Below are positions 1-64,000 of a stretch of DNA of 64,000 nt, in pieces; the stretch's first letter is position 1; the number at the start of each line of letters is the position of its first letter. The notes under the pieces are model-generated. The model saw only the letters and a program-made list of their open reading frames with translations, did not search any database and was not told the DNA's origin. The DNA comes from Candidatus Aenigmatarchaeota archaeon (GTDB lineage: Archaea > Aenigmatarchaeota > Aenigmatarchaeia > QMZS01), in assembly GCA_016932615.1 (NCBI GenBank), contig JAFGCN010000018.1, positions 1 to 64,000 on the forward strand. The letters run 5' to 3'. The translations under genes were made by a program, and so were the position numbers.

Positions 1-304
1 CAAAAAGAGAAAAGTATCTAAAATTCAAACCGGCACCAGGATTAAAAACCTGACTTATATTTCACCGGAGCGCCGCAATCCCCTCTTGTTGAGGTATCTC
101 TCACTCTTCTGTGCGTATTCCTGGGGGCATACGGCGAATCTGATCCTTCTGGATATGCGCTCATACACCTAAATGAAACCACCCCATATATTCTCCAATA
201 TTATATTGTATTACCCGTCATTTTTAGGGCGGCTCTTTCCAGAATCTTGGCTTTAGAAGGTTTTGCAAGATACTTTTATGCCCCCTAGGGCAAAATGCAA
301 AAAA

Positions 305-1000
305 ATGAAAATACTTGCTTTCTCGGACATACATGGAGAAGTTGGGGCGGTAAAAGTCCTTACTAAGCTTGTTAAAAACAACAAGTACGATGCGATAATA
401 TTTGCAGGCGACTTTTCGAGCTTTCACGAGGTCCAGGAAGTCTATGAAAAGACTATGAAGGAATTGTCAAAGCTAAAAGCCCCCTGCTATTATGTGTTTG
501 GAAACCGGGACAGGTCATTTGACCCGTTTGGAATCGGCATCTACGTCGAGCCGGAGCCAAAATACCCAAACCTTGTTTCCGACGACAAGATTGAAATCGG
601 GGAAGGCATCTGCATAACCGCAAACCCCAACCTTGTCGACGAAAGGACGATTTTTCTTGCCCACCGCGCCGAAAGATTCGTAAAGGAGGCGCTCCTCCAC
701 ATAGAGGGACACGTCCACGCGGGGATTGTCTACAAGAATTACATAAACCTCGGCTTTCTTTACAGGGACGACTTTCACGACGAAAAGCCAGGGCTTGGGT
801 GCTACTGGGAAATCACAATAGAAAGCGGCAAAATCGAAATTGAGTTCACAGGGCTCGGCCTCCTAAAGCCGATTTCCTGCCCTGTCCACAAGAAAGCAAA
901 GCTCTTCATACCGGAAGAGTGGACGGTCTGCCCCCTTTGCCTTGAAAAATATTACGAGATTGACTGGGCGCAGTTCTTCAGGGGAGAGGAAGGGTTCTAA
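305..1000 (+). CDS. calcineurin-like metallophosphoesterase with C-terminal zinc-ribbon-like tail
   Basis: The protein (231 aa from this ATG) opens with the metallophosphoesterase block SDIHGE, followed by GDFSSF, GNRD and, near residue 148, GHVHAG. These are the usual metal ligands of the calcineurin fold. The last 60 residues add paired cysteines (one CP-H pair, then CPLC), suggesting a small zinc site that the core family lacks. An upstream in-frame ATG at 263 would add 14 residues, but SDIH normally lies within about ten residues of the N-terminus, so 305 is preferred. The substrate cannot be read from sequence; relatives act on phosphodiesters or nucleotides. It is transcribed convergently with the secreted protein at 1035-3953. 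Confidence 0.85.
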   Translation: MKILAFSDIHGEVGAVKVLTKLVKNNKYDAIIFAGDFSSFHEVQEVYEKTMKELSKLKAPCYYVFGNRDRSFDPFGIGIYVEPEPKYPNLVSDDKIEIGEGICITANPNLVDERTIFLAHRAERFVKEALLHIEGHVHAGIVYKNYINLGFLYRDDFHDEKPGLGCYWEITIESGKIEIEFTGLGLLKPISCPVHKKAKLFIPEEWTVCPLCLEKYYEIDWAQFFRGEEGF

Positions 1001-1034
1001 AGGAAACCTGAATAATCCAGAACCGCCCATCCGG

Positions 1035-3953
1035 CTAAAACCTATCCCTAACCCCTTTGGTTGAATAAAACGCCCAGTCGTAGATTGCATAAACGAATAT
1101 GCTCATCCTGTCCATAATGCTTCCCTTTCTGAAATAATCTCGGAAATATTCGGGGCCAAACTTGTCCTCATCATAGCCCAGGCCATATTCCGAGTAGGAA
1201 AAGTTGTACAGGTATGAGTGCGGGTCGCATTCCTCATCGATGCGCCCATCGCAGTCATCATCTATCCAGTTGCATTCTTTTTCCGAAAACCCTGTCGGGA
1301 TGCATACCGGGTGCCTTAGGGCCCAGGCATCACTTGGGGTTATGAAGGTTACATTCGGGTTATTATAAAGCCGTTCAATGGTCTCAGTATAGATTTTCCA
1401 TTTTTCCTCATCCACTACAGAATTATTTTCCGGGTGCTCAAAATCCGGCTGGTGAACGTATAGAGGAATTACTTTCTTGCCGTTTATCTTTACCATCGGC
1501 AGGTCAGCCCGGTCATAAGACAGGACCTGGGCGATTATCTCGTCAGAAGTCTTGAAGGTCGTGTTTCTTCCGGCGCTTCCGTCTTGGGTGAAGCTAACTG
1601 CATACTGGTACATATCAGTATTTGCCGTTGATTCGACAGGCCCAAGCTCATCTACATAATAGACCCCAAAGCTTACCCTAAAGCCCATCTCCTCCAGGGC
1701 CTTCCTGATAGAAGGGCTCATGCGGCCATAAGGGGCAACATAGGTTGTTGGGAAACTTATTTCCTCGGGGTCTTTGCCAAGAATCGCCTTCATCCGGTTC
1801 AGGTAGGTGTGCCTTCCCGCCTCTATTATATACTTCTGAACCTTTGGGTCAAGGGTTTCAAGGTGCTTTTCGTATTCGTCCATCCGGTACCCCTTTTGCA
1901 TAAGCTCAATATTCTCGGCAAGGTACATCCTCCTAAAAACTTCCGAAAACTCGTAATTGTTTGGCTTCATGCTTTCAGGGAAAAAGCTGAATGCGACAGG
2001 AATCTGGTTTTTCTCGTAATATGCGGTGATATTGTCAAAAAAGTAATACCAAGACTTATCTGCAGTCCCATCAATGTTTCCGACATACGAGAGGATATAT
2101 ATCCTATTTTCACCTTCAATCTTACACTTGCTGCTGCACCCGTCTCCGTCATTTTCATTTCCGTCATCGCACTCTTCCCTGCCAAGATTAACCTTTCCAT
2201 CCCCGCATAACGGAGTGTCTGGAGATAAGCCGATTACCTCAACATGGACTGCATTTCCTGGCGGGATATTGAACAAAAAGTAATCCCTGCCGCCCTTTAT
2301 GGCTCTTGTTACTTGGGTAGGTTTTCCGTTCACAATCACATCCCCCCAGGCCTCGTTTCCTGTATAAATCATCAAGGTAAGTTCCTTATCAAAAATCCGG
2401 GTGTCAAGCGGGGAAACAACATCAAACTCCATCCTACCCTCGCCCCGGACAACATTCTCAATTCCGGCGGAATTTCTCTGCACAATGTACTTTGAAACCG
2501 AGCCAATGGTGTCCACCCAAAGGCCTTTATCAAGAAGGTAATCGAAAATCTCAGGATTGTCGCAGCTGTCGTGGTACACGTAATTTATCCATTCCTGGTG
2601 GTTCTCTGCCGTGTCTGCAAGGAGATAATAGTCTGGCGGGAGCTGTCCAAACCCAATCGAGTTGATGCTCTTAAATTCCATCATGTCCACGGGATTTTTC
2701 GAACCCATAACGTTCTTGTAATACCCCCTTGCAAAAAGATAGTAGTCTGAAAGCCATAGCTTGTACCTGGAGTTGGTAACTCCGCATGGCCAGGCAAAGG
2801 TAATCAGGTCCTCTGGAGGCATGCCTATTCCACCAATAATGTCCTGGCGGTTCAGTTCCTTGTCCTCCCTGAAAAAAGTCTCATTCAGGTCATACCTGCA
2901 GAGGTGGTACCTACTGTGCCCCCCAATCTCATGGCCATATTCATATACCCTCCTGAATAGTTCCCAATCTGACTCATTGTACTTGTCTGTATAGGCAAGG
3001 AAGTATGTGCCCTTAAGCCCTCTTTTTTCAAGCTCGCTGCTGCAGACCGCTTCAGCCCTCCCAAGAGTCATGTGGTAGCCATCATCATCGGAAATCGATG
3101 CTGCGCCTTCAGAGCAGTTTTGCCAGTTGCATATCTGGATAAAGGGTGCGCTTGAATCCCTGAAACTGAACCTATGCATCACAGAATAAGGGTTTTCCTT
3201 GCCGCTTTTTCCCCTGCATTTGTAATAGACAGAAACTTCGCCCATTTTTGCGGGCTTGTCCATCGCATAAGAATGAATCCTGCCCTCCAAAGTCTCCATC
3301 TTTTGGCCCTCCCCAAAATCAAAGCCGCTACTGAAGCTAAACTCGCACTCAGAAGCTATGTCTGTAGACACCCTTATCTTAAGATTGCCTGAAGAACTGC
3401 CAATTATTGCATCCTGAGCCGGGCTTACAGGAGTGATTTTTGGGAAAGACTCGCTGCTTCCACAAAACTGCACCGCGTCAATTGCAGACCAAGCCCAGGC
3501 GCAGGGCTGAACCTTTATCTTGCTTGTCTTGAAGTCGAGCTCCCCGTAATCGTATCTAACTGTGCAGTTACGGCCGACCCCTCTTTCATCGACACCCTTG
3601 CCTACAAGATACCAGTCATCCCCCCTCAAAAACCAAATCTTATTGATGCAAAGGTCATAATCTCCATAAATCCTAAGGCCCTCAGGGTAAACCGGCTCAT
3701 TAAACGAAAAGACAATTTGCGCAGAAAGGTTCCAGCTTTGCTTCTCCCAGGAAGCGTGGTCTATTGGCGCTGTGCCGCAGTCCAGGTCAGAGTCCGGAGC
3801 CCCTATTGCGTATTTTGCCTCATGGCCTAAAAGCTCGCTTGTCGCATCTGCGAAAAGCGCATACTGGCAGGTTTCCCCTGCATTTGCTGGAGACAGGCAA
3901 ACCACAAATATTGCCAGAATAAGCAATTCCCGAAATCCTGCCCTTTCTTTCAT
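1035..3953 (-). CDS. large secreted protein with two polysaccharide-deacetylase-like regions
   Basis: A 972-aa protein with an N-terminal signal peptide (hydrophobic residues about 9-25, AxA-like end), predicted extracellular. After a Cys-containing beta-rich N-terminal region, a NodB-like region near residues 280-500 carries HEIGGHSRYH, the metal-binding His pair of polysaccharide deacetylases. Around residue 600 is a Cys-rich segment CGDGK...EECDDGNENDGDGC (DUF4215/Myxococcus-type repeat). A second deacetylase-like region spans about 630-880. A final Cys-rich segment ends in DDDCDGRIDEECD. Deacetylation of surface glycan is inferred from the fold; the first catalytic Asp of each region was not verified. 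It is the most downstream gene of the surface-polysaccharide cluster. Confidence 0.75.
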   Translation of the reverse strand: MKERAGFRELLILAIFVVCLSPANAGETCQYALFADATSELLGHEAKYAIGAPDSDLDCGTAPIDHASWEKQSWNLSAQIVFSFNEPVYPEGLRIYGDYDLCINKIWFLRGDDWYLVGKGVDERGVGRNCTVRYDYGELDFKTSKIKVQPCAWAWSAIDAVQFCGSSESFPKITPVSPAQDAIIGSSSGNLKIRVSTDIASECEFSFSSGFDFGEGQKMETLEGRIHSYAMDKPAKMGEVSVYYKCRGKSGKENPYSVMHRFSFRDSSAPFIQICNWQNCSEGAASISDDDGYHMTLGRAEAVCSSELEKRGLKGTYFLAYTDKYNESDWELFRRVYEYGHEIGGHSRYHLCRYDLNETFFREDKELNRQDIIGGIGMPPEDLITFAWPCGVTNSRYKLWLSDYYLFARGYYKNVMGSKNPVDMMEFKSINSIGFGQLPPDYYLLADTAENHQEWINYVYHDSCDNPEIFDYLLDKGLWVDTIGSVSKYIVQRNSAGIENVVRGEGRMEFDVVSPLDTRIFDKELTLMIYTGNEAWGDVIVNGKPTQVTRAIKGGRDYFLFNIPPGNAVHVEVIGLSPDTPLCGDGKVNLGREECDDGNENDGDGCSSKCKIEGENRIYILSYVGNIDGTADKSWYYFFDNITAYYEKNQIPVAFSFFPESMKPNNYEFSEVFRRMYLAENIELMQKGYRMDEYEKHLETLDPKVQKYIIEAGRHTYLNRMKAILGKDPEEISFPTTYVAPYGRMSPSIRKALEEMGFRVSFGVYYVDELGPVESTANTDMYQYAVSFTQDGSAGRNTTFKTSDEIIAQVLSYDRADLPMVKINGKKVIPLYVHQPDFEHPENNSVVDEEKWKIYTETIERLYNNPNVTFITPSDAWALRHPVCIPTGFSEKECNWIDDDCDGRIDEECDPHSYLYNFSYSEYGLGYDEDKFGPEYFRDYFRKGSIMDRMSIFVYAIYDWAFYSTKGVRDRF

Positions 3954-3983
3954 AAGTGAAAATGAAATAAGGTATTAAGCCGC

Positions 3984-4700
3984 TCAGCCAGGATACCTTA
4001 CCATTATAGTCACATTTCTCATGAGAAATGATTCAGGGCCCTGTTCAACTGAGCTTTGCATCCCCACATAGACATCAATTTTCTTCCCTTTCTCGCCGTG
4101 AAAAGTGTCACCAGTATGGAAAACCTTTGACTCCAAAAGCTCATTAACCCACGGCTCGTTATTCGCTGAATCTTTACCGAGGTCCAGAAATATTATTTCA
4201 GTTCCCTTTGGAAGCGGCGGGTTTACTGCAACGCTTGGCTTATCCCCCGTCCAGGGCACAAGCTCATTTTGGTAAGCCCCAATCGAACGTTTTTCCAGAT
4301 AGTAGGTTTTTCCGTCATCAAGCTGATAATCGTAATGCAGGTATTGCCCGGAGTTATTTATTTCGTCCCCTTTTCCAGAGCCGTCCACCATTGCCTGCTC
4401 CAAAAAGTCCTCCCTGTAAAAGCCAAGGGAATTTCCAAACTCGTCAAATACCTCCACCTTCTTCCCACTGTACAGCCGCTCATCCAGGTTTTGGTAAGAA
4501 GTAACTGTCCAGCCACTGGAAACTTCATACCTGCCAGAAACTTCCGGTACCTCCCTTAATACAATAACGGGGCTGCTATCTGCGCCATCTAAATCCAATA
4601 CTGGGGCCGCTACTGACAGAATTATTGCTAAAACAATTGCTGCGCCCAGAACAATAAGCATATTGCCTGATGGCCCAAAATATTTTTTTGACCTCCCCAT
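3984..4700 (-). CDS. membrane-anchored protein with 3D-domain-like C-terminus
   Basis: A 238-aa protein with one N-terminal transmembrane helix (about residues 13-33) and the remainder predicted outside. The C-terminal third contains IIFLDLG, HTGDTF and KKIDVYVG, arranged like the Asp-rich 3D domain of MltA/YabE-type wall hydrolases and RlpA-like beta barrels. That assignment rests on motif spacing only. It lies between the secreted deacetylase-like protein and a sugar aminotransferase, all on the same strand, consistent with a cell-envelope role. No enzymatic activity is claimed. Confidence 0.6.
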   Translation of the reverse strand: MGRSKKYFGPSGNMLIVLGAAIVLAIILSVAAPVLDLDGADSSPVIVLREVPEVSGRYEVSSGWTVTSYQNLDERLYSGKKVEVFDEFGNSLGFYREDFLEQAMVDGSGKGDEINNSGQYLHYDYQLDDGKTYYLEKRSIGAYQNELVPWTGDKPSVAVNPPLPKGTEIIFLDLGKDSANNEPWVNELLESKVFHTGDTFHGEKGKKIDVYVGMQSSVEQGPESFLMRNVTIMVRYPG

Positions 4701-4730
4701 AATATTTATGTTAACTGTGCAGAAAATGCC

Positions 4731-5792
4731 TTATATTGGCTTACTGAGGAAAGAGCGTGTTGCCCTGAGGGAAGTTTCCACTGCGCTTATTTCTTCCTCT
4801 GACATCGAAGGGTAAATTGGAACCGAGACTGCCCTCCCTTGGGCCTTTTCGGTATTTGGAAAAATCCTGGCATTAAGCCCAAGGTAGCTGTGGAGAGGCC
4901 TGAAAATCGGCCTTGCGCACATCACTCCTCTCCTGCCCATTTCCCCGATGAAATTTTCCGGGTCTTCAACCTCCACAACATACCTGAAGCATATGCTCCC
5001 TTCAGCCCTTTTTGGCGCCCGCCCAAACTCCTTAATAATCTTGTCATAGCGGGCTGCAATGGCCCTTCTTTTTTTTATAAAAGAGCCAAGCATTTTTAGC
5101 TGGCTTCTTCCCAGGGCCGCCTGAAAGTCAGTCATTGCCATATTGTAAGATACGAGGTAGCTTTCCCTCCCGTCATATTGCGTCATGTCTCTGAGTTTTT
5201 CAAGAATCTCTTTTGAGTGGGTTGTCACCATCCCGCCCTGCCCGGTGGTAAAGACCTTTGTCGCGTAAAATGAAAAAATCGACAGCTTTCCAAAGCTTCC
5301 AATCTTCTTTCCTTTAAACTCTCCCCCTACCGACTGGGCGCAGTCCTCGATTATCGGGACTTTTAGCTTAAGGAATTTATCAATCCTTGCTGGAGACCCA
5401 AACATGTGCGGGACAATTACTGCCTTTGTTTTTGAAGTAATTTTGCTCTCAACCGAGTCGGGGCTGATATTGTATCCTTCCTCCTCAATATCCGCTAAAA
5501 CTGGCCTTGCGCCAGCAAGGTTTATTGCACTTAATACTGATGCGCAGACGTAGCTTGGAAGAATAACCTCATCGCCTTTTTTTATGCCAAGGGCTTTCAG
5601 CGAAAGAAAAAGCGCATTTGTGCCGGAGTTTACCGCAACTCCCCCAAGCGACCCGATATATCTGCTAAGCTCTTTTTCAAAAAATCCTGTTTCCTCCCCT
5701 GTCGCGATTTTTCCTCCCCGAAGGTTTGAGGCGGCTTTCTGCACATCATCTTCGCTTATTGTTGGCCTCGAGTGGGGAATTATTCGTTTCAT
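4731..5792 (-). CDS. DegT/DnrJ/EryC1/StrS-family PLP-dependent sugar aminotransferase
   Basis: A 353-aa protein matching the length of sugar aminotransferases that convert keto-sugar nucleotides to amino sugars. Visible features are the substrate/PLP loop NSGTNALFLSLKALGI, VEDCAQS-type IIEDCAQSVGG (PLP ring contact), and the Schiff-base lysine in FSFYATK (Lys179) followed by TTGQGGMVTT. Its stop lies next to the 3D-domain protein and its start is 2 bp from the creatininase-like gene upstream, so co-transcription is likely. It would supply amino sugars for the neighbouring glycosyltransferase and acetyltransferase. The exact sugar cannot be predicted. Confidence 0.9.
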   Translation of the reverse strand: MKRIIPHSRPTISEDDVQKAASNLRGGKIATGEETGFFEKELSRYIGSLGGVAVNSGTNALFLSLKALGIKKGDEVILPSYVCASVLSAINLAGARPVLADIEEEGYNISPDSVESKITSKTKAVIVPHMFGSPARIDKFLKLKVPIIEDCAQSVGGEFKGKKIGSFGKLSIFSFYATKVFTTGQGGMVTTHSKEILEKLRDMTQYDGRESYLVSYNMAMTDFQAALGRSQLKMLGSFIKKRRAIAARYDKIIKEFGRAPKRAEGSICFRYVVEVEDPENFIGEMGRRGVMCARPIFRPLHSYLGLNARIFPNTEKAQGRAVSVPIYPSMSEEEISAVETSLRATRSFLSKPI

Positions 5793-5794
5793 AA

Positions 5795-6580
5795 TTATCC
5801 TTCTATTGCCTTAACAACTTCAGCCATAAATCCCTCATAAATCTCCCTGCCCCTCCTGCTGTCAACGTGAATTTTCCCTTCTGCCAAAAAATCCAGTATC
5901 CGGCTTTCTTTTGCGTACCTTCCAAGCACCCAAAAATCCTTTCCGTACTTTCTCTCGCTATCTTCGAGAAACCAGAAACCCGAAAGGCCTAATAACGGAG
6001 GCCATCTTCTCAGGGCTTCTTCAGGGCCTTTCTCTTTTGCAAATTTGTGGATTTCCCTCAAGCCCCCCTCTTTGAAGTGCCCAAGGTATTTCAGCAAAGA
6101 ATGCTCCTCGTCACCAGCATGCATGCCAAATTCTTCCCCAGGAAAAACGCAGGCAGTTTCTATTCCAATCTTTTTCTGGATAATGCCTCCAAAATCGCCA
6201 GGGATTCCTCCATGCCCAACCACAATGACTATCCTTAGGCCCTCCCCTCCAAACAGGCTTCCCTTTTGCAGTATTCTTGCATTTTCCTCAACTACGGACT
6301 TCACAAATTTAAGGGACAGGGCGTAAAACTTTTCGAGTGGAAGGTATGCCGGCGCCCAGGATTTTGCGATATCTCCCACCCCGTCTGTAGTGAATGGAAT
6401 GTGCCCCGCATAAATTGCACCCGTTCTCCTGGCCGCATCAGTTGCAGCAGTCATGGCAAAAAAGGAATCGGTATCATGAAACAGCGCGGGCCCATGAGCT
6501 TCCCCGCCATTCCCGATGCTAAAGACAAGAACATTTGAGTTCTTCTGCCTTGCCAGCATCTCGCCATACTTGACGCCCAT
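5795..6580 (-). CDS. creatininase-family metal-dependent amidohydrolase (copy 1)
   Basis: A 261-aa protein of the creatininase fold. The N-terminal metal block GNGGEAHGPALFHDTDS corresponds to the family ExHGxHLPxxTD motif, GHIPFTTDGVG follows, and VVGHGGIPGDFGG matches the conserved GHGGN-like loop. FGMHAGDEEHSLL supplies the AGxxET-type motif, here DEEHS. Family members hydrolyse cyclic amides or the terminal residue of a peptide (creatininase, FAPy deformylase ArfB, MftE). It is clearly paralogous to the gene immediately upstream (3 bp away), and both retain the metal ligands. The sugar-modification context suggests a small-molecule amide, but that is inference. Confidence 0.8.
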   Translation of the reverse strand: MGVKYGEMLARQKNSNVLVFSIGNGGEAHGPALFHDTDSFFAMTAATDAARRTGAIYAGHIPFTTDGVGDIAKSWAPAYLPLEKFYALSLKFVKSVVEENARILQKGSLFGGEGLRIVIVVGHGGIPGDFGGIIQKKIGIETACVFPGEEFGMHAGDEEHSLLKYLGHFKEGGLREIHKFAKEKGPEEALRRWPPLLGLSGFWFLEDSERKYGKDFWVLGRYAKESRILDFLAEGKIHVDSRRGREIYEGFMAEVVKAIEG

Positions 6581-6582
6581 AA

Positions 6583-7380
6583 TTAGCTTTCAATTGCCTT
6601 AACAACATCACTTACAAAACCTTCGTACGCCTTCTGGCCTTTCTGGGCATCGATGCGCAGGTTTTTGTCCTGTAAAAAAGCCTCGACCCGCTCAACCTTC
6701 CCCGGCCTCCTGAGCATCTGGAAGTCATCTATATCAAAGCCATCAAGAGCGTAAGGATGCCTTTTCTTGACCTCATCGAAAATTCCTTCATCGTACCAAT
6801 AGCCGGAAAGCCCAAAAAGCTGAGGCCATCTGGCCAGCGCTTCCCTTGGTTCCCTCTGGGCGGTTTCCTGAACCTCGTCCAGGCCCTCCTTGCTGAAATA
6901 GTCCAGGTAAACCATCAGTGAATGCTCTTCGTCGCCCGCGTGCATTCCAAAATCCGCCCCGGGGAAAACGCACTTTGCATCCACCCCAAGCGCTTCATGT
7001 ATGACTGTTTCAAGCTCCCTTGGGATGCCGCCATGGCCTGCAACGATAACCACCTCGGGCTTCCTGCCGGAAATTCCCTGATAATATTCCACAATCGGCT
7101 TAAGGAAGCCCAAAGTGGAGCTGTAGAAGTCCTCAACTGGAAGGTACGCTGGCATCCAGGCCCTGGCAGCTTCGCCGACACGGTCTGTCGTGTAAGGTAT
7201 GCGGCCGGCATAACGCGCGCCCGTTTTTTCCGCTGCCTCTATCGCAGCAGAAGTTGCAACATAAGAATCAGTATCCTCATACAATGCGCCGCCATGGCAT
7301 TCGCTTTCGTTTCCCATGCTAAACACCAAAGTCTCGGTATGCCCCAATTCCCTTAACATCTCCCCATAGGCGTCTTTCAT
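6583..7380 (-). CDS. creatininase-family metal-dependent amidohydrolase (copy 2)
   Basis: A 265-aa paralogue of the preceding gene. The metal block reads GNESECHGGALYEDTDS, the second GRIPYTTDRVGE, the Gly-rich loop VVAGHGGIPRELE, and the distal motif FGMHAGDEEHSLM. Identity with copy 1 is highest around these motifs and in the C-terminal KAYEGFVSDVVKAIE segment, indicating tandem duplication and divergence. Its start overlaps the GNAT gene stop by 4 bp, so translational coupling is likely. Both copies keeping all putative metal ligands argues for two active enzymes or a heteromer. Confidence 0.8.
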   Translation of the reverse strand: MKDAYGEMLRELGHTETLVFSMGNESECHGGALYEDTDSYVATSAAIEAAEKTGARYAGRIPYTTDRVGEAARAWMPAYLPVEDFYSSTLGFLKPIVEYYQGISGRKPEVVIVAGHGGIPRELETVIHEALGVDAKCVFPGADFGMHAGDEEHSLMVYLDYFSKEGLDEVQETAQREPREALARWPQLFGLSGYWYDEGIFDEVKKRHPYALDGFDIDDFQMLRRPGKVERVEAFLQDKNLRIDAQKGQKAYEGFVSDVVKAIES

Positions 7381-7889
7381 ATTTCTTTATCCCCCAAATC
7401 CAAAAACCTTTCGTAAACCACCCTCATAAGCCCATCGGTTCCCGGGACAGTGCCCATCCTGGTGTAGCCCTGGCCTTCGTAAAGCATATTTGCCGCATTG
7501 TTTCCCGTCAGGGCCTTAAGCTCAAGGCGCCGTATGCCTTCCTTTTTGCATGCTTCGATATATAGCTCAAGCAGCTTTTTTCCAATTCCCGTTCTGCGTT
7601 GCTCTGAGCCCACAACAATCTTGTTAACCCTTGACGTAACCTCGTCAAACCTGGAGCCAATAATATAGCCCACAACACGCCCATCGATTTCAGCGGCAAA
7701 GCTTAGTTTCCACTTAAGGGGAATCTCCATAAGGAAGTTCTCCCTCGTCCAGGGAGTTTCGCCAAGGGCGGTCCAGTTGCACTCAAGCGCGAAAAAATCC
7801 TTCTCGTGCCTGATAAAATACTCTCTTGTAAGCTTCACAAAAGCCACTTTTTCGCTATGATTGGTTCCAGTTTTAATAGTAATCACCAT
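7377..7889 (-). CDS. GNAT-family N-acetyltransferase
   Basis: A 170-aa protein with the GNAT core: VVGYIIGSRF (beta4), the acetyl-CoA pyrophosphate loop QRRTGIGKKLLELYI (R/Q-x-x-G-x-G/A), and LELKALTGNNAANMLYEGQGY (motif B, NxxAxxLY). It starts 20 bp downstream of an archaeal TATA element and is the first gene of a run continuing through both creatininase paralogues and the DegT aminotransferase. N-acetylation of the amino sugar made by the aminotransferase is a reasonable inference, but protein or small-molecule acetylation is equally compatible with sequence alone. Confidence 0.85.
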   Translation of the reverse strand: MVITIKTGTNHSEKVAFVKLTREYFIRHEKDFFALECNWTALGETPWTRENFLMEIPLKWKLSFAAEIDGRVVGYIIGSRFDEVTSRVNKIVVGSEQRRTGIGKKLLELYIEACKKEGIRRLELKALTGNNAANMLYEGQGYTRMGTVPGTDGLMRVVYERFLDLGDKEI

Positions 7890-7908
7890 AATATAGTTAT
7901 ACCATCAT

Positions 7909-7918
7909 TATATATTTC
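7909..7918 (-). promoter_or_regulatory. archaeal TATA-box promoter for the GNAT-creatininase-DegT operon
   Basis: On the minus strand, AAATATATAA is centred about 24 nt upstream of the GNAT start codon at 7889, the normal TATA-to-TSS distance for a leaderless archaeal transcript. No ribosome-binding site is visible between it and the ATG. Confidence 0.55.
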
Positions 7919-7939
7919 TATCCATAAATCTACAAGGAG

Positions 7940-9232
7940 TTACCACTTATTTCCCCAGTTTTTGCTCCTTCCCGTAAGAACCTCCAGCAAGACCCCGGAA
8001 AAGGACAGTATCCAAAGGGCGGAACTAAGGAACTTGAAGGCCATTATATGGTGATAATGGCGCGCGGTGTGCAGAAGCTCCCAAGGTATCTTCCTGGAGT
8101 CCCCTGAAAGCGCGGGCCCAAGCACCGGCGCGACGAAGGTAAGTGTAGTATCCCCTATCAGAAAATATGCTGCGTAAAGCGGATAAAAATAAAGGAGAAA
8201 CGGAAAAAGCAATACCCCAACAGTATACACCGTAGCTTCTATCAGGCCGGGAAGGACGCTTAGGTATGCCAGCGACTTTGCTTTCGACCTCGGTCCAAAA
8301 ATGCCCCTGCGTGTGTATATCACCTGCCAGGTTCCCTTGTACCACCGGTAGCTTTGCCGCAGCTGCCTTTGAAGGGTCGGGACATCCCCCGTGCTTACTA
8401 TTGCGTCAGGCGCAAAGCTGATTTTGTATCCTTCTTCCTGCATCTTCCAGGTGTATGCCGTGTCCTCGGTCTGGACGTTCGTGGGTATAGGGATTTTCCT
8501 TGCAATCTCAGAGCGGACCATAAACGAAGCCCCGCAGACGACGAAAACTCCCCGCCGGTAGCTTTGGGCGCTCTTCCTGAACTTGCTTATCCGGTTAATC
8601 CATTCTTTTCCAAAGTGGAAATATTTTGCGGCCCGGTTTTTGGGAGGTTTTACATATCCAAAAGAGGTTACAGCCGCAGCCCCCTCCAACTCAATGCTTT
8701 CTACAAGCTTTCGTATAGTCCCGGAATGGAGTTTCAGCCCTGAATCAACAAAATAGACATACTCTCCCAGCTTTACTCCGGGGTCCCTTACAAGGGCGTT
8801 CAGCTTCTCTGATTTTGAGGTTATGCCCTTCCTGGACCAGTAATAGATTGCAGGAAACTCCTTCCTGAATCGGGCCAAGATGTTCTCCAGCTTTTCAACC
8901 TCTTCCCAGGTGTTATCCAGGTTTGAGTCCGAGACATAGATGTTCTTTATCGGGTAGTCCTGGCGAAGAACACTCCTTATCGACTTCTCGATAATTCCTG
9001 ATTCCCTGTGGGCAGAAATTACCACAGTAACTTCTCCCGCCTCACTAATGCTAACCCTGCCTGAAGGCCTCAGCTCTCCTTTCAGGTAGCCAGTGCCCTT
9101 TGGCTTAAGGGAAATTTTTCTGGATTTGACCCGGATATGATGGCAGGCCAAAGTCAAAACATCTATTGTAAGCGTTATAGGAAGCACAGCAAAAGGGACC
9201 GCAAGAAGCGCCAATAGTGCAGATAGGGACAT
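7940..9232 (-). CDS. membrane-bound family 2 glycosyltransferase
   Basis: A 430-aa protein with one N-terminal membrane helix (about 3-28), a cytosolic GT-A domain and several C-terminal helices. GT2 processive hallmarks are visible: VVISAHRESG at the nucleotide-binding strand, VSDSNLDNT, the metal-binding YFVDSGLKL, EDTAYTWKM (catalytic-base region) and QLRQSYRWYKGTWQ (the QxxRW acceptor motif). This arrangement matches cellulose, hyaluronan or poly-N-acetylglucosamine-type synthases. The C-terminal TM segments probably form the export channel. It is co-directional with the WbqC-like and PIG-L deacetylase genes upstream (11 and 8 bp spacing), so a secreted or lipid-linked amino-sugar polymer is plausible. 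Confidence 0.88.
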   Translation of the reverse strand: MSLSALLALLAVPFAVLPITLTIDVLTLACHHIRVKSRKISLKPKGTGYLKGELRPSGRVSISEAGEVTVVISAHRESGIIEKSIRSVLRQDYPIKNIYVSDSNLDNTWEEVEKLENILARFRKEFPAIYYWSRKGITSKSEKLNALVRDPGVKLGEYVYFVDSGLKLHSGTIRKLVESIELEGAAAVTSFGYVKPPKNRAAKYFHFGKEWINRISKFRKSAQSYRRGVFVVCGASFMVRSEIARKIPIPTNVQTEDTAYTWKMQEEGYKISFAPDAIVSTGDVPTLQRQLRQSYRWYKGTWQVIYTRRGIFGPRSKAKSLAYLSVLPGLIEATVYTVGVLLFPFLLYFYPLYAAYFLIGDTTLTFVAPVLGPALSGDSRKIPWELLHTARHYHHIMAFKFLSSALWILSFSGVLLEVLTGRSKNWGNKW

Positions 9233-9243
9233 TATCTGGCCCC

Positions 9244-9963
9244 TTATCCTATAATTTCCCCGGAAGCGGGAAGCCGGCCCAGGTTAAAAAGCGCGTCGAT
9301 TGCAGACATGTAGGGCTCAAAACCCGGAAACCTTTGGGGGTATACCGGGTGCTTATAATCCTGAAACCTGACCTCTACATCCTTGAACAAGCCCAGGTCC
9401 ATATAACACCTTCCTCCATCGCCGGACAGGTAGATTACCGCTCCGACAGCCCGGGAAATGTCTATCAGTGCCCTGGTTGCGCAAGTCGAGGAAATATCCC
9501 CTTGAAGTTCTGAGAACAGGATTATCTTTGCTTTTATCCCAAAAGATTCCGCAAGGTACCTTATCAGTCTCAGGTTGAATTCTGCCAGGCTTTCGCCGGG
9601 ATTTTCATATATTTCCTTCAGGCCAGGAAAGAATTTTTCAAAGAAAGGCGACTTCTTGTAGTTAGCCTCAATTTGCCTCAGGTGATATTGGTTCCAAGGG
9701 ACATTTTTTATCCTTGCGTCCTTTTTTATCCTTATTGCGCTTAGGGGGGCCATCTTTTTCTCAATAGGCACATTAAGCCAAATCCAGCCATCGTTTATTC
9801 TGATTTTGTTCCTGTTATGAAAGTCGGACTCGACATACTGGCAGTCTTCCCTTATTACAAAAACTCCCGGCTCGCTGCCAAGCTCATCGACTGCCCTGAG
9901 CTTATCAAAAAAACCCAGGTATGGGAGAAAATTCGGCTGGTGCGCAGACATAACTTTTGACAT
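9244..9963 (-). CDS. WbqC-like family protein
   Basis: A 239-aa protein starting MSKVMSAHQPNFLPYLGFFDK, the diagnostic N-terminus of the WbqC family (AHQPxYLPxxGFFxK). It continues with the family NRNKI and WLNVPI blocks and the HLRQIEANYKKSPFF segment. WbqC homologues are found in O-antigen and other surface-polysaccharide loci, where they are thought to act in nucleotide-sugar modification; the biochemical activity is not well established. It lies between the GT2 glycosyltransferase and the PIG-L deacetylase with very short spacers, implying one transcript. A second in-frame ATG four codons later could be the true start. Confidence 0.82.
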   Translation of the reverse strand: MSKVMSAHQPNFLPYLGFFDKLRAVDELGSEPGVFVIREDCQYVESDFHNRNKIRINDGWIWLNVPIEKKMAPLSAIRIKKDARIKNVPWNQYHLRQIEANYKKSPFFEKFFPGLKEIYENPGESLAEFNLRLIRYLAESFGIKAKIILFSELQGDISSTCATRALIDISRAVGAVIYLSGDGGRCYMDLGLFKDVEVRFQDYKHPVYPQRFPGFEPYMSAIDALFNLGRLPASGEIIG

Positions 9964-9971
9964 ATTCCACC

Positions 9972-10613
9972 CTAATCAAAATTCAGGATAAAATGATTTG
10001 CAAAAAACGGCTCTGCATAAAAGTTTTCTCCAAGCTGCAGAGTTGAGGCATAATAGCTTGCGTCAATCTTTATCCTCCTTAAGTCAAGGTTATTGTATTT
10101 GGCAAGCTGGGACTTGAAAAGCTTTATTGTTTCTTCCTTTTTCCTCATATCCTCCTCATTTCCGACATGAAAAAGGTGGGGATGAAACTCAGAAACTATT
10201 GTCGATGGGGACTTGTAGTTGAGTATTACCGGCACCCTCCTGCAGGCAATCGATGACGCCTTGGAGACCGTCCTATGGTCCTGGTGGGTATCCTTGCGAA
10301 AATGGGTATAAACGACATCGGGCTTTTCCATTTCGATAATTTTCTCAAGCATGTCTTTTACGGCAATGAGGTCTAAAAGATTAGCGTCTGGAAGGTGGAA
10401 GCAGTGCAGTTTTGCCAGCCCTAGCGACTTTGCGGAGCTTTCGGCCTCTTTTAGCCTTATTTGCGGGTCTCCGCCCCTCTCGCCATCAGTGCAGAGAACC
10501 CCCACAACATAATCGCCCTTTCTGATATGGTGTATTATCCTCATTCCTGCCCCTATCTCAAAGTCGTCAGGGTGCGCCCCTATGACCACCACTCTTGAAA
10601 CCTTCCCTTCCAT
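9972..10613 (-). CDS. PIG-L/LmbE-type N-acetyl-sugar deacetylase
   Basis: A 213-aa protein with the zinc/catalytic motif VVIGAHPDDFEIGAG near its N-terminus and the downstream HQDHR and YTHFRKDTHQDH blocks typical of PIG-L/LmbE enzymes, which deacetylate N-acetylglucosamine groups. The start is placed at the ATG at 10613. A TTG five codons upstream is also open, but the TATA element at about 10631-10645 fits a leaderless transcript beginning close to this ATG. It heads the PIG-L/WbqC/GT2 operon. Together with the GNAT and aminotransferase it suggests cycling between free-amine and N-acetyl forms of a surface sugar. Confidence 0.88.
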   Translation of the reverse strand: MEGKVSRVVVIGAHPDDFEIGAGMRIIHHIRKGDYVVGVLCTDGERGGDPQIRLKEAESSAKSLGLAKLHCFHLPDANLLDLIAVKDMLEKIIEMEKPDVVYTHFRKDTHQDHRTVSKASSIACRRVPVILNYKSPSTIVSEFHPHLFHVGNEEDMRKKEETIKLFKSQLAKYNNLDLRRIKIDASYYASTLQLGENFYAEPFFANHFILNFD

Positions 10614-10630
10614 AGGGGTAATATGCAAGA

Positions 10631-10645
10631 TATATATTTATACAC
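10631..10645 (-). promoter_or_regulatory. TATA-box promoter for the PIG-L/WbqC/GT2 operon
   Basis: The minus strand reads GTGTATAAATATATATC just upstream of the PIG-L start. Its A/T core lies about 25 nt from the ATG at 10613, which is the reason that start was preferred over the TTG at 10628. Confidence 0.55.
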
Positions 10646-10732
10646 TAGTTTCAAGTAGTAACTTATTGGTAATATCTTTCCTCAAGCGTAAACTCGCCTC
10701 ATGGGCTTTTTAAGCCCGCCTGATGGCTGAAA

Positions 10733-12661
10733 CTAAGCCAACCTTTCCTTCAAATGTCTTATCTCGTCCCTAAGCTCTATTGCCTTCTCGAAGTCAAGCT
10801 CTTCTGAGGCCTGCTTCATCTGGCTTTCCAGCTCGACAAGCATGCCTGGAATGTCGGACTTGGGGATGTGCTTTGTGCCTTTCAGCTTTGTCTCGGCTTT
10901 CGGTATGGGCTTTATTATGGTCCTGGGCGTGATATGGTGGCGCTTGTTGTAGGCCATCTGAATTGTCCTCCTCCTTTCCGTCTCCTCTATCGCCCGCTTC
11001 ATCGAGTCGGTCATCTTATCGGCGTAAAGGACGACTCTGGCGCTTGCGTTTCTCGAGGCCCTGCCGATAATCTGGATTAAGCTCTTTGTGTCCCGCAAAA
11101 AGCCCTCCTTGTCGGCGTCAAGTATCCCGATAAAGCCGACCTCAGGAATGTCGAGGCCTTCTCTCAGGAGGTTTATTCCGACCAGGACATCGAACTCGCC
11201 AAGCCGAAGCTGGCGTATTATTTCGGTCCTTTCCAGGGTGTCGATTTCCGAGTGGAGGTACCTTGTCCTGATTTTCTTCGAGGCGAGGAAATCCGTAAGC
11301 TCTTCGGCAAGCTTCTTGGTAAGGGTGGTTAGAAGGACTCTTTCTCCCTTTTTGACTGTCTTTTCGATTTCCCTCATAGCGTCCTCAATCTGGCCTTCGG
11401 TCTTTCTCACTTCCAGTTCGGGGTCAAGAAGGCCGGTCGGGCGGATTATCTGCTCTACAACCTGGCCGGAATGGTTTAGCTCGTACTCAGCCGGCGTAGC
11501 TGAGACGAAAATAACCGACTTCATGAATTTTTCGAACTCGTGGAATTTTAACGGCCTGTTGTCAAAGGCGCTTGGAAGCCGGAAGCCATAGTCGATTAAT
11601 GCCTGCTTGCGTGACCTGTCGCCGTTGTACATCGCGTGAAGCTGGGGGATTGTCTGGTGGCTTTCGTCGATGAAAAGAAGGAAATCCTCAGAGAAATAGT
11701 CCAGAAGGCAGTAAGGCGGCTCGCCTGGCTTTCTGCCGTCGAAGTGGCGGGAGTAGTTTTCAATGCCGTTGCAGTAGCCGGTCTCCTGAATCATCTCAAG
11801 GTCGTACAGCGTCCTTTGCTTTAGCCGGTGGGCTTCGACAAGGTCAAGCTCCGGCAGTCGAGCCTCAAGCTCCGCTTTTATGGAGTCAACCGCCCGGCTT
11901 ATAGTGTCCTGGGGAGTCACAAAATGCCTTGCCGGAAAGACGAAAAAGGAGGGGTAGTCTGTTACCTGAGTTGCCGTGTTCTTGTCGATTTCCCTGATTC
12001 TCTCAATCTCGTCTCCGAACATCTCGATTCTTAGGATGTTCTTGAAGTAGCCCGGGATAAAGTCAACCGTGTCGCCCTTTACCCTGAATCTTCCGGGCAT
12101 AAGCTCGACGTCGTTACGCTCGAACTGTATGTCGATTAGTTTCCTTAGAAGCTCGTTTCTCTGTATCTTCTGCCCTACCCGTAAGTCGAACCCCATGCCT
12201 TCGTAATTTTTCGGGTCTCCAAGGCCGTATATGCAGGATACCGAAGCGATTATTATCGTGTCCCTCCCCGAAAGAAGCGAGGCGGTTGCTGAGAGGCGCA
12301 TCTGCTCGATCTTCTGGTTAATCTTTGCGTCCTTTTCGATATACATGTCCTTTTGGGGAATGTAGGACTCCGGCTGGTAATAGTCGTAATACGAGACGAA
12401 ATATTCCACCCGGTTGTTTGGGAAAAACTCCCTGAACTCGGTGTAAAGCTGTGAGGCAAGCGTCTTGTTGTGGGCGATTATAAGGGTGGGCCTTTGCGCC
12501 CTGTTGATGATGTTTGCCATCGTGAAGGTCTTGCCGCTCCCCGTAACTCCAAGGAGAGTCTGGCACCTCATCTTATTTTCAAGTCCCCTGACAAGCCCCT
12601 CTATAGCCTGCGGCTGTGAGCCCGCCGGCTTAAAAGAGGCAGATAATCTGAAATTCTCCAT
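10733..12661 (-). CDS. uvrB: UvrABC excision nuclease subunit B
   Basis: A 642-aa protein, close to the usual 650-680. It has Walker A GVTGSGKT at residues 38-45, the DNA-inserting beta-hairpin region YFVSYYDYYQPESYIPQKDMYIEKD-like (key YDYYQPE), a DESH helicase motif, QIIGRASRN (motif VI), and the C-terminal UVR coiled-coil that contacts UvrC (final 40 residues). UvrB opens DNA at lesions in nucleotide excision repair. It belongs to a bacterial system present in only some archaea, presumably by transfer. No uvrA or uvrC lies in this window. A recombinase gene follows 50 bp upstream in the same direction. Confidence 0.97.
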   Translation of the reverse strand: MENFRLSASFKPAGSQPQAIEGLVRGLENKMRCQTLLGVTGSGKTFTMANIINRAQRPTLIIAHNKTLASQLYTEFREFFPNNRVEYFVSYYDYYQPESYIPQKDMYIEKDAKINQKIEQMRLSATASLLSGRDTIIIASVSCIYGLGDPKNYEGMGFDLRVGQKIQRNELLRKLIDIQFERNDVELMPGRFRVKGDTVDFIPGYFKNILRIEMFGDEIERIREIDKNTATQVTDYPSFFVFPARHFVTPQDTISRAVDSIKAELEARLPELDLVEAHRLKQRTLYDLEMIQETGYCNGIENYSRHFDGRKPGEPPYCLLDYFSEDFLLFIDESHQTIPQLHAMYNGDRSRKQALIDYGFRLPSAFDNRPLKFHEFEKFMKSVIFVSATPAEYELNHSGQVVEQIIRPTGLLDPELEVRKTEGQIEDAMREIEKTVKKGERVLLTTLTKKLAEELTDFLASKKIRTRYLHSEIDTLERTEIIRQLRLGEFDVLVGINLLREGLDIPEVGFIGILDADKEGFLRDTKSLIQIIGRASRNASARVVLYADKMTDSMKRAIEETERRRTIQMAYNKRHHITPRTIIKPIPKAETKLKGTKHIPKSDIPGMLVELESQMKQASEELDFEKAIELRDEIRHLKERLA

Positions 12662-12712
12662 ACAAATGTTAGAAGGGCTTTAAACTATATATAGCCCTGC
12701 TTTGCTAGCAAA

Positions 12713-13531
12713 CTAGAGATCATCGATAGGGCTTTTTATGCTTTTTATTGATGCCGAACTTACGTGAGTATAGATTTGGGTTGTCGAAATATTCTCATGG
12801 CCAAGAAGCTTTTGTATCAGCCTTATGTCAGTTCCCCCTTCAAGCAAGTGCGTAGCAAAAGAGTGCCTCAGTGTATGGCAAGTTGCCTTCTTCTTTATTC
12901 CGGCTTTCCTCGCGGAGTTCTCAAAGACTTTCTGTATCGTCTTTACCGGATATTTTCCGGACCTTCCCGAAAAAAGATAGGTTTCTGGCTTGTAGAGGCC
13001 AATATAATTAGCCAGGTCTTCCCTGAGAGTTTGGGGGAGCATCACATAGCGGTCTTTATTTCCCTTTGCTGAAACAATCTTAACCATGTCCCTGTCAAAA
13101 TCTATGTCAAAAACCTTGAGGTTAGCCGCTTCAGAAACCCTTAAGCCCAGCCCGTAAAGGCACTTTAAAATGAGCTTATGCTTTGCGTTTTCAGTAGAGC
13201 TTATGATCTTTTTAACTTCCTCCTTTGACAAAACTGCTGGGAGGCGCTTCTCCCTTTTTGGCCTTGTTAACCCCAAGCAGGATTTTGTCTTCAGCACATC
13301 TCCAAGCCAGAAATTAAGAGCGCTTATCGCAAGGTTTGCAGTCAGGTTGGTATATTTTCTTTTCTCAATGAGGTAGGCCACATAAGATTTTACGTCCGCT
13401 CCATTAACCCCAGAAATATTTTTCCGTACGTATGCTGCAAAGTCCCTTGCAAAGAACAGGTATGCTTTCTTGGTCTTAGGGCTAAATCCCCTGGAATCAA
13501 GCTCGACAACAAGCCTCTCGAACTCATCCAT
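12713..13531 (-). CDS. Xer-like tyrosine recombinase
   Basis: A 272-aa protein with a SAM-like N-terminal DNA-binding domain and a complete catalytic set: Arg131 (GLGLRVSE), Lys156 (AKGNKD), His219/Arg222 (CHTLRHSFATHLL), His245 (LLGHENISTTQ) and Tyr254 (IYTHV). Length and the short segment between Lys156 and His219 match archaeal XerA or bacterial XerC/D. The extra domain that marks integron integrases is not visible. It directly borders the repeat-flanked restriction-modification island, so it may be a chromosome-dimer resolvase, the enzyme that mobilised that island, or both. An intact active site argues against decay. Confidence 0.93.
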   Translation of the reverse strand: MDEFERLVVELDSRGFSPKTKKAYLFFARDFAAYVRKNISGVNGADVKSYVAYLIEKRKYTNLTANLAISALNFWLGDVLKTKSCLGLTRPKREKRLPAVLSKEEVKKIISSTENAKHKLILKCLYGLGLRVSEAANLKVFDIDFDRDMVKIVSAKGNKDRYVMLPQTLREDLANYIGLYKPETYLFSGRSGKYPVKTIQKVFENSARKAGIKKKATCHTLRHSFATHLLEGGTDIRLIQKLLGHENISTTQIYTHVSSASIKSIKSPIDDL

Positions 13532-13599
13532 AATTACAATGCTATTTCGTTAATACTCATAAAAGTTGAGGCAAAGGAGAATAAAGTTCGTTAAACAGT

Positions 13600-13666
13600 T
13601 GTTATACGCAATTCGAAAACCCGCTCTTCTACGGAGCAAGCACAACGTAAGGGGGGGCGTTCTCCA
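13600..13666. repeat. left inverted-repeat cluster flanking the restriction-modification pair
   Basis: Three blocks here recur, inverted and in mirrored order, at 16318-16453. Going inward they are TGTTATACGC (13600-13609; partner 16444-16453), TTCGAAAACCCGCT (13612-13625; partner 16384-16397) and GGGGGGGCGTTCTCCA (13651-13666; partner 16318-16333). All three matches are exact by eye (10, 14 and 16 bp). They bracket exactly the two-gene restriction-modification unit and lie next to the recombinase start. The blocks resemble interrupted terminal repeats or the paired core boxes of integron attC sites. Confidence 0.75.
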
Positions 13667-13668
13667 AA

Positions 13669-14730
13669 CTAACACTTCAGTAGCTTTCTGAAAATGTGCT
13701 TCAGGAATTCTTCTCTTTGGTCTTCATGCGTCAGAAGGGCAGTGAGGTTGTAAAAGTGTTTTATCGTTTTGTCTTTCTTGACTCTTTCCTCAACTTCTGA
13801 GGTGATGCAGCTTGCCACAAAGATTGTAACGACTTCCCGATTTTGCCTTATTGCTTCTTCAAATGATTTCTTTGCGGCTCCATATCGTTCCAAAGCACCC
13901 GCAGGATCAGCACCGCCTTTTACCTCAATAACTGCTATAGTGGAACCATCTTTATCTATTATCGAAACATCAGGCTCACTTGAAAATATTACTGATCTTT
14001 TGTTGCTAAGTGTAAATCCTTTGAACTCTCTAATCCTGTCTAGTTGAGACTTAGCCTTTTTCTTATCGAACTCCTCAATTCCTGAATGATTGTCCCTTAG
14101 CATGAATGCAGTGAGTTTGCATAAATCAATCGCTTCTTTGATTAGCAACTTCTGCACCACTTTTTCAGCTTCATCTCCTATCGCATTTCTCCATGAGCCA
14201 TCTATCTGAGCGCCAGTCGATGCAAACAAAAGACCTTTGATATGCTCAGTGCTAAAGTCTTCAAGGGCACTCTCAATTATCAAAGAGATGTGCTCATTAA
14301 ACAGCTTAGATAGTTCCTTTGCCTGCACTTCAGAAAGGTTGTTTTTCTCTCCAAGCTCAAACCTCATTGTGTGAACTCCGCTTAGATAGCTTACGGATTT
14401 TTGGGAAAGCGCAGCAACATTTCTGTAGTAAGCTATCAGAACGGGATGTTCTCTTAGGATTCTTGGATGAGAGAATACCTGTATCAAACTCAGATTCGAA
14501 TTCTTAATCTGCTCGAATGCTTCTTTTGTTATGCCCCAGGACTTATATTTCGTCCAGTCATAATCTTCAGACAAGGGAATCAGCTTTTGGATCGTTTCAG
14601 GAAACGTATAAGTGTTATACTCATGAAGTTTTCGGTAAAAGAAAGTAGACCTTAAGCGGTAATTGATTCTATGGGCCTCACTTAACAGCGCTTTTCTTTC
14701 TTCAGGGGACATACTCTTTTTCAGTGCCAT
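13669..14730 (-). CDS. probable type II restriction endonuclease (PD-(D/E)xK)
   Basis: A 353-aa protein of low overall recognisability, with a clear nuclease signature: SEPDVSII (Asp254) and, 15 residues later, IAVIEVKGG (Glu269, Lys271), the PD...ExK catalytic pattern. It follows the DNA methyltransferase gene by 4 bp in the same direction, the standard layout of a type II system. An XcyI-like family assignment is possible but could not be tested. The gene is noticeably more A/T-rich than the neighbouring uvrB, and the pair sits within inverted repeats, both signs of horizontal acquisition. The recognition sequence is unknown. Confidence 0.78.
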   Translation of the reverse strand: MALKKSMSPEERKALLSEAHRINYRLRSTFFYRKLHEYNTYTFPETIQKLIPLSEDYDWTKYKSWGITKEAFEQIKNSNLSLIQVFSHPRILREHPVLIAYYRNVAALSQKSVSYLSGVHTMRFELGEKNNLSEVQAKELSKLFNEHISLIIESALEDFSTEHIKGLLFASTGAQIDGSWRNAIGDEAEKVVQKLLIKEAIDLCKLTAFMLRDNHSGIEEFDKKKAKSQLDRIREFKGFTLSNKRSVIFSSEPDVSIIDKDGSTIAVIEVKGGADPAGALERYGAAKKSFEEAIRQNREVVTIFVASCITSEVEERVKKDKTIKHFYNLTALLTHEDQREEFLKHIFRKLLKC

Positions 14731-14734
14731 AATA

Positions 14735-16276
14735 CTATTTCTCCCAATAATAGACGCATTTTCTCACCTCTTTTCTTCCATGCTTGCCCATCTGTTGGCT
14801 GCTGTTTCCTTTTCCGCTTGGAAGCTTATATATTTTTTTGATCTTTAAGCCAGACTTCGAGGCAAATTCCGACAAAATCAGATCGACAGGTATAACTTCT
14901 CCGGCATATCTTACATTGTCATTTACATAGTAAATTCTACCTCCTTTTTTAAGAGTCCTTGCGAGTTCCATGATTACGAAGGCGTGTTCGTAGAAGTAAT
15001 TTCTGACCATTCGGGATATACCGGGATTGTTCAGTTTCTTTTCAGTCTTGTATTGTTCAAGAATCGTCAAAACTTCTTGTAGTGCCTCATTAGATTCAAA
15101 TATCTTCTCCGCCTTCTTAAAATCCTCTTTTCTGCCCGCTTTCTCATATAGCGATCTTAAGTATTCTACCTTGTCCTTGTTTTCTACGGTTGCGGATAAG
15201 AGGGTCTGTCTTAGATTTCTTATGCCTTCTTCATCAATACCCAAATATGCTAATTCTAAGGCATAAGTTCGGGTATAATCATAGCGGTTACAATAAGGGG
15301 GCGAAGAGACTACTAAGTCAATGGATTCGCCTTTTATTTTAGGGAGTATCTCTAGGCAAGATCCGGTCTTTAATTCAACTTCTGGACTTTTTCTATTCCT
15401 TGAATCAAAGAGTTTCATGTTTCTCAAATCCCCAAGGATTTGATTTAACTGAGAAAAAAGCGCCTCTTCAAATCCATAAATCTTCCCCTTGTCAAAACTG
15501 CCCTTTCCTTTTTCTGCTCTGAGATCCCATCTTAGGCATTGGCCATCCTTTCGGGTATGACTTATTCGTTCAAGTATGCTAAAGCACGCGAAGCTAAAGA
15601 CGTTCCTTAACTCTGGGTCTTCAGTGGTTGAGAGATAGTTTAGAAAACCATTGAGTTTTCTCTCAGTGATTTTTGGAAATGCCTTTTCAGTAATTTTTAT
15701 ATGTTTGAAGGAAGTCTCCATCTTCTCAGGATACGTCTCGAAGTTCACGCTTTTTAGTTCTTTGATTTTTTCTGAGAGGTAATCGGGGTCCATTTTTTCT
15801 AGAGACAGTTTGGCTTTAAGTATGAAGTTGCCAAGGGGCATAAGCTCTATGCCGAGAGACGAAAATCCAACTTCCTTTGCACTCAGCAAAGTGGTGCATG
15901 ATCCAGCAAATGGGTCAAAGACCAAGCCTTTTTTGTTCGGATAGTCTTGCATGAACAGCTTAACCATATCTGATGAGAAACCTTCCTTAAAGCTAAACCA
16001 GTTGTATATTGGGATTTTCTTATTTGCTTGGAAACTAACTAACTGACGATTTAGAAGCGAATAGGTTTCAATCAAGCCCTTGTATCTCTCTTCTAGTTTA
16101 TCTCTTTCTGAATGTTCCGGCTCTTGAAGTTTAGAGTCGCCCATTGATATATCCTTAGCCATAAGTCCTTCTGTTTTTTGAGACAAAATATTAGAACTAG
16201 TGATCTGTGATTGTGTGCAAAGTTTATGTGCCTTCTCACAAGTAATCATATTTGGTTTAGCAGCAACCCTCACCAT
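14735..16276 (-). CDS. type II DNA methyltransferase (SPPY, probably N4-cytosine)
   Basis: A 513-aa protein. The S-adenosylmethionine site is GLVFDPFAGSCTTLLSAKE (residues 121-129, a variant of DPFAGSGTT with Cys for Gly). The catalytic motif IV is VVSSPPYCNRYDYTR (SPPY at 325-328). SPPY favours N4-cytosine over N6-adenine methylation. The order motif I then motif IV, with about 200 residues between them, leaves room for target recognition. Motif X-like GGRIYYVNDNVRY lies near the C-terminus. It protects host DNA from the endonuclease encoded 4 bp downstream. The upstream start region at 16276 lies close to the right inverted repeat. Confidence 0.9.
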   Translation of the reverse strand: MVRVAAKPNMITCEKAHKLCTQSQITSSNILSQKTEGLMAKDISMGDSKLQEPEHSERDKLEERYKGLIETYSLLNRQLVSFQANKKIPIYNWFSFKEGFSSDMVKLFMQDYPNKKGLVFDPFAGSCTTLLSAKEVGFSSLGIELMPLGNFILKAKLSLEKMDPDYLSEKIKELKSVNFETYPEKMETSFKHIKITEKAFPKITERKLNGFLNYLSTTEDPELRNVFSFACFSILERISHTRKDGQCLRWDLRAEKGKGSFDKGKIYGFEEALFSQLNQILGDLRNMKLFDSRNRKSPEVELKTGSCLEILPKIKGESIDLVVSSPPYCNRYDYTRTYALELAYLGIDEEGIRNLRQTLLSATVENKDKVEYLRSLYEKAGRKEDFKKAEKIFESNEALQEVLTILEQYKTEKKLNNPGISRMVRNYFYEHAFVIMELARTLKKGGRIYYVNDNVRYAGEVIPVDLILSEFASKSGLKIKKIYKLPSGKGNSSQQMGKHGRKEVRKCVYYWEK

Positions 16277-16317
16277 ATACTATCATATCAACTTATACTT
16301 ATATTGCAAAAACTTAA

Positions 16318-16572
16318 TGGAGAACGCCCCCCCACTACGACCATTGCTTCGCAAAGTTACGCCTTCCAGGCAAATATTACACAAGCGGGTTTTCGAACTT
16401 CTCAGCCTGCGGGCTTCGACCCTTCCGGCTAAATTGGCCTGGGGCGTATAACAGGAATTTAGCGGCTCCGCTTCGCTCCGACCCAAATTCCCTTGTCTAG
16501 CTATAACTTTGGTTATCGGTCTGGGAACTTCGCCAAATTCCATCAGGTAAACTCGATTGCAAATCTACGTAC
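16318..16572. repeat. right inverted-repeat cluster plus palindrome and direct-repeat unit
   Basis: This 255-bp spacer has no gene. It holds the right-hand partners of the blocks at 13600-13666: 16318-16333, 16384-16397 and 16444-16453. Inside and after them are an imperfect palindrome at about 16454-16493 (GGAATTT / AAATTCC ends around a CTTCG loop) and two blocks that recur as direct repeats at 17516-17570: GACCCTTCCGGCTAAAT (16418-16434, exact) and AACTTCGCCAnnnTTCCATCAG (about 16525-16546). This composite looks like overlapping recombination sites. Confidence 0.7.
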
Positions 16573-17454
16573 TCAAGTCACTGGGTTGGCTAAACGATTA
16601 TTGCTCTCCAGCTCTGAGAATATTTTCTTGCAGACCGCACAATCTTTTGCTGTAAATAGGCTTTCATATTCACTAATGTCCGTTCCAGTAATTCGGGCGG
16701 CTCCCTTAGGACCTTTGGTGATTAAAGCATTAAGAACAGGATTTTGCCTCGATTTAATTATCAAGTCATCCACGGGATGGTATATCGCCGATCCTAGAGA
16801 AGCAGAGGGTTGTTCAAGCCCACATAAATAAACCTCCCCCCGCGGATTAACATTTATTTTCTCTAGCTTGGTTTGGGGTACTTCGCATCGATTATACCCT
16901 CTTAGCTCGTGCGGTGGCAGATTTGCTGCTCTGCCCAAAGGGCATGGGTAATAGTTAAATCTATCACCAAAAGTCCACAGAATAGTCTTTCCCCCATAGA
17001 TTTGCCCTACTTCTTCTTTCATATCCCTAAGGAATTGCGCAGAGAGAGGCGTAGCTTCCGGAGCATTTTTTCTGGCTGCTCTGACGTGAAACTTGTCAAA
17101 GCTAATCCCAATAACATACACATCATAGTAGTTCAATTTTTCAATCAAGTCATAGGCTCTACTTTCGTCTGTAAGCCAAAGCCCGTTTGTAAAAACCCCT
17201 ATTTCCTCCAGGTTTGGCATCATTTTCCGATTATCTTGGACATACTCTAAGCTACCAAATAATAGCTCTTCTGATTCGAAGGGCTCTCCTCCAGTCAGGA
17301 TATATCTTTTCATGTTCTTGGGAAGGTTTGGCATTACTGCCAGAACAGTTTCAAGCTCTGGGACAAATCCGTCAGGAGTGCAACTGTAGACACAATGATC
17401 ACATACGAGACTGCATTTGTCAGTTATCCTGTGAAAGACATTCTCTCCTACCAT
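16573..17454 (-). CDS. radical SAM protein with Cys-rich C-terminus
   Basis: A 293-aa protein with the radical SAM iron-sulfur motif CSLVCDHC (C14, C18, C21: CxxxCxxC), followed by LTGGEPF (SAM-binding GGEP) and VIGISFDKFH. The C-terminal third contains CEVPQ, a VYLCGLEQP segment and CAVCKK, resembling a partial SPASM/twitch auxiliary cluster domain. Such proteins often modify ribosomal peptides or act in cofactor maturation, but no precursor peptide gene was recognised nearby. It is flanked on both sides by the same direct-repeat blocks, so it looks like a separately acquired cassette. Its codon use is A/T-richer than the downstream UPF0210 gene. Confidence 0.82.
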   Translation of the reverse strand: MVGENVFHRITDKCSLVCDHCVYSCTPDGFVPELETVLAVMPNLPKNMKRYILTGGEPFESEELLFGSLEYVQDNRKMMPNLEEIGVFTNGLWLTDESRAYDLIEKLNYYDVYVIGISFDKFHVRAARKNAPEATPLSAQFLRDMKEEVGQIYGGKTILWTFGDRFNYYPCPLGRAANLPPHELRGYNRCEVPQTKLEKINVNPRGEVYLCGLEQPSASLGSAIYHPVDDLIIKSRQNPVLNALITKGPKGAARITGTDISEYESLFTAKDCAVCKKIFSELESNNRLANPVT

Positions 17455-17499
17455 AGAGTAATCACTATTTATTGAGTAAATAGTGTGCCCTCGTGGCTT

Positions 17500-17570
17500 C
17501 TCGGACTTCGTCCTTGACCCTTCCGGCTAAATCCGCTATAGACCCAGAAACTTCGCCATAGTTCCATCAG
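17500..17570. repeat. direct-repeat unit bordering the radical SAM cassette
   Basis: The spacer 17455-17584 repeats two blocks of the spacer on the other side of the radical SAM gene, in the same order and orientation: GACCCTTCCGGCTAAAT at 17516-17532 (17-bp exact match to 16418-16434) and AAACTTCGCCATAGTTCCATCAG-like sequence at 17548-17570. About 1.1 kb separates the copies, which bracket the radical SAM gene. Confidence 0.7.
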
Positions 17571-17584
17571 TTATCTCTGAAAAA

Positions 17585-18940
17585 CTAGTTCCTCATGCTT
17601 GTAACGGGTGCAGGAAAGCGCCCGCCCCGCTTCATGAAATCCCTTGCGGAATAGGGGTTTACCTTCATTATGGGCGCCTCGCCCAAAAGCCCACCATAAT
17701 TGACCGACTCGCCCGCTTCCTTTCTGGGAACCGGAATCACCCTCACGGCAGTTGTCTTGTTGTTGATAATCCCGATTGCAAGCTCGTCTGCGATTATCGC
17801 GTTTATCGTTTCCTCAGGCGTGCTTCCGGGGATTGCAAACATATCAAGCCCCACAGAGCAGACTGCGGTAAGCGACTCAAGCTTGTCGAGCGTAAGCGCC
17901 CCTAGCTTTACCGCCTCTATCATCCCAAGGTCCTCGCTTACAGGTATGAAAGTGCCGCTAAGCCCACCTACATTTCCGCTCGCCATGGCGCCGCCCTTCT
18001 TGACAGCGTCCATCAAAAGCGCAAGTGCAAGAGTCGAGCCGTGAGTTCCTACCCGTTCGATGCCAAAGCGCTCGATTATCCTTGCAACGGAGTCGCCATT
18101 CGAGGTTGTCGAGGCAAGGGAAATGTCCACGACGCCAAAGGAAACCCCAAGGTTTCCTGCAAGCTCCCTCCCGACAAGCTCCCCACAGCGGGTAATCTTG
18201 AATACTGTCCTCTTTATCACCTCAGAAAGCTGCGTAAGGTCGCACTCCCGGTTTTTTTCCACCACGCTTCTTATTACTCCAGGCCCGCTGATTCCGACGT
18301 TAAGCGCCATGTCCGCTTCGCCCACTCCGTGAAAAGCGCCTGCCATGAAGGGATTGTCTTCGGGGGCATTTACAAACACCACGAATTTTGCGCACCCAAC
18401 TGCGTCCTTGCTCAGCGCAGCGGTTTTCTTCAGCATCCCCCCCAGCAGGTTAACCGCATCCAGGTTCATGCCACTGGTGTTCGTCCCGACATTAAGAAAA
18501 GAGCACACTCTTTCAGTTTTAGAAAGCACATCGGGCAGGGACTCGACAAGCATCCGGTCAGAGGGGGTCATCCCCTTTTGCACCAGGGCGCCAAAGCCAC
18601 CAATAAAGTCAATTCCAGCATCTTTTGCCGCCCTGTCCAGGGTTTCTGCCATCTGCAAAAACTTTTCTCTTTCGCAGTGGCCTTCCATTATCAGGCTGAC
18701 CGGGGTTACGGAAACCCTCTTGTTTACGATAGGTATCCCATACTTGGACTCCAGTTTCCTTGCCTCCTCAACTAGCTTTTTAGCGTTAGGGCAGACCTTG
18801 CCATACACTTTTTTCTTAAAATTCGCAAAGTCCGAATCGATGCAGTCCTTGAGATTTATGCCCAGAGTAACCGTGCGAATATCCAGGTTCTGGTGCAGTA
18901 TCATGCTGTTAGTTTCATACACCTCCTCGACTGTTATCAT
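17585..18940 (-). CDS. UPF0210 (DUF711) family protein
   Basis: A 451-aa protein of the UPF0210/DUF711 family, recognisable from [10 protein letters not shown] near the N-terminus, [32 protein letters not shown] and the Gly-rich [22 protein letters not shown] block. The family has a pyruvate-formate-lyase-like/ribonucleotide-reductase-like fold and is typically encoded next to an ACT-domain protein, as here (1-bp spacer). Its biochemical role is unknown. The gene is a stable core locus in many archaea and bacteria; the mobile-looking cassettes begin right after its stop codon. Confidence 0.92.
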
Positions 18941-18941
18941 A

Positions 18942-19220
18942 TTAAACCCTATGCATCATCTTGAAAATATTTTCATGCTGAAGCTGTACTTTTAGTCCCA
19001 TCTGAAGGCCAATAGACTCCAAATCCGCCCGGAGCTTTTCCATGGGAACTTTGCAGTCCTTCACGTCCACAAGCATGGTCATGACAAAGTACCCCTCTAC
19101 AACCTTCTGGCTTATGTCTTCGATATTGATGCCCTGCTCATACAGCAGGCCGGAAATCTTTGCGACAATCCCCTTTTTGTCCTCCCCAATTACAGTAATA
19201 AAAGACAACTCCTTGCCCAT
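18942..19220 (-). CDS. ACT-domain protein (UPF0237, GcvR-like)
   Basis: A 92-aa single ACT domain: [31 protein letters not shown] is the classical beta-alpha-beta with the ligand-binding DKxGI turn. The UPF0237 subgroup is nearly always paired with UPF0210, and the two genes are contiguous here. ACT domains bind small molecules such as amino acids, so it probably regulates the UPF0210 partner. The size equals the usual 88-92 aa. Confidence 0.93.
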
Positions 19221-19251
19221 AATTAAGATAGTATATATACGGAGTCTAGTT

Positions 19252-19560
19252 ATGAAACCATTACTCCTTGCGCTGCTTTTGATGCTGCCTGTAGTAATCG
19301 GGGGCTATATAATTTACAGCGAAACCGCAGAATGCAACCTTATCACCCGAGAAGGATGTGAAAACCTGCCTCCTGCCTGCGACGATGGAGATATTTTTTC
19401 GGAAAAAGATTGCACCTGTGTTCCCGACCCTTCCGGATGCAGCGGGCTTGATGAAGAATCCTGCGGCAAAAATCCCGACTGTTTCTCGTTTCAGAGAGGC
19501 GGCACATGCGCCTGCCCTTCGTGCGAAATTTACCTGAGTCACCAGTGCCTGCCAAAATAG
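19252..19560 (+). CDS. small Cys-rich secreted or membrane-anchored protein
   Basis: A 102-aa protein. The N-terminus is an uninterrupted hydrophobic segment (about residues 3-22, KPLLLALLLMLPVVIGGYII), acting as signal peptide or anchor. The exported remainder has 13 cysteines, including ACDDGD, CTCVP, CSGLDEESCG, CACPSCEIY, implying a disulfide-knotted domain. No family was recognised. It starts divergently from the ACT-domain gene, with TATA-like GTATATATAC just upstream, and precedes the VanX-like peptidase by 42 bp. Both may act outside the cell. Confidence 0.65.
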   Translation: MKPLLLALLLMLPVVIGGYIIYSETAECNLITREGCENLPPACDDGDIFSEKDCTCVPDPSGCSGLDEESCGKNPDCFSFQRGGTCACPSCEIYLSHQCLPK

Positions 19561-19601
19561 CACCCCCCGAGATTGCTTTTGAGTTAACCCCTAATATAAT
19601 T

Positions 19602-20252
19602 ATGGCGCACCTCATCCCCGACAAAGAGCTTGCAAAAGTCCCTTTAAGGGACAATGGCGAAAAAATGGTTTCTGTCAAAGATGCCTGCCCCAAAATCGCA
19701 ATACGGCTTGGTCATTACATCAGAAAGGAAGGCAGGAAATTCTGCGAGGATGCGTGCCTGGTGAGAGAAAGTGTGGCGGAAAAGCTAAACCTTGCGCAGT
19801 CCCTCTTGCCAAACGGCCATCGCCTGCTTCTTCGCTGCGGATACCGTCCGCTTTCCATACAGATAAAAAGGTACAATTGGATGGAAAATAAACTAAAAAA
19901 GAAGCACCCTGACTGGAGCAAGGAAAAGCTAAAAGTGGAAACGGGCAAGTGTGTTGCGCCCCTCGACATAGTTCCTCCGCACTCGACTGGCGGGGCAGTT
20001 GACGTATCCATAATCGGGCCTGACGGGCGCCGGCTTGACATGGGGTCTCAACTGGGAAGGTTTACAGAAAAAACATACACCTGCTCAAAAAAGATTTCCA
20101 CCGAAGGGATAAAAAACCGGAAGATCCTTATAAGGGTAATGAAAAAGGCGGGCTTTGTCAATTACCCTACAGAATACTGGCACTGGTCCTACGGCGACCA
20201 GTACTGGGCAGCCATTCTGAAGAAGAAACACTCCATTTACAAAGGATTATAG
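19602..20252 (+). CDS. VanX/DdpX-like D-alanyl-D-alanine dipeptidase (M15)
   Basis: A 216-aa protein from the ATG at 19602; a longer reading would overlap the preceding gene. Zinc ligands are PPHSTGGAVDVSI (SxHxxGxAxD, first His and Asp) and EYWHWSYGD (ExWH, catalytic Glu and third ligand His). LRCGYRPLSIQ matches the substrate-anchoring Arg region. M15D enzymes cleave D-Ala-D-Ala. Archaea lack murein, so the in vivo substrate may be a scavenged bacterial wall peptide or another dipeptide. No signal peptide is visible, suggesting the enzyme is cytosolic. Confidence 0.9.
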   Translation: MAHLIPDKELAKVPLRDNGEKMVSVKDACPKIAIRLGHYIRKEGRKFCEDACLVRESVAEKLNLAQSLLPNGHRLLLRCGYRPLSIQIKRYNWMENKLKKKHPDWSKEKLKVETGKCVAPLDIVPPHSTGGAVDVSIIGPDGRRLDMGSQLGRFTEKTYTCSKKISTEGIKNRKILIRVMKKAGFVNYPTEYWHWSYGDQYWAAILKKKHSIYKGL

Positions 20253-20274
20253 ATATAGAGACAAATATAGAATT

Positions 20275-21537
20275 ATGAACGAAGTCGAGATATTCCTGCG
20301 GCTCATTCTTGCAATCGGAATCGGCGCCCTGGTGGGAACAGAAAGGGAAAAGTTTGCCAAAAAAAGGGATGAGTATGTCTTTGGGGGGATAAGGACATTC
20401 ATATTAATTTCCCTGCTGGGAGCACTTTCCGGAATTTTCGCGCTTGAAGGAAATTTCGCCGTTTTCGCACTTGCCTTTCTTGCAACTTCTGCCCTTGTTG
20501 CCATAAGCTACCATTATTCAACAAAGCTCAGCGGAGGAAAAAGCATGGGGCTTGCAGGCGAAATTGGCGCTCTTCTTGTCTTCATTCTGGGACATTTTGT
20601 TTTCACGGACCACCTCATCCTATCAGTAGCGCTATCCATACTGATTGCAACTGTCCTCTACCTTAAGGAAAAGTTGCATAAAACACTGCAGAGTATCAGC
20701 GAGGAGGAGGTTTACGGAACGCTTGCCTTTGCCATAATCGCCTTTGTGGTTCTTCCATTTCTTCCAAACCAGGCATACGGGCCGCTTGAGGTCCTAAACC
20801 CCTACACAATCTGGCTGATGGTTGTTCTTATCTGCGCAATCGGGTATATCGGCTACCTTCTAACGCGGATTTTCGGCTCAAGAAATGGAATAGGCCTCAC
20901 CGGATTTTTGGGTGGGCTTGTCTCAAGCACTGCCGTAACCCTGGCCATGGCTGAAAAGTCAAAGGATGAAAAAAACAAGACGCCGGCAAATATGCTCGTG
21001 CTTGGGGCAGTGGTTGCAAATACGGTTATGTTTATCAGAGTCGCTACCGCGGTGCTAATTGTCAACAGTTCCCTTTTGCCCGCTCTTCTCCCAGCGCTCC
21101 TTGTGATGGGGATTGTTGGCATTATTTTTGCCGGCCTTCTCTGGCAGTCTTCAGGGAAATCCTGCTGCGAAACTGAAGTTGAGCATAAAAGCCCCTTCCG
21201 GCTTGAGCCCGCCCTGACGTTTGGCGCCTTTTTCGCGGTTGTCCTTTTCGGCCTGAAAGCAGCCCAGGTGTATTTTGGAAGCGCAGGGATTTACCTTGCA
21301 AGCGTCCTTTCGGGTTTCATCGATGTTGATGCAGTCACATTGTCTATGGCGACAATTGCAGGAAATGGCCTCACTGCCGAAATTGCTGCTTCAGCCATAA
21401 TCCTTGCTGTAATGAGCAACACGATGATCAAGCTTGGCTACGCCTTTTTCTTTGGCTCAAGGGAATTTTCAAAGAAGCTCGGCCTCATCATGGGAATCAT
21501 GATAGCCCTCGGACTTCTGGCGGTTTTCATGCTCTAG
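20275..21537 (+). CDS. MgtC/SapB-DUF4010 family membrane protein
   Basis: A 420-aa polytopic membrane protein with about 11-12 helices. The N-terminus LRLILAIGIGALVGTEREK is the MgtC signature (GxxxGxERE), and GIRTFILISLLGALSG is the conserved second block. The later TGFLGGLVSSTAVTLAMAEKS and FIDVDAVTLSMA blocks are the DUF4010 half. The function is unknown; the MgtC half is linked to Mg2+ or membrane-potential homeostasis in bacteria. It follows the VanX-like gene by 22 bp with a TATA-like stretch, so it may be transcribed separately. Confidence 0.88.
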   Translation: MNEVEIFLRLILAIGIGALVGTEREKFAKKRDEYVFGGIRTFILISLLGALSGIFALEGNFAVFALAFLATSALVAISYHYSTKLSGGKSMGLAGEIGALLVFILGHFVFTDHLILSVALSILIATVLYLKEKLHKTLQSISEEEVYGTLAFAIIAFVVLPFLPNQAYGPLEVLNPYTIWLMVVLICAIGYIGYLLTRIFGSRNGIGLTGFLGGLVSSTAVTLAMAEKSKDEKNKTPANMLVLGAVVANTVMFIRVATAVLIVNSSLLPALLPALLVMGIVGIIFAGLLWQSSGKSCCETEVEHKSPFRLEPALTFGAFFAVVLFGLKAAQVYFGSAGIYLASVLSGFIDVDAVTLSMATIAGNGLTAEIAASAIILAVMSNTMIKLGYAFFFGSREFSKKLGLIMGIMIALGLLAVFML

Positions 21538-21574
21538 GCCTTTGTAAGCCCCCCTTTTCAATCATATCCCTGCG

Positions 21575-22441
21575 TCAGATAAAAACCGCCAAGGCAATGC
21601 TTGAAAAAATTGCAAGCGCTGCGCCAAGGTACTGGTGCCCGTTTATTTTTTCCCTATTCAGCCACACTCCCAGAAACAAAGCAACTGCAGGGTAGCTTTC
21701 CGTAATGGCCGTGACAATACCGACGCTTTCACCAAAAACCGCAAAAGAATAAAAAATCCAGGCAGCAGTGTCGATTATGCCCATTCCCAGCAAAAACCAC
21801 CTAAACCGGGAGGCGTTCTTAACAAACCGAGGGAACTCTCCCCTCCGGTAAATTAGCGTAAGGCAGAATAGCGTAAGTATCAGCCACGGAGCCCAGACCG
21901 CCATAATAGGGGATATTGCCCGTGAAGTGGCGGAAGTCAGGAAGTTAATAAATCCCATCCCAATTGCGCCAATAACCGCCAAAATCACCCCTTTTTCCCA
22001 GCGGATGGCCCAATGTGAAAAAGACTTAGTCGCTACGAGCAAAATTCCGGCAAATATAAGGCCCACCATGAAAATCTGCATTGGTGCCAATACCTCATTG
22101 AAAAATAGGTACCCAAGCATTATCGTGATGGGAAGCTCAATCTCCATCAAAATGTCTACCGTGGAAAGCTTTGCCACACGTAAAGCTTCACAGTCAAACA
22201 TCGCAGCCACAAAGGTCAGGACTCCAAGCACCAAAATTAAAGCAAGGTTAGAGGCAGAAAATATAAGGCCAAAATCCCGGATGACAAGCGGAAAAAGAGA
22301 GACAGTTCCAACGATTCCGATAACTGCAAGGGACTCTAGATTTCCAATTTTTCTTGTTGATTTTTGTACCAGAAAATCGGCAACAGCCCAGCACAGCATT
22401 GCGGAGAACGCAGCAACCAGCACACCGGTCTCCAGAGCCAT
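21575..22441 (-). CDS. EamA/DMT-superfamily transporter
   Basis: A 288-aa protein with ten predicted helices arranged as two EamA repeats. The first repeat ends with the conserved LGYLFFNEVLAPMQIFMVGLIFAGILLV; the second ends with ALFLGVWLNREKINGHQYLGAALAIFSSIAL, both matching the E-x(5,8)-Q/H-xxG pattern of drug/metabolite exporters. The substrate is unknown. It is convergent with the MgtC-like gene. Confidence 0.9.
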   Translation of the reverse strand: MALETGVLVAAFSAMLCWAVADFLVQKSTRKIGNLESLAVIGIVGTVSLFPLVIRDFGLIFSASNLALILVLGVLTFVAAMFDCEALRVAKLSTVDILMEIELPITIMLGYLFFNEVLAPMQIFMVGLIFAGILLVATKSFSHWAIRWEKGVILAVIGAIGMGFINFLTSATSRAISPIMAVWAPWLILTLFCLTLIYRRGEFPRFVKNASRFRWFLLGMGIIDTAAWIFYSFAVFGESVGIVTAITESYPAVALFLGVWLNREKINGHQYLGAALAIFSSIALAVFI

Positions 22442-22707
22442 ACATAACTATTACAGAGAGATTTAATAAACCTCTGCCCATCTAAACTAAATATCTATTT
22501 TTTCCGGAGCACAAAAAGAAAATGCCTGCATCGACCCGCACAAAGCGAAGCGAGACATTATTCAAAATAATTGAACATAGAGTCTAAAAAACAAAAATTA
22601 TTTGATATTCAAATGAGCATTAGGCAAACCTAAAATATCCGCATGCGTTACGTATTTCATCGGTGATGCAAAGGCGAAACGCTTTTATAATATCACCAAG
22701 TTTTGTT

Positions 22708-22887
22708 ATGGAAGAAGAAAATAAAAGAATGGATGAGACGTCAGAAACACCTTCAGAAAAAACGGCAGAAGAATCCTCTGAGGGGAATCCTGTAAGTCAG
22801 ACAGAAGAGACTTCGGAAACGTCAGAAAGCCAAACGGAAGAGAAAAAAGAGGCTGTCGAAGACAGCCAAGAAACTGCTTCAATTTAA
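22708..22887 (+). CDS. small acidic low-complexity protein
   Basis: A 59-aa protein composed almost entirely of Glu, Ser, Thr, Lys and Gln, predicted disordered. The A/T box TTTTATAATATC lies about 25 nt upstream, and a T-rich run at 22910-22926 follows the stop, so it has the outline of a small independent transcription unit. No family is recognisable. An in-frame ATG at 22663 precedes the promoter-like box and was not used. Low-complexity composition means a chance open frame cannot be excluded. Confidence 0.45.
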   Translation: MEEENKRMDETSETPSEKTAEESSEGNPVSQTEETSETSESQTEEKKEAVEDSQETASI

Positions 22888-23019
22888 GAAAAACAATTTC
22901 TGAAAATTAACTTTTTTATTTTTTTGTGTTTCATTCCACCCTGTGAAGAAAAACTACACTCTACTAAGAGCCCGGTTTCAGGCAGGAAGTTGATTTATAA
23001 AATTCCGGAGAATCAATAT

Positions 23020-23937
23020 ATGGAGCAAAAGAGCATTTTGTTCGTCTGCACTGGAAACACTTTCCGAAGCGCGATTGCCGAGCAGTCATTCAGGAAGTAT
23101 CTCAACGATAACAACATCCCAGGATGGAAGGTAGGTTCCGCAGGAATAATCGCAAGAAAAGATTCGATGGACCCAAAAACAGTAAGCTCACTTGAAATGC
23201 TTGGCGTCTCCAGCATCAAGCACAGGCAAAAAAAGCTGACCCGGAAGATGCTAAAGCGCCACGACATAATTGTCGCCATGGCTGAAAATCATGCAGAATT
23301 CATAAAGACAAAGCTCGGATTCAGCCGGGTTCTTCTATTTAATGAGCTGGCCACCAACAAAAAGACCTCTGTTCTGGACATTCAGGACGAGGTAAAGGAT
23401 TACAGGACAAACCGCAGGGCGGTGGAAAGGAAAATCGAAAAGACGGCCTGCCACATTTTCAGAAACATTCCAAATCTTTTCAAAAACGCCTCCGAAAGGT
23501 ACTACCTGTTTTCCGACTTTGTCGATGGGTACAAGACCCACCGAAACGGGTTTCCCTTCATACGACTCCACGAAACAAAAAACACGGTCTCGTTTATGTC
23601 CATAAACATCCCTTCAAAGGAGGACGGGCACATCCTGATTATTCCAAAGAAAAGATACCCCGACCTTTCGGAGATTCCAAAGAACGTCCTAAATGAGCTT
23701 TCCCTATCAATCCAGCAGATAGGCGCTGCCATAAGCAAAAACCATGGCGGCTACAACCTCCTCCTGAACAATGGCATAGAAGCCGGGCAGTGGATATACC
23801 ACACACACTTCCACATCGTCCCAAGAAAATACAATGATGGGATAAAAATAGAAGTCTGGAAGCACCAGAACATTTCAATTAAAAAATTTATCTATTTGAA
23901 CCGGCGGCTCAGGCGCCAAATTCAGTCTGCCGGATAA
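23020..23937 (+). CDS. fusion of low-molecular-weight protein tyrosine phosphatase and HIT domain
   Basis: A 305-aa two-domain protein. Residues 1-150 form an LMW-PTP domain: the phosphate loop VCTGNTFRSA contains Cys10 and Arg16 (CX5R) directly after the first beta strand, with DIQDEVKD as the likely DP-loop equivalent. Residues about 165-275 form a HIT domain ending in HTHFHIV (His261, 263, 265), the HxHxH nucleotide-phosphate hydrolase/transferase motif. No frameshift separates them. The start at 23020 places the P-loop at the usual distance from the N-terminus; an ATG at 22924 would add 32 unrelated residues. Substrates are unknown. Confidence 0.87.
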   Translation: MEQKSILFVCTGNTFRSAIAEQSFRKYLNDNNIPGWKVGSAGIIARKDSMDPKTVSSLEMLGVSSIKHRQKKLTRKMLKRHDIIVAMAENHAEFIKTKLGFSRVLLFNELATNKKTSVLDIQDEVKDYRTNRRAVERKIEKTACHIFRNIPNLFKNASERYYLFSDFVDGYKTHRNGFPFIRLHETKNTVSFMSINIPSKEDGHILIIPKKRYPDLSEIPKNVLNELSLSIQQIGAAISKNHGGYNLLLNNGIEAGQWIYHTHFHIVPRKYNDGIKIEVWKHQNISIKKFIYLNRRLRRQIQSAG

Positions 23938-23979
23938 GCCCGGTAAAAACCCTCCTCCCCTATCCTAGCAATACATATT

Positions 23980-24651
23980 ATGCTAAAGGTTATTGCTTTC
24001 GACTGGGATGATGTCATAACGCTTGGCGCCAAGGATGGTTATACCCGGTGCTACCATGAAACCCTGCAGGAACTTGGCGTAATCCTAAAACCCAAAGAAG
24101 AGAAAGCTCGGATTATGGCCAGATGGAGCGAGCCGCACAGGGAAAAATTCGGGAAGCTCCTGAAGGAAAATCCAACCCTACTGGATAAAGCTTGCAGAAT
24201 ATATGAAGAGAAGCTTCTTGGGGACACTTTTGTCAAAAACCTATCGTTAGTAAGTGGAGTAAACAAACTGCTCGAACGGCTCAGCAAAAAATACATACTT
24301 TGTGTTGCTACTGGCCAGCACCCGTACCTGCTGAAAAACAAGGTGATTCCTAAGTTTAGCATCCCAAATGTTTTCAGCCAGATTGTATCTTCCTACGAAA
24401 TCAACGACCCCGACAAGCACAAGCCGCATCCACATATCCTGAACCTGATTATGGAAAAGCAGAAAGTCCTGCCCGAAGAGATGATTTTTGTTGGGGACGC
24501 AAAGGGAGATGTACAGGCCGCCCGTGCAGCCGGCGTCGAGCCAGTTGTCGTCCTGACCGGCCACCTTACAAAAAGCCAGGCAGAAGAGCTTGGCGTCAGG
24601 CATATAATACAAGACGTCACAAAGCTAGAGGCAGTCCTCCCGAAAATCTAA
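23980..24651 (+). CDS. HAD-superfamily hydrolase
   Basis: A 223-aa HAD phosphatase: FDWDDVIT (nucleophile and acid/base Asp), CVATGQHPY (motif II Thr), KPHPHILNLIMEKQ (motif III Lys) and IFVGDAKGDVQAARAAG (motif IV GDxxxD). The helical cap between motifs I and II matches phosphoglycolate-phosphatase-like enzymes. The substrate cannot be inferred. It starts 42 bp after the phosphatase-HIT gene. Confidence 0.92.
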   Translation: MLKVIAFDWDDVITLGAKDGYTRCYHETLQELGVILKPKEEKARIMARWSEPHREKFGKLLKENPTLLDKACRIYEEKLLGDTFVKNLSLVSGVNKLLERLSKKYILCVATGQHPYLLKNKVIPKFSIPNVFSQIVSSYEINDPDKHKPHPHILNLIMEKQKVLPEEMIFVGDAKGDVQAARAAGVEPVVVLTGHLTKSQAEELGVRHIIQDVTKLEAVLPKI

Positions 24652-24700
24652 AATGGCCCTTAGTGTATGGCTTTTTCAAGGAATTACCCCCGACAGACCT

Positions 24701-26458
24701 CTATGCTGATTTACTCTCAGGCCCAGCCCCATAATATCCCTGCCATAGGCCGCTAAAGAAAGCCGCCGCATTTTCACCCAGAGAAACCGTATTGTACCCG
24801 CCCTCCTGAACAACAAGAGTAGGAATCCGAAGCGAGCCAATCAAAAGCCCAAGCTCCCGGAAATCTTTTGATTCAAACTTCCAGCTTCCGGTAGGGTCAT
24901 TTTTCGAAGTGTCAAAACCCAAAGCCACCACCAGATGGTCTGGGGCAAACCGGGAAATCCTCTTCAATGCTTTTTCGAGAAAACCACGGTACTCTTCAAA
25001 AGACAGGTCTTCCTTCAGGGGAAAATTTAAGTTGTGCCCCTTACCCAGCCCTTCCCCTTTTTCCTCTGCAAAACCTGAAAAGTACGGGTAGGCAAAACTC
25101 GGGTGGCCGTGAAGGGAAATTGTCAGGACGTCTTTTCGGCCATAAAATATTACCTGCTGCCCGTTTCCGTGGTGGTAATCTATATCGAGAATTGCAACCT
25201 TTCCCGCCTTGCTAAGGTAATTTGCAGCAATTGCTGCTGAGTTAAGGTAACAAAACCCGCCAAAGGACTTTTTCTCCACATGGTGGCCTGGCGGCCTTGT
25301 CAGGGCATAAGCAAGCCCGCCATTAAGGTTCACCAGCTTCGCTCCAGTAAGGGCAGAATTAACCGCGCTTCTGGCTGCGATAAAAGCGTTGCGGTTTAGC
25401 GGGGTAAAAGTGTCTATGCAGTAATACCCTGCCCTTATGTCCAGGTCCTTTGGCTTTTTCACGCTGTTTCTTATAGGGAAGACATAGGGGTAAATTGATT
25501 TTTCGGGTGGAGTATCGATGCAAATCTTCTTGAGATACCGGAAGAACTCGGGAGAATGGACTTCGAGAATGTGCCTGTCGGAAAAAACTTCTCTAGGAAA
25601 TTTCCTGAAAAGAGGCATCTTTTCAATAGACGCAAGTATGCTCCTAATCCTTACCGGAGACTCGACGTACCCCCTTTCAGGCACGTGATGGAGCTTATGG
25701 TCCTCGTTTACTATCAGGGCAATTTTCTTTCTCTCCGGGACCTGCTGGTGATAGTCCTTGGAAGGCGTGCTGTACTTGTAGCTCCTTAGCCGGACTGGAT
25801 CTTCAGAGAATGAGGAGAGCACCATTTCATTGTACTTCGTGCCGCAGAGGTGCTCGTATTTTCTTTCAAGGATTCCCCTTACAACTTCCCTTGCGAAGTC
25901 CCTTGAAAGAGGCCTTCCGCTGTCCAGGTCATCATATACCAGGTAAGGGGGATTTTCCGGCTTTTTCGGGTTTACTGGAGTCTCATACTTAGTGCCTGCT
26001 ATGGGCCTTGCGCCATACCTTTCATAAAACTTCAGGCGGGAAATATTCTGCCTCAGGATTTTAGGGTCAGAGCAAAGCTTAGGGTCATCCGGCAGGCACT
26101 CAAAAAAAAGCCCCTTGCAATTGCGTATTTTCGCCTCTTTTCTTATGACAGAATAAAGCGCGCCGCCGATCCCACGGCCGCCGTACTTCGGGTTTATTCC
26201 CATGAAGTCAAGGTAGCAAAAGCTGATTTTGGGAAAATAGGACAGGATTGCAAAGCCCCGAAGGTTTCCCCTTATTCCCTCCACGACAAAAAGTATGGAC
26301 CTAAAACCGTACTTTTCGGGGTGATTTAGCGCAAGGGCAATCTCTTCGGCCTTCTCCTTCTCCAGAGGGAAAAGGGCAAGCATAAGCGCTCGAACATCCC
26401 CAATAATTTTCTTGCTCCGTTTTGAAGTGCCGTCATGGATTTTCCTTATCCTTATCAT
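24701..26458 (-). CDS. fusion of GNAT acetyltransferase and HDAC-family deacetylase
   Basis: A 585-aa protein from the ATG at 26458; a longer frame would overlap the upstream gene by 50 bp. Residues 1-170 are a GNAT domain with the acetyl-CoA loop KYGGRGIGGALY (91-102) and NISRLKFYERYGARPI (motif B). Residues 245-580 form an arginase-fold deacetylase: RPPGHHVEKK (His pair 392-393), GGFCYLNSAAIAA, DIDYHHGNGQQ (zinc ligands near 425-430), LGFDTSKNDPTGSW (Asp ligand about 516) and QEGGYN. The GFDTxxxDPxG form is closer to acetylpolyamine amidohydrolases than to histone deacetylases. One chain therefore may add and remove acetyl groups. Confidence 0.88.
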   Translation of the reverse strand: MIRIRKIHDGTSKRSKKIIGDVRALMLALFPLEKEKAEEIALALNHPEKYGFRSILFVVEGIRGNLRGFAILSYFPKISFCYLDFMGINPKYGGRGIGGALYSVIRKEAKIRNCKGLFFECLPDDPKLCSDPKILRQNISRLKFYERYGARPIAGTKYETPVNPKKPENPPYLVYDDLDSGRPLSRDFAREVVRGILERKYEHLCGTKYNEMVLSSFSEDPVRLRSYKYSTPSKDYHQQVPERKKIALIVNEDHKLHHVPERGYVESPVRIRSILASIEKMPLFRKFPREVFSDRHILEVHSPEFFRYLKKICIDTPPEKSIYPYVFPIRNSVKKPKDLDIRAGYYCIDTFTPLNRNAFIAARSAVNSALTGAKLVNLNGGLAYALTRPPGHHVEKKSFGGFCYLNSAAIAANYLSKAGKVAILDIDYHHGNGQQVIFYGRKDVLTISLHGHPSFAYPYFSGFAEEKGEGLGKGHNLNFPLKEDLSFEEYRGFLEKALKRISRFAPDHLVVALGFDTSKNDPTGSWKFESKDFRELGLLIGSLRIPTLVVQEGGYNTVSLGENAAAFFSGLWQGYYGAGPESKSA

Positions 26459-26507
26459 AACATAGACTGGAAGAGTTGGATATAATGTTTCGGGTGTTGC
26501 TAAAAAC

Positions 26508-27791
26508 CTAAACAACCTTGACTTTCTCCCCGGCAAGCTCGGACAGGAGGGACTCAAGCTTCATGCGCTCGACAAGATGCTTTCTTGAGGCAATTTTTGA
26601 AAACTCACGTTTGTCCTCCTCCAAGACGCTCTTTTTCTCCTCCAGGTCTTTTATCTGGGCGTCCAGCCCATCAGTAACGACAGCTTTTCTGAGCCGCTCA
26701 ATCTCACCTGAAATCTTCTTCTCGCAGCTTATTGTCTTCTGTAACTCTGCGGCAAGATTCATTACAGATTCGGCAGCCGAGGGCTTAACCTCAGCGGGCT
26801 TTTTCTTTTTCTTCTTTCCTGCGATTGCCTTAGAGGCAGCCGCCCGCTCTGCCTTCTTTAGAATCTGCTCATATGTGGGAAGTTGCGACAGGGATTCTCC
26901 GGGATTTCTGAAAAACTCATCCAGGGCGGCAAGGTCCGATTTCTTTACGTCCTTATGGCTATGAAGATAAACCCCCACAAGCTTTTCTGTCCCGGCGACC
27001 TGAATATTGAGTTCCTTAAGCTGCGCTTCCTTCTCCCTGGCTATTTCCTCAAGCTCATCCTTGAGCCGCTCGTAATGCATATAATCCTTGGACTTGTAAA
27101 CCTTGTCTCTCCGGGAATAGGCCTCATCCAAACTCCCCGAAACCTCATTGAGCGCTGCTTCAACTTTTGAAAGCTTCTTTCTGGCGGTTTCCTCCTCCTC
27201 CCTTGCCGCGATAAGCTCCTTTGCAACGCTTCTTGCCTCCTCAAGCCGGCTTACCCAGGAATAGTCCTTTCGAAGGACCTCCTCATAAAACTTGATGTCT
27301 GTATAAAGGTCCTTAAGGTCATTCGTGATGTCCCGCATCTCGTCCTTGAAGGTTATGAGGATTATCTGGGCCTGCCTGGAGAAGCTGTTAAGCTTTTCAA
27401 AAGCATGGACAACCATGTCCCGGACTTTCTCCGGGTCATCCTGAACCTTTATATGCACAAGCGTGTCCTCAAGAAGCTTCTTTGAGGAAGTGCAGTAGTG
27501 CGCGCGGCTTGACCTCACTACCTCCGTAATGTCCCGGTTCGTTTCAAGCACAATTTTTTCTACATCTGCATCTTCGAGCTTTCCAAAGTCATCGATAAGA
27601 AGGTTAAGCCGGTGCGCAAACCTTGACTTGTGGTGGTCAAGCTTGTCCCTAAATCCCGCGATATCGCCTTCGGTTCGCTCAAGTACAAATTTATCGACCT
27701 CCTCAAGCCGGACCCTGCGCCCGCTGCCTGAGGGAATTGGCGCCTGCTCTTCTGGCTTATTCCTGGAAAAAAGCTTTTTCAGAAAGTCCAT
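26508..27791 (-). CDS. long coiled-coil protein of unknown function
   Basis: A 427-aa protein rich in Glu, Lys, Arg and Leu, with long heptad-like stretches (about 60-260 and 340-425) and a Lys-rich poly-basic segment near residue 330. The short N-terminus MDFLKKLFSRNKPEE resembles an amphipathic membrane-binding helix. The pattern recalls archaeal coiled-coil proteins with a weak SMC-like repeat, but no ATPase motif is present. It is immediately upstream of the acetyltransferase-deacetylase gene on the same strand (49 bp). Confidence 0.75.
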   Translation of the reverse strand: MDFLKKLFSRNKPEEQAPIPSGSGRRVRLEEVDKFVLERTEGDIAGFRDKLDHHKSRFAHRLNLLIDDFGKLEDADVEKIVLETNRDITEVVRSSRAHYCTSSKKLLEDTLVHIKVQDDPEKVRDMVVHAFEKLNSFSRQAQIILITFKDEMRDITNDLKDLYTDIKFYEEVLRKDYSWVSRLEEARSVAKELIAAREEEETARKKLSKVEAALNEVSGSLDEAYSRRDKVYKSKDYMHYERLKDELEEIAREKEAQLKELNIQVAGTEKLVGVYLHSHKDVKKSDLAALDEFFRNPGESLSQLPTYEQILKKAERAAASKAIAGKKKKKKPAEVKPSAAESVMNLAAELQKTISCEKKISGEIERLRKAVVTDGLDAQIKDLEEKKSVLEEDKREFSKIASRKHLVERMKLESLLSELAGEKVKVV

Positions 27792-27914
27792 AATTATAGT
27801 GCCAGATATGGCTTATATAGTTTGGAAAATCGCTTTTGAAAAAGCCCCTGAAGTGAAAAAATACCGTCAGAAGCAATTATGTGGTCTTTTTAAGTTATTT
27901 TGCAAGAAGGTTTT

Positions 27915-28214
27915 ATGGCACGATTAGGTCACGGCAAGATCAGCAAGGCAAGGAAAAAGCTGATCAGGCCAAAGGAGAAGAAGGGGATAACAAAATACCT
28001 TAAAGAGCTTGAAGTAGGCCAAAAAGCGGTCGTAAAGCTGGATTCCTCTTCCCAGAATTACCCTCACCCAAGGCACCAGGGGCTTATCGGCGAAATAGTC
28101 GAAAAAAGGGGAAGGGGCTATGTTTTGAAGGTAAGGGTTGGAAACAGCTACAAGAAGATAATCACCTCCCCCGAGCACTTAAAGGAAATTCAGGCGCAAC
28201 AGGCCAAAAAATAG
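27915..28214 (+). CDS. rpl21e: 50S ribosomal protein eL21
   Basis: A 99-aa basic protein from the second ATG (27915). Features are the N-terminal Lys/Arg-rich tail, ITKYLKELEVGQKAVVKLDSS, PHPRHQGLIGEIVEKRGRGYVLKV and the final SPEHLKEI, all diagnostic for archaeal/eukaryotic L21e. It is followed by rpoF and DUF655, the common archaeal cluster. Confidence 0.95.
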   Translation: MARLGHGKISKARKKLIRPKEKKGITKYLKELEVGQKAVVKLDSSSQNYPHPRHQGLIGEIVEKRGRGYVLKVRVGNSYKKIITSPEHLKEIQAQQAKK

Positions 28215-28316
28215 ACGGGACTCTCTAAATCCATTTATAGGCAGACCTTCCTAGAACTGGGCTAAAATCCCACAAACGGCGGTAATTGGTTAATTTAAAC
28301 TTATCTAAGGTAAATT

Positions 28317-28637
28317 ATGATAATAAAGAATAAGGTTCCAATATCCAACGCGGAAGGGCTTAAGATTCTCTCCGACAAGATGAAAAAAAGAGAGTTGGCC
28401 GCCGAGCAGCAGCAGGCATACGATTTCCTCAAAGACACGGTAAAACTAAAGGAAAGCCAGGCAGCTAAGCTCAAGGGAGAATTGGCCGATTTCGGGCTTG
28501 CAGAGGAGGAAGTCCTGAATATCCTAAACATTCTTCCCTCAGACGAGACCCTCCTCAAGCTGATTCTAAAGGAGGAAAAAGACCAGAAAAAGGAAACCTT
28601 AAAGAAGATTTTGGACATTGTATCCAAGTACGCATAA
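28317..28637 (+). CDS. rpoF: DNA-directed RNA polymerase subunit Rpo4 (F)
   Basis: A 106-aa protein of the Rpb4/RpoF family: ISNAEGLKILSDKMKKRE at the N-terminus, a long central helix, and LNILPSDETLLKLILKEEK, the conserved element that contacts Rpo7. It forms the RNA polymerase stalk. Position between eL21 and DUF655 matches the typical archaeal order and supports the call. Confidence 0.95.
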   Translation: MIIKNKVPISNAEGLKILSDKMKKRELAAEQQQAYDFLKDTVKLKESQAAKLKGELADFGLAEEEVLNILNILPSDETLLKLILKEEKDQKKETLKKILDIVSKYA

Positions 28638-28710
28638 GCACTATGGCAGGATTTTTGGCAGTTTTGTACAGAGTAATTCTGAAATATATACTTAATAGCC
28701 CGGGTAATAT

Positions 28711-29247
28711 ATGAATATGAGAGAGAGAAAAGTAATTGTTTTGGATTATCTTCCTAATGGATATCCCGGGATGAGAAAGATTGAGCCGATAGTGCAAAGC
28801 ATCGGCTTCAGCCATTTTACGCTTCTTGAGCTTAGCACCGGAAATGACATAAAGCCGGGAGACACGCTTTCCCTGGAAGACCCGGAAAAGGTAACTGGAA
28901 TCAGGAGAAAGCTTACTGAAAAAGAGCTTACAAACTATGCAAAGGGGCAGTTGGAAAAGGTAATCGCCGGGATTGTCAAGGAAAGAGAACCCGAATTCGT
29001 GACATTCTTCAACAAAGCCACTCGCTTATCTATACGGACACACCAGCTTGAGCTTCTTCCGGGCATCGGAAAAAAGCACATTCAGATAATACTTCGGGAA
29101 AGGAAAACCCCATTCAATTCATTTGAAGACATAAAAAAGAGGACCGGGATGACTGTGGAGATTGAAAAGCTAATAGCCAAGAGAATTGCAGATGAGCTTG
29201 CAGGAGACGAAAAAACATTCCTGTTTATACCCAAAAGGATGCCTTAA
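28711..29247 (+). CDS. DUF655 protein (archaeal putative RNA-binding protein)
   Basis: A 178-aa protein of the archaeal DUF655 family. VIVLDYLPNGYPG at the start, PGDTLSLEDPEKVTGIRRKL in the OB-like N-terminal part, and HQLELLPGIGKKHIQIILRERK, a helix-hairpin-helix nucleic-acid-binding element, are all visible. It is a near-universal neighbour of rpoF in archaea, usually followed by ksgA, which is not present here. A TATA-like AAATATATACTTAATA precedes it, suggesting its own promoter. Confidence 0.92.
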   Translation: MNMRERKVIVLDYLPNGYPGMRKIEPIVQSIGFSHFTLLELSTGNDIKPGDTLSLEDPEKVTGIRRKLTEKELTNYAKGQLEKVIAGIVKEREPEFVTFFNKATRLSIRTHQLELLPGIGKKHIQIILRERKTPFNSFEDIKKRTGMTVEIEKLIAKRIADELAGDEKTFLFIPKRMP

Positions 29248-29327
29248 GCAAGCGGCTTGAAACTATCCAAAGGCAGGATTTTTAATTTGGCTGAACCTTC
29301 TGAAAATTAAATCTTATTCTTGCCTGA

Positions 29328-30947
29328 TTATTCCCCGACTCCAGCGTCAGACATGAGCTTCTTTACCAGAACCCCATAAAAATCTGACCCCTCGGTTGCA
29401 AGATATGGGGTTGCGATTCTGTCAGCAAAGTTGTGCTCATAGGGGCCGTGGCGGTACATAACAAACGGAAAGCCAAAAACATCGGAAACCTTTTTCCAGC
29501 CGTTCTTTACGGGCGAAAAGTTAAGATAATTTTTCAGCTTTTCCCTCGCGGCGCTTGCTTTCCCGGCGGCGCCTTCTTTGTTTTCCTGCTCCTTCCATTT
29601 CTTGACTATGGCTTCAAGCTCCTTGTCAGAGGCCTTTCCTTCAGCATTCGAATATCCGATGAGCTGGTCGATATAATCATCAAACTCCTTCTGTATTGCC
29701 TTGAGCCGTATGAGAAGCACCATGAGCGTGTTCTGGCTGAAAAAATACATTTTCGGCGTAAAGGTGACGTCATCACATTCGCTGCCGTCCGGCAGCCGTA
29801 TGATTGTCCTGTTATACTTGAGCCGGAGAAATGCATAGTAGAGGTCTGTCTTCTTGAATGAATCCGACTTCTTTAGCTCTTCTGCAGTTGAATTTGCCCA
29901 TTCCTTAGTAATCCAGGGGTGAAGGCCCTTGAGCCCGATTCCATAGGTCTTGCCGCCGATTTTCACCTTTTCGGCAAGTACTATATTGTCTCTTACAAAA
30001 TCGTCAAAGGGGTCTATGCCAAAGCCATCGGACCTCGAAACTTCCATGCTGCCCGTCCTTGCGTACATTCCCATCATCGACTGCCAGCCCCATACCTCAA
30101 AGTCATTGGAGGATATTGCCTGCGCGGGGGAATTAAATGTCCCAAAGGCCATTCCTAGTGCCCCGCCCCGCTCGCCTATGCTTTCCTTCAGCATCTTGTG
30201 CCTCGTAACAACAGGCCGGAGCCACTCCCGGTACTCCTTTATTGTCATCTCCCTCGAGTTCTTGAGCGCAAGAATCCTGTGGCAGCGGTTTCTCACCTCG
30301 CCTCCAAACATCTCCTTCCAGTTCAGGTAGAGCCGCTGCTTTGTCGAAAGTATCACCGCTTCAGCCCTTGAAACCCCAATCTCTTTTGAAATCTTATCAA
30401 CATCAACGAGCCCTCTTGTCTCGGGCTTGTCGCCAAGCTTCAGGAAGTCTGAAACCATCGTGGGCCACCGTGCAATCATCGTCTTTATCGCATTGTTCCC
30501 TGTGCTGATGTCCACCTCATCCATGAAAGTTGCCCTGAGAGAGTGCTCGTCTCCTGTCTCAAGCATCTTCAAAAAGCCGGCGTATTTCCGGAAGTCGTGG
30601 GAAACAAGCTCAAAGTCAGCGACCGCCTGGGCAACAGATCCAAGCCCCTGCTTAATTTTTCCCTCCAGGTCCTCTTTCTGGCGGATAGTCAGGTTGTAAT
30701 ATCCCTGGTCAACCGGCGAAATGTCCAGAGTTTCATCGACCTTAACTTGCTTGTAGCCCTTATTGTCCAGAAAAGACATTAGCCCAATCCAGATGCCGCT
30801 CCCTTTGCCTTTTGTAAGCGTGAAATTGAAAACCTCATCCTGCCCAAGCGGCGGAACTGCGACAAGCTTTCCTAAAAATGGCTTCTGGTAGGTCGCCATC
30901 TCTGGAAGCATCCTGAATAAGGCATCATTGTCTCCGACGACGCTCAT
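29328..30947 (-). CDS. conserved archaeal protein of unknown function
   Basis: A 539-aa soluble protein. No catalytic motif was recognised. Visible features are a compact N-terminal alpha/beta part, an HTH-like segment near residues 185-200 (KISKEIGVSRAEAVILSTKQR), a long charged helix (about 440-470) and a C-terminal FPFVMYRHGPYEHNFADRI block that looks like a conserved core. There is no signal peptide or membrane helix. It is transcribed alone, divergent from nothing nearby and convergent with DUF655. Confidence 0.7.
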   Translation of the reverse strand: MSVVGDNDALFRMLPEMATYQKPFLGKLVAVPPLGQDEVFNFTLTKGKGSGIWIGLMSFLDNKGYKQVKVDETLDISPVDQGYYNLTIRQKEDLEGKIKQGLGSVAQAVADFELVSHDFRKYAGFLKMLETGDEHSLRATFMDEVDISTGNNAIKTMIARWPTMVSDFLKLGDKPETRGLVDVDKISKEIGVSRAEAVILSTKQRLYLNWKEMFGGEVRNRCHRILALKNSREMTIKEYREWLRPVVTRHKMLKESIGERGGALGMAFGTFNSPAQAISSNDFEVWGWQSMMGMYARTGSMEVSRSDGFGIDPFDDFVRDNIVLAEKVKIGGKTYGIGLKGLHPWITKEWANSTAEELKKSDSFKKTDLYYAFLRLKYNRTIIRLPDGSECDDVTFTPKMYFFSQNTLMVLLIRLKAIQKEFDDYIDQLIGYSNAEGKASDKELEAIVKKWKEQENKEGAAGKASAAREKLKNYLNFSPVKNGWKKVSDVFGFPFVMYRHGPYEHNFADRIATPYLATEGSDFYGVLVKKLMSDAGVGE

Positions 30948-31023
30948 AAATATACTTGAATTATATCACTAAAAAACTCTATAGGAAAGAATATCCTCTC
31001 GCTCAGGCATAAATCACCAGTGG

Positions 31024-31386
31024 CTAAAACAAAAGCCAGTAGATCCCAAAAAAGGTAGAGAAAAGCCCCAGGAAGAATCCGAGCCAGAAAAAGCCCTCCG
31101 GCTGCCAGTCAGAGGAGGTCGGAAACTTGGTAAGCATGAAAAAGCCAAAGGCAAACAGGACAAATCCCACGAACTTTTTCAGTATCACCCAGAATCCAAA
31201 AAAGTGTACCAGTATAAGCGCCGTAAGCGCAATCGCCCCTATCGCAAATATTACCAGCCCCCATGCCTGCTGGTGGCCATGCTTCGGGTGTCCCTTGTAC
31301 CCTTCAGAGAAGAAAACCTTGCCAAGGACGTAGAAAGCAAGAGTCAGAAGAAGCGCAACAAGGATGCCTACAAGGTTCTCCCACAT
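31024..31386 (-). CDS. small polytopic membrane protein
   Basis: A 120-aa protein with four predicted transmembrane helices: about 5-25, 42-68, 70-88 and 96-118. A short His/Gly-rich loop (YKGHPKHGHQQAW) lies between helices 1 and 2. No family was recognised. It lies between the 539-aa unknown gene and LysRS on the same strand, with TATA-like sequence upstream. Confidence 0.7.
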   Translation of the reverse strand: MWENLVGILVALLLTLAFYVLGKVFFSEGYKGHPKHGHQQAWGLVIFAIGAIALTALILVHFFGFWVILKKFVGFVLFAFGFFMLTKFPTSSDWQPEGFFWLGFFLGLFSTFFGIYWLLF

Positions 31387-31429
31387 AATTATCTAAGCTA
31401 TTATATCCTTGTTTTAATTGAAACCGATT

Positions 31430-32968
31430 TTACTGGCACTCGGAAAGTTCCCTTAGCCGCTCGACAACCTTTTCCCGACCAAGTATCAGGACAAGGACTC
31501 CAAACCGGGGACCCCGGTCCTTGCCTATCAGGGTGCGGTATAGGAAAGTAAACATTTCTTTTGGCTTGAGGCCCGCGGACTTTATCGTCTCGTAAGTGAC
31601 GTTCAAAATCTCTTCTTCCCCGTCAAGCCCGATTATGTTTTCGGCGATTTGCTTCAGGAGAAGCTTTTGCGGCTCGTCAAGAGAAACCGGCTCCTCAATA
31701 AGCGAAAGCTGCATGTCTTTAGGCGCGTAGTTTTCAAGCCAGAATCTCGCCTTGTCCATGCGAGAAAGTGCCCTGCCCAGGTCTGAGAAGTCTGCCTGGC
31801 TGTCTTTCTGCTTCAGGAGCGCTTCTGCCTGGTCCTGAAGCTTGTCTGGGGAGACTGTCTGGAGTAAGTTTACCAGCTCAGAAAACGAAATCCGCACAGG
31901 GCAGCGCTCGTAGTTTTCAAGCCGGCTAAGCTCGTACCTCCTCTTGGTTTCGTCTTCTGACTCTGCAAGGCCATAGTGCCCCTTTTCGGCGCAGTCAAAG
32001 GAGTCATAGATTGAATAAATATCCGTGTCAAAAGGCACGAAAACCGCCTTTTTGAGCCGCTGTGTGTACATGAACCGCACAACTTCCGGCTCGTAAATCT
32101 CAAGAAGCGTGGTGAGAGTTGCCACATTTCCCTTGGACTTGCTCATCTTCTCCTCCTGCCCCTTAAGGTAGATAAACTCGTACATTGTGCCGACAGGCGG
32201 CTCGTAGCCAAAAACTTCCTTCGAGATGAGAGTGCCTGTGTCCCAGGAGCCGCCCGATGCCATGTGGTCTTTCCCTGCGCTCTCGAAATCAACTCCAAAA
32301 TAAGCCCACCTAGAAGGCCAGTCCACCCTCCACTTGAGCTTTACAATTCCAACCTTCCTGAAGTCAATCTTGTTTGAAAACCCGCACTCGCAGGAATATT
32401 CTATTTCATATCCTCCGGGGTATTTTACCTTAGTGTTGTCTTTTCCGCACTTTTCGCAGTAAACGGTGACTGGGAGCCATTCAGGCGTCAGGACTTCAGC
32501 CCTTGCGGCATTAAGAACCTTCTTTATCTCCTCGGTCTTTTCAAGCGCAGTCTTTATGTTCTCGGCAAACTTGCACTTTCCATAAAGCTCCGCTGCAGAA
32601 ATAAACTCTGTCTCGACTCCGATTAGTTTTAGCTCCTTTACAAGGCCCTCCTTGTAGTGGTCAGCGTACGTCTTGTGGCAGCCAAAAGGGTCAGGAACCC
32701 TTGAGACAGGAAGGCCCAGATGCGCCCCAAAGCTTTCAGGCACGCCGCTTGGAACCTTTCTAAACCTGTCAAAATCATCCCACACATACTGGAAAGTGGA
32801 CTTTCTTCCAAGGTCCAAAAGCGCCCTATGCACAAAATACTGAGTCATTATCTCCCTTGCATTTCCTATGTGAACTATCCCTGAGGGAGTAATCCCGCTC
32901 TCTACGACAAAACGGTCTTTCTGGCGGGTTTCGGTTATTTCCTTTGCAAAACTGTCTGCCCAGTGCAT
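31430..32968 (-). CDS. lysS: class I lysyl-tRNA synthetase
   Basis: A 512-aa protein from the ATG at 32968 (MHWADSFAKEI), the usual class I LysRS start; an upstream frame to 33061 adds unrelated residues. The HIGH-equivalent is SGIVHIGNAREI (residues 33-36 HIGN) and the KMSKS loop is EEKMSKSKGN. A four-Cys zinc insertion (CEKCGKDN...CECGF) lies in the connective region, and the C-terminal alpha-helical cage ends near FTFLYRTLIG. Class I LysRS is typical of most Euryarchaeota and DPANN. It charges tRNA-Lys. Confidence 0.97.
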   Translation of the reverse strand: MHWADSFAKEITETRQKDRFVVESGITPSGIVHIGNAREIMTQYFVHRALLDLGRKSTFQYVWDDFDRFRKVPSGVPESFGAHLGLPVSRVPDPFGCHKTYADHYKEGLVKELKLIGVETEFISAAELYGKCKFAENIKTALEKTEEIKKVLNAARAEVLTPEWLPVTVYCEKCGKDNTKVKYPGGYEIEYSCECGFSNKIDFRKVGIVKLKWRVDWPSRWAYFGVDFESAGKDHMASGGSWDTGTLISKEVFGYEPPVGTMYEFIYLKGQEEKMSKSKGNVATLTTLLEIYEPEVVRFMYTQRLKKAVFVPFDTDIYSIYDSFDCAEKGHYGLAESEDETKRRYELSRLENYERCPVRISFSELVNLLQTVSPDKLQDQAEALLKQKDSQADFSDLGRALSRMDKARFWLENYAPKDMQLSLIEEPVSLDEPQKLLLKQIAENIIGLDGEEEILNVTYETIKSAGLKPKEMFTFLYRTLIGKDRGPRFGVLVLILGREKVVERLRELSECQ

Positions 32969-33047
32969 AATTAAACAGCTTTTGAAAAATAAAGCCAAGT
33001 TGCCTTCACAGCTTAAGTATAAATACTCCTGAAATGTAGTAACTGTT

Positions 33048-33476
33048 ATGGGAAAAAGCAAAGGCAGTTATTGGGTGGAAGTTGGACACCGATTCGACAG
33101 AGAGCCGGAATCTGTCCGCAAAATATCCTCTGCAAAAGGTCCCCTACAACTGAATCTTTATCAGATACCCCCCTCCTTGAAGGAGGCAAACAAAATACTC
33201 CGGGGGGAAAATGGCAGAGGGGCAGGGACCCATTTGGGGACAAGATACCGAATAGAGTGGACAGGAAATGGTCCCGCGTCTGCTGTGCATGGATATATCC
33301 TTGACGGTAGCGGCGAACCTTATCCCGCAATAGAGTTAACTCTCCCAAAAACAACCCTTGGACCCAACAATCTTGCCACCGTCGGGCGGGCGCTTTTTGA
33401 TATGGATGGGCGGTTGAGAGACCATATTGAACAGACACAAGTTTACAGAGGAAATAAACTACCCTCTGCCTTTTAA
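33048..33476 (+). CDS. protein of unknown function
   Basis: A 142-aa soluble protein, mildly basic, without signal peptide, membrane helix or recognised motif. The TATA-like AAGTATAAATAC about 27 nt upstream of the ATG at 33048 and the complete frame up to 19 bp before tRNA-Arg support it being a real gene. It is divergent from lysS. Confidence 0.55.
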   Translation: MGKSKGSYWVEVGHRFDREPESVRKISSAKGPLQLNLYQIPPSLKEANKILRGENGRGAGTHLGTRYRIEWTGNGPASAVHGYILDGSGEPYPAIELTLPKTTLGPNNLATVGRALFDMDGRLRDHIEQTQVYRGNKLPSAF

Positions 33477-33509
33477 GAAATCATCTATTTTTATGGGCCC
33501 GTAGCTCAG

Positions 33510-33604
33510 TCCGTATCCCTTTCTTTCCAAAAGAAAGGTCTAAGGGTCACCCCAAAGAAAGGGTTTCCCTTGGCTAATTTGGTCAGGAGAATAGGATACG
33601 GGAG
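33510..33604 (+). other. tRNA-Arg D-loop intron (approximate ends)
   Basis: About 95 nt. An outer stem CCGTATCC (33511-33518) pairs perfectly with GGATACGG (33594-33601). Inside is the shared core: hairpin CCTTTCTTT/AAAGAAAGG, then GGGTCACCCCAAAGAAA. Confidence 0.72.
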
Positions 33605-33631
33605 CAATTTGGATAGAGCGCTTGGCTTCGG

Positions 33632-33761
33632 TTGAGCCCTTTTCTCGCGAGAAAAGGTTTCAATCCCAAAAGAGGCATATTCCTGCTTCGCAGAAAGAAT
33701 GCCTCAGGGGAAGGACTTGTTCAGCCAAAATGCCTGCATTCGTCCAGAAGTATCAGAAGGT
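33632..33761 (+). other. tRNA-Arg anticodon-loop intron (approximate ends)
   Basis: About 130 nt at the canonical position next to the anticodon. Core hairpin CCTTTTCTCGCGAGAAAAGG, then TTTCAATCCCAAAAGAGG. A second hairpin GAGGCAT...ATGCCTC encloses CTGCTTCGCAG. Similar second hairpins occur in the Leu(TAG) T-loop and Leu(CAA) anticodon introns. Confidence 0.75.
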
Positions 33762-33783
33762 ACCAGGAGGTCGGGGGTTCAAA

Positions 33784-33852
33784 GTCAGGCTTTCTTTCTA
33801 AAGAAAGAACGCCCGACACCTCTAAGAAAGAACTCTTCTTGGAGAAGATGAA
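33784..33852 (+). other. tRNA-Arg T-loop intron (approximate ends)
   Basis: About 69 nt after TTCAAA. Hairpin GCTTTCTTTCTAAAGAAAG, followed by CCGACACCTCTAAGAAAG, a weaker version of the shared CCCAAAGA box, and a final CTTCTTGGAGAAG hairpin. Confidence 0.65.
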
Positions 33853-33923
33853 AATCCTCCCGGGCTCATTTTTTTAAAAAATTTGACATATGCCAGATTC
33901 CTTCAGAACGACAATTTGAGAGT

Positions 33924-33991
33924 GGGTTTTTCTTTGGGGTTGTCAGCCCTTTCTTTTTAGTGAAACTCCCGGAAAAGAAAGGTATGACCCC
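33924..33991 (-). other. intergenic copy of the tRNA-intron core element
   Basis: On the minus strand: GGTCATACCTTTCTTTT, a 14-nt loop, AAAAAGAAAGG, then GCTGACAACCCCAAAGAAAA. It matches the Leu(CAA) and Leu(TAG) intron cores, but no tRNA exons were found around it. A TATA-like TTTAAAATATAA lies 10-15 nt upstream on that strand. Confidence 0.6.
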
Positions 33992-34049
33992 GGGCTTATA
34001 TTTTAAAAACTGCAACCGAGGAAAACACACAAAAATACCCCTTAAGCAG

Positions 34050-34100
34050 TTTTCTTCTGGGGTTGTTAGACCTTTTCTTTTTCTAAAGAAAGGGGCTGAC
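34050..34100 (-). other. second intergenic copy of the tRNA-intron core element
   Basis: On the minus strand: GTCAGCCCCTTTCTTTAGAAA, AAGAAAAGG, then TCTAACAACCCCAGAAGAAAA. It lies 58 bp from the other copy in the same orientation, within the 259-bp spacer between tRNA-Arg and the thioredoxin reductase subunit gene. Confidence 0.6.
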
Positions 34101-34127
34101 TTTTAAGCTTTTAATCCTGAATTATCT

Positions 34128-34421
34128 ATGAAAAAGGAGGCAAAGGACCAATCAACCGAGGAAAAGGTCGCCCAATTGATGAAAAATTATGAAGCTTATG
34201 CTGACGAGGAGGGAATCCGGCTCAACCCAAACAAGGTAATCGTCGAGGCGGTAATCCGGCGGCTCGTCCATAACGAAAATATTTACGGCTGCGCCTATTG
34301 CCCCTGCCGGAAAGTCACCGGAAAAAAGGCGGAAGACAAGAAAATTATCTGCCCCTGCATATTTCACAGGGACGAAATCCGGGAAAAAGGCCATTGCCAC
34401 TGCATGCTGTTTGTAAGGTGA
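34128..34421 (+). CDS. ferredoxin-thioredoxin reductase catalytic-type protein
   Basis: A 97-aa protein with the full FTR catalytic cysteine set: CAYCPC (C55, C58, C60), CPC (C75, C77) and CHC (C90, C92), followed by MLFV. These bind a 4Fe-4S cluster and the active-site disulfide that passes ferredoxin electrons to thioredoxin. Archaeal members are stand-alone and lack the variable subunit. Length equals the usual 95-115 aa. The partner thioredoxin is not in this window. Confidence 0.92.
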   Translation: MKKEAKDQSTEEKVAQLMKNYEAYADEEGIRLNPNKVIVEAVIRRLVHNENIYGCAYCPCRKVTGKKAEDKKIICPCIFHRDEIREKGHCHCMLFVR

Positions 34422-34448
34422 TTTAAAAACATTTTTGCAGATTAAGGT

Positions 34449-35651
34449 ATGGCTTACCAACCGCCCCAAAAAATTCTAGACAAATACGCTGATTTATTGG
34501 TAAATTTTGCGCTGGGTGGAGGAAAAGGTGTAAAGCCGGGGGAAGTAGTATTCCTTCAGGTGCCTGAATGCGCTAAGCCCATGCTTGCCCCACTTCAGAG
34601 GGCGGTCCTCAAGGCAAAAGCGCATGCGATAATCCAGTACCTGCCTGAAGGCATTTCGAGGGATTTTTTTGAGATAGGAAGCGAAAAGCAGTTCACATAT
34701 TTCCCAAAAAAATTTATGAAGTCGCGAGTCGATACAATAGACCACAACATAAGCATTATTTCTGAAACAAATCCGCATGAGCTTGAGGGAATAAACCCGA
34801 AAAAGATAATGGCCCGGCAGAATGCCTGGAAACCGTACCTGGACTGGATTAACGAAAAGGAAAACAAAAAGAAATTCACCTGGACTCTTGCACTCTATGG
34901 TACAGAAGGCATGGCAAAGGAGGCTAAAATGACCCTTAAGGAGTATTGGGCGGAGATCATAAAAGCATGCTACCTTGACAATCCAAATCCAATAAAGAAA
35001 TGGAAGGAAATCTCGGCAGAGGTCAACAGAATAAAAAGCAAGCTGGATAAGCTCAAGATAAAAAAAGTCAGAGTCGAGGCCAGAGGAACAGACCTGACCA
35101 TTGGAATCGGAAAAAAGCGCAAGTGGTGTGGCTGCGAAGGAAGAAACATTCCAAGCTTCGAGATCTATACAAGCCCCGACTGCAGAGACATAAACGGACA
35201 CATATCCTTCAATGTTCCGCTTTACAGATTTGGAAATCTCATTAAAGATATCCAGCTCGACATTGAACACGGGAAAATCGTAAGGGCAAAAGCAAAGCAA
35301 GGAGAAAAATTCCTGAAAGAAATGATAAAAACGCCTGGAGGAGACCACATCGGAGAGTTTTCCATGACTGACAAGAGACTTTCAAGAATCACAAAATATA
35401 TGGCAACCACCCTATTTGACGAAAATGTTGGAGGAAAATTTGGGAATTCTCACTTAGCTCTTGGAAAATCCCTATGGAACACCTATGACGGCGACCTGTC
35501 AAAAACCTCTAAAGGTGCGCTAATGAAGCTTGGCTTCAATGATTCCCCAATTCACGTAGACATCTTCAACACAGAAAACAGAAAAGTCACCGCAACGCTC
35601 GAAGGTGGAAAAGAAGTCGTAATTTACAAAGACGGAAAATTCCAAGTCTGA
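34449..35651 (+). CDS. M29-like leucyl aminopeptidase
   Basis: A 400-aa protein of the thermophilic aminopeptidase (M29) fold. Visible blocks are LVNFALGGGKGVKPGEVV at the N-terminus, EARGTDLTIGIG, CEGRNIPSFEIYTSPD (with the metal-binding Glu), GDHIGEFSM and FDENVGGKFGNSHLALG (metal-binding His), as in AmpS/PepS family enzymes. These are cytosolic dinuclear-metal exopeptidases. It follows the FTR gene by 27 bp. Confidence 0.88.
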   Translation: MAYQPPQKILDKYADLLVNFALGGGKGVKPGEVVFLQVPECAKPMLAPLQRAVLKAKAHAIIQYLPEGISRDFFEIGSEKQFTYFPKKFMKSRVDTIDHNISIISETNPHELEGINPKKIMARQNAWKPYLDWINEKENKKKFTWTLALYGTEGMAKEAKMTLKEYWAEIIKACYLDNPNPIKKWKEISAEVNRIKSKLDKLKIKKVRVEARGTDLTIGIGKKRKWCGCEGRNIPSFEIYTSPDCRDINGHISFNVPLYRFGNLIKDIQLDIEHGKIVRAKAKQGEKFLKEMIKTPGGDHIGEFSMTDKRLSRITKYMATTLFDENVGGKFGNSHLALGKSLWNTYDGDLSKTSKGALMKLGFNDSPIHVDIFNTENRKVTATLEGGKEVVIYKDGKFQV

Positions 35652-35687
35652 CCCTTGTATAAAACTCGCCGACGAGTTTATTGATTC

Positions 35688-36311
35688 TTATTTGTATAGG
35701 GTTTCTGCCCAGGCCTTCGCAAGCTCTTTACTTCCCATTTGAAAAGGGTAGTTAAGCCCTTCAAGCTCTTTTATCAATGCCTGCATCCCGTGAGGCCGGA
35801 CAGGCATCAGCATTGTTTCAAGTTCCTCTGGCTCTTTCATGCGCTTCATCACGAGATAGTGCAGGTAAAATTCTGCAAATTCCTTTTTGGAAAGGGGCGT
35901 TGAGGAGTAAACCTTCGAGGCAATAAGCTCGACAAAAAACTGCTTCATAATCTTGAGGTACCCGTGCTTTGCCGCCCGAAGGTCAGCAAAAAAATCCTGA
36001 ACCTGCGGCACCAGGCGCGGGCAGTCTATCCTTTCCTGGATTTCCTTATTCACGCCTTCCTTTTCGTTCAGCAAAAGAAAGATAAACCGCACAAAGTAGC
36101 CCCGGAAAAGCTGGCGGTTTTTCACCTTTTCGTTTTCTGGGTTTACGAAAATCTCCATGTCCTTTCCGGTGTCTCCTTTCAGGAACTCGACCTTGCAGCT
36201 TTGGGTTATAATTATTCTCTCGAATCTTAGCGGGTAATCTAATTTTGTAATAAGGTCGGCAATCTCTTGCTTAAGAGACTCGTCGTCCATCTCAAAAACA
36301 AGATGGGTCAT
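35688..36311 (-). CDS. protein of unknown function
   Basis: A 207-aa soluble, helix-rich protein. No motif was recognised. The middle part (FVRFIFLLLNEKEG, about 70-84) is hydrophobic but too short and charged at both ends for a confident membrane helix. It lies 45 bp downstream of the agmatinase-like gene on the same strand. Confidence 0.65.
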   Translation of the reverse strand: MTHLVFEMDDESLKQEIADLITKLDYPLRFERIIITQSCKVEFLKGDTGKDMEIFVNPENEKVKNRQLFRGYFVRFIFLLLNEKEGVNKEIQERIDCPRLVPQVQDFFADLRAAKHGYLKIMKQFFVELIASKVYSSTPLSKKEFAEFYLHYLVMKRMKEPEELETMLMPVRPHGMQALIKELEGLNYPFQMGSKELAKAWAETLYK

Positions 36312-36356
36312 AATATTCTTCTTCTGGTAATCTTAAGTGTTTAATCGCTCGTGTAG

Positions 36357-37223
36357 CTACTCCCGCCTGCAAAAAATATAGCTTAGGAAAGCATATACCA
36401 GCTTTGCTGCCAGGAAATCGGGCGCCTTGTTCTGAGGATTTGGCGAAAGCTCAACAAGGTCAAACCCCACAATTTCTTTTTCCTCGGCGAGCCGCTTTAA
36501 GAACTTAAGAACTTGGTACCACTGGAGCCCGCCCGGCTCGGGAGAGCCCGTCGAAGGCATGATTCCTGTGTCAAAAACGTCCAAATCAATTGTCACATAG
36601 ACCTTCTGCCCTGCGGACCTGACTGCCTCTTCAATCCAGCTCTCAGTATTCCAGAGGTCTTTGGCGTAGAAGATTTTTCCGGTTTCCGTTTTTTCGAGTT
36701 CCGTGTCATCCATGCTCCGGATTCCAACCTGAACAATATCTGCAACTTCCCTTGCCCTTGCCATCACGCTGGCGTGGCTTAAGGGATCTTCATTGTATTC
36801 GTCCCTCAGGTCCGTGTGGGCGTCAAGCTGGACAACCGTCAGGACGCCCTGTTTTGCGTGAGCCCTTATCGCGCCGATGCTCACGGTGTGCTCGCCTCCA
36901 AGAATCACAGTAAACTTGCCCTTTGAAGAAAGCCGCGCCACTTCAGCTTCAACTGTTTCCACAAGCTCTTTTGAACTATCCGCACCAATCGGCTCGGCTG
37001 TATAAATTCCCTTTTCACAAACTGAAAAATCCGTCTCGATGTCGTAAAGCTCCATGTACTGGGAGGCCTTGATTATCGCCTCAGGACCTTTTTCAGAGCC
37101 CTCTGTCCAGCCCCGAAGCCAAAAGCTGGTCTTATCAAACGGAACGGGAAGAATTACAATCTTGGCTTTTTCCAGCTCAGAATATTCTCCGGTAAGCCCT
37201 GCAAAGTTGAGTTTTTCTTCCAT
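36357..37223 (-). CDS. agmatinase/arginase-family ureohydrolase
   Basis: A 288-aa protein with the ureohydrolase metal motifs: GGEHTVSIG (first His), QLDAHTDLRDEYNEDPLSHASVM (DAHxD), and TIDLDVFDTGIMPSTGSPEPGG (DxD with the SxDxDxxDP-like pattern). The STGSPEPGGL sequence and length fit archaeal SpeB-type agmatinases, which convert agmatine to putrescine and urea. Formiminoglutamase or guanidinobutyrase activity cannot be excluded. It is transcribed away from the downstream 136-aa Cys protein locus, on the same strand as that gene. Confidence 0.88.
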   Translation of the reverse strand: MEEKLNFAGLTGEYSELEKAKIVILPVPFDKTSFWLRGWTEGSEKGPEAIIKASQYMELYDIETDFSVCEKGIYTAEPIGADSSKELVETVEAEVARLSSKGKFTVILGGEHTVSIGAIRAHAKQGVLTVVQLDAHTDLRDEYNEDPLSHASVMARAREVADIVQVGIRSMDDTELEKTETGKIFYAKDLWNTESWIEEAVRSAGQKVYVTIDLDVFDTGIMPSTGSPEPGGLQWYQVLKFLKRLAEEKEIVGFDLVELSPNPQNKAPDFLAAKLVYAFLSYIFCRRE

Positions 37224-37291
37224 AATAATAGCGCCTAGGAAAGCTCAAAAAAAGAGTAAAACTCAATGAGGATGCAGTAAGCACAGTACTG

Positions 37292-37702
37292 CTAGAACTG
37301 AATTTTTCTGGCAGTACCTAGAACCAAGTCTCTCATTGGACATATCTGACAATCCGAATTTTCAGATAGATACTTTATTTGTTTATCCCTAATCTCCATA
37401 ACATCTCCTGTTTCCAAGGGCAAAACTCCCGTGTGTTTTAATTGATTAAACAGATTGTACGTTGCTCCACAGGAATCGCAAATATCCCCCCTCCATTTGA
37501 GGTAACTAACTTCGGCAATCTCTTTAGCAAAACTTGCGGTATCTAATCCGCCTAATCCTGAAGCATCACACCACCTCTCATAGGTATCACCGGGAAGTAA
37601 TTTTAGATTAAGCGCCTGCCGCTCCAGAATTCTTTCTGGGGTCTTCTTGCCCGGCCTTCCGCACATCACAGGTTCGCCATCGCCAGAATATTCAAAAACC
37701 AT
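37292..37702 (-). CDS. small protein with two Cys pairs, unknown function
   Basis: A 136-aa soluble protein with CDSCG near residue 79 and CQICP near residue 119, a probable zinc site. No family was recognised. A second ATG at codon 13 (MCGRPGKKTPERILERQ) may be the real start. It follows uL23 by 17 bp on the same strand and may be its operon partner. Confidence 0.6.
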   Translation of the reverse strand: MVFEYSGDGEPVMCGRPGKKTPERILERQALNLKLLPGDTYERWCDASGLGGLDTASFAKEIAEVSYLKWRGDICDSCGATYNLFNQLKHTGVLPLETGDVMEIRDKQIKYLSENSDCQICPMRDLVLGTARKIQF

Positions 37703-37719
37703 AATCGCACCTCAAAAAC

Positions 37720-37986
37720 CTAAATTACGCCAAGCTTAACGGCAATATCTCCTGCAGGGCTTTCTGGCTTCAATTTAACGATTGCCTTCTTGCTCCCTGT
37801 CCGGTCAATAAGCGTGTTAACCTTTTCCACTTTGACCTTGAATTCCTCTTCAAAGGCCTGCTTTACCACCATCCGGGGCGTTTTAAGGACTTTCAGCTTG
37901 AAAATCAGCTTGTTTTCGCTCTCTATGAGCCGAACCGCCTTTTCGCTCGTAACCGGATGCTCCACTAGCTCCCAAAATGATACCAT
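37720..37986 (-). CDS. rpl23: 50S ribosomal protein uL23
   Basis: An 88-aa protein: HPVTSEKAVRLIESENKLIFKLK at the N-terminus, KQAFEEEFKVKVEKVNTLI, and KKAIVKL near the end are diagnostic of archaeal L23. It borders the peptide exit tunnel and docks SRP. In most archaea it directly follows uL4, but here 3.2 kb of unrelated genes lie between them, and uL2 is not next to it either. Confidence 0.95.
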   Translation of the reverse strand: MVSFWELVEHPVTSEKAVRLIESENKLIFKLKVLKTPRMVVKQAFEEEFKVKVEKVNTLIDRTGSKKAIVKLKPESPAGDIAVKLGVI

Positions 37987-38064
37987 AAGATAAATAGCAA
38001 AAGATTAAAAGGGTCTAAAAGGCAAAAAATTCGCCCCTCTTGTATATTATAGCAGATATGTATT

Positions 38065-38838
38065 ATGGCTGATTCCTCAGCAAAAGGAGCATATTCTGGA
38101 TACTCTGAAAATAAAGGTGCGAAGGCACGGTCGGCAGGCAATGTCAATCCCCCCGTTGGCTTTGACCCAAATTACTTCAGGCAGACCTCCAAAGGAGATG
38201 CTAATAACCCGGAGGCAAAAAAAGCCGCCGAGGAATTATACGAGGCGCTTCCCCCAGCAATCCAAAACTATCTTGCCCGGGAGCAGGCGGCAACTTCAAG
38301 AGCAAACTACGGCCCACCCACAAACCACAAAATCATGTCTGGTGTAGATGCGGCATATATGAAGCAGGGCTCAAAAAGCCCAGTTAACTATGCCGCCACT
38401 CCTGGAAAATCGCCGGGGCAGATGCAGGTCGCGCCAAATTATGATAGCAAAATGGCGCAGCAGCTGGGCCCGGGCAAGGGGCCAAATCCTCAGATGCCCG
38501 TCCCCCCAAGCCCCGGACGAATGCTGGCTTCCATGTTTATCCCCTTAATCCCCTCAGCACTTGTTTACAAAGCCGGATTCAACATAGCCCAGTCAGCATT
38601 CCCTGGATTGGCATACTCTAGTCTACCCTATATTGGGAGTCTAGGAGGACCCGGAGGACTCGCCCTGGGAATCGGCATGGCCTACGGACTAACCAAGGTA
38701 TCTGGAGCAGTTTTCAAGGGCGCAAGCAAAGTCGTCCAGAAAGTGTACCAGAAAAAAGACAAGCTGAATAAGGGCTACGAAGCCCTTCAAAAGCCAGGCG
38801 CCGCGCCGGCAGGCCCGATGCCTGCAAGAGGAATATGA
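38065..38838 (+). CDS. two-helix membrane protein with long disordered N-terminus (paralogue A)
   Basis: A 257-aa protein. Residues 1-150 are Gly/Pro/Ser/Gln-rich and disordered, containing HKIMSGVDAAYMKQGSKSPVN and APNYDSKMAQQL. Two hydrophobic segments follow (about 153-172 and 190-210), then a Lys-rich helix and a Pro-rich end. The SGVxxxY...SP and YDSxMAxQL elements recur in the 39921-40727 protein, so these are paralogues. It starts a run of membrane/soluble gene pairs placed between uL23 and uL4. TATA-like TATATTATAGC lies upstream. The function is unknown. Confidence 0.7.
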   Translation: MADSSAKGAYSGYSENKGAKARSAGNVNPPVGFDPNYFRQTSKGDANNPEAKKAAEELYEALPPAIQNYLAREQAATSRANYGPPTNHKIMSGVDAAYMKQGSKSPVNYAATPGKSPGQMQVAPNYDSKMAQQLGPGKGPNPQMPVPPSPGRMLASMFIPLIPSALVYKAGFNIAQSAFPGLAYSSLPYIGSLGGPGGLALGIGMAYGLTKVSGAVFKGASKVVQKVYQKKDKLNKGYEALQKPGAAPAGPMPARGI

Positions 38839-39398
38839 CCGAAGGAGAAATCAAGGCAGGAGGAAAAACAATCCTGGAAAATGTGCAGGGTGCGTACCGA
38901 CAGGAAAAATCAGCTCCACCTGTAGTGAATCGGGCAGGAATGGCGCAATACAACTCCTCAATTGCTTCGCCCTACCTGGCAAACACAGCCCCATACTCTG
39001 CTTTCCCCCCACCAGGCGCAAAGCCCGCCCAGCTATCCAAAAAAGCGCAGCTTGGAGTTTACCTTGCAATCGGAGCGCCAATTACATATTGGATTGGCGC
39101 AAAAATCGCCCAAAAAAGCGAACCTGTGGCAGAATACCTGCAGGAACATGGAGGTGTTCTTGGAAGGGATTGGATTGGGCTCGAGCCGCTAGCCATTGGA
39201 ATCCCGACAATCCTTGGGCTTTACCTTGCAACAGATAAAATCGTCGAGCGCCTTAGGCCAACTGCAGAAAAAATTGCAAAAGGCCCTGCAAAAAAGCTTG
39301 TAGACGGATACAAAAAGCTGGAAGACCGCGCGGCAGATTCCCTTTTGGCCGCAGATTCCATAGTGCAAAAGGCCAAAAAAGCGCAGGAAAGGAGATAA
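38835..39398 (+). CDS. two-helix membrane protein (paralogue B)
   Basis: A 187-aa protein overlapping the previous gene by 4 bp. It has a short disordered N-terminus with MAQYNSSIASPYL (cf. TMAQYENATG in paralogue C), hydrophobic segments at about 78-95 and 120-142, and a Lys/Glu-rich C-terminal helix. Same architecture as paralogues A and C but shorter at the N-terminus. It converges on the soluble partner at 39402-39794 with only 3 bp between stop codons. Confidence 0.68.
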   Translation: MTEGEIKAGGKTILENVQGAYRQEKSAPPVVNRAGMAQYNSSIASPYLANTAPYSAFPPPGAKPAQLSKKAQLGVYLAIGAPITYWIGAKIAQKSEPVAEYLQEHGGVLGRDWIGLEPLAIGIPTILGLYLATDKIVERLRPTAEKIAKGPAKKLVDGYKKLEDRAADSLLAADSIVQKAKKAQERR

Positions 39399-39401
39399 AT
39401 A

Positions 39402-39794
39402 CTACTCAAGAATTTTTCTGAGCCGTCCCGCTTTTCCCTCGCTAAGCTTCTTGTCGATCTCACCGGAAAGAATTTCAAAAAATTTCATCTGCCCATCTAT
39501 GAATTCTTCAGCTGCCTTCAACCCTTCCTTATCGTCTTTTGCGCATTTCTTTAGTGCCTTTTTAACCTCAGCAAAATATTCTATCCATGTCTCTGAAACC
39601 CCTTTTGCAACCTTCAGCCGCTCAAGATCTCCCTCTCGCTCTGCCTCGTCAATCGCCCTCAAAAGAACAGTAACCTGCTCGTTATACCTGCCTTCTGTTT
39701 CCTTGAGAAGCTGGTCAAAATCAATCTGAATGGGAGAAAAATCCTCCATTGGGCACGAGGTCTTCCTTGAAGCCCTCTTTTTACAGGCAGCCAT
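39402..39794 (-). CDS. 130-aa helical soluble partner (copy 1)
   Basis: A 130-aa protein from the ATG at 39794, chosen because it gives exactly the length of its paralogue at 40756-41148 and removes a dissimilar N-terminus. After a basic Cys-containing N-terminus, both copies share YNEQVTVLLRAIDEAEREGD, a WI-YF motif, and FFEILSGEIDKKL. Predicted all-helical with coiled-coil character. It lies tail-to-tail with membrane paralogue B. Confidence 0.72.
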   Translation of the reverse strand: MAACKKRASRKTSCPMEDFSPIQIDFDQLLKETEGRYNEQVTVLLRAIDEAEREGDLERLKVAKGVSETWIEYFAEVKKALKKCAKDDKEGLKAAEEFIDGQMKFFEILSGEIDKKLSEGKAGRLRKILE

Positions 39795-39920
39795 AACTTT
39801 CCTAAGGAAATATATATTCAAGACAGGTAAAGCTTGTTCGCAGATCCTTGCTTTCCTGCAAACCTCCCCAAACCACTCTGACAAACCAAAACCGCTTAAG
39901 TACTCCCGCCAGCTAATATT

Positions 39921-40727
39921 ATGGAAAGCCCGCCCAAAAAGGGAACTCCTGGCAATATTCAGGATATAACTGGGCCATATATCGCTTCTTTAGCTTTACC
40001 GCAAGGAAAATACACTTCAACTGCAGCCGCTCCGCCCACAGGCGCAAGCTATAATTCTTCCGGGAGCTCCGCAACTTCCGGAAACACAATTGTAAACAAT
40101 ACCATGGCTCAGTATGAAAACGCCACTGGCAAAACTGCAGTTCCTGTTTCTGCTTCCGGACAGTATAACGGCGCTCATGCTCCAGGAAGCAGGCAAAGCA
40201 TAGTTTCAGGCGTTAATGGCACATATTCTTCGGGAGGAATTCAAAGCCCCGTTGCAGGGCGTCCGGGCGCGCCTGCTTACGATAGTGGTATGGCTTCCCA
40301 GTTAAAAGCGAACCCTCAGGTTCCAGGAAGAAGGTCTCCAGCGAGCAGTGGAACCCAAATGGCAGGAACTGCACTAAAAACCTTTCTTCCGGTAGGGCTT
40401 GGGCTAATGGCTTCTTCTGCCTGGTACGGAATTGCAATTAAGGGCTCCTATGCAGCATCCAAGGATGCAGCCACCTCGCCCCAGTTTGCCGAATTTATGA
40501 GCCAGCACAGCTGGTTTGCCCCTGCACCCCTTATTGCAGGAACCGTAGCGATATACCTTGGCTCAAGGGTTTCAGGCCGGATTTTCAAAGGGGTCATGAA
40601 ATATTCCTCAGGCATTATGAAAAAAATAGAAAACAAAAAAGCCGCCAGAGAGCTTGAAGCGGGCTATGAGCGGCTTGCAAAGGCCGCGGCACTTCCCGTC
40701 ACTCCAAAAGCAGCCCCAATTTCCTAA
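39921..40727 (+). CDS. two-helix membrane protein with long disordered N-terminus (paralogue C)
   Basis: A 268-aa protein. The N-terminal 150 residues are rich in Ser, Thr, Gly, Pro and Asn and contain RQSIVSGVNGTYSSGGIQSPV and APAYDSGMASQL, aligning with paralogue A. Hydrophobic segments lie at about 155-175 and 200-218, followed by a basic helix (GRIFKGVMKYSSGIMKKIENKK) like the VFKGASKVVQKVYQKK of A. It is tail-to-tail with the second soluble partner. No family was recognised. Confidence 0.7.
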   Translation: MESPPKKGTPGNIQDITGPYIASLALPQGKYTSTAAAPPTGASYNSSGSSATSGNTIVNNTMAQYENATGKTAVPVSASGQYNGAHAPGSRQSIVSGVNGTYSSGGIQSPVAGRPGAPAYDSGMASQLKANPQVPGRRSPASSGTQMAGTALKTFLPVGLGLMASSAWYGIAIKGSYAASKDAATSPQFAEFMSQHSWFAPAPLIAGTVAIYLGSRVSGRIFKGVMKYSSGIMKKIENKKAARELEAGYERLAKAAALPVTPKAAPIS

Positions 40728-40755
40728 AAATTAAGAGCCCATAAAGCATTACGGC

Positions 40756-41148
40756 TTATTCCAGAACTGCCCTGAATCGTCCTGTACTGAGATCATGAAG
40801 CTTTTTGTCTATCTCACCTGAAAGTATTCTGAAAAAATGAACCTGCTCGTCAATAAAGCTGTTTACAACACTTATGCCTTCCCTATCTTTTCCCGCCATA
40901 TCCTTCGCTCCGCTTTTCAGCGCCTCAAAATATTTTATCCAGGACTCCGCAATCGACTTTGAAATCTGAAGCTTTTCCCTGTTGCCCTCACGTTCCGCCT
41001 CCTCGATGAACCTGAGAAGAATTGTTACCTGCCCGTCATATTTTTCCTGGGCAAGGCGCACAAATTTTTCAGAATCGACCTCGACAAACTTTTCCGAGTT
41101 TTTAGCAGGTTTTTTCCTGCAAGCCGCTCTTTTTACCAAAGCGCCCAT
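40756..41148 (-). CDS. 130-aa helical soluble partner (copy 2)
   Basis: A 130-aa protein with a basic N-terminus (KRAACRKKPAK). It shares YDGQVTILLRFIEEAEREGN, SWIKYFEALKSG, and FFRILSGEIDKKLHDL with the copy at 39402-39794. Both copies end in a short RxRxILE or RFRAVLE tail. It lies 28 bp from the end of membrane paralogue C and 69 bp downstream of uL4 on the same strand. Confidence 0.72.
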   Translation of the reverse strand: MGALVKRAACRKKPAKNSEKFVEVDSEKFVRLAQEKYDGQVTILLRFIEEAEREGNREKLQISKSIAESWIKYFEALKSGAKDMAGKDREGISVVNSFIDEQVHFFRILSGEIDKKLHDLSTGRFRAVLE

Positions 41149-41217
41149 AATATTTGCTAAATCGATATACTTAATAGCCGCCCTGCACAGACTGCAATCA
41201 AAAAAATCCCATTCAAA

Positions 41218-42015
41218 TTACTTCCACTTGCCGACCTGCTCTATTGCGGACTTTGTCCACACGGTCAGCCGGCCCGCATGCGCTCCTGGAGCCAAAAGCT
41301 CGGCGTTAAGCTGGTCAACGGTTGAAATATCAAGCCCCGCAATGTTTCTTGCAGCTTTCTGAAGCTCGCATTTCTTTGAGACAATCACCAAAGGGCCTTT
41401 TTTCTTCTTGTACCGCCTTCCCCTCATTGTTCCGATTCCCTGCCGGACCTTTTTTTCCTTTGACCTCTCAAGCTCCTCAACCAAGCCCAGGGAAACCAGA
41501 GCGCCATAAGCATCCTTGGTTTTGTCAATCTGCTCAAAATCATCGACAAGCACAAGAGGAATTTCCTTAAGGGCTTCAACCTTGTGGCCCCTTTTAAGAA
41601 CAATATCCTTATTGGCGGAAGCTGCAATCGCGGACATGATGGCAAGCTTTTTCTCTTTCTTGTTCAGGTCCTTGCTCCAGTCCTTCTCAGCTACAGGCGG
41701 GTGGCATTCCCTGCCCTTTACTGCCTGAGGCACAAATCTTGCGACAAACAGGAGCGGGCCTTCGCCGTGGATTCTCGACATTCTTGCCATCTCCCTTTTC
41801 GCCATCTTTGCCCTCCCGTAAACATGGGAAGAGCCGTGGTAGTGGGCAGAAGTCCTCTTTCCTGCCAAAGGGTCAGCTCCATAACGTTTCCTCTTGTTTG
41901 ACTGCTGTGAAACTACTACTTTTCTTATAAGGTCTGCCCTAAGAGGAGTTTTGAACACCTCTCCAAGCTTTACTGTCCCTACTTTCTCGCCCTTTAGCGA
42001 ATAAACATTAGCCAT
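41218..42015 (-). CDS. rpl4: 50S ribosomal protein uL4
   Basis: A 265-aa protein with the archaeal/eukaryotic L4 pattern: VYSLKGEKVGTVKLGEVFKTPLRADLIRKVV, KRYGADPLAGKRTSAHYHG, MARMSRIHGEGPLLFVARFVPQAVKGRECHPP (basic internal tunnel loop) and GTMRGRRYKKKKGPLVIV. The full length is as expected. In archaea it is usually part of an L3-L4-L23-L2 operon; no L3 is found directly upstream and L23 is displaced. Confidence 0.96.
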   Translation of the reverse strand: MANVYSLKGEKVGTVKLGEVFKTPLRADLIRKVVVSQQSNKRKRYGADPLAGKRTSAHYHGSSHVYGRAKMAKREMARMSRIHGEGPLLFVARFVPQAVKGRECHPPVAEKDWSKDLNKKEKKLAIMSAIAASANKDIVLKRGHKVEALKEIPLVLVDDFEQIDKTKDAYGALVSLGLVEELERSKEKKVRQGIGTMRGRRYKKKKGPLVIVSKKCELQKAARNIAGLDISTVDQLNAELLAPGAHAGRLTVWTKSAIEQVGKWK

Positions 42016-42108
42016 AAACTACCTAGATAAAAATTAAAATAGGTGTATTGTGTTGATGAAAATAGAGAAATAGAGTTATTTTAGTGCCAGCCCACATAAT
42101 CCAAACCT

Positions 42109-42732
42109 CTATATCCTAAAACCTAAAGGTAGTACTCTTTTTGCAGGAGGTGGTCTTATGCCAGTTCTTTCCAGAACAACACTTGCTTTGATGGGACGAC
42201 CTATCAGAGAAAGACCTCGCTTCGCCCTCTCTTCCTCTTCCATAGCTCCCGTAAAGACTTCCTGTCCAAACTCTGGCTGCCTTATCTCACCACCAGAATA
42301 CCTTAAGTCAAGCTTAAACCTACCCTCAGGGGTCCTGCTTCTTCCAACTACATCAAACCTAAGCAAAACATCGCGGTATTTAAGATATATCTCCTTTCCC
42401 ATATCGCCCCGATACAAAAGATTACCTCCACTCAAAAAAGCCCCCTCCAGCTTGCTTGCCGGGTCTGAGCCAAGAATATGCCTCATTGCGGGGTCATCCC
42501 CACGGTAGTCGGACTCACCAAAAGCATAGTAAAAAGCCCTTTCAACCAACCCTGGATTATGCCCCGATTCATTGGAAGGGACAGTAACCTGTACTTCATA
42601 CCGACCCGGGCGATATATCCACCCTTTGCCTTTTAGGTAATCATATTTCCCAGGGGGGCGCCTTTTTTTCAGGGAAGGGGGAGGATCATAACCATTATAT
42701 GTATCAAACGCTTCTGTTGGAGCAGGTATCAT
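42109..42732 (-). CDS. protein of unknown function
   Basis: A 207-aa protein from the ATG at 42732 (an ATG two codons earlier is also possible). The open frame extends upstream to 42840 but that part looks non-coding and precedes a TATA-like TTTTATTTTTTAT box. Mildly basic, soluble, no recognised motif; beta-rich sections such as GRYEVQVTVPSNE and YRDVLLRFDVVGRSR. It is on the same strand as uL4, divergently placed from nothing else of known function. Confidence 0.5.
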   Translation of the reverse strand: MIPAPTEAFDTYNGYDPPPSLKKRRPPGKYDYLKGKGWIYRPGRYEVQVTVPSNESGHNPGLVERAFYYAFGESDYRGDDPAMRHILGSDPASKLEGAFLSGGNLLYRGDMGKEIYLKYRDVLLRFDVVGRSRTPEGRFKLDLRYSGGEIRQPEFGQEVFTGAMEEEERAKRGLSLIGRPIKASVVLERTGIRPPPAKRVLPLGFRI

Positions 42733-42899
42733 CAGCATCCAGCACCGTATCCTGACATAATAAACTACTTGGATAAAAAATAAAATACACAATCGGGCAG
42801 AACCCGGGGGCATCCCAACTCCAATAACACAAGCAACCACACCAGTTATAACAATTAAAGTGAACCACCCTCATGTCAAGAACACGGAGAGTTCAAGGA

Positions 42900-43154
42900 T
42901 TAGAATAGGCGTCTTCCGAAAAAAGCTACTGACGTCAGTCCATTAAGCCAGTTGGAAGCGCACCTGCACCCTCCAACAGTGGTATCTGTTAGGCCAAAAA
43001 ACAGGGGAAAGGCAAAAACCGAAACTCCGGAAAGGGCTAAAATAGTACCCATAGTAATTCTTGTAAGCCCCCTGCCCAATTGATATACCGGGTTTTTTGG
43101 GAGTGGCCTGACAAGCTCAAAAAGCCGCCTTATATGCTCAAACATAATCTTCAC
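42900..43154 (-). CDS. small membrane protein
   Basis: An 84-aa protein with a basic amphipathic N-terminus and one clear hydrophobic segment (about residues 34-56), then GGCRC and GLTSVAFFG. It shares the layout of the frameshifted gene at 43230-43588 (charged N-terminus, helix, then a Gly/Cys element followed by a second short hydrophobic stretch), so the two may be distant paralogues. No known family. Confidence 0.5.
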   Translation of the reverse strand: MKIMFEHIRRLFELVRPLPKNPVYQLGRGLTRITMGTILALSGVSVFAFPLFFGLTDTTVGGCRCASNWLNGLTSVAFFGRRLF

Positions 43155-43229
43155 CAGATAATTGGTTTACCATTCAGGGCTTAAATACTTTTCTTAGAAC
43201 GGCAATAGTCGATAATCTGGGAATTCTGC

Positions 43230-43588
43230 CTATTTCCAGGTCTTGTCCAGCCCGGTTACGATCCCAAGTGTTGCGGAAATTCCCCCATAAAATCCGCTGT
43301 GCTCGCATCCATAATTGACGATATCCCAAAATGTTGCCGTTTGGTCCATCGCGGCCTCAACAGCGCAGAGGACTCCAAATGATGCAAGCCCTACCGGGAG
43401 GGCATATCTAGTGAACTTAAGATCCCACTGCTGATCTTCATCCAGGTCATGAAACTTTGGAATTCGGGAGCCAATTTCCCCGGCAGCTCATTTCTGGGCG
43501 TTCCTGCCCCATAGAGAGAGGTACTCCTCCACAAGTCAAGCCCATGTCGCAACTTATCAGTAATGTATGCTTCCCCCATAAATAGCAA
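43230..43588 (-). pseudogene. frameshifted small membrane protein gene
   Basis: Two overlapping frames on the minus strand make one protein-like sequence. The first runs from 43588 (or the ATG at 43579) to about 43460 (MGEAYITDKLRHGLDLW...NELPGKLAPE). The second runs from about 43475 to the stop at 43230, containing PKFHDLDEDQQWDLKF, a hydrophobic segment, NYGCEHSGFYGG and GLDKTWK. The total length is not a multiple of three. Either the gene is decaying or the assembly carries a one-base error. It ends 75 bp from the 84-aa membrane protein gene. Confidence 0.55.
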
Positions 43589-43645
43589 ATGGCTTATTTT
43601 TAAACAAAATTGAGCTTAAGTTATGCGGGGGTCGCCAAGTCTGGT

Positions 43646-43698
43646 CTCATCCCTTTCTTAAAAGAAAGGTCTTACAACCCCAAAGAACGGGATACCAG
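43646..43698 (+). other. tRNA-Leu(TAG) D-loop intron (approximate ends)
   Basis: About 53 nt, the smallest with the complete core. Outer pairing CTGGT...ATCCC with GGGAT-ACCAG; core hairpin CCTTTCTTAAAAGAAAGG, then TCTTACAACCCCAAAGAA. The same position and flanking exon sequence are used in tRNA-Leu(CAA). Confidence 0.78.
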
Positions 43699-43717
43699 AA
43701 AAAGGTGCAAGGCTTAG

Positions 43718-43765
43718 GTGTCTTACCGGCACCTGCAGGTGCAATGCCCAGGAGCTTGGCTGAGA
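43718..43765 (+). other. tRNA-Leu(TAG) anticodon-loop intron (approximate ends)
   Basis: About 48 nt at the canonical site. Hairpin GGCACCTGCAGGTGC, then AATGCCCAGGAGC. It is the most diverged member of the set but keeps hairpin plus CCCA order. Confidence 0.7.
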
Positions 43766-43778
43766 AACCTTGTGGGTA

Positions 43779-43834
43779 AATCTTTTTCTTTGGAAAAGAA
43801 AAAGCTTTAATCCAAAAAGAAATAAGATTCCACA
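43779..43834 (+). other. tRNA-Leu(TAG) variable-arm intron (approximate ends)
   Basis: About 56 nt. Hairpin CTTTTTCTTTGGAAAAGAAAAAG, then CTTTAATCCAAAAAGAAA. Introns in the variable arm are a rare, noncanonical position. The ends are uncertain by several bases. Confidence 0.68.
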
Positions 43835-43856
43835 ATAGTCCCTACGTGAGTTCGAA

Positions 43857-43946
43857 TGAAGCTTTTTCTCGCAAGAAAAAGCTCCAGGACCAAAAAGAGG
43901 CAGTTTCACCGCTTCGCGGATAAAACTTGCCGAATTGGTTTACGAA
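43857..43946 (+). other. tRNA-Leu(TAG) T-loop intron (approximate ends)
   Basis: About 90 nt. Hairpin GCTTTTTCTCGCAAGAAAAAGC, then TCCAGGACCAAAAAGAGG, then a second hairpin GGCAGTTT...AAACTTGCC around CCGCTTCGCGG, like the second hairpin of the Arg anticodon intron. Confidence 0.72.
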
Positions 43947-43992
43947 AGTCTCACCCCCCGCATTATCTTTTAAGCCCTGCCAAGTACTGTAA

Positions 43993-44385
43993 CTATTCAA
44001 TTGTTTCGTTCGGGCTCGGAACCGCCGGAATCCAGACGCACTTGTTCTGACGGCACTTAATCTCAGTCTCCTTCGGCCCGGTTCCGCACTGATAGCTGCA
44101 CTCCGCGCATTCCTCCCGATATTCAAGAACAGACTCTTCCAAGCGGGTAATGTTTGCATCAAGACTAACCAGGGTGTGGCAGCCAAAGGGGCAGCCAAAT
44201 GAAGCAACGCTACAGTCAGAATCGCTCTGGCAGTGATTTTCCTCGCCCAGAAGCGCAAATAGATCATCCTGGCGGCCCTGGCAGGCGGTTTGTGACACCT
44301 GCCCCGCAAAGTGCCCAATCAAGAATATAGCGCCAACCGCCATAAGAAAGACAAAAGAAACCGCAAAAAACACCTTTTTGCCCAT
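43993..44385 (-). CDS. membrane-anchored Cys-rich protein
   Basis: A 130-aa protein from the ATG at 44385 (MGKKVFFAVSF), chosen because a long hydrophobic anchor (about 5-27) follows immediately. The exterior part has ten cysteines (HCQSDSDCS, FGCPFGCH, EECAECSYQC, KCRQNKC), a disulfide-rich pattern similar to other small secreted proteins of this window. Its end lies 30 bp from tRNA-Leu(TAG). Confidence 0.65.
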   Translation of the reverse strand: MGKKVFFAVSFVFLMAVGAIFLIGHFAGQVSQTACQGRQDDLFALLGEENHCQSDSDCSVASFGCPFGCHTLVSLDANITRLEESVLEYREECAECSYQCGTGPKETEIKCRQNKCVWIPAVPSPNETIE

Positions 44386-44484
44386 AATTCTCTTACCGCA
44401 GGATATAATTACCATTCGGTGCCTTATTGCCCCTAATAGATAGGTCAGAAGAAACCTAGCTTTAATATATCTGCAAGGGAAATT

Positions 44485-45009
44485 ATGAGACCTGAAATCG
44501 ACTTGATTCCCCTTGATAATGTAGACCAAACGACCGTCGAGGAGCTTAAGCGCTCTCTCAAGGAGAAAGGGTGCATTGTACGGCTTTATGCAAGGACACA
44601 CAGCCCTAAAACGGCAGAGAACCTCTACAGAAAGCAGTGCCTTGTAGACGTGATTGTCGACGCCCTGAAGGGGCTTTCAGGAAAGGTCATCGCCATAACA
44701 GACAAGGACCTATACTCAAACAAGCTTAATTTCGTATTTATGTCGGTCCAGCCAAACGGGCCTGTAGTCCTTTCTACCCATCGGCTAAGGCCGGAATTTT
44801 ATCAGGAAAGGCCGAACAATGACCGGACAACAAGCCGTCTCCTGAAAGAAACAATCTACTGCATAGGAAAGATGAATGGGATTGGTGACTGCCCTAATCC
44901 CAGGTGCATAATGCACAAGTCCGCTTCAGCCAGGGACATAGACTTCAAGTCCGAGGAATTCTGCAAGGACTGCAAGATAAACAATATTGTAGACAATATG
45001 AGATTATGA
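44485..45009 (+). CDS. archaemetzincin homologue lacking the catalytic motif
   Basis: A 174-aa protein aligning with archaemetzincins at the zinc-structural part: C136-x4-C141-x-M143...C160-xx-C163 is the family CX4CXM...CXXC. The preceding catalytic motif HExxHxxGxxH reads YCIGKMNGIGD (125-135): both zinc-binding His of HExxH, the catalytic Glu and the third His are replaced by Tyr, Lys, Cys and Asp; only the Gly is kept. It should therefore be a pseudoprotease. It overlaps endA by 4 bp (ATGA), implying translational coupling. TATA-like TTTAATATAT precedes it. Confidence 0.78.
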   Translation: MRPEIDLIPLDNVDQTTVEELKRSLKEKGCIVRLYARTHSPKTAENLYRKQCLVDVIVDALKGLSGKVIAITDKDLYSNKLNFVFMSVQPNGPVVLSTHRLRPEFYQERPNNDRTTSRLLKETIYCIGKMNGIGDCPNPRCIMHKSASARDIDFKSEEFCKDCKINNIVDNMRL

Positions 45010-45866
45010 GCGCAAAAAAACAGTCCGGAACAAAGAAAAGAGCAAAGGCTGTCGACTTTGAGGAAAGTGCAAGTTTTTCCGAAGAGGAAGAAACTGCAGA
45101 GGTTTTGAAAAGCGCCAAAAAGCCAAAGGGCGTGAGCAAAAAGAAAGAAACCGGGGCAAAGACAAAAAAGGCCAAAGCTCAGGAAGAAGCCACCATTGAC
45201 GAAGAATTTGCTGAAGAACGGGATGATGATTCCGGTGAGGAAGAAACAGACGAAGATTACGGGGAAGGAGATTACGACGAGGCAAAGCCAAAAGTATTCC
45301 AGGAAGAGCCGTTTTCAAAAGCCCCAAAAAAAGTCTATTCCGGAAAATTCTTTGAAAACAAAGTCCACATCTGGGGAAAGCAGGACGCCGAGGAGATTTA
45401 TGACCTTGGCTGCTTTGGAAAGGTAGACGAGGAAAAAAATGAGCTTTCCTTTGAGGAAGCCCTTTTGCTGATGAGGCGAAACAAGCTTCGGGTTTCAAAA
45501 GATGGCACGGAGGTAAGCTCTGAAGAATTCTACCAGATTGCCTGCAATGCCGACAAAGAGTTTCCCTGGAAGTTCAAGGTTTACGAGGAGCTTAGGGGAA
45601 GAGGCCTTCTTGTCAGGACTGGCTTCAAGTTCGGCACCCATTTCAGGGTTTACGGCAGGGGAGTCAAGCTGAAGAGAGGGCCAAAGTCAGTAAAGGAGCA
45701 CACAAAGTGGATTGTCCATGCAGTCCCCGAGAACTACACCTGCTCATTTCCAGAGCTTTCCAGAGCCGTCCGGCTGGCGCACAACATCCGGGCAAAGATG
45801 CTCTGGGCAGTTGTTGACGAGGAGGGAGATGTGACCTATTACGAGGTTTTAAGGAAGACTCCTTAA
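45006..45866 (+). CDS. endA: tRNA-splicing endonuclease with charged N-terminal extension
   Basis: A 286-aa protein. Residues 1-105 are an Asp/Glu/Lys-rich, probably disordered extension not found in typical archaeal EndA (about 180 aa). The rest is the EndA fold: YEELRGRGLLVRTGFKFGTHFRVYGRG (catalytic Tyr216), KEHTKWIVHAVPE (His232), and LSRAVRLAHNIRAKMLWAVV (Lys264), giving the full Y-H-K triad. The loop between Tyr216 and His232 is Lys/Arg-rich. It cuts bulge-helix-bulge sites in pre-tRNA. The start at 45006 overlaps the preceding stop. Quaternary form (homotetramer or other) is not readable from sequence. Confidence 0.92.
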   Translation: MSAKKQSGTKKRAKAVDFEESASFSEEEETAEVLKSAKKPKGVSKKKETGAKTKKAKAQEEATIDEEFAEERDDDSGEEETDEDYGEGDYDEAKPKVFQEEPFSKAPKKVYSGKFFENKVHIWGKQDAEEIYDLGCFGKVDEEKNELSFEEALLLMRRNKLRVSKDGTEVSSEEFYQIACNADKEFPWKFKVYEELRGRGLLVRTGFKFGTHFRVYGRGVKLKRGPKSVKEHTKWIVHAVPENYTCSFPELSRAVRLAHNIRAKMLWAVVDEEGDVTYYEVLRKTP

Positions 45867-45884
45867 ATAGCGGCTAATTAGATT

Positions 45885-46448
45885 ATGGATTTGATTGCTT
45901 TGCTGCAGAATACGCTCTACTTTTTTGTAGCTTCTGGAATCATAGCTTTGTTGATTAAGTCATTGATTAAATTATACTTGGATAAAGACTTGGAAGCTTA
46001 TAAAGAGAAACTGAAGCAAGAAACGATACGGTATTCAAAACTGCACGAAAAGAGAGCAGATGCTATAGAGGAACTATTTGAAAAACTTGTTGATTATAAG
46101 AATTATGCTGAAGGTGTGAAATGGGCTAAGGAAAGTAATATTTCTGGAAAAGAATTGAAGGAAATCGAAGAAAATTTCAGGATAGCACATAGAACATTTT
46201 TGGATTGTTTGAATAAAAAAGGCAATCTTTATTTCGGCGGCAAGACTCCAGAGCTTTTGGAAGCACTACACTTTGAAATAATGCGAACCAAAACACACAC
46301 CGAGGCAAAATGCAAAGATGGAAAGAACATGGACTTTACAAGCTTAAAGAACATTCTCGAGGATATCAAAAACGCAGAAAAGGCAGTAGCAAACTCAGAA
46401 AAAGAATTAATCAATGAATTTCAAACCATCTTGGGTGTCAAAAACTAA
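45885..46448 (+). CDS. membrane-anchored coiled-coil protein, possibly acquired
   Basis: A 187-aa protein with one N-terminal membrane helix (about 10-30), then a long coiled coil (YLDKDLEAYKEKLKQETIRYSKLHEKRADAIEELFEKLVDY) and helical remainder. Similar membrane-plus-coiled-coil proteins with the KLHxKRAxxIxELYxKL pattern occur sporadically in bacteria and archaea, without known function. Codon use is markedly A/T-rich compared with endA, suggesting recent transfer. It is 18 bp after endA. Confidence 0.72.
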   Translation: MDLIALLQNTLYFFVASGIIALLIKSLIKLYLDKDLEAYKEKLKQETIRYSKLHEKRADAIEELFEKLVDYKNYAEGVKWAKESNISGKELKEIEENFRIAHRTFLDCLNKKGNLYFGGKTPELLEALHFEIMRTKTHTEAKCKDGKNMDFTSLKNILEDIKNAEKAVANSEKELINEFQTILGVKN

Positions 46449-46464
46449 GCCCAAGAATCTTCAG

Positions 46465-46638
46465 CTAGTCGTACTTCACTTTCCAGGCCGAATACGCCTT
46501 GTCTTTTCTCTCTTTCTCATTCCACCTTGTCAGTTCCATCAGCCGCACCCAATTCCTGCCCACCCTTTCCTCTCCCACCTGCCTGAAATCTCGCCTACTC
46601 GCTAAATCCCTCCCAACATCCACAACCTCAGCGCCCAT
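46465..46638 (-). CDS. possible small basic protein
   Basis: A 57-codon frame on the minus strand in the 277-bp gap between two plus-strand genes (MGAEVVDVGRDL...AWKVKYD). Composition is Arg/Trp/Lys-rich and plausibly folded, but there is no homology recognised and no convincing promoter. It may be a remnant of a larger gene. Confidence 0.3.
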   Translation of the reverse strand: MGAEVVDVGRDLASRRDFRQVGEERVGRNWVRLMELTRWNEKERKDKAYSAWKVKYD

Positions 46639-46725
46639 ATGCGGCTTTATCTGTCGGGGTATTTAAGCTAAACTCCGGAAGGGAGCAAATGTCGAAATTT
46701 TTGGCTTCTAATTTGAAGATATTTT

Positions 46726-47496
46726 ATGGTATCAGGCCTCATTATTCTCGATAAACCCTCAGGCCCCACAAGCTTTGACTGCGTCGAGAGAGTCGGGAAA
46801 ATATTTGGGGAAAAACGGTGCGGCCACACCGGGACACTTGACCCGAAAGTCACTGGGGTCCTGCTGGTCTTGGTTGGCGAGGCAAGAAAGCTCGTTCCCT
46901 TTTTCGAAAAAGCTGACAAGACCTACACAGGCATAATGCATATGCACTCCGAATTTGATACAGATAAACTACACGAGATAATTTACGAGTTTACCGGAGA
47001 CATAACGCAACTTCCGCCCCGGCTTTCAAGAGTAAAAAGAGTTGAGAGGCAAAGGACAATCCACTGCATGAAAATTGACAGAATTGAGGGGCAGGACGCA
47101 ACAATAATAATCCACTGCCAGCACGGGACTTACGTCAGGAAGCTCTTCCATGACATGGGCGAAAAGCTTGGGACGGGCGCGCACATGAAATACCTTCGGA
47201 GAATCGCAGCCGGAAAATTCGGGATTGATGAAGCAGTAACTTTCGAGGAACTGGAAAAAGCCCCGGAAAAGCACCTAATACCTATGGAAGAGGTTATCGA
47301 ACGGCTTGGAATAAAAAAGCTGGTTTTGCCAAAGGAAATGGAAAAGCAGGTTTCAAATGGTGTTCCGATAGTGCTTGAAACTCCAGAAGACTACCCGTCA
47401 GAAGAGAAAATTGCAATATTCGTAGAAGAGAATCTAAGGGCACTTGGAAAGGAAAGGGGTAGAAAAGTGGCAATAGAGCGGCTTATTTTAATATAA
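46726..47496 (+). CDS. Cbf5/TruB-type tRNA/rRNA pseudouridine synthase
   Basis: A 256-aa protein starting almost directly at motif I (GLIILDKPSGPTSFDCV); the catalytic Asp is in HTGTLDPKVTGVL. KTYTGIMHMHSEFDTDKL, LPPRLSRVKRVERQRT and HGTYVRKLFHDMGEKLGTGAHMKYLRR are the remaining family blocks. The archaeal Cbf5 N-terminal extension is absent and the C-terminal PUA region (residues about 190-256) is short and diverged. Cbf5 normally works as a guide-RNA-dependent enzyme with Nop10 and Gar1, and alone on tRNA position 55. The reduced size may reflect genome streamlining. Confidence 0.9.
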   Translation: MVSGLIILDKPSGPTSFDCVERVGKIFGEKRCGHTGTLDPKVTGVLLVLVGEARKLVPFFEKADKTYTGIMHMHSEFDTDKLHEIIYEFTGDITQLPPRLSRVKRVERQRTIHCMKIDRIEGQDATIIIHCQHGTYVRKLFHDMGEKLGTGAHMKYLRRIAAGKFGIDEAVTFEELEKAPEKHLIPMEEVIERLGIKKLVLPKEMEKQVSNGVPIVLETPEDYPSEEKIAIFVEENLRALGKERGRKVAIERLILI

Positions 47497-47509
47497 ATAG
47501 CCAAAAACC

Positions 47510-47665
47510 CTAGAAGATTATCCTCGAAAGAACCAAAATAAGGCAGATTCCAAAACCAAGAGCCAGAACGACTTCCGGCTTCAGGTTAATCCCTTCTTCA
47601 ACCTCATCGCTGTAGTTTATAAGCCCTGCCATTGTCTGAGGCATCCTCTTTTTTTCCTGCGCCAT
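47510..47665 (-). CDS. secG: preprotein translocase subunit Sec61beta (SecG)
   Basis: A 51-aa protein. The sequence begins MAQEKKRMPQTMAGLINYSDE, the archaeal Sec61beta signature (xMPxTxAGLxxYxDE), followed by LKPEVVLALG and a single C-terminal membrane helix. It is the small non-essential subunit of the SecYEbeta channel. It is convergent with the pseudouridine synthase gene; stop codons are 13 bp apart. Confidence 0.93.
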   Translation of the reverse strand: MAQEKKRMPQTMAGLINYSDEVEEGINLKPEVVLALGFGICLILVLSRIIF

Positions 47666-47715
47666 AATAGATAATCTCAGCAATAACTATATAAAAAAGA
47701 GGCAAAAACAAAAAA

Positions 47716-47934
47716 TTACTCCTTGGAAGAAGCAGGCCTGCTTTGGTACGGCTCTGGGTACTTGTTATCTCCTCCAAGGTATGCGCCGACATGCGCTCCT
47801 GCACCCACGCCCAAAGCTGTGTATAGGGCGTCCGAAGCAGTGACACCATCCGAAAGGTACGCCACAACACCGGCACCGACCAAGGCAAGCAAGGCCGTAG
47901 GCAGATAGTTTATGTGGTTAGATATTTTTCCCAT
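47716..47934 (-). CDS. tiny Gly/Ala-rich two-helix membrane protein (paralogue 1)
   Basis: A 72-aa protein with two hydrophobic segments (about 11-27 and 36-54). The second, TASDALYTALGVGAGAHVGAYLGGD, matches paralogues 2 and 3 in spacing and Gly/Ala pattern. The exposed tail is Pro/Tyr/Ser-rich. It is the shortest of three tandem copies on the minus strand next to Sec61beta. Unknown function. Confidence 0.68.
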   Translation of the reverse strand: MGKISNHINYLPTALLALVGAGVVAYLSDGVTASDALYTALGVGAGAHVGAYLGGDNKYPEPYQSRPASSKE

Positions 47935-48062
47935 ATTCTGCTTTCGATCAATGTATATTTGATATAAATGTAGCCCTCACTACAGAAGTAGTTCAATTGT
48001 AATGGAAGATAGCTCCCGCTGAATGGATGAAATAAGCAAAAATAAAGCAAAAAGAAAAGACC

Positions 48063-48356
48063 TTATGCCTTAGCCGCTGCTGGGTAAGCTGAGTATGCCT
48101 TTGGACCAGACACGGCGTTCTCCGCGTAGCTTCCGACGGTACCACCGATAAGGGTGGCTGCACCTGCGTACAGGGCGTTCATGAAGCTAAGAGGGTCGAC
48201 TGCCTCTGTGGTTGTTGCAGCGGTTGTTGCTCCCTCTGCGACGGTTTTTGCAGCCTCTACTGCGGTTGCAGGGTCAATAAGTGATGCGACTGCGTAAAGA
48301 CCTGCCAAAGCACCCAAGGTTGCTCCGATGTATCCTATTTTTGTCATTTTTGTCAC
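48063..48356 (-). CDS. tiny Gly/Ala-rich two-helix membrane protein (paralogue 2)
   Basis: A 97-aa protein. First helix about 8-27 (IGATLGALAGLYAVASLI), an Ala/Thr/Val-rich linker, then DPLSFMNALYAGAATLIGGTVGSYAEN, the element shared with paralogue 3 (DPLGYWQALEAAAAGILGYKVGEYVAGG). The tail is Tyr/Pro/Ala. Codon use and promoter spacing look normal for the genome. Confidence 0.7.
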   Translation of the reverse strand: MTKMTKIGYIGATLGALAGLYAVASLIDPATAVEAAKTVAEGATTAATTTEAVDPLSFMNALYAGAATLIGGTVGSYAENAVSGPKAYSAYPAAAKA

Positions 48357-48556
48357 CTAAATTTAATAGTATATTTTAAATAAATAGTTTTCGCCTGTGG
48401 AGTTACACTATAGTGCCTTTGTAGTTCAAAAGCATTACAAAAGTAATGTTTTTTTGGAACATATGCTCCTCTAGCCCACCAAATACCCTTTAAAGCCAAA
48501 AAAGCGCATGGCGCCAAAGACACTAAAAAAACCAAAAACAAGCCAAAATAAAACAA

Positions 48557-48823
48557 TTATGCTGTGGCCTTTGCTGACTCAACGCCGGGGTAAGCCATCG
48601 CGTAAGAAGGAGGGCGACTGTCGCCTCCGGCAACATACTCGCCAACCTTGTAGCCAAGTATGCCTGCAGCAGCGGCCTCCAGGGCCTGCCAGTATCCAAG
48701 AGGGTCTGCTCCGGCAACGCCATCCACAATCTCTGGCCCTATAAGGTAAGCAGCGCCAAGCGCAGCCAGGCCGCCAACCACAAGCCCTGCAATAGTAGGA
48801 CTTCCGCCATTATTTCTTGCCAT
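48557..48823 (-). CDS. tiny Gly/Ala-rich two-helix membrane protein (paralogue 3)
   Basis: An 88-aa protein. First helix about 9-28 (TIAGLVVGGLAALGAAYLIG), the acidic linker DGVAGADPLGYW, second helix about 49-66 and a Pro/Tyr-rich tail ending YPGVESAKATA, comparable with the YPAAAKA end of paralogue 2. Three tandem diverged copies indicate repeated duplication. Confidence 0.7.
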   Translation of the reverse strand: MARNNGGSPTIAGLVVGGLAALGAAYLIGPEIVDGVAGADPLGYWQALEAAAAGILGYKVGEYVAGGDSRPPSYAMAYPGVESAKATA

Positions 48824-48937
48824 TTTAGTTCACCTTTTTTTATAAGGCAATTCTGGTATTTATTGTTTTATTATTTTATCGTCACAATGCGCATAGTAAC
48901 TGCCAAACCTCAAAAAATGATGCAGGAGGGCGGATTT

Positions 48938-49049
48938 TCGCCTATCCCTTTCTTTAAAAAGAAAGGTCTGTGGGTCACCCCAAAGAAAAAACTTTTCGTT
49001 CTTCCCAGGTGCCACATTATCCCCGTTCTGGTTAAAGAACGGAGATTAC
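48938..49049 (-). other. tRNA-Leu(CAA) T-loop intron with an antisense core copy (approximate ends)
   Basis: About 112 nt. In the sense direction it has hairpin CCGTTCTTTAACCAGAACGG. Its 3' half (about 48942-48992) contains a near-perfect core element in the opposite orientation: on the plus strand ATCCCTTTCTTTAAAAAGAAAGG, then TCTGTGGGTCACCCCAAAGAA, closest to the Arg D-loop intron. Confidence 0.72.
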
Positions 49050-49081
49050 TTCGAACCGCCGAACTTACTAAAAGACTGGAT

Positions 49082-49157
49082 GTCTCAATCGCCATCGTTT
49101 CTGCGAAGCGAATTTGCTTCTTGGGGTTGTCAGACCTTCTTGCAAGAAGGGATGACC
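49082..49157 (-). other. tRNA-Leu(CAA) anticodon-loop intron (approximate ends)
   Basis: About 76 nt at the canonical site. Core hairpin CCTTCTTGCAAGAAGG, then TCTGACAACCCCAAGAAGC and a second region with CGCTTCGCAG like the second hairpin of the Arg anticodon intron. Confidence 0.8.
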
Positions 49158-49176
49158 TTGAGTCCAGCGCCTTTTT

Positions 49177-49253
49177 CTGGTATACTATAACCCAAATTTT
49201 TGTTTCTTTGGGGTTGTCAGACCTTCTTTCTTTTCAAAGAAAGAAGGGATGAG
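49177..49253 (-). other. tRNA-Leu(CAA) D-loop intron (approximate ends)
   Basis: About 77 nt. Core hairpin CCTTCTTTCTTTGAAAAGAA extends to a 10-bp stem, followed by TCTGACAACCCCAAAGAAA. The boundary sequences CTGGT and ACCAG equal those of the Leu(TAG) D-loop intron. Confidence 0.78.
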
Positions 49254-49332
49254 ACCAGACTTGGCTACTCCTGCATAAACTTAGTAGTAGATTCTTAAAA
49301 ATAGCCCTAAAAGATTAAGCAATTCTAAAATA

Positions 49333-49962
49333 ATGATAAAGGCGGTGCTTTTCGACTTTGACCTGACACTTGTCGATTCAGAGCAGGCACTTGAATGTGC
49401 GCTTCTCGAATTCGAAAAAGCTCACGGACTTTCAGGAAAAAAACTGACAACTGATGAAAAGTGGGGAAATACCCTGAAGGGTTTCCTGACAAGATTGGCA
49501 GAACTAAATGGAAATCCCATTAGGATTGAAGAACTTGAGAAAAAATGGGAAGCTTGCATAACAAAAACCTACAAGGAATGCGAGATAAGGGAAAGGGAAT
49601 ATCTAAAGCGCCTTTCAGAAAGAGGGATACTCTTGGGCATAATCTCAGGGTGTGGGGCTAAGCGGATACGCAAAGTTCTGGGCACAGAGAAAAACAAAGG
49701 GCTGACGTTTGAAATCGTTTTCGGTGGAGAAAAAGGGATAAAAAAGCCGGAACTAATCAGGGAAGCTCTTACGAAACTTGAAGTAAAGCCGGAAGAAGCA
49801 ATATATGTTGGAGACCACCCAAAGGACATAGTCGCATCAAAGGAAGCGGGAGTAATTCCTGTTTCGATAACAACGGGCTTTTACAGCAAAAGCCAGCTTG
49901 AAGAATATAAGCCCGCACAAATAATAGATATGCTGGAAGAGCTTGAGCCAATGCTAAAATAA
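49333..49962 (+). CDS. HAD-superfamily phosphatase (phosphoglycolate-phosphatase-like)
   Basis: A 209-aa HAD protein: FDFDLTLVDSE (motif I), LGIISGCG (motif II), KKPELIREAL (motif III Lys) and AIYVGDHPKDIVASKEAG (motif IV). The helical cap makes it a Gph-like subfamily I enzyme. The substrate is not determinable. Its TATA lies in the spacer after tRNA-Leu(CAA). Confidence 0.92.
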   Translation: MIKAVLFDFDLTLVDSEQALECALLEFEKAHGLSGKKLTTDEKWGNTLKGFLTRLAELNGNPIRIEELEKKWEACITKTYKECEIREREYLKRLSERGILLGIISGCGAKRIRKVLGTEKNKGLTFEIVFGGEKGIKKPELIREALTKLEVKPEEAIYVGDHPKDIVASKEAGVIPVSITTGFYSKSQLEEYKPAQIIDMLEELEPMLK

Positions 49963-49970
49963 ATATATAA
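49960..49970 (+). promoter_or_regulatory. TATA-box promoter upstream of the 50 kb membrane-protein locus
   Basis: TAAATATATAA ends about 16-26 nt before the ATG at 49986 and directly overlaps the end of the HAD gene. It is one of the best archaeal TATA matches in the window. Confidence 0.5.
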
Positions 49971-49985
49971 ATAATGCTAACAGTT

Positions 49986-50153
49986 ATGAAGCCCCTTTTG
50001 GTGCTCATCGGAGTAATCCTTCTTGTTGCCACAGTAATTGCATAAGGCATCTATCTGCTTTTCAGGCCGTGCATAACTCTGGCAGCATCGGATTGTAAGA
50101 ATTTGCAAAGAGCCAGCAGGCAGGAGTATATCTTCCGTACATCTCTATTATGA
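49986..50153 (+). pseudogene. small hydrophobic-leader ORF interrupted by an in-frame TAA
   Basis: The frame opens with MKPLLVLIGVILLVATVIA, a signal-like peptide of 19 residues, then TAA (50043-50045), and continues in the same frame for 35 codons (GIYLLFRPC...IFRTSLL) to a TGA that overlaps the next start codon (50150) by 4 bp. The overlap and strong promoter suggest a former 55-codon first gene of the operon, broken by one nonsense change or a base error. Alternatively a 19-residue membrane peptide is made. Confidence 0.45.
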
Positions 50154-50728
50154 AAAAACTCATTTTGCTTTTTGGGATATTGCTTATGTTTGGAGTTTGC
50201 TATGCAGTGGAGTGCCCCTTTGGAGAGGTAAACTGCGAAGGAAAGTGTGGAATGTTTGTCGACGAAAACAATAACGGAATATGCGACCTCTCTGAGAGTC
50301 CTGAAGAAGACCTTATCGGAGAGAAGCAGTCTGGCGTAGTTGATACCTTAACAGGTAATGTGTCAGGAAAACAGACCCAAACCCGTACCAGAGGAACGGA
50401 GTATTATCTCATATCCTTGACGCTTATTCTCTGCGCTCTTTATGCCTTGACCTACTTCCTTACTAAAAAAGGCACTCTGGCTATGGTGACCCACAGGAAA
50501 GTATGGAATATAATTCTTCTTCTAAGCTTTGTTGTTTGCGGCCTCACTGGAATGATAATTGCAATGAACCTCGACCTCGGTCTTGGCATAAGCGTCCCCT
50601 TCAATCTTTCATTCTGGCACTATGAAAGCGGAATCGTCATGACTGTCGTTTCTGTCTTCCACACGCTCTGGCACACCAGCTATTATAAAGCCATTTTTAC
50701 GGGCGGCAAAAAAAGAAAGCAGGACTAG
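50150..50728 (+). CDS. membrane protein with DUF4405-like helical domain
   Basis: A 192-aa protein: signal peptide (1-19), a short exported Cys-containing segment (CPFGEVNCEGKCGMFVDENNNGICDLSE, EF-hand-like Asp/Asn spacing), then four helices. HRKVWNIILLLSFVVCGLTGM and the His-containing VVSVFHTLWHTSYYK match the DUF4405 arrangement, in which conserved His may bind haem. The NUDIX gene follows by 2 bp. Function is unknown. Confidence 0.7.
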   Translation: MKKLILLFGILLMFGVCYAVECPFGEVNCEGKCGMFVDENNNGICDLSESPEEDLIGEKQSGVVDTLTGNVSGKQTQTRTRGTEYYLISLTLILCALYALTYFLTKKGTLAMVTHRKVWNIILLLSFVVCGLTGMIIAMNLDLGLGISVPFNLSFWHYESGIVMTVVSVFHTLWHTSYYKAIFTGGKKRKQD

Positions 50729-50730
50729 TT

Positions 50731-51153
50731 ATGAAAACAACCTACAGCGCGGGCGGAATAGTAGTGGGGCCCGGCGAAAAAATACTTGTGGTAAACCAAA
50801 ACGGAAATTCCTGGTCGCTTCCCAAAGGCCACATCGACCCCGGAGAAGATGCGCTCACTGCAGCAAGGCGCGAGATTTACGAGGAGTCTGGAGTGAGCGA
50901 ACTTGGGCTTGTAAGTGACCTTGGCTCTTACTCTAGGTTCAAGATTGGAAAAGGCGGCCAGGGTGATGACGAACATGAAACAAAAAACATCCACATGTTT
51001 CAGTTCAGGACAAGCCAGGAAACGCTCAAGCCTATTGACCCACTTAATCCTGAGGCAAAGTGGGTTGAAAAGGGAAAGGTTGCGTCCCTTCTGACCCACC
51101 CAAAAGACAAGCATTTTTTTGAGGGTTGGCTTAAATGCAACACTGAGAAGTGA
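50731..51153 (+). CDS. NUDIX hydrolase
   Basis: A 140-aa protein with the Nudix box GHIDPGEDALTAARREIYEESGV (Gx5Ex7REUxEExGU). Length and context suit an Ap4A or dNTP-type housecleaning pyrophosphatase. It lies 2 bp after the DUF4405-like gene, so it is probably co-transcribed. Confidence 0.93.
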   Translation: MKTTYSAGGIVVGPGEKILVVNQNGNSWSLPKGHIDPGEDALTAARREIYEESGVSELGLVSDLGSYSRFKIGKGGQGDDEHETKNIHMFQFRTSQETLKPIDPLNPEAKWVEKGKVASLLTHPKDKHFFEGWLKCNTEK

Positions 51154-51237
51154 AGTACTCATTATGTCCTGACCAGATTCACGACAGAAATTAAGTATCT
51201 TAAATACCAAAATGCACTAATTAATTCAGGTGAAAGC

Positions 51238-51591
51238 ATGATTGTACGTGAAATAAGGACTTCAGGAACAACGCTTGTCGTATCTGAAGGTAAAGACAAA
51301 AGCGCAACAAAAGAGTACACCTTAGACACCCTTGCAGGCACGCTGAAATCTTATGAAAAGGAGGTAAGAAGCGGAAAGTACGGAGAAGAAACGCTAAGAA
51401 ACCTCGCCCAACTTGAGGGCCTGCTTGAACAGGCAAAGCTATACACAAAGGACAAGCACAGCTTGGCTTATTCCCCCGTATCCTCCAGAAAATGGGGCCT
51501 CTTAAAAGACTATGCTGAAGAAATAATCGAATGGGTCGAGCAATCCATCAAGCTGGATTCACTGAGCCGTCAGGCAGATTCAGTTTACTAA
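51238..51591 (+). CDS. small soluble protein of unknown function
   Basis: A 117-aa helix-rich protein, no recognised motif. GGTG five to eight bases before the ATG (CAGGTGAAAGCATG) is one of the few clear ribosome-binding sites in the window. TATA-like CTTAAATACC precedes it. It is followed 53 bp later by the enolase gene. Confidence 0.62.
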   Translation: MIVREIRTSGTTLVVSEGKDKSATKEYTLDTLAGTLKSYEKEVRSGKYGEETLRNLAQLEGLLEQAKLYTKDKHSLAYSPVSSRKWGLLKDYAEEIIEWVEQSIKLDSLSRQADSVY

Positions 51592-51644
51592 CCTCTTCTA
51601 GGTATTGCCTAAATAGTTTTCTCGACAAATAGTCATGACGCAAA

Positions 51645-52889
51645 ATGCAGATAAAATCAATTAAGGCAGATTGGATAGCGGATTCTGAACTGAATAAAAC
51701 TGTGGGCGTATGGATTGAGACGGATGATGGAACATTTTTTGGTTCGGCGCCTCAGGGAACTTCAGACGGAGACTACGAAGCGGTTGCAGCCCCGGTTGAC
51801 GAAGCGGTCAAAAACATACGGGAGATTGTGCCAAAGCTGATGCTCTTCGACCCTTCAGACCTGAAAACGCTTGACGAGTACCTTGTGCAGCTTGGAGGCC
51901 ACCAGATGCAAAGTTTTGGCGGAAACGCATCGGTCGCGCTGAGCTCTGCCTGGGCAAAAATGGCGGCGCACTCGAAAGGAGTTAGCGTCCCGGAGTACCT
52001 TGCAGAGGAGCTTGGAACAAGAATGAGAATGCCTGTGCCCTGCTTCAACATAATAAACGGCGGGCTTCACGGCGCTCTCGACCCATCGGGAAAGCCATAC
52101 AACCCCATACAGGAGTTGATGCTCGTTCCCGCCTCTGCAGAAAGCTTCGAGGAGGGCTACTGCATGGTAATGCAGGTCTTCAAGAACCTGAGAAATGCCA
52201 CGGGAGAAGCACTGGTCGGAAAAGAAGGTGGGTTCTCCCCGGCACAGCACCTGGACTGGTCTATTGGCAAGGTAAAAGAAGCAATAGAAATGTCGGGCTA
52301 TGAGACCAAAGATTTCCGGCTGGCTCTTGACTGCGCGGCAAGCGAGTTCTTCAAGGACGGGCTGTACACACCGGTTGCTGGCGACAAGCAAAGAAACGTT
52401 GAGGAAATGGTAGAGTTCTACAAAGGCCTGATTTCAAATTCCCCAATAAAGGTAATGTCCATAGAAGACCCTCTTGACCAGAATGATTTCAGGGGATTTG
52501 CAGAAGTTACAAAGGCCCTTGATGGAATGATGATTGTCGGCGACGACCTGTATGTCACACAGCTTGAGAGAGTAAAAAAAGGAGTCGAGCAGAAATCCAC
52601 CAATGCGGTTCTCGTCAAGATAAACCAGAACGGAACCGTAACTGGAACACTGGACACCATCAGGTTCGGTCTTGAAAACCGGCTCCTCCACATGATTTCC
52701 CACAGGAGCAAAAGGGCGCCGGGAGATTTCATAGACGCATACCTCTCGGTTGCCGTCGGGCAGTTCATAAAGCACGGCTCAAGCAGGGGCGAAAGGGTGG
52801 AAATCTACAACGAGCTGCTCAGGATAGAAAGAGAGGCAAAAGAGATGAACCGCCCACTTCCTTATGCTGGAAGAAGCCTCGTCAAGTAA
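51645..52889 (+). CDS. eno: enolase (diverged)
   Basis: A 414-aa protein aligning over its whole length with enolase (2-phosphoglycerate dehydratase, glycolysis). Conserved: GKEGGFSP (catalytic Glu), SIEDPLDQ, GDDLYVT (Asp metal ligands), VLVKINQNGT (catalytic Lys), SHRS and IKHGSSRGER. Diverged: the substrate loop DSRGNPTVE reads DSELNKTVG, and the SGASTG loop reads QGTSDG. The chain is slightly shorter than usual (about 425-430). Metal and acid/base residues remain, so activity is likely, but altered specificity is possible. Confidence 0.88.
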   Translation: MQIKSIKADWIADSELNKTVGVWIETDDGTFFGSAPQGTSDGDYEAVAAPVDEAVKNIREIVPKLMLFDPSDLKTLDEYLVQLGGHQMQSFGGNASVALSSAWAKMAAHSKGVSVPEYLAEELGTRMRMPVPCFNIINGGLHGALDPSGKPYNPIQELMLVPASAESFEEGYCMVMQVFKNLRNATGEALVGKEGGFSPAQHLDWSIGKVKEAIEMSGYETKDFRLALDCAASEFFKDGLYTPVAGDKQRNVEEMVEFYKGLISNSPIKVMSIEDPLDQNDFRGFAEVTKALDGMMIVGDDLYVTQLERVKKGVEQKSTNAVLVKINQNGTVTGTLDTIRFGLENRLLHMISHRSKRAPGDFIDAYLSVAVGQFIKHGSSRGERVEIYNELLRIEREAKEMNRPLPYAGRSLVK

Positions 52890-52988
52890 ATTCAAATTAC
52901 AAATTTTATTTTTCATTTCATTATCTCACATGCCTGGACGCTATACCCAATCCTTGCAAAAAGCAATACTATATCAAAAGAGTAGTTT

Positions 52989-53366
52989 ATGGAAAAAGGA
53001 TTGGTAATCATTTCGGTCCTCCTGCTTGTCTGCCTTATCGCATTTAGCGGTTGCACTGAAAAGCCCCCGGTAGAAAACCAGACCCAAGGGCCGGAAAAGA
53101 CTCCAGAAGAGTTGTACCTTGAAACCCTTGTGGATGCCTGCGTGCAGGAATGCAAAAACGCAAAACTTCTGGATAAGGACCTCTCAAACGGGCCATGCCT
53201 TCTTGACCCGATGCCGCAAAACAAATCCTGGGTTTGCGATGTAGCTCATGTGCCAAGAATCGCAGCTGACGCAAGGGCTGAAAATCAGTGCCTGTCTTTC
53301 CGGCAGGAACTTGCAACGCACTTCATTGAAGTCGACCCGGAGTGCAATTACCTGAGGAAGTGGTAA
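52989..53366 (+). CDS. lipoprotein-like secreted protein
   Basis: A 125-aa protein with a signal peptide ending in IAFSGC, a lipobox-like site with Cys at about residue 22. The exterior part has six cysteines (VDACVQECK, GPCLLD, WVCD, NQCLSF, PECNY). No family was recognised. TATA-like sequence at 52968 suits a leaderless start. The DUF362 gene follows 24 bp later. Confidence 0.65.
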   Translation: MEKGLVIISVLLLVCLIAFSGCTEKPPVENQTQGPEKTPEELYLETLVDACVQECKNAKLLDKDLSNGPCLLDPMPQNKSWVCDVAHVPRIAADARAENQCLSFRQELATHFIEVDPECNYLRKW

Positions 53367-53390
53367 AGCATATTTGATAGATGTACCTTT

Positions 53391-54419
53391 ATGGCAAGAG
53401 TGTATTTCAGACCGGTCGATTCCTATGAAAAGACCTGTGAGGTTAGCAAAGCTGCCAGGGGGCTGCTAGAGAGGGTTATTTCAGAAGAAAAAATCCCTCT
53501 TGAAAAGAGCATTCCTGTGAAAGTCCACTTTGGCGAAAAAGGAAATGTCACCTTCATCGAGCCAAAAAACTTCAAAGGGCTTTTAGATTTCCTGAAGGAA
53601 AAGAAAATAGACTCCTGCTTTATCGAGACAAATGCCTTGTATGTCGGCTCAAGAAACACCAAAGAGAAGCATGTGCAAACCGCTCTGGAACACGGCTTTA
53701 CTGCCCTTCCAATTGTTATTGCTGATGGAGAGAATGGCGAGGAAGTTTCTGAAGTAGAGATAAATAAGCGCCGCTTCAAAAAGTGCAAAATCGGAAAAGC
53801 TATTGCTGAAAGCAGGCAGTTAATAGTCCTGTCCCACTTCAAGGGCCATTCCTTTTCAGGTTTTGGCGGAGCCATAAAGCAGCTCGGCATGGGTTGCAGC
53901 GCAAGAAGCGGAAAGCTTGACCAACACGCCAATTCACACCCAACGCTAAATCCCCTCAAATGCAAAAAGTGCGGCCTTTGTGTAAAGAACTGCCCTGGAG
54001 ACGCTATTGAGCTGGGGCTTGTTCCCAGGGTAAACACAAAGAAATGCCTTGGATGCGCCCGGTGCATTAGCGTCTGCCCAAATGGCGCAATGGATATAAA
54101 CTGGCTTTCAACCATGCCAAAAACCTTTCATGAAAAGTTGGCGGAGTACGCCTATGCCGCCCATCAGGGAAAGAAAAATATCTATATAAGCTTCCTCCTG
54201 AGAATCGCAAAGGACTGCGACTGCTGGGGGTGCAAGCAGGACATCGTCGCCAAAGATATTGGAGTTTTCGCTTCCACTGACCCGGTTGCCATTGACAAGG
54301 CGTGCTGGGACCTGCTAAACAAAATGGAAGGCAGAAAGGTCTTTGGCGGGGAGGACATCTTTGAATATGCTGAAAATATTGGCCTAGGTACTTCCCAGTA
54401 TGAGTTGATTGAAATATAG
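53391..54419 (+). CDS. DUF362 protein with two 4Fe-4S ferredoxin motifs
   Basis: A 342-aa protein. The DUF362 core includes KVHFGEKGN, ETNALYVGSR and HFKGHSFSGFGGAIKQLGMGC. A ferredoxin insertion has CKKCGLCVKNCPGDAI and CLGCARCISVCPNGAM, both CxxCxxCxxxCP, binding two 4Fe-4S clusters. Additional Cys in DCDCWGCKQD follow. DUF362 proteins are redox proteins of unresolved role, widespread in anaerobes. It indicates an anaerobic lifestyle. Confidence 0.92.
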   Translation: MARVYFRPVDSYEKTCEVSKAARGLLERVISEEKIPLEKSIPVKVHFGEKGNVTFIEPKNFKGLLDFLKEKKIDSCFIETNALYVGSRNTKEKHVQTALEHGFTALPIVIADGENGEEVSEVEINKRRFKKCKIGKAIAESRQLIVLSHFKGHSFSGFGGAIKQLGMGCSARSGKLDQHANSHPTLNPLKCKKCGLCVKNCPGDAIELGLVPRVNTKKCLGCARCISVCPNGAMDINWLSTMPKTFHEKLAEYAYAAHQGKKNIYISFLLRIAKDCDCWGCKQDIVAKDIGVFASTDPVAIDKACWDLLNKMEGRKVFGGEDIFEYAENIGLGTSQYELIEI

Positions 54420-54426
54420 CCTTACT

Positions 54427-54738
54427 CTATTTCATCGCCCTTTTCGCCAAAACTATTACCGGAATTGCCAAGTAAACCATAACATCCCAAAAGCTGAATA
54501 GGCCCGTGTAAGAGGCAACTGCAAAAACTCCCAAAAGCCAGCCCAGACTATAACTTGTACTCCAGTACTTCATCCCGGCCAGGAGGACAACTAGACCAAC
54601 TATCAAAAGCGCCTTGAAAAGCAAAATATATTCTGCCGGAAGAAAGTATGCCGCTATGCCTTCAATAATAAGCAGAGTAATAACTCCCATCACAGCTTCA
54701 CCAACTCCCCTGAAAAGCCCGCCCTTGACCCGGCCCAT
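54427..54738 (-). CDS. small membrane protein
   Basis: A 103-aa protein with four hydrophobic segments (about 17-33, 35-55, 62-80 and 82-98), basic N-terminus GRVKGG and C-terminal KRAMK. No family recognised. Convergent with the DUF362 gene (7 bp). Confidence 0.62.
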   Translation of the reverse strand: MGRVKGGLFRGVGEAVMGVITLLIIEGIAAYFLPAEYILLFKALLIVGLVVLLAGMKYWSTSYSLGWLLGVFAVASYTGLFSFWDVMVYLAIPVIVLAKRAMK

Positions 54739-54802
54739 AAAATCATGGGCTTCAAAGGCTTATGTTTGGAAAAACTAAGAATATTCAATATTTACACTAC
54801 TT

Positions 54803-55462
54803 ATGGAAAGATACGGGGTAGATCTGATTAATCTTGGCAGAGTTATTGAGGAAACTCTTAGGGGTTATGAGTCTGCATACTTTACACAGAACCTGAACTT
54901 TGGGCAATTATCCGGACCAACCTATGTTGAAGGAAAACCTTACTCATTAAGGGGGGAAGCTTCAGTTTCTTTAGGGGAAACTCCTCTTGGCAATATGACT
55001 GTTGTGGGCTTACTCCCTGGCGAAGCAACCGGAAAAGAACCTCGGCCAAAGGAGGATCTTTTTGCTGAAGCATGTTTGCCCCTATTTTCTGTTACAGGTG
55101 TTGGAAAAATAAATCACAATCTAATTTCCCTGGCGGAAATGGTTCCAAATGATCGCTCTGAAGGAATTCGCAAGGGTTGGGATTTAGGCGTTTATCTAGG
55201 CCGTTATGGATTAAATCTGACTTTGGGGTTATCAGTAGAACCTCGCATTTACTATACGGTGGGATATGCAAATTGCGGCCAAAGGTTTGGAGACTTACAC
55301 TTCATAAAAAACGAAACCAAAGAATTGCAATTTGCAGGATTTATTCCGATAACAAGGGAAAGCGGTCTGCAGAACAATGCCTCCATTCAGGGTTGGATGA
55401 GGTATTGGGATTTTCCTGAAGGATATAGAACTATCCGGATACCAATTCCGACTAAAGAGTGA
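54803..55462 (+). CDS. soluble protein of unknown function
   Basis: A 219-aa protein without signal peptide or membrane helix. Some beta-rich stretches such as GEASVSLGETPLGNMTVVGLLPGEA and LNLTLGLSVEPRIYYTVGYANCGQRFG. Codon use is somewhat A/T-rich. No family recognised. It is convergent with the phosphoesterase (6 bp between stops). Confidence 0.58.
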   Translation: MERYGVDLINLGRVIEETLRGYESAYFTQNLNFGQLSGPTYVEGKPYSLRGEASVSLGETPLGNMTVVGLLPGEATGKEPRPKEDLFAEACLPLFSVTGVGKINHNLISLAEMVPNDRSEGIRKGWDLGVYLGRYGLNLTLGLSVEPRIYYTVGYANCGQRFGDLHFIKNETKELQFAGFIPITRESGLQNNASIQGWMRYWDFPEGYRTIRIPIPTKE

Positions 55463-55468
55463 CGTTCC

Positions 55469-56614
55469 CTAAACCCTTACATTCTTGTAAGCAACCTTGT
55501 CGCCACTTACCTTAAGAATTCCTGCCTGCCCTTCGACGATAGCCCCCGCGTTATAGAACAAGCTGTCTACAAAGGTGTTCTCGGGCACGGGCTTTTCGTA
55601 CAGGTCGTTTGCATGCCCTGCACTTTCGTGTATGTGGCCGTTAACCGCTTTTTTTATTCCAAGCTCCTTGTAGATTTTTGCCAGCGCCTCGCTTCCGACG
55701 TTTCCATAATCGATTGACATCGGGGCGCCAAGGGATTTCAGTTCAGCAGCCATTTCTTTCGAACAGACCGACCCCTTTTCTATTGCATACATCGGCTGAA
55801 CCGCTTCAGCTCCGGCTTTCTTAAGTTTTTCGGCTGTCTTGCTGGCGCCTTCAGCGGAGTCGATTGCAACATACTCGATGGCCATGTCCTTGTACTGCAC
55901 CGCCCAGACCTCAAAACTTTTTTCGGCCTTTCCGTAAGCGGCATAGTCAACAGAAGTAGAAGCCGTGAATTTTGGAGGTATATGCGACACTACTATTGTT
56001 TTGCTTGGGTCGGTCACAAGCCGCCTCAAATCATCCATGTTTGATACATGCATAAGGTCAACCATCACAACTTTTTCGGCAGTTTCGCCTTCCCCCTCCT
56101 TCTCACCAGCTTTGCCTTTTTTCTTGGTTTCTTTCTTATTTCCTTCTTCTCGGGGGGACTCTTCATCGCCCGCTTCAGCAAGCTTTGCCATAATGGGAAC
56201 ATATCCTGAGCCAGCTCCGGGCCTGTCTACCAGATAATAACCGCTTCCGCTCCCGACATCCGCCCCGGGAAGGAAAACTATCTCGTGGTCTTTTTCTGTA
56301 AGTTTTGGCTCAAGCAAGGCGTCGTGAATGTTCGAGTATTTCTTTAGTGCCTCCTTCATTGCAGAGCCATAAATAACTGTAGTTTCGTGGTTTCCGGGAA
56401 GAACATAGGTTGGGATTTTACTTTTTCCTGCCGCCTCCAGAACCGAAGCAAGGTAGTTCTGGCTCTCCTCAGGTGTCATTCCGCTGTCGCTAAGGTCACC
56501 ATTAAGGACTAGGTAGTTGATTCCCTCCTTTTTGAGCATATCTATCGCTTTTGGCACTTTCTCTTCCATAGTGTGCGCATCTGAAATAAACCCGTATTTT
56601 GTTTCGACGGACAT
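55469..56614 (-). CDS. metallophosphoesterase with Lys/Glu-rich insertion
   Basis: A 381-aa protein with calcineurin-like motifs GFISDAHTM (D-x-H), LNGDLSDSG (GD), LPGNHET (GNHE), VVSHIPP and NGHIHESAGH. Between residues about 150 and 180 is a low-complexity insertion of Lys, Glu and Gly repeats that interrupts the fold at a loop. Cytosolic by sequence. The substrate is unknown. The insertion has no counterpart in the 305-1000 enzyme. Confidence 0.86.
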   Translation of the reverse strand: MSVETKYGFISDAHTMEEKVPKAIDMLKKEGINYLVLNGDLSDSGMTPEESQNYLASVLEAAGKSKIPTYVLPGNHETTVIYGSAMKEALKKYSNIHDALLEPKLTEKDHEIVFLPGADVGSGSGYYLVDRPGAGSGYVPIMAKLAEAGDEESPREEGNKKETKKKGKAGEKEGEGETAEKVVMVDLMHVSNMDDLRRLVTDPSKTIVVSHIPPKFTASTSVDYAAYGKAEKSFEVWAVQYKDMAIEYVAIDSAEGASKTAEKLKKAGAEAVQPMYAIEKGSVCSKEMAAELKSLGAPMSIDYGNVGSEALAKIYKELGIKKAVNGHIHESAGHANDLYEKPVPENTFVDSLFYNAGAIVEGQAGILKVSGDKVAYKNVRV

Positions 56615-56816
56615 AATAATACTCTTACAGGTATAAATACTTTTATTACTACCTTAAAGATACAACTTTACTCTTATTATTCTAGCACACTCCCTCTACG
56701 GCCAGCCAATCCTGCCCTGGCTGCATACTGCTTCTCCAAGGGCCGCTTTTCTAAACAAAAGCCCAAAAAGGCCTATAGCAAATATATACCTTGCCTTCCT
56801 AATTACTATAAAGAAA

Positions 56817-57500
56817 ATGACTATGAAGATAAACTCCCCTCTCCTGATTGCCCTGCTGGTTCTTGCCATGCCCCTGGCCTTATGCCACCAGCCAAGAATT
56901 GTGTTTGATAGGGAGGCCTCTTTTGAAAACCCCGTAATTGTCAGCCAGCCGGAAATATCAAAAGCTTACTACGGGCAGCTTAACGGAAGCCCGGAGTATT
57001 ACCGTATATACAGCCCAGTGAGCTTTAAGCTCTATGCAGGGCTTCTTTCCCCCAACATCAGCGGCTCCAGAACAGACTTCATAGCGGAAGTATCCAATAA
57101 AAGCAGGATTATCCTGATTCTAAACGGGCCTGCCCGGAACTGGACACCCTATTACGAGGAATTCGCGGGAGACTACTACCTCAGGGGCCCTGACTCAGAG
57201 AAGGTGGTTCCTTCGGGGACATATTATATACGCGTTTTCAACAGGGACAACCAGGGAAAATACATTCTGGCCATAGGCAAGGAAGAGTCATTCACGCCCG
57301 ACGAGATGGCAAGGACGGTCTTTACGCTGCCCCGGATAAAACGGGAATTTTTTGGAAAGCCCGGCTACGAGGCATTTTTCAACTTCACGGGCGTTTTCCT
57401 GCTGATTGTCCTGTCAATTATCGCCATAATCTCCTACCTCATCTGCAAAGCCGCCTCGAAGCTCAAAAAAGAGGAAACTTGTGATGGAGAGTTATTTTAG
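56817..57500 (+). CDS. surface protein with signal peptide and C-terminal anchor
   Basis: A 227-aa type I membrane protein: signal peptide about 5-23 (LLIALLVLAMPLALC), an extracellular domain with several Tyr and NxS/T sequons (NISGS, NKSR, NWT, NFT), and a C-terminal helix (about 190-213) with a Lys-rich cytosolic tail. ATG codons at 56817 and 56823 are both possible. The TATA box AAATATATACC at about 56779 is correctly spaced. The extracellular fold was not recognised. Confidence 0.68.
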   Translation: MTMKINSPLLIALLVLAMPLALCHQPRIVFDREASFENPVIVSQPEISKAYYGQLNGSPEYYRIYSPVSFKLYAGLLSPNISGSRTDFIAEVSNKSRIILILNGPARNWTPYYEEFAGDYYLRGPDSEKVVPSGTYYIRVFNRDNQGKYILAIGKEESFTPDEMARTVFTLPRIKREFFGKPGYEAFFNFTGVFLLIVLSIIAIISYLICKAASKLKKEETCDGELF

Positions 57501-57578
57501 GGCTAAAGCCCACTTTTCCAAAATCGCCAAAAATACCAAAATGTATGAATTTCCTACTCTACTAAAGAATCCTTTCGA

Positions 57579-57767
57579 TTAAAATCTCTTCTTTTTCGCG
57601 TAGCACGCTCTGCATAAGACTGGTTTGCCCTCGGTTGGCTTGAAAGGAACTTCGCATTCCTCTCCGCATTCCGTGCAAGTCGCCTTGTGCATTTCCCTGG
57701 GACCGAAACTTTTTCCAGACCCACCCCGGTTGAAACCGGTTCTTCTCTGTTCCATTGAATAATTCAA
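57579..57767 (-). CDS. CxxC-x17-CxxC zinc-ribbon protein
   Basis: A 62-aa protein with a basic Gly/Arg-rich N-terminus, then HKATCTECG and, 17 residues on, VLCRACYAKKKRF. The CxxC-x17-CxxC module with the CEVPFKPTEGKPV core is widespread in DPANN archaea and candidate-phyla bacteria, where it is a presumed RNA- or ribosome-associated zinc finger of unknown role. It is 21 bp downstream of the PEBP gene on the same strand. Confidence 0.85.
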   Translation of the reverse strand: MNYSMEQRRTGFNRGGSGKSFGPREMHKATCTECGEECEVPFKPTEGKPVLCRACYAKKKRF

Positions 57768-57788
57768 GATTATGTCTTTAGTATCCCT

Positions 57789-58238
57789 TTAAAAAGCCCT
57801 AAAACGCCTGTATTTACCCATCAGCACTGCCTCTGCAAGCACATGGCCAGACATGGACCTTAAAAGGTCCTGCTTTCTTGCGCCTTCCCTAAGCCCCACT
57901 GCCTTATCCAGGGCATAAAGCCGAAAGAAATACCTGTGTGCGCCCGAAGGCGGGGCGGGCCCTCCATACTCAAGCCGCCCAAAATCATTCATGCCCAGTA
58001 CCGCTCCAATCGGAATCTCCCCTTCCTCGATCCTTTTGGTGGCTGGAGAGATATTCCAAACCAGCCAGTGTGTCCAGGAGCCGGAAGGCGCATCTGGGTC
58101 ATCCACAATTACAACAAGCGACTCTGCTTTTCCCGGCACTCCCTCTATCTCAAGAGGCGGGCTTACGTCAAGCCCATCGCACGTGTAAATGTCCGGAATC
58201 ATGGAATCGTCCTTGAACGCAGGGCTTGTCAGTTTCAT
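57789..58238 (-). CDS. PEBP-family (YbhB/YbcL) protein
   Basis: A 149-aa protein with the phosphatidylethanolamine-binding signature: YTCDGLDVSPPLEIEGVP, VVIVDDPDAPSGSWTHWLVWNI (DPDxP and WxHW) and GGPAPPSGAHRYFFRLYALD. Archaeal and bacterial members are cytosolic and of unclear function, suspected to bind small anions or to inhibit proteases or kinases. Length is typical. Confidence 0.93.
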   Translation of the reverse strand: MKLTSPAFKDDSMIPDIYTCDGLDVSPPLEIEGVPGKAESLVVIVDDPDAPSGSWTHWLVWNISPATKRIEEGEIPIGAVLGMNDFGRLEYGGPAPPSGAHRYFFRLYALDKAVGLREGARKQDLLRSMSGHVLAEAVLMGKYRRFRAF

Positions 58239-58357
58239 AATATATTCTTACAGCCAATAGGTATGTGCATTCCAGAGGCAGTCTAGAAAATAGCACCCGC
58301 ATAGCCCCCTTAAGGTTTTCTAAAAGTAAACAAAAAAACAAACTAAAATTCCTGGTA

Positions 58358-58534
58358 TTACAAGTCGTAGCCTCTAAGTGTTTTCCTGCCGTTTGCCTTT
58401 GCCCTGTTGCCTGCTTCCTTGATCATTCCCTCAACTTTCTTTGAAAGCACTTCGGCAAAGTCGCCGGACATGTTGACGTCCATTTTTCTGGCTATGTCCT
58501 TGATTTTTGATTGTACTACAAGGATTTCTACCAT
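58358..58534 (-). CDS. DUF1931-type short histone-fold protein
   Basis: A 58-aa protein beginning MVEILVVQSKIKDIARKMDVN and ending in RAKANGRKTLRGYDL. The final block (RAKxNxRKTL) is the loop-2 signature of archaeal histone folds. DUF1931 members have single or double histone folds and are common in DPANN and some bacteria. At 58 residues only the alpha1-alpha2-L2 part is present, so it may be a minimal variant needing a partner. Confidence 0.78.
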   Translation of the reverse strand: MVEILVVQSKIKDIARKMDVNMSGDFAEVLSKKVEGMIKEAGNRAKANGRKTLRGYDL

Positions 58535-58782
58535 AAAATAACTCTAAAGGTATATTTAAAGGCATTTAAACAGCGTTTGGGGAATGCTAAAGAATATGTC
58601 TTTAGTAGGTAAATATTGATGGTACTTTATAATAGTTTATTTTTCGAGAATATCTTTCATGAAGTGCTGGGCACTAAACGCTCAATCATTCTTCGGACTA
58701 CAAAGAAGACCTGCCAATATCTCCAGACGAGTGTAGATAATTGACGATAATTTAATAGTATTTACTATCTGAATATTGAATT

Positions 58783-59895
58783 ATGGCGGAAATTAAAAAA
58801 TCGCAAGCCGGGAAACCAAAAAAAGAGGACATTATCGGCTTTCTGGAAGAAACAAAGCCGGAAGTCGACAAAACCATAGAGAAGTACCTCCCAAAAAAAG
58901 TGAGCAGGAAATGGCTGGAAATGGTTTTTGGAAAGCCCCGGTACGAGTACAGCATCGAATCTGCACAGAAGTCGCTTTTAGACCCTTTATGGGACCTTCT
59001 TGAGAGGGGCGGAAAAAGATGGAGGCCTGCGTTATTCCTGCTCGTTGCCGAAGCGGTCGGTGGAGACACAAAACGGCTGAAAGACTTTGCCATAATACCG
59101 GAGATCGTCCATAATGGAACGCTTATGATTGATGATATCGAGGACATGGGCGAGCTCAGGCGGGGACTTCCATGCACTCACAAAAAATTCGGTGAAGATA
59201 TTGCGATAAACGCAGGAAACTTCATGTATTATTTCCCACTTATCGTCCTGATGAGGCGAAAGAGTGAGTTCAAAAAAGACCGGGTGGTCAAAGCTTACGA
59301 GGTTTACGTGCAGGAAATGATTAATATAAGCCTGGGGCAGGGCACTGACATTTATTGGCACAGGGGACAGGCAGAAAGCATAAAGGAAGCCGAATACCTC
59401 CAGATGTGCGCCTACAAGACCGGGTGCCTGTCAAGAATGTCTGCAAAGCTTGCGGCAGCCCTTTCGGGATGCAACAGCGAAAAGATTGAAAAGCTAGGCG
59501 CATTTGCCGAAGCCATCGGAGTCGCATTCCAGGTTCAGGATGATGTGCTTGACATAGCCCTGGACGAAAAAGAGAGATTGGAGTTTGGAAAGCCGTTTGG
59601 AAACGACATAAAGGAAGGAAAAAGAACGCTGATGGTAATACACGCACTTGAAAAAGCAGACAAAAAAGACAGGGCACGGCTTTTGGAAATATTAAACAAG
59701 CACACCGATGACCTAAAGGAAAGAAAAGAAGCAATAGGCATAATCAAAAAATACGGGGGTCTGGAGCATGCAAAAGGAGTTGCAAAATTAATTGTAACTA
59801 ATGCCTGGAAAGATGCAGACAAAATTCTGGAAGAAAGCCCTGCAAAGGAAAAGCTGAGGAGCTTTGCAAATTATTTGATTGAACGAAAAGTTTAG
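58783..59895 (+). CDS. trans-isoprenyl diphosphate synthase (GGPP/FPP synthase family)
   Basis: A 370-aa protein. The first Asp-rich motif is LMIDDIEDMGELRRG (DDIED at 117-121), preceded by GGKRWRPALFLLVAEA, and the second is FQVQDDVLDI. These bind Mg2+-diphosphate and set chain elongation, probably making geranylgeranyl diphosphate for ether lipids. An N-terminal extension of about 50 residues (Lys/Glu-rich, KVSRKWLEMVFG) makes it longer than the usual 320. The first motif DDIED is an atypical form of DDxxD. Confidence 0.93.
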   Translation: MAEIKKSQAGKPKKEDIIGFLEETKPEVDKTIEKYLPKKVSRKWLEMVFGKPRYEYSIESAQKSLLDPLWDLLERGGKRWRPALFLLVAEAVGGDTKRLKDFAIIPEIVHNGTLMIDDIEDMGELRRGLPCTHKKFGEDIAINAGNFMYYFPLIVLMRRKSEFKKDRVVKAYEVYVQEMINISLGQGTDIYWHRGQAESIKEAEYLQMCAYKTGCLSRMSAKLAAALSGCNSEKIEKLGAFAEAIGVAFQVQDDVLDIALDEKERLEFGKPFGNDIKEGKRTLMVIHALEKADKKDRARLLEILNKHTDDLKERKEAIGIIKKYGGLEHAKGVAKLIVTNAWKDADKILEESPAKEKLRSFANYLIERKV

Positions 59896-59952
59896 CGCTA
59901 AAGGTGTCCTTAATCCAATACTCTAAAAATATTAATCTAAATTACCACCATT

Positions 59953-60555
59953 ATGTTACAAGAAAATTCAAACCCGGAATCACCCGATAAAGCATATATC
60001 GCCCTTATCGAAAATGCTCCACTCACCCTGTCTGACAGAATTGATACTTTATTAGTCTACTGCCAGGAAAAGCCAGCGACGGAAGTCATGATTTACAAAA
60101 CAGAAGACTCTAGCCCTATTGGAAAAGCATGCCCCCTGGATGAGGGGCAAATTGAAGAAGTGGCTTCAATACTGGAAAAACTGGGATTATTTTACAAAGT
60201 GGGAGACATGCGTTCCTGGAAAAGGGGGCAGTACGGGCCTGTTGAATTCGTGGATATCGCCCTGGCCAGGGATGAAAGTACTCTTTCAAGATTCGCAAAA
60301 GCAAAAGAAAATGGCGACGAACGTGAACTTGAGCGGCTTTATGGATTTCCTGAATCCGCAATCAGCGCTTATTTAGGTGAAGTTCCTGCTTGCCGATATG
60401 AAGAAATCCTGGATTATATTGGCCCAAGCCCGCTGGCATTTTTTACAAACTATGTTTTCTCAAGGGAAAAATATGAGGAGGAAATAGAAAACACTTCAAA
60501 AAGGTGGCATGAAGCAGTTAAAAGATTAAGCCCAAAGCTTTACGAAATGATATAA
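59953..60555 (+). CDS. protein of unknown function
   Basis: A 200-aa soluble acidic protein, helix-rich in the second half (FSREKYEEEIENTSKRWHEAVKRL). No motif recognised. It has a TATA-like AAATATTAATC region upstream, independent of the prenyl synthase gene. Confidence 0.6.
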   Translation: MLQENSNPESPDKAYIALIENAPLTLSDRIDTLLVYCQEKPATEVMIYKTEDSSPIGKACPLDEGQIEEVASILEKLGLFYKVGDMRSWKRGQYGPVEFVDIALARDESTLSRFAKAKENGDERELERLYGFPESAISAYLGEVPACRYEEILDYIGPSPLAFFTNYVFSREKYEEEIENTSKRWHEAVKRLSPKLYEMI

Positions 60556-60607
60556 TTCCTATCAAGACCGAAAAAATTATCTTTAAGCTATTTTTCTAAA
60601 TTTTTAA

Positions 60608-61570
60608 ATGGACCTCCTTCCACTCATTATAACGGTAATTGGTTTGTGTATCTTCGAAACAATCAGCAGCATAGACAATGCGATAATAAATGCAGATGTG
60701 CTTTCGACAATGAAAGCAAAATACCGAAGATGGTTTCTTATATGGGGACTTCTTTTCGCGGTATTCATCATAAGAGGCGTTCTTCCCTGGCTGATTGTCT
60801 GGGCCACAAACCCCTCACTTGGGCCTGTAGGCGCTTTTATGAGCACGCTTAGCAGCGACCCCAAGGTAATTGAAACAATAGAAAGCACCGCGCCAATACT
60901 TCTCATTGCAGGTGGAACCTTCCTGGTTTTCCTTTTCTTCCACTGGCTTTTTTTGGAGCCAAAGCATTACGGACTCAAGGGCGAAAAGTATATAGGCGAG
61001 CAAGGTGTCTGGTTTTACGCGATAGTTTCACTCCTGCTGCTGGTTCTTGTATGGGAAGCCATACAGATTAACTCCTTAATGGCACTCGGAGCCGTCGCGG
61101 GGTCAACCGCATTTTTCATAACCCACGGCTTCAAGCAAAACGCCGAGGCAAGCGAGAAGAAGCTCATGCACGGCAATGCCTCAGACATAAGCAAGATACT
61201 GTATCTTGAGGTAATAGATGCCACCTTTTCCATAGACGGCGTTATCGGAGCTTTTGCCTTTACTCTCTCGGTTCCTCTAATACTAATCGGAAACGGGCTT
61301 GGCGCTTTCGTCGTAAGGGAAATGACAATAAAAAACGTAGAAAATATCAAAAAGTTCAAATACCTCAAAAATGGGGCAATGTATTCGATACTCTGCCTTG
61401 GGACAATCATGATTCTCGATAGCTTCGGCTACCACATACCTTACTGGGTTTCTCCAAGCATAACCTTCCTGGTAGTGGGCTATTTCCTGTACAAGTCCTT
61501 TTGTGAGATGAAGCCGGATAGCAAAAAGGAAACCGCAATAAAGAAAAAGAAACGCCAATCTAAAAAATAA
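60608..61570 (+). CDS. DUF475/TerC-like membrane protein
   Basis: A 320-aa protein with about nine helices. ETISSIDNAIINADVL at the N-terminus and YLEVIDATFSIDGVIGAFAFT in the second half are the paired E-(x)-S(I/F)DN/DG motifs of TerC/DUF475 proteins, thought to bind metal within the membrane. The C-terminus is strongly basic. Related proteins act in metal-ion efflux and tellurite resistance, but a specific role here is unknown. Confidence 0.9.
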   Translation: MDLLPLIITVIGLCIFETISSIDNAIINADVLSTMKAKYRRWFLIWGLLFAVFIIRGVLPWLIVWATNPSLGPVGAFMSTLSSDPKVIETIESTAPILLIAGGTFLVFLFFHWLFLEPKHYGLKGEKYIGEQGVWFYAIVSLLLLVLVWEAIQINSLMALGAVAGSTAFFITHGFKQNAEASEKKLMHGNASDISKILYLEVIDATFSIDGVIGAFAFTLSVPLILIGNGLGAFVVREMTIKNVENIKKFKYLKNGAMYSILCLGTIMILDSFGYHIPYWVSPSITFLVVGYFLYKSFCEMKPDSKKETAIKKKKRQSKK

Positions 61571-61588
61571 GAGATTGAATAAAAATCA

Positions 61589-62833
61589 TTACCGGGTCCC
61601 TCGCCTGCAAACCGGAGGCAATGAAAGCTTATGCAGGTTTGATCTTTTTCGCAGGATTATCGATTCTACCTTTTCTAAGGGTACGGCTGTCAGGCGGGAA
61701 ATTTCTTTTGCGCTAAATCCCAGGGAAAGCATCTTAAGGACAGTGTCTATGCCAAAATAGCTTAGCCCTATCTCGCCCTCGTCAGTCTGCCCTTCCCAAA
61801 GCCCTGCAGAAGGAGTGCTCTGGATAATTTCTTCAGGCACGCCAATCTTCCTCGCAAGAGCAAAAAGTTCCGACTTGTAGAGGTCAGCAATCGGCTCAAT
61901 GTCGGCCCCGCCGTCGCCATATTTTGTAAAGTATCCCAGCTCCATCTCCGAGCGGTTCGTAGTCCCCATGACCAAAAGCCCTCCCTGGTTTGCAAAATAA
62001 TACAGTGCGCACATCCGAAGGCGCGACTGGAGGTTTCCTCTTGAAACGGGATTCCCATTTGGAAGGGCCTTAATGAAAGTTTCATAAACCCCCTCCAGCG
62101 AAAGAGTTTTTATCTCGAGCATTTCCGAAAGAAGCTTTATGCTAGGGCAGGGCTTTTCACCAAAAGGAATATAGACAAAAAAAGCTTTGTCTCCAAGTGC
62201 CTTTTTTGCTAAGAGGGCTGTTACCGCAGAGTCCACTCCGCCACTCACTCCAACAATGCAGCCCTTCGCCCCAGAGTCCGAAACTGCGCCCCGGATAAAA
62301 GAAACTATCTTTTTTTCGGGAGAGGCAGAAAGATTGCGGATTCTTGAAATTCCGCCGATGCTTTCTACAAATCTTGCAGTGGCTTTCGAGACCATATGCT
62401 TCCACTTAAGCCCCCTGGCAATTTTTGAGCGCACTTGGGTTGCCGAAAGCCCAAAGTAAAGCGGGTTTTTTATGACCCTTATTCCCGCGCCATCAAGGCA
62501 GCGCTTCGTCCAGCTGTTTCGGGTGTGAACGATAATGTTCCTGGTGCCTGCAAGGGAAATGAGCTTTTCCGACCATTGCGTATCGTCATTATAGTCGGGA
62601 ATGCCAAATATGCGGAAGTCTATTATCCCCTGCTCTTCAAGCGCAATTTCAAGCATTTTTTTCCGCTGCCAAAAATCCAGTGGGTTTTCGTAAGTGCCTG
62701 ACTCCTGCATTGAGCCAATAGCAATTGCAAACTCTCCGCCCGCGGAAAGCTGCTTTATTACCTCCATATGCCCCAGATGAAGCGGCTGGAACCTCCCTAC
62801 AAATACAGGAAGCAGTTCTTTGGTGCGGACCAT
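61589..62833 (-). CDS. bifunctional NMN adenylyltransferase - NAD+ synthetase
   Basis: A 414-aa fusion. Residues 1-165: archaeal-type NMNAT with VFVGRFQPLHLGHMEVI (HxGH at 19-22) and FGLSATQVRSKIARG (ISxTxxR, residues 129-135). Residues 170-400: NadE with VGVSGGVDSAV (SGGVDS at 197-202), GNLQSRLRMCALYYFAN, GTTNRSEMELGYFTKYGDG and PSAGLWEGQTDEGEIG. No glutaminase domain is present, so NH3 is presumably the nitrogen donor. Together the two domains convert nicotinic acid mononucleotide and ATP to NAD+. Confidence 0.93.
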   Translation of the reverse strand: MVRTKELLPVFVGRFQPLHLGHMEVIKQLSAGGEFAIAIGSMQESGTYENPLDFWQRKKMLEIALEEQGIIDFRIFGIPDYNDDTQWSEKLISLAGTRNIIVHTRNSWTKRCLDGAGIRVIKNPLYFGLSATQVRSKIARGLKWKHMVSKATARFVESIGGISRIRNLSASPEKKIVSFIRGAVSDSGAKGCIVGVSGGVDSAVTALLAKKALGDKAFFVYIPFGEKPCPSIKLLSEMLEIKTLSLEGVYETFIKALPNGNPVSRGNLQSRLRMCALYYFANQGGLLVMGTTNRSEMELGYFTKYGDGGADIEPIADLYKSELFALARKIGVPEEIIQSTPSAGLWEGQTDEGEIGLSYFGIDTVLKMLSLGFSAKEISRLTAVPLEKVESIILRKRSNLHKLSLPPVCRRGTR

Positions 62834-62904
62834 AAAATAAGAAAAAGCAAGAAAAAGAAGGCCATTCTCCGGAGCCGCTTAAAGAATCTGATCCATGCCC
62901 CGGA

Positions 62905-63243
62905 CTAGAATTCCGGCGGCTGAATCCACCCCGCAAGAATTAATATGACCACAAGAAGGGTGTAAACCAGGGATATTGCAAGATCTTTTGACATTTCCCG
63001 CCGGTTTTCTTTTTCTCTCAGTTCTGAAAAGCCCCAGTGCATCAGGACAAAGCCAAGCACATTCGTAAGCCAGTAACCCAGAACCATTGCCGGAAGAAAC
63101 AAGTCCCTGGAAAGGAAAGTAAAAGGCATGGCAAAAAGGTAGGCCAGAGGTATGTTTATGAGAAGGTCATTCCACCAGGACAGTGGAGAAAGCAGATAGC
63201 CCGCGCACATCAAAACTCCGCCGCGAATCTTCCTCTGGGACAC
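62905..63243 (-). CDS. small membrane protein
   Basis: A 112-aa protein with three hydrophobic segments (about 24-42, 48-70 and 88-107) and a charged SELREKENRREMSKD loop. No family was recognised. It follows the NAD gene direction (same strand, 71 bp upstream). Confidence 0.65.
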   Translation of the reverse strand: MSQRKIRGGVLMCAGYLLSPLSWWNDLLINIPLAYLFAMPFTFLSRDLFLPAMVLGYWLTNVLGFVLMHWGFSELREKENRREMSKDLAISLVYTLLVVILILAGWIQPPEF

Positions 63244-63401
63244 AATATTGCTTGCACTTCCATTAAGTACCTCCTGGTGCTTAAAGGCAGATTTCAGCTT
63301 ATTGCAAGTGCCCTCTGCCTATTACGAAAAGAGTCTCAAGCGAACACGGGTCTGCTAAGAAATATAGCAATGTGATGCAAATTATATCAAGGTGAAGCAT
63401 T

Positions 63402-63872
63402 ATGGTAAAATTCGACCCGGGGTCTCCAAAAACCTATTTTATGAAGACGTTACCCGAGGTTTTAAGTCAAGAAGTGCCAACACCATTCTTAATCTATGAC
63501 GTAACTGGTCCAAGCCCGGAGATAACACTCAGCCCAACAATGGTTGCCAAGCATTCAAGCCCCATTGAAAGATTGTCAATGGGCCAAACATACGCTATTG
63601 TAGCCGAGGGAAATGCCAAGAGGGAATACTCCTTTGAATATATTCCAAAAGAGCGCCCAAAAGAGCAGATTTCCATAAGCACCATTATCCCAGGTCCAGC
63701 AGGAGTAACAATAACCGGCATGGCAGTGCCTGTAAAAGGCGGAAAAACAAAACCAGCCCGGCTAGTACTTGCATACGACGAAGCCAATGAACTGCTTTTT
63801 CCCAAGAAAAACTCTATTTGGGACAAACTGGGGGTTGACCACTCCTGTTACAATCTAGATTTTGACCCCTAA
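63402..63872 (+). CDS. protein of unknown function
   Basis: A 156-aa soluble protein, no cysteine cluster or membrane segment, beta-rich (ISISTIIPGPAGVTITGMAVPV). GGTG in AAGGTGAAGCATTATGG six to eleven bases before the ATG may be a ribosome-binding site. The remaining 128 bases to the window end show no gene. Confidence 0.58.
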   Translation: MVKFDPGSPKTYFMKTLPEVLSQEVPTPFLIYDVTGPSPEITLSPTMVAKHSSPIERLSMGQTYAIVAEGNAKREYSFEYIPKERPKEQISISTIIPGPAGVTITGMAVPVKGGKTKPARLVLAYDEANELLFPKKNSIWDKLGVDHSCYNLDFDP

Positions 63873-64000
63873 GACTCAATTTTAGGGCCCTTGGATTTCG
63901 AAGACTAAAGAGTTCAGTTTTGCTCTATGTCCTAGACCTAAAGCCACGGTCAGCAGAAGAAACAAAAGCAATTTTGGCTGAATTACTAATGGTGAAAATA

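What the first reader, a model, noticed from the sequence alone, without database searches (positions are those of the whole stretch)
33495..49274. A shared RNA core in at least nine tRNA introns: near-perfect hairpin plus CCCAAAGA box
Seen directly: introns at different positions of three tRNA genes have the same order of parts. A pyrimidine-5'/purine-3' perfect hairpin (for example CCTTTCTT/AAGAAAGG, CCTTCTT/AAGAAGG, CTTTTCTCGCGAGAAAAG) is followed 4-10 nt later by a box of type AAYCCCAAAGA (ACAACCCCAAAGAA in most). Several then have a second hairpin with CTTCG in the loop. Stem sequences vary while pairing is kept, for example outer stems ATCCC/GGGAT in Leu(TAG) and CCGTATCC/GGATACGG in Arg, which suggests selection on structure. 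Ordinary archaeal tRNA introns share only the splice-site fold, not an internal core. This could be an unrecognised structured intron family: a mobile RNA, a protein-bound element, or a small ribozyme-like splicing aid.
Basis: partly seen in the sequence, partly recalled or inferred. Interest (0 to 1): 0.88.

Follow-up and report, generated by a model that had tools for sequence, protein, structure and literature searches.

The report
Triple-strand repeat inside archaeal tRNA introns
Most introns in this tiny archaeon's tRNA genes carry one small repeat, a hairpin plus a third strand that changes letter for letter with the hairpin as a triple helix requires; the same repeat also sits at ribosomal-protein gene starts in related archaea, so it looks like a DNA repeat that colonised tRNA genes rather than a splicing device.

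Summary
The hairpin-plus-box core is real: 8 strict cores in the window against 0-1 in 30 shuffles, 11 by covariance model. About 60 model matches occur genome-wide, nearly all in or beside tRNA genes. The interpretation needs changing. The box is not a fixed motif. In each copy it is the mirror image of the hairpin's purine arm (stem AAAAGAA, box AAAAGAA; stem AAGAAAG, box AAGAAAG). Agreement is 95.6% here and 99.5% in two other genomes; permutations average 75-80% and never reached the observed values. A mirror copy cannot arise by DNA duplication. It is what an intrastrand triple helix predicts: class II purine motif on one strand, class IV pyrimidine motif on its complement. The core is not specific to introns: it occurs in both orientations, outside tRNA genes, and directly against start codons of ribosomal-protein genes in other DPANN archaea. 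At least one intron here lacks it. Mismatches favour the strand opposite the intron RNA. Best reading: an interspersed, probably mobile DNA repeat of the BoxC/PIT intrastrand-triplex kind that spread into tRNA genes, where splicing removes it. Mobility and in vivo triplex formation are inferred, not shown.

The parts
33495..33868 (+). tRNA-Arg(TCG) gene; exons 33495-33509, 33608-33631, 33762-33783, 33854-33868; introns 33510-33607, 33632-33761, 33784-33853
   Evidence: spliced sequence recognised by ARAGORN
33514..33561 (+). core in Arg D-loop intron (stem CCTTTCTTT/AAAGAAAGG, third strand AAAGAAA)
   Evidence: R1 49.3 bits
33633..33677 (+). core in Arg anticodon intron (stem CCTTTTCT/AGAAAAGG, third strand AAAAGA)
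   Evidence: R1 45.8 bits
33786..33831 (+). core in Arg T-loop intron (stem GGCTTTCTTTC, third strand TAAGAAAGAA)
   Evidence: R1 28.3 bits
33928..33986 (-). core downstream of tRNA-Arg, opposite orientation, followed by a second copy of the tRNA 3' end (CCCGGGCTTA)
   Evidence: R1 36.9 bits
34051..34098 (-). second core downstream of tRNA-Arg, opposite orientation, not in a tRNA
   Evidence: R1 31.3 bits
43625..43962 (+). tRNA-Leu(TAG) gene; introns 43645-43698, 43719-43766 (no core), 43777-43836, 43857-43948
   Evidence: spliced sequence recognised by ARAGORN
43648..43689 (+). core in Leu(TAG) D-loop intron
   Evidence: R1 49.1 bits
43777..43824 (+). core in Leu(TAG) variable-arm intron
   Evidence: R1 43.7 bits
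43857..43901 (+). core in Leu(TAG) T-loop intron
   Evidence: R1 47.4 bits
48921..49274 (-). tRNA-Leu(CAA) gene; introns 49254-49177, 49156-49082, 49049-48936
   Evidence: spliced sequence recognised by ARAGORN
49202..49251 (-). core in Leu(CAA) D-loop intron
   Evidence: R1 51.2 bits
49115..49154 (-). core in Leu(CAA) anticodon intron
   Evidence: R1 43.8 bits
48943..48989 (+). core in REVERSE orientation at the 3' end of the Leu(CAA) T-loop intron
   Evidence: R1 41.6 bits
44904..45866 (+). tRNA splicing endonuclease (EndA/VSEN) gene, 320 aa
   Evidence: PF01974, E 2.9e-26, only copy in the genome; ORF

Best explanation
The core is one unit of an interspersed DNA repeat of DPANN archaea. A single strand folds as a short lower stem, a small internal loop, a pyrimidine/purine upper stem of about 8-11 bp, and a third strand lying in the groove of that upper stem: class II (purine motif) on the strand that reads as tRNA sense, class IV (pyrimidine motif, T.A-T and C+.G-C) on its complement. 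Shown: all three strands covary, and copies lie in tRNA introns, beside tRNA genes and at protein gene starts, in both orientations. Inferred: the repeat acts and spreads as DNA (or through its complementary strand) and prefers strongly transcribed units. In this genome it multiplied in tRNA genes, where copies are tolerated because the splicing endonuclease removes them as ordinary archaeal introns.
For: Mirror coupling of box and stem: own genome 95.6% against 75% permuted, 0 of 5000; G012+G013 stretches 99.5% against 80%; 78 of 108 hairpin-only hits have the mirror box, 1 of 108 the direct one. Lower-stem covariation. Copies outside tRNA genes and in both orientations. Patchy copy number between related genomes: 42 here, 1-4 in family members, none in 29 of 39 good genomes of the phylum. 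Pieces of tRNA ends repeated beside some copies. A/T-rich triads and mismatch bias (A.C over G.T on the tRNA-sense strand) point to the complementary strand, which in tRNA introns is not the intron RNA. The splicing endonuclease is present.
Against: No transposase of the Y1/RAYT type in the genome and no autonomous relative or clean empty site was found. Position tight against start codons of ribosomal-protein genes, with some of the same genes hit in different families (S3, L2, L40e), looks more like function than random insertion. Copies are related, so the mismatch counts are not independent. Related bacterial repeats gave no triplex signal in vivo (PMC4666352).
Confidence: 0.58

Rival explanations
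1. A cis-regulatory nucleic-acid element of the translation apparatus: in mRNA leaders the class IV strand is transcribed, could form a U.A-U RNA triple helix against the start codon, and tRNA genes share the control.
For: In GW2011_AR5 and JACPDL 23 protein genes have the core antisense just before ATG; 10 are ribosomal proteins or translation factors and 2 are RpoF. L40e leaders in three related species carry it. Class IV pyrimidine-motif triplexes are reported to form in RNA (PMC4666352). Mismatch bias favours that strand.
Against: In tRNA introns the other strand is transcribed in most copies. Gene sets differ between genomes, and the S3 leader lacks it in this genome, G001 and G010. Copy number is patchy.
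Confidence: 0.22
2. One reading: a structured RNA core of the introns that aids splicing, binds a protein or is ribozyme-like.
For: Introns at different positions share it; predicted RNA folds of several introns are more stable than shuffles.
Against: An intron without the core sits in a gene that yields a normal tRNA. The core occurs antisense and outside tRNA genes. No Rfam match. The purine-motif triplex is reported not to form in RNA (PMC4666352). Mismatch bias is on the wrong strand.
Confidence: 0.07
3. An ordinary palindromic binding site for a DNA-binding protein (transcription factor or chromatin protein), with no triple helix.
For: Near-perfect palindrome near promoters of strongly expressed genes.
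Against: Stem sequences vary from copy to copy and the separate box varies with them in mirror register, which a fixed sequence-specific site does not predict.
Confidence: 0.06

Closest known systems
Intrastrand triplex repeats (ITx; BoxC/PIT/TMECO) of bacteria, Holder et al. 2015, PMC4666352
   Same: Pyrimidine block, purine block, mirror purine block on one strand (class II) with class IV on the complement; dispersed, multicopy, patchy between related strains.
   Different: BoxC is G/C-rich with a 3-nt second loop and intergenic; here A/T-rich, second loop mostly 6-13 nt with a covarying lower stem, in archaeal tRNA introns and gene starts. The text read mentions neither tRNA genes nor introns.
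G-rich hairpin/triplex repeats of Methanomicrobiaceae, PMC8044849
   Same: Archaeal dispersed repeat able to form hairpin plus antiparallel third strand, near gene starts and ends.
   Different: G-rich, third strand 5' of the hairpin, G-quadruplex competitor, not in tRNA genes, different lineage.
Transposed tRNA introns of Thermoproteales (Fujishima et al. 2010, as described in PMC4033280)
   Same: Similar intron sequences in many different tRNA genes, several introns per gene, intron gain by transposition.
   Different: No shared triplex core or copies outside tRNA genes are described in the text read; here the repeat is not tied to introns.
REP/RAYT palindromic repeats and IS200/IS605 ends (own knowledge)
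   Same: Short dispersed palindromes whose single-stranded hairpins matter.
   Different: No Y1 transposase in this genome; REPs have no matched third strand to my knowledge.

Membership tests
Intrastrand triplex (ITx) class II/IV element | Y, R and mirror-R blocks in series on one strand | tested here: met
   95.6% / 99.5% mirror agreement against 75-80% permuted; 78 of 108 against 1 of 108
Intrastrand triplex (ITx) class II/IV element | Both loops 1-6 nt (ITxF search rule) | tested here: not met
   Second spacer mostly 6-13 nt; the earlier rule of Hoyne allowed 0-10
Intrastrand triplex (ITx) class II/IV element | Triple helix forms in solution | not testable with these tools
   needs CD/NMR/probing
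BoxC/TMECO | G/C-rich consensus CCCTCNCCC N3-6 GGGNGAGGG N3 GGGNGAGGG | tested here: not met
   cores are A/T-rich CCTTTTCTT type
Archaeal tRNA intron | Removal leaves a canonical tRNA | tested here: met
   three genes, ten introns, ARAGORN
Archaeal tRNA intron | Bulge-helix-bulge or relaxed splice motif at the junctions | tested here: inconclusive
   flanking pairings seen by eye (e.g. TCTGGT/ACCAGA in Leu), no strict BHB scan done
Archaeal tRNA intron | Splicing endonuclease encoded | tested here: met
   PF01974 in the window
IS200/IS605 or REP/RAYT element | Y1 transposase in the genome | tested here: not met
   PF01797 absent in this 97% complete genome
Known RNA family (group I/II intron, ribozyme, riboswitch) | Match at Rfam gathering score | tested here: not met
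   0 matches in the window

The most novel reading that the evidence does not exclude
A three-stranded nucleic-acid switch shared by mRNA leaders and tRNA genes that regulates the translation apparatus across DPANN archaea, with the pyrimidine-motif strand as its working form: a regulatory element defined by covariation of all three strands.
Probability: 0.22. Interest if true: 0.93.

Novelty: new variant of a known kind. Interest (0 to 1): 0.8.

Why it matters
Triplex-forming DNA is usually argued from sequence composition. Here many natural copies keep a third strand matched to the stem through sequence change, which is evolutionary evidence that a triple helix is selected in cells. It also offers a source for the massive intron gain seen in some archaeal tRNA sets, and links tRNA introns with ribosomal-protein gene starts in DPANN archaea, making both mobility and regulation directly testable.

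Tried and rejected
ARAGORN finds no tRNA in the window, with default or long-intron settings, because of the many introns. Rfam: nothing. An H/ACA or C/D reading of TCTGACA was dropped because other subfamilies lack it. A fixed CCCAAAGA box was rejected: the box varies with the stem. Direct-repeat origin of the box was rejected (72% match against 95-99% for the mirror; 1 of 108 against 78 of 108). IS200/RAYT origin was not supported. A second orthologue search failed for a wrong frame. The tRNA in L096 looked split but has a 5' exon upstream. One model hit (L090 1862) is a palindrome whose box falls in an exon and was not counted as a good core. Literature searches for triplex repeats in archaeal tRNA introns found nothing.

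Full report
What was checked. The window holds three tRNA genes broken by ten introns. Splicing them by hand gives tRNA-Arg(TCG), tRNA-Leu(TAG) and tRNA-Leu(CAA), each recognised by ARAGORN. A strict hairpin-plus-box search finds 8 cores in 64 kb and 0-1 in shuffles. A covariance model of 24 cores (R1) finds 11 in the window and 61 usable matches in the genome stretches read, a few of them weak. Nearly all lie in or next to tRNA genes.

Where it lives. The genome is 1.26 Mb, 97% complete. All 11 genomes of the order have model matches. In the phylum 40 of 115 genomes match at E 1e-4, very unevenly: 42 here, 23 and 18 in two others, none in 29 of 39 good genomes. A hairpin-only DNA pattern finds 105 stretches; the titles shown are almost all DPANN archaea (Aenigmatarchaeota, Micrarchaeota, Woesearchaeota, Pacearchaeota, Diapherotrites), plus Altiarchaeota and a few bacteria.

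The box is a third strand. Reading the copies side by side shows that the box repeats the purine pattern of the hairpin in mirror order: arm CTTTTCTT with box AAAAGAA, arm CTTTTTCTTT with AAAAAGAAA, arm CCTTCTTTCTT with AAGAAAGAA, arm CCTTCTTTCCC with AAGAAAGGG. Tested without selecting on the match, own genome n=47 gives 95.6% agreement; 5000 permutations average 75% and reach 83%. Stem G faces box G in 47 of 54 and stem A faces box A in 282 of 290. Within groups of identical spacer it is 97.8% against 84.9% (0 of 5000). In the stretches of G012 and G013, n=62, it is 99.5% against 80%. In 108 matches found with the hairpin alone, the mirror box occurs in 78 and the direct box in 1; the bacterial chance matches have none. 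The 15 relatives' cores agree at 93% against 82% permuted, weaker because few. I know of no copying process that makes a mirror image, so the coupling is taken as functional. It is what a class II purine-motif intrastrand triplex needs (third strand antiparallel to the purine arm), and the complementary strand is then class IV, pyrimidine motif (PMC4666352).

The rest of the fold. Below the upper stem lies an internal loop (AT against TCT in many copies) and a four-pair lower stem that changes freely while staying paired: 86% of cells against 42% permuted, 50 of 82 fully paired against at most 14.

Not an intron part. One core of the window is in reverse orientation inside an intron and two are outside tRNA genes. 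Several T-loop introns have a sense core at the 5' end and a reverse core at the 3' end, like terminal inverted repeats. A core at C11:42449 stands before a protein gene. In relatives and other Aenigmatarchaeota the core stands antisense just before start codons: L2, L6, S3, S3Ae, S4e, S10, S12, L19e, aIF2-beta, EF1-beta, RpoF twice, also PAC2, Rpp14, RFC and enzymes, and L40e as I read it from sequence. In GW2011_AR5 a further type follows stop codons inside a ribosomal-protein region. One Leu(TAG) intron has no core and the gene still yields a normal tRNA.

Which strand. On the strand that reads as tRNA sense, imperfect pairs are A.C more often than G.T: 35 against 6 in this genome, 31 against 11 in distinct lower stems pooled (p=0.003). 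A.C on one strand is G.T or G.U on the other, so the complementary, class IV strand is the one whose pairing seems to be kept. It also suits A/T-rich triplexes: PMC4666352 states that pyrimidine motifs are driven by T-A-T triads and that purine-motif helices cannot form in RNA. In most tRNA introns that strand is not the intron RNA. This is the main reason to prefer DNA-level action; copies are related, so the numbers overstate independence.

Mechanism. Best supported: a dispersed DNA repeat, probably mobile, that enters strongly transcribed units; in tRNA genes it survives because the splicing endonuclease, whose gene is in the window, removes it. Shown: structure, covariation, distribution, both orientations, spliceable tRNAs. 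Inferred: mobility, target choice, in vivo triplex. No Y1 transposase is present. Near some tRNA genes the core is flanked by repeated pieces of the tRNA 3' or 5' end, which suggests insertion or recombination, but no clean empty site was obtained; S3 leaders differ in having or lacking the element within the order.

Known context. Bacterial BoxC/PIT/TMECO repeats and G-rich repeats of Methanomicrobiaceae (PMC8044849) are the same kind of structure but G/C-rich and not reported in tRNA genes in the texts read. Thermoproteales show large-scale tRNA intron transposition (PMC4033280), and Asgard genomes with introns in over 90% of tRNA genes are known (PMC11291895). Archaeal splicing endonucleases with broad specificity are described from ARMAN-2 (PMC12397907). 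The library holds open-licence papers only, so absence of a report there is weak evidence.

Noticed in passing
window 33854-34010; also L091 2700-3150, L090 3349-3520, L093 743-900: Downstream of tRNA-Arg, Glu-like and Val genes a reverse core is followed by a second copy of the tRNA 3' end (e.g. CCGYGCGGGGCTATA), as if an insertion or recombination had duplicated it.
   Followed up: partly
L098 600-780 (G000:C11 about 22300-22480): A core lies between two copies of the 5' end of tRNA-Val (TATGGGCTCGTAGTCC), resembling a target duplication.
   Followed up: partly
G012 and G013 leaders (L255-L294); L123-L223: Upstream of the leader core, between TATA-like sequence and third strand, a conserved AAGACAAGGTCT-like stretch could pair with the stem's pyrimidine arm, a possible alternative fold or promoter element.
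   Followed up: partly
G013 stretches L255-L267: A sub-type (TGAGC hairpin) follows stop codons in a ribosomal-protein region of GW2011_AR5, its purine third strand directly before TATTATAA-like sequence.
   Followed up: no
window 44904-45866 +: The only splicing endonuclease gene of the genome lies between the Leu(TAG) and Leu(CAA) genes.
   Followed up: partly
window 46726-47496 +: A 256-aa Cbf5/TruB-type pseudouridine synthase scoring below the Cbf5 cut-off lies between the splicing endonuclease gene and the Leu(CAA) gene.
   Followed up: no
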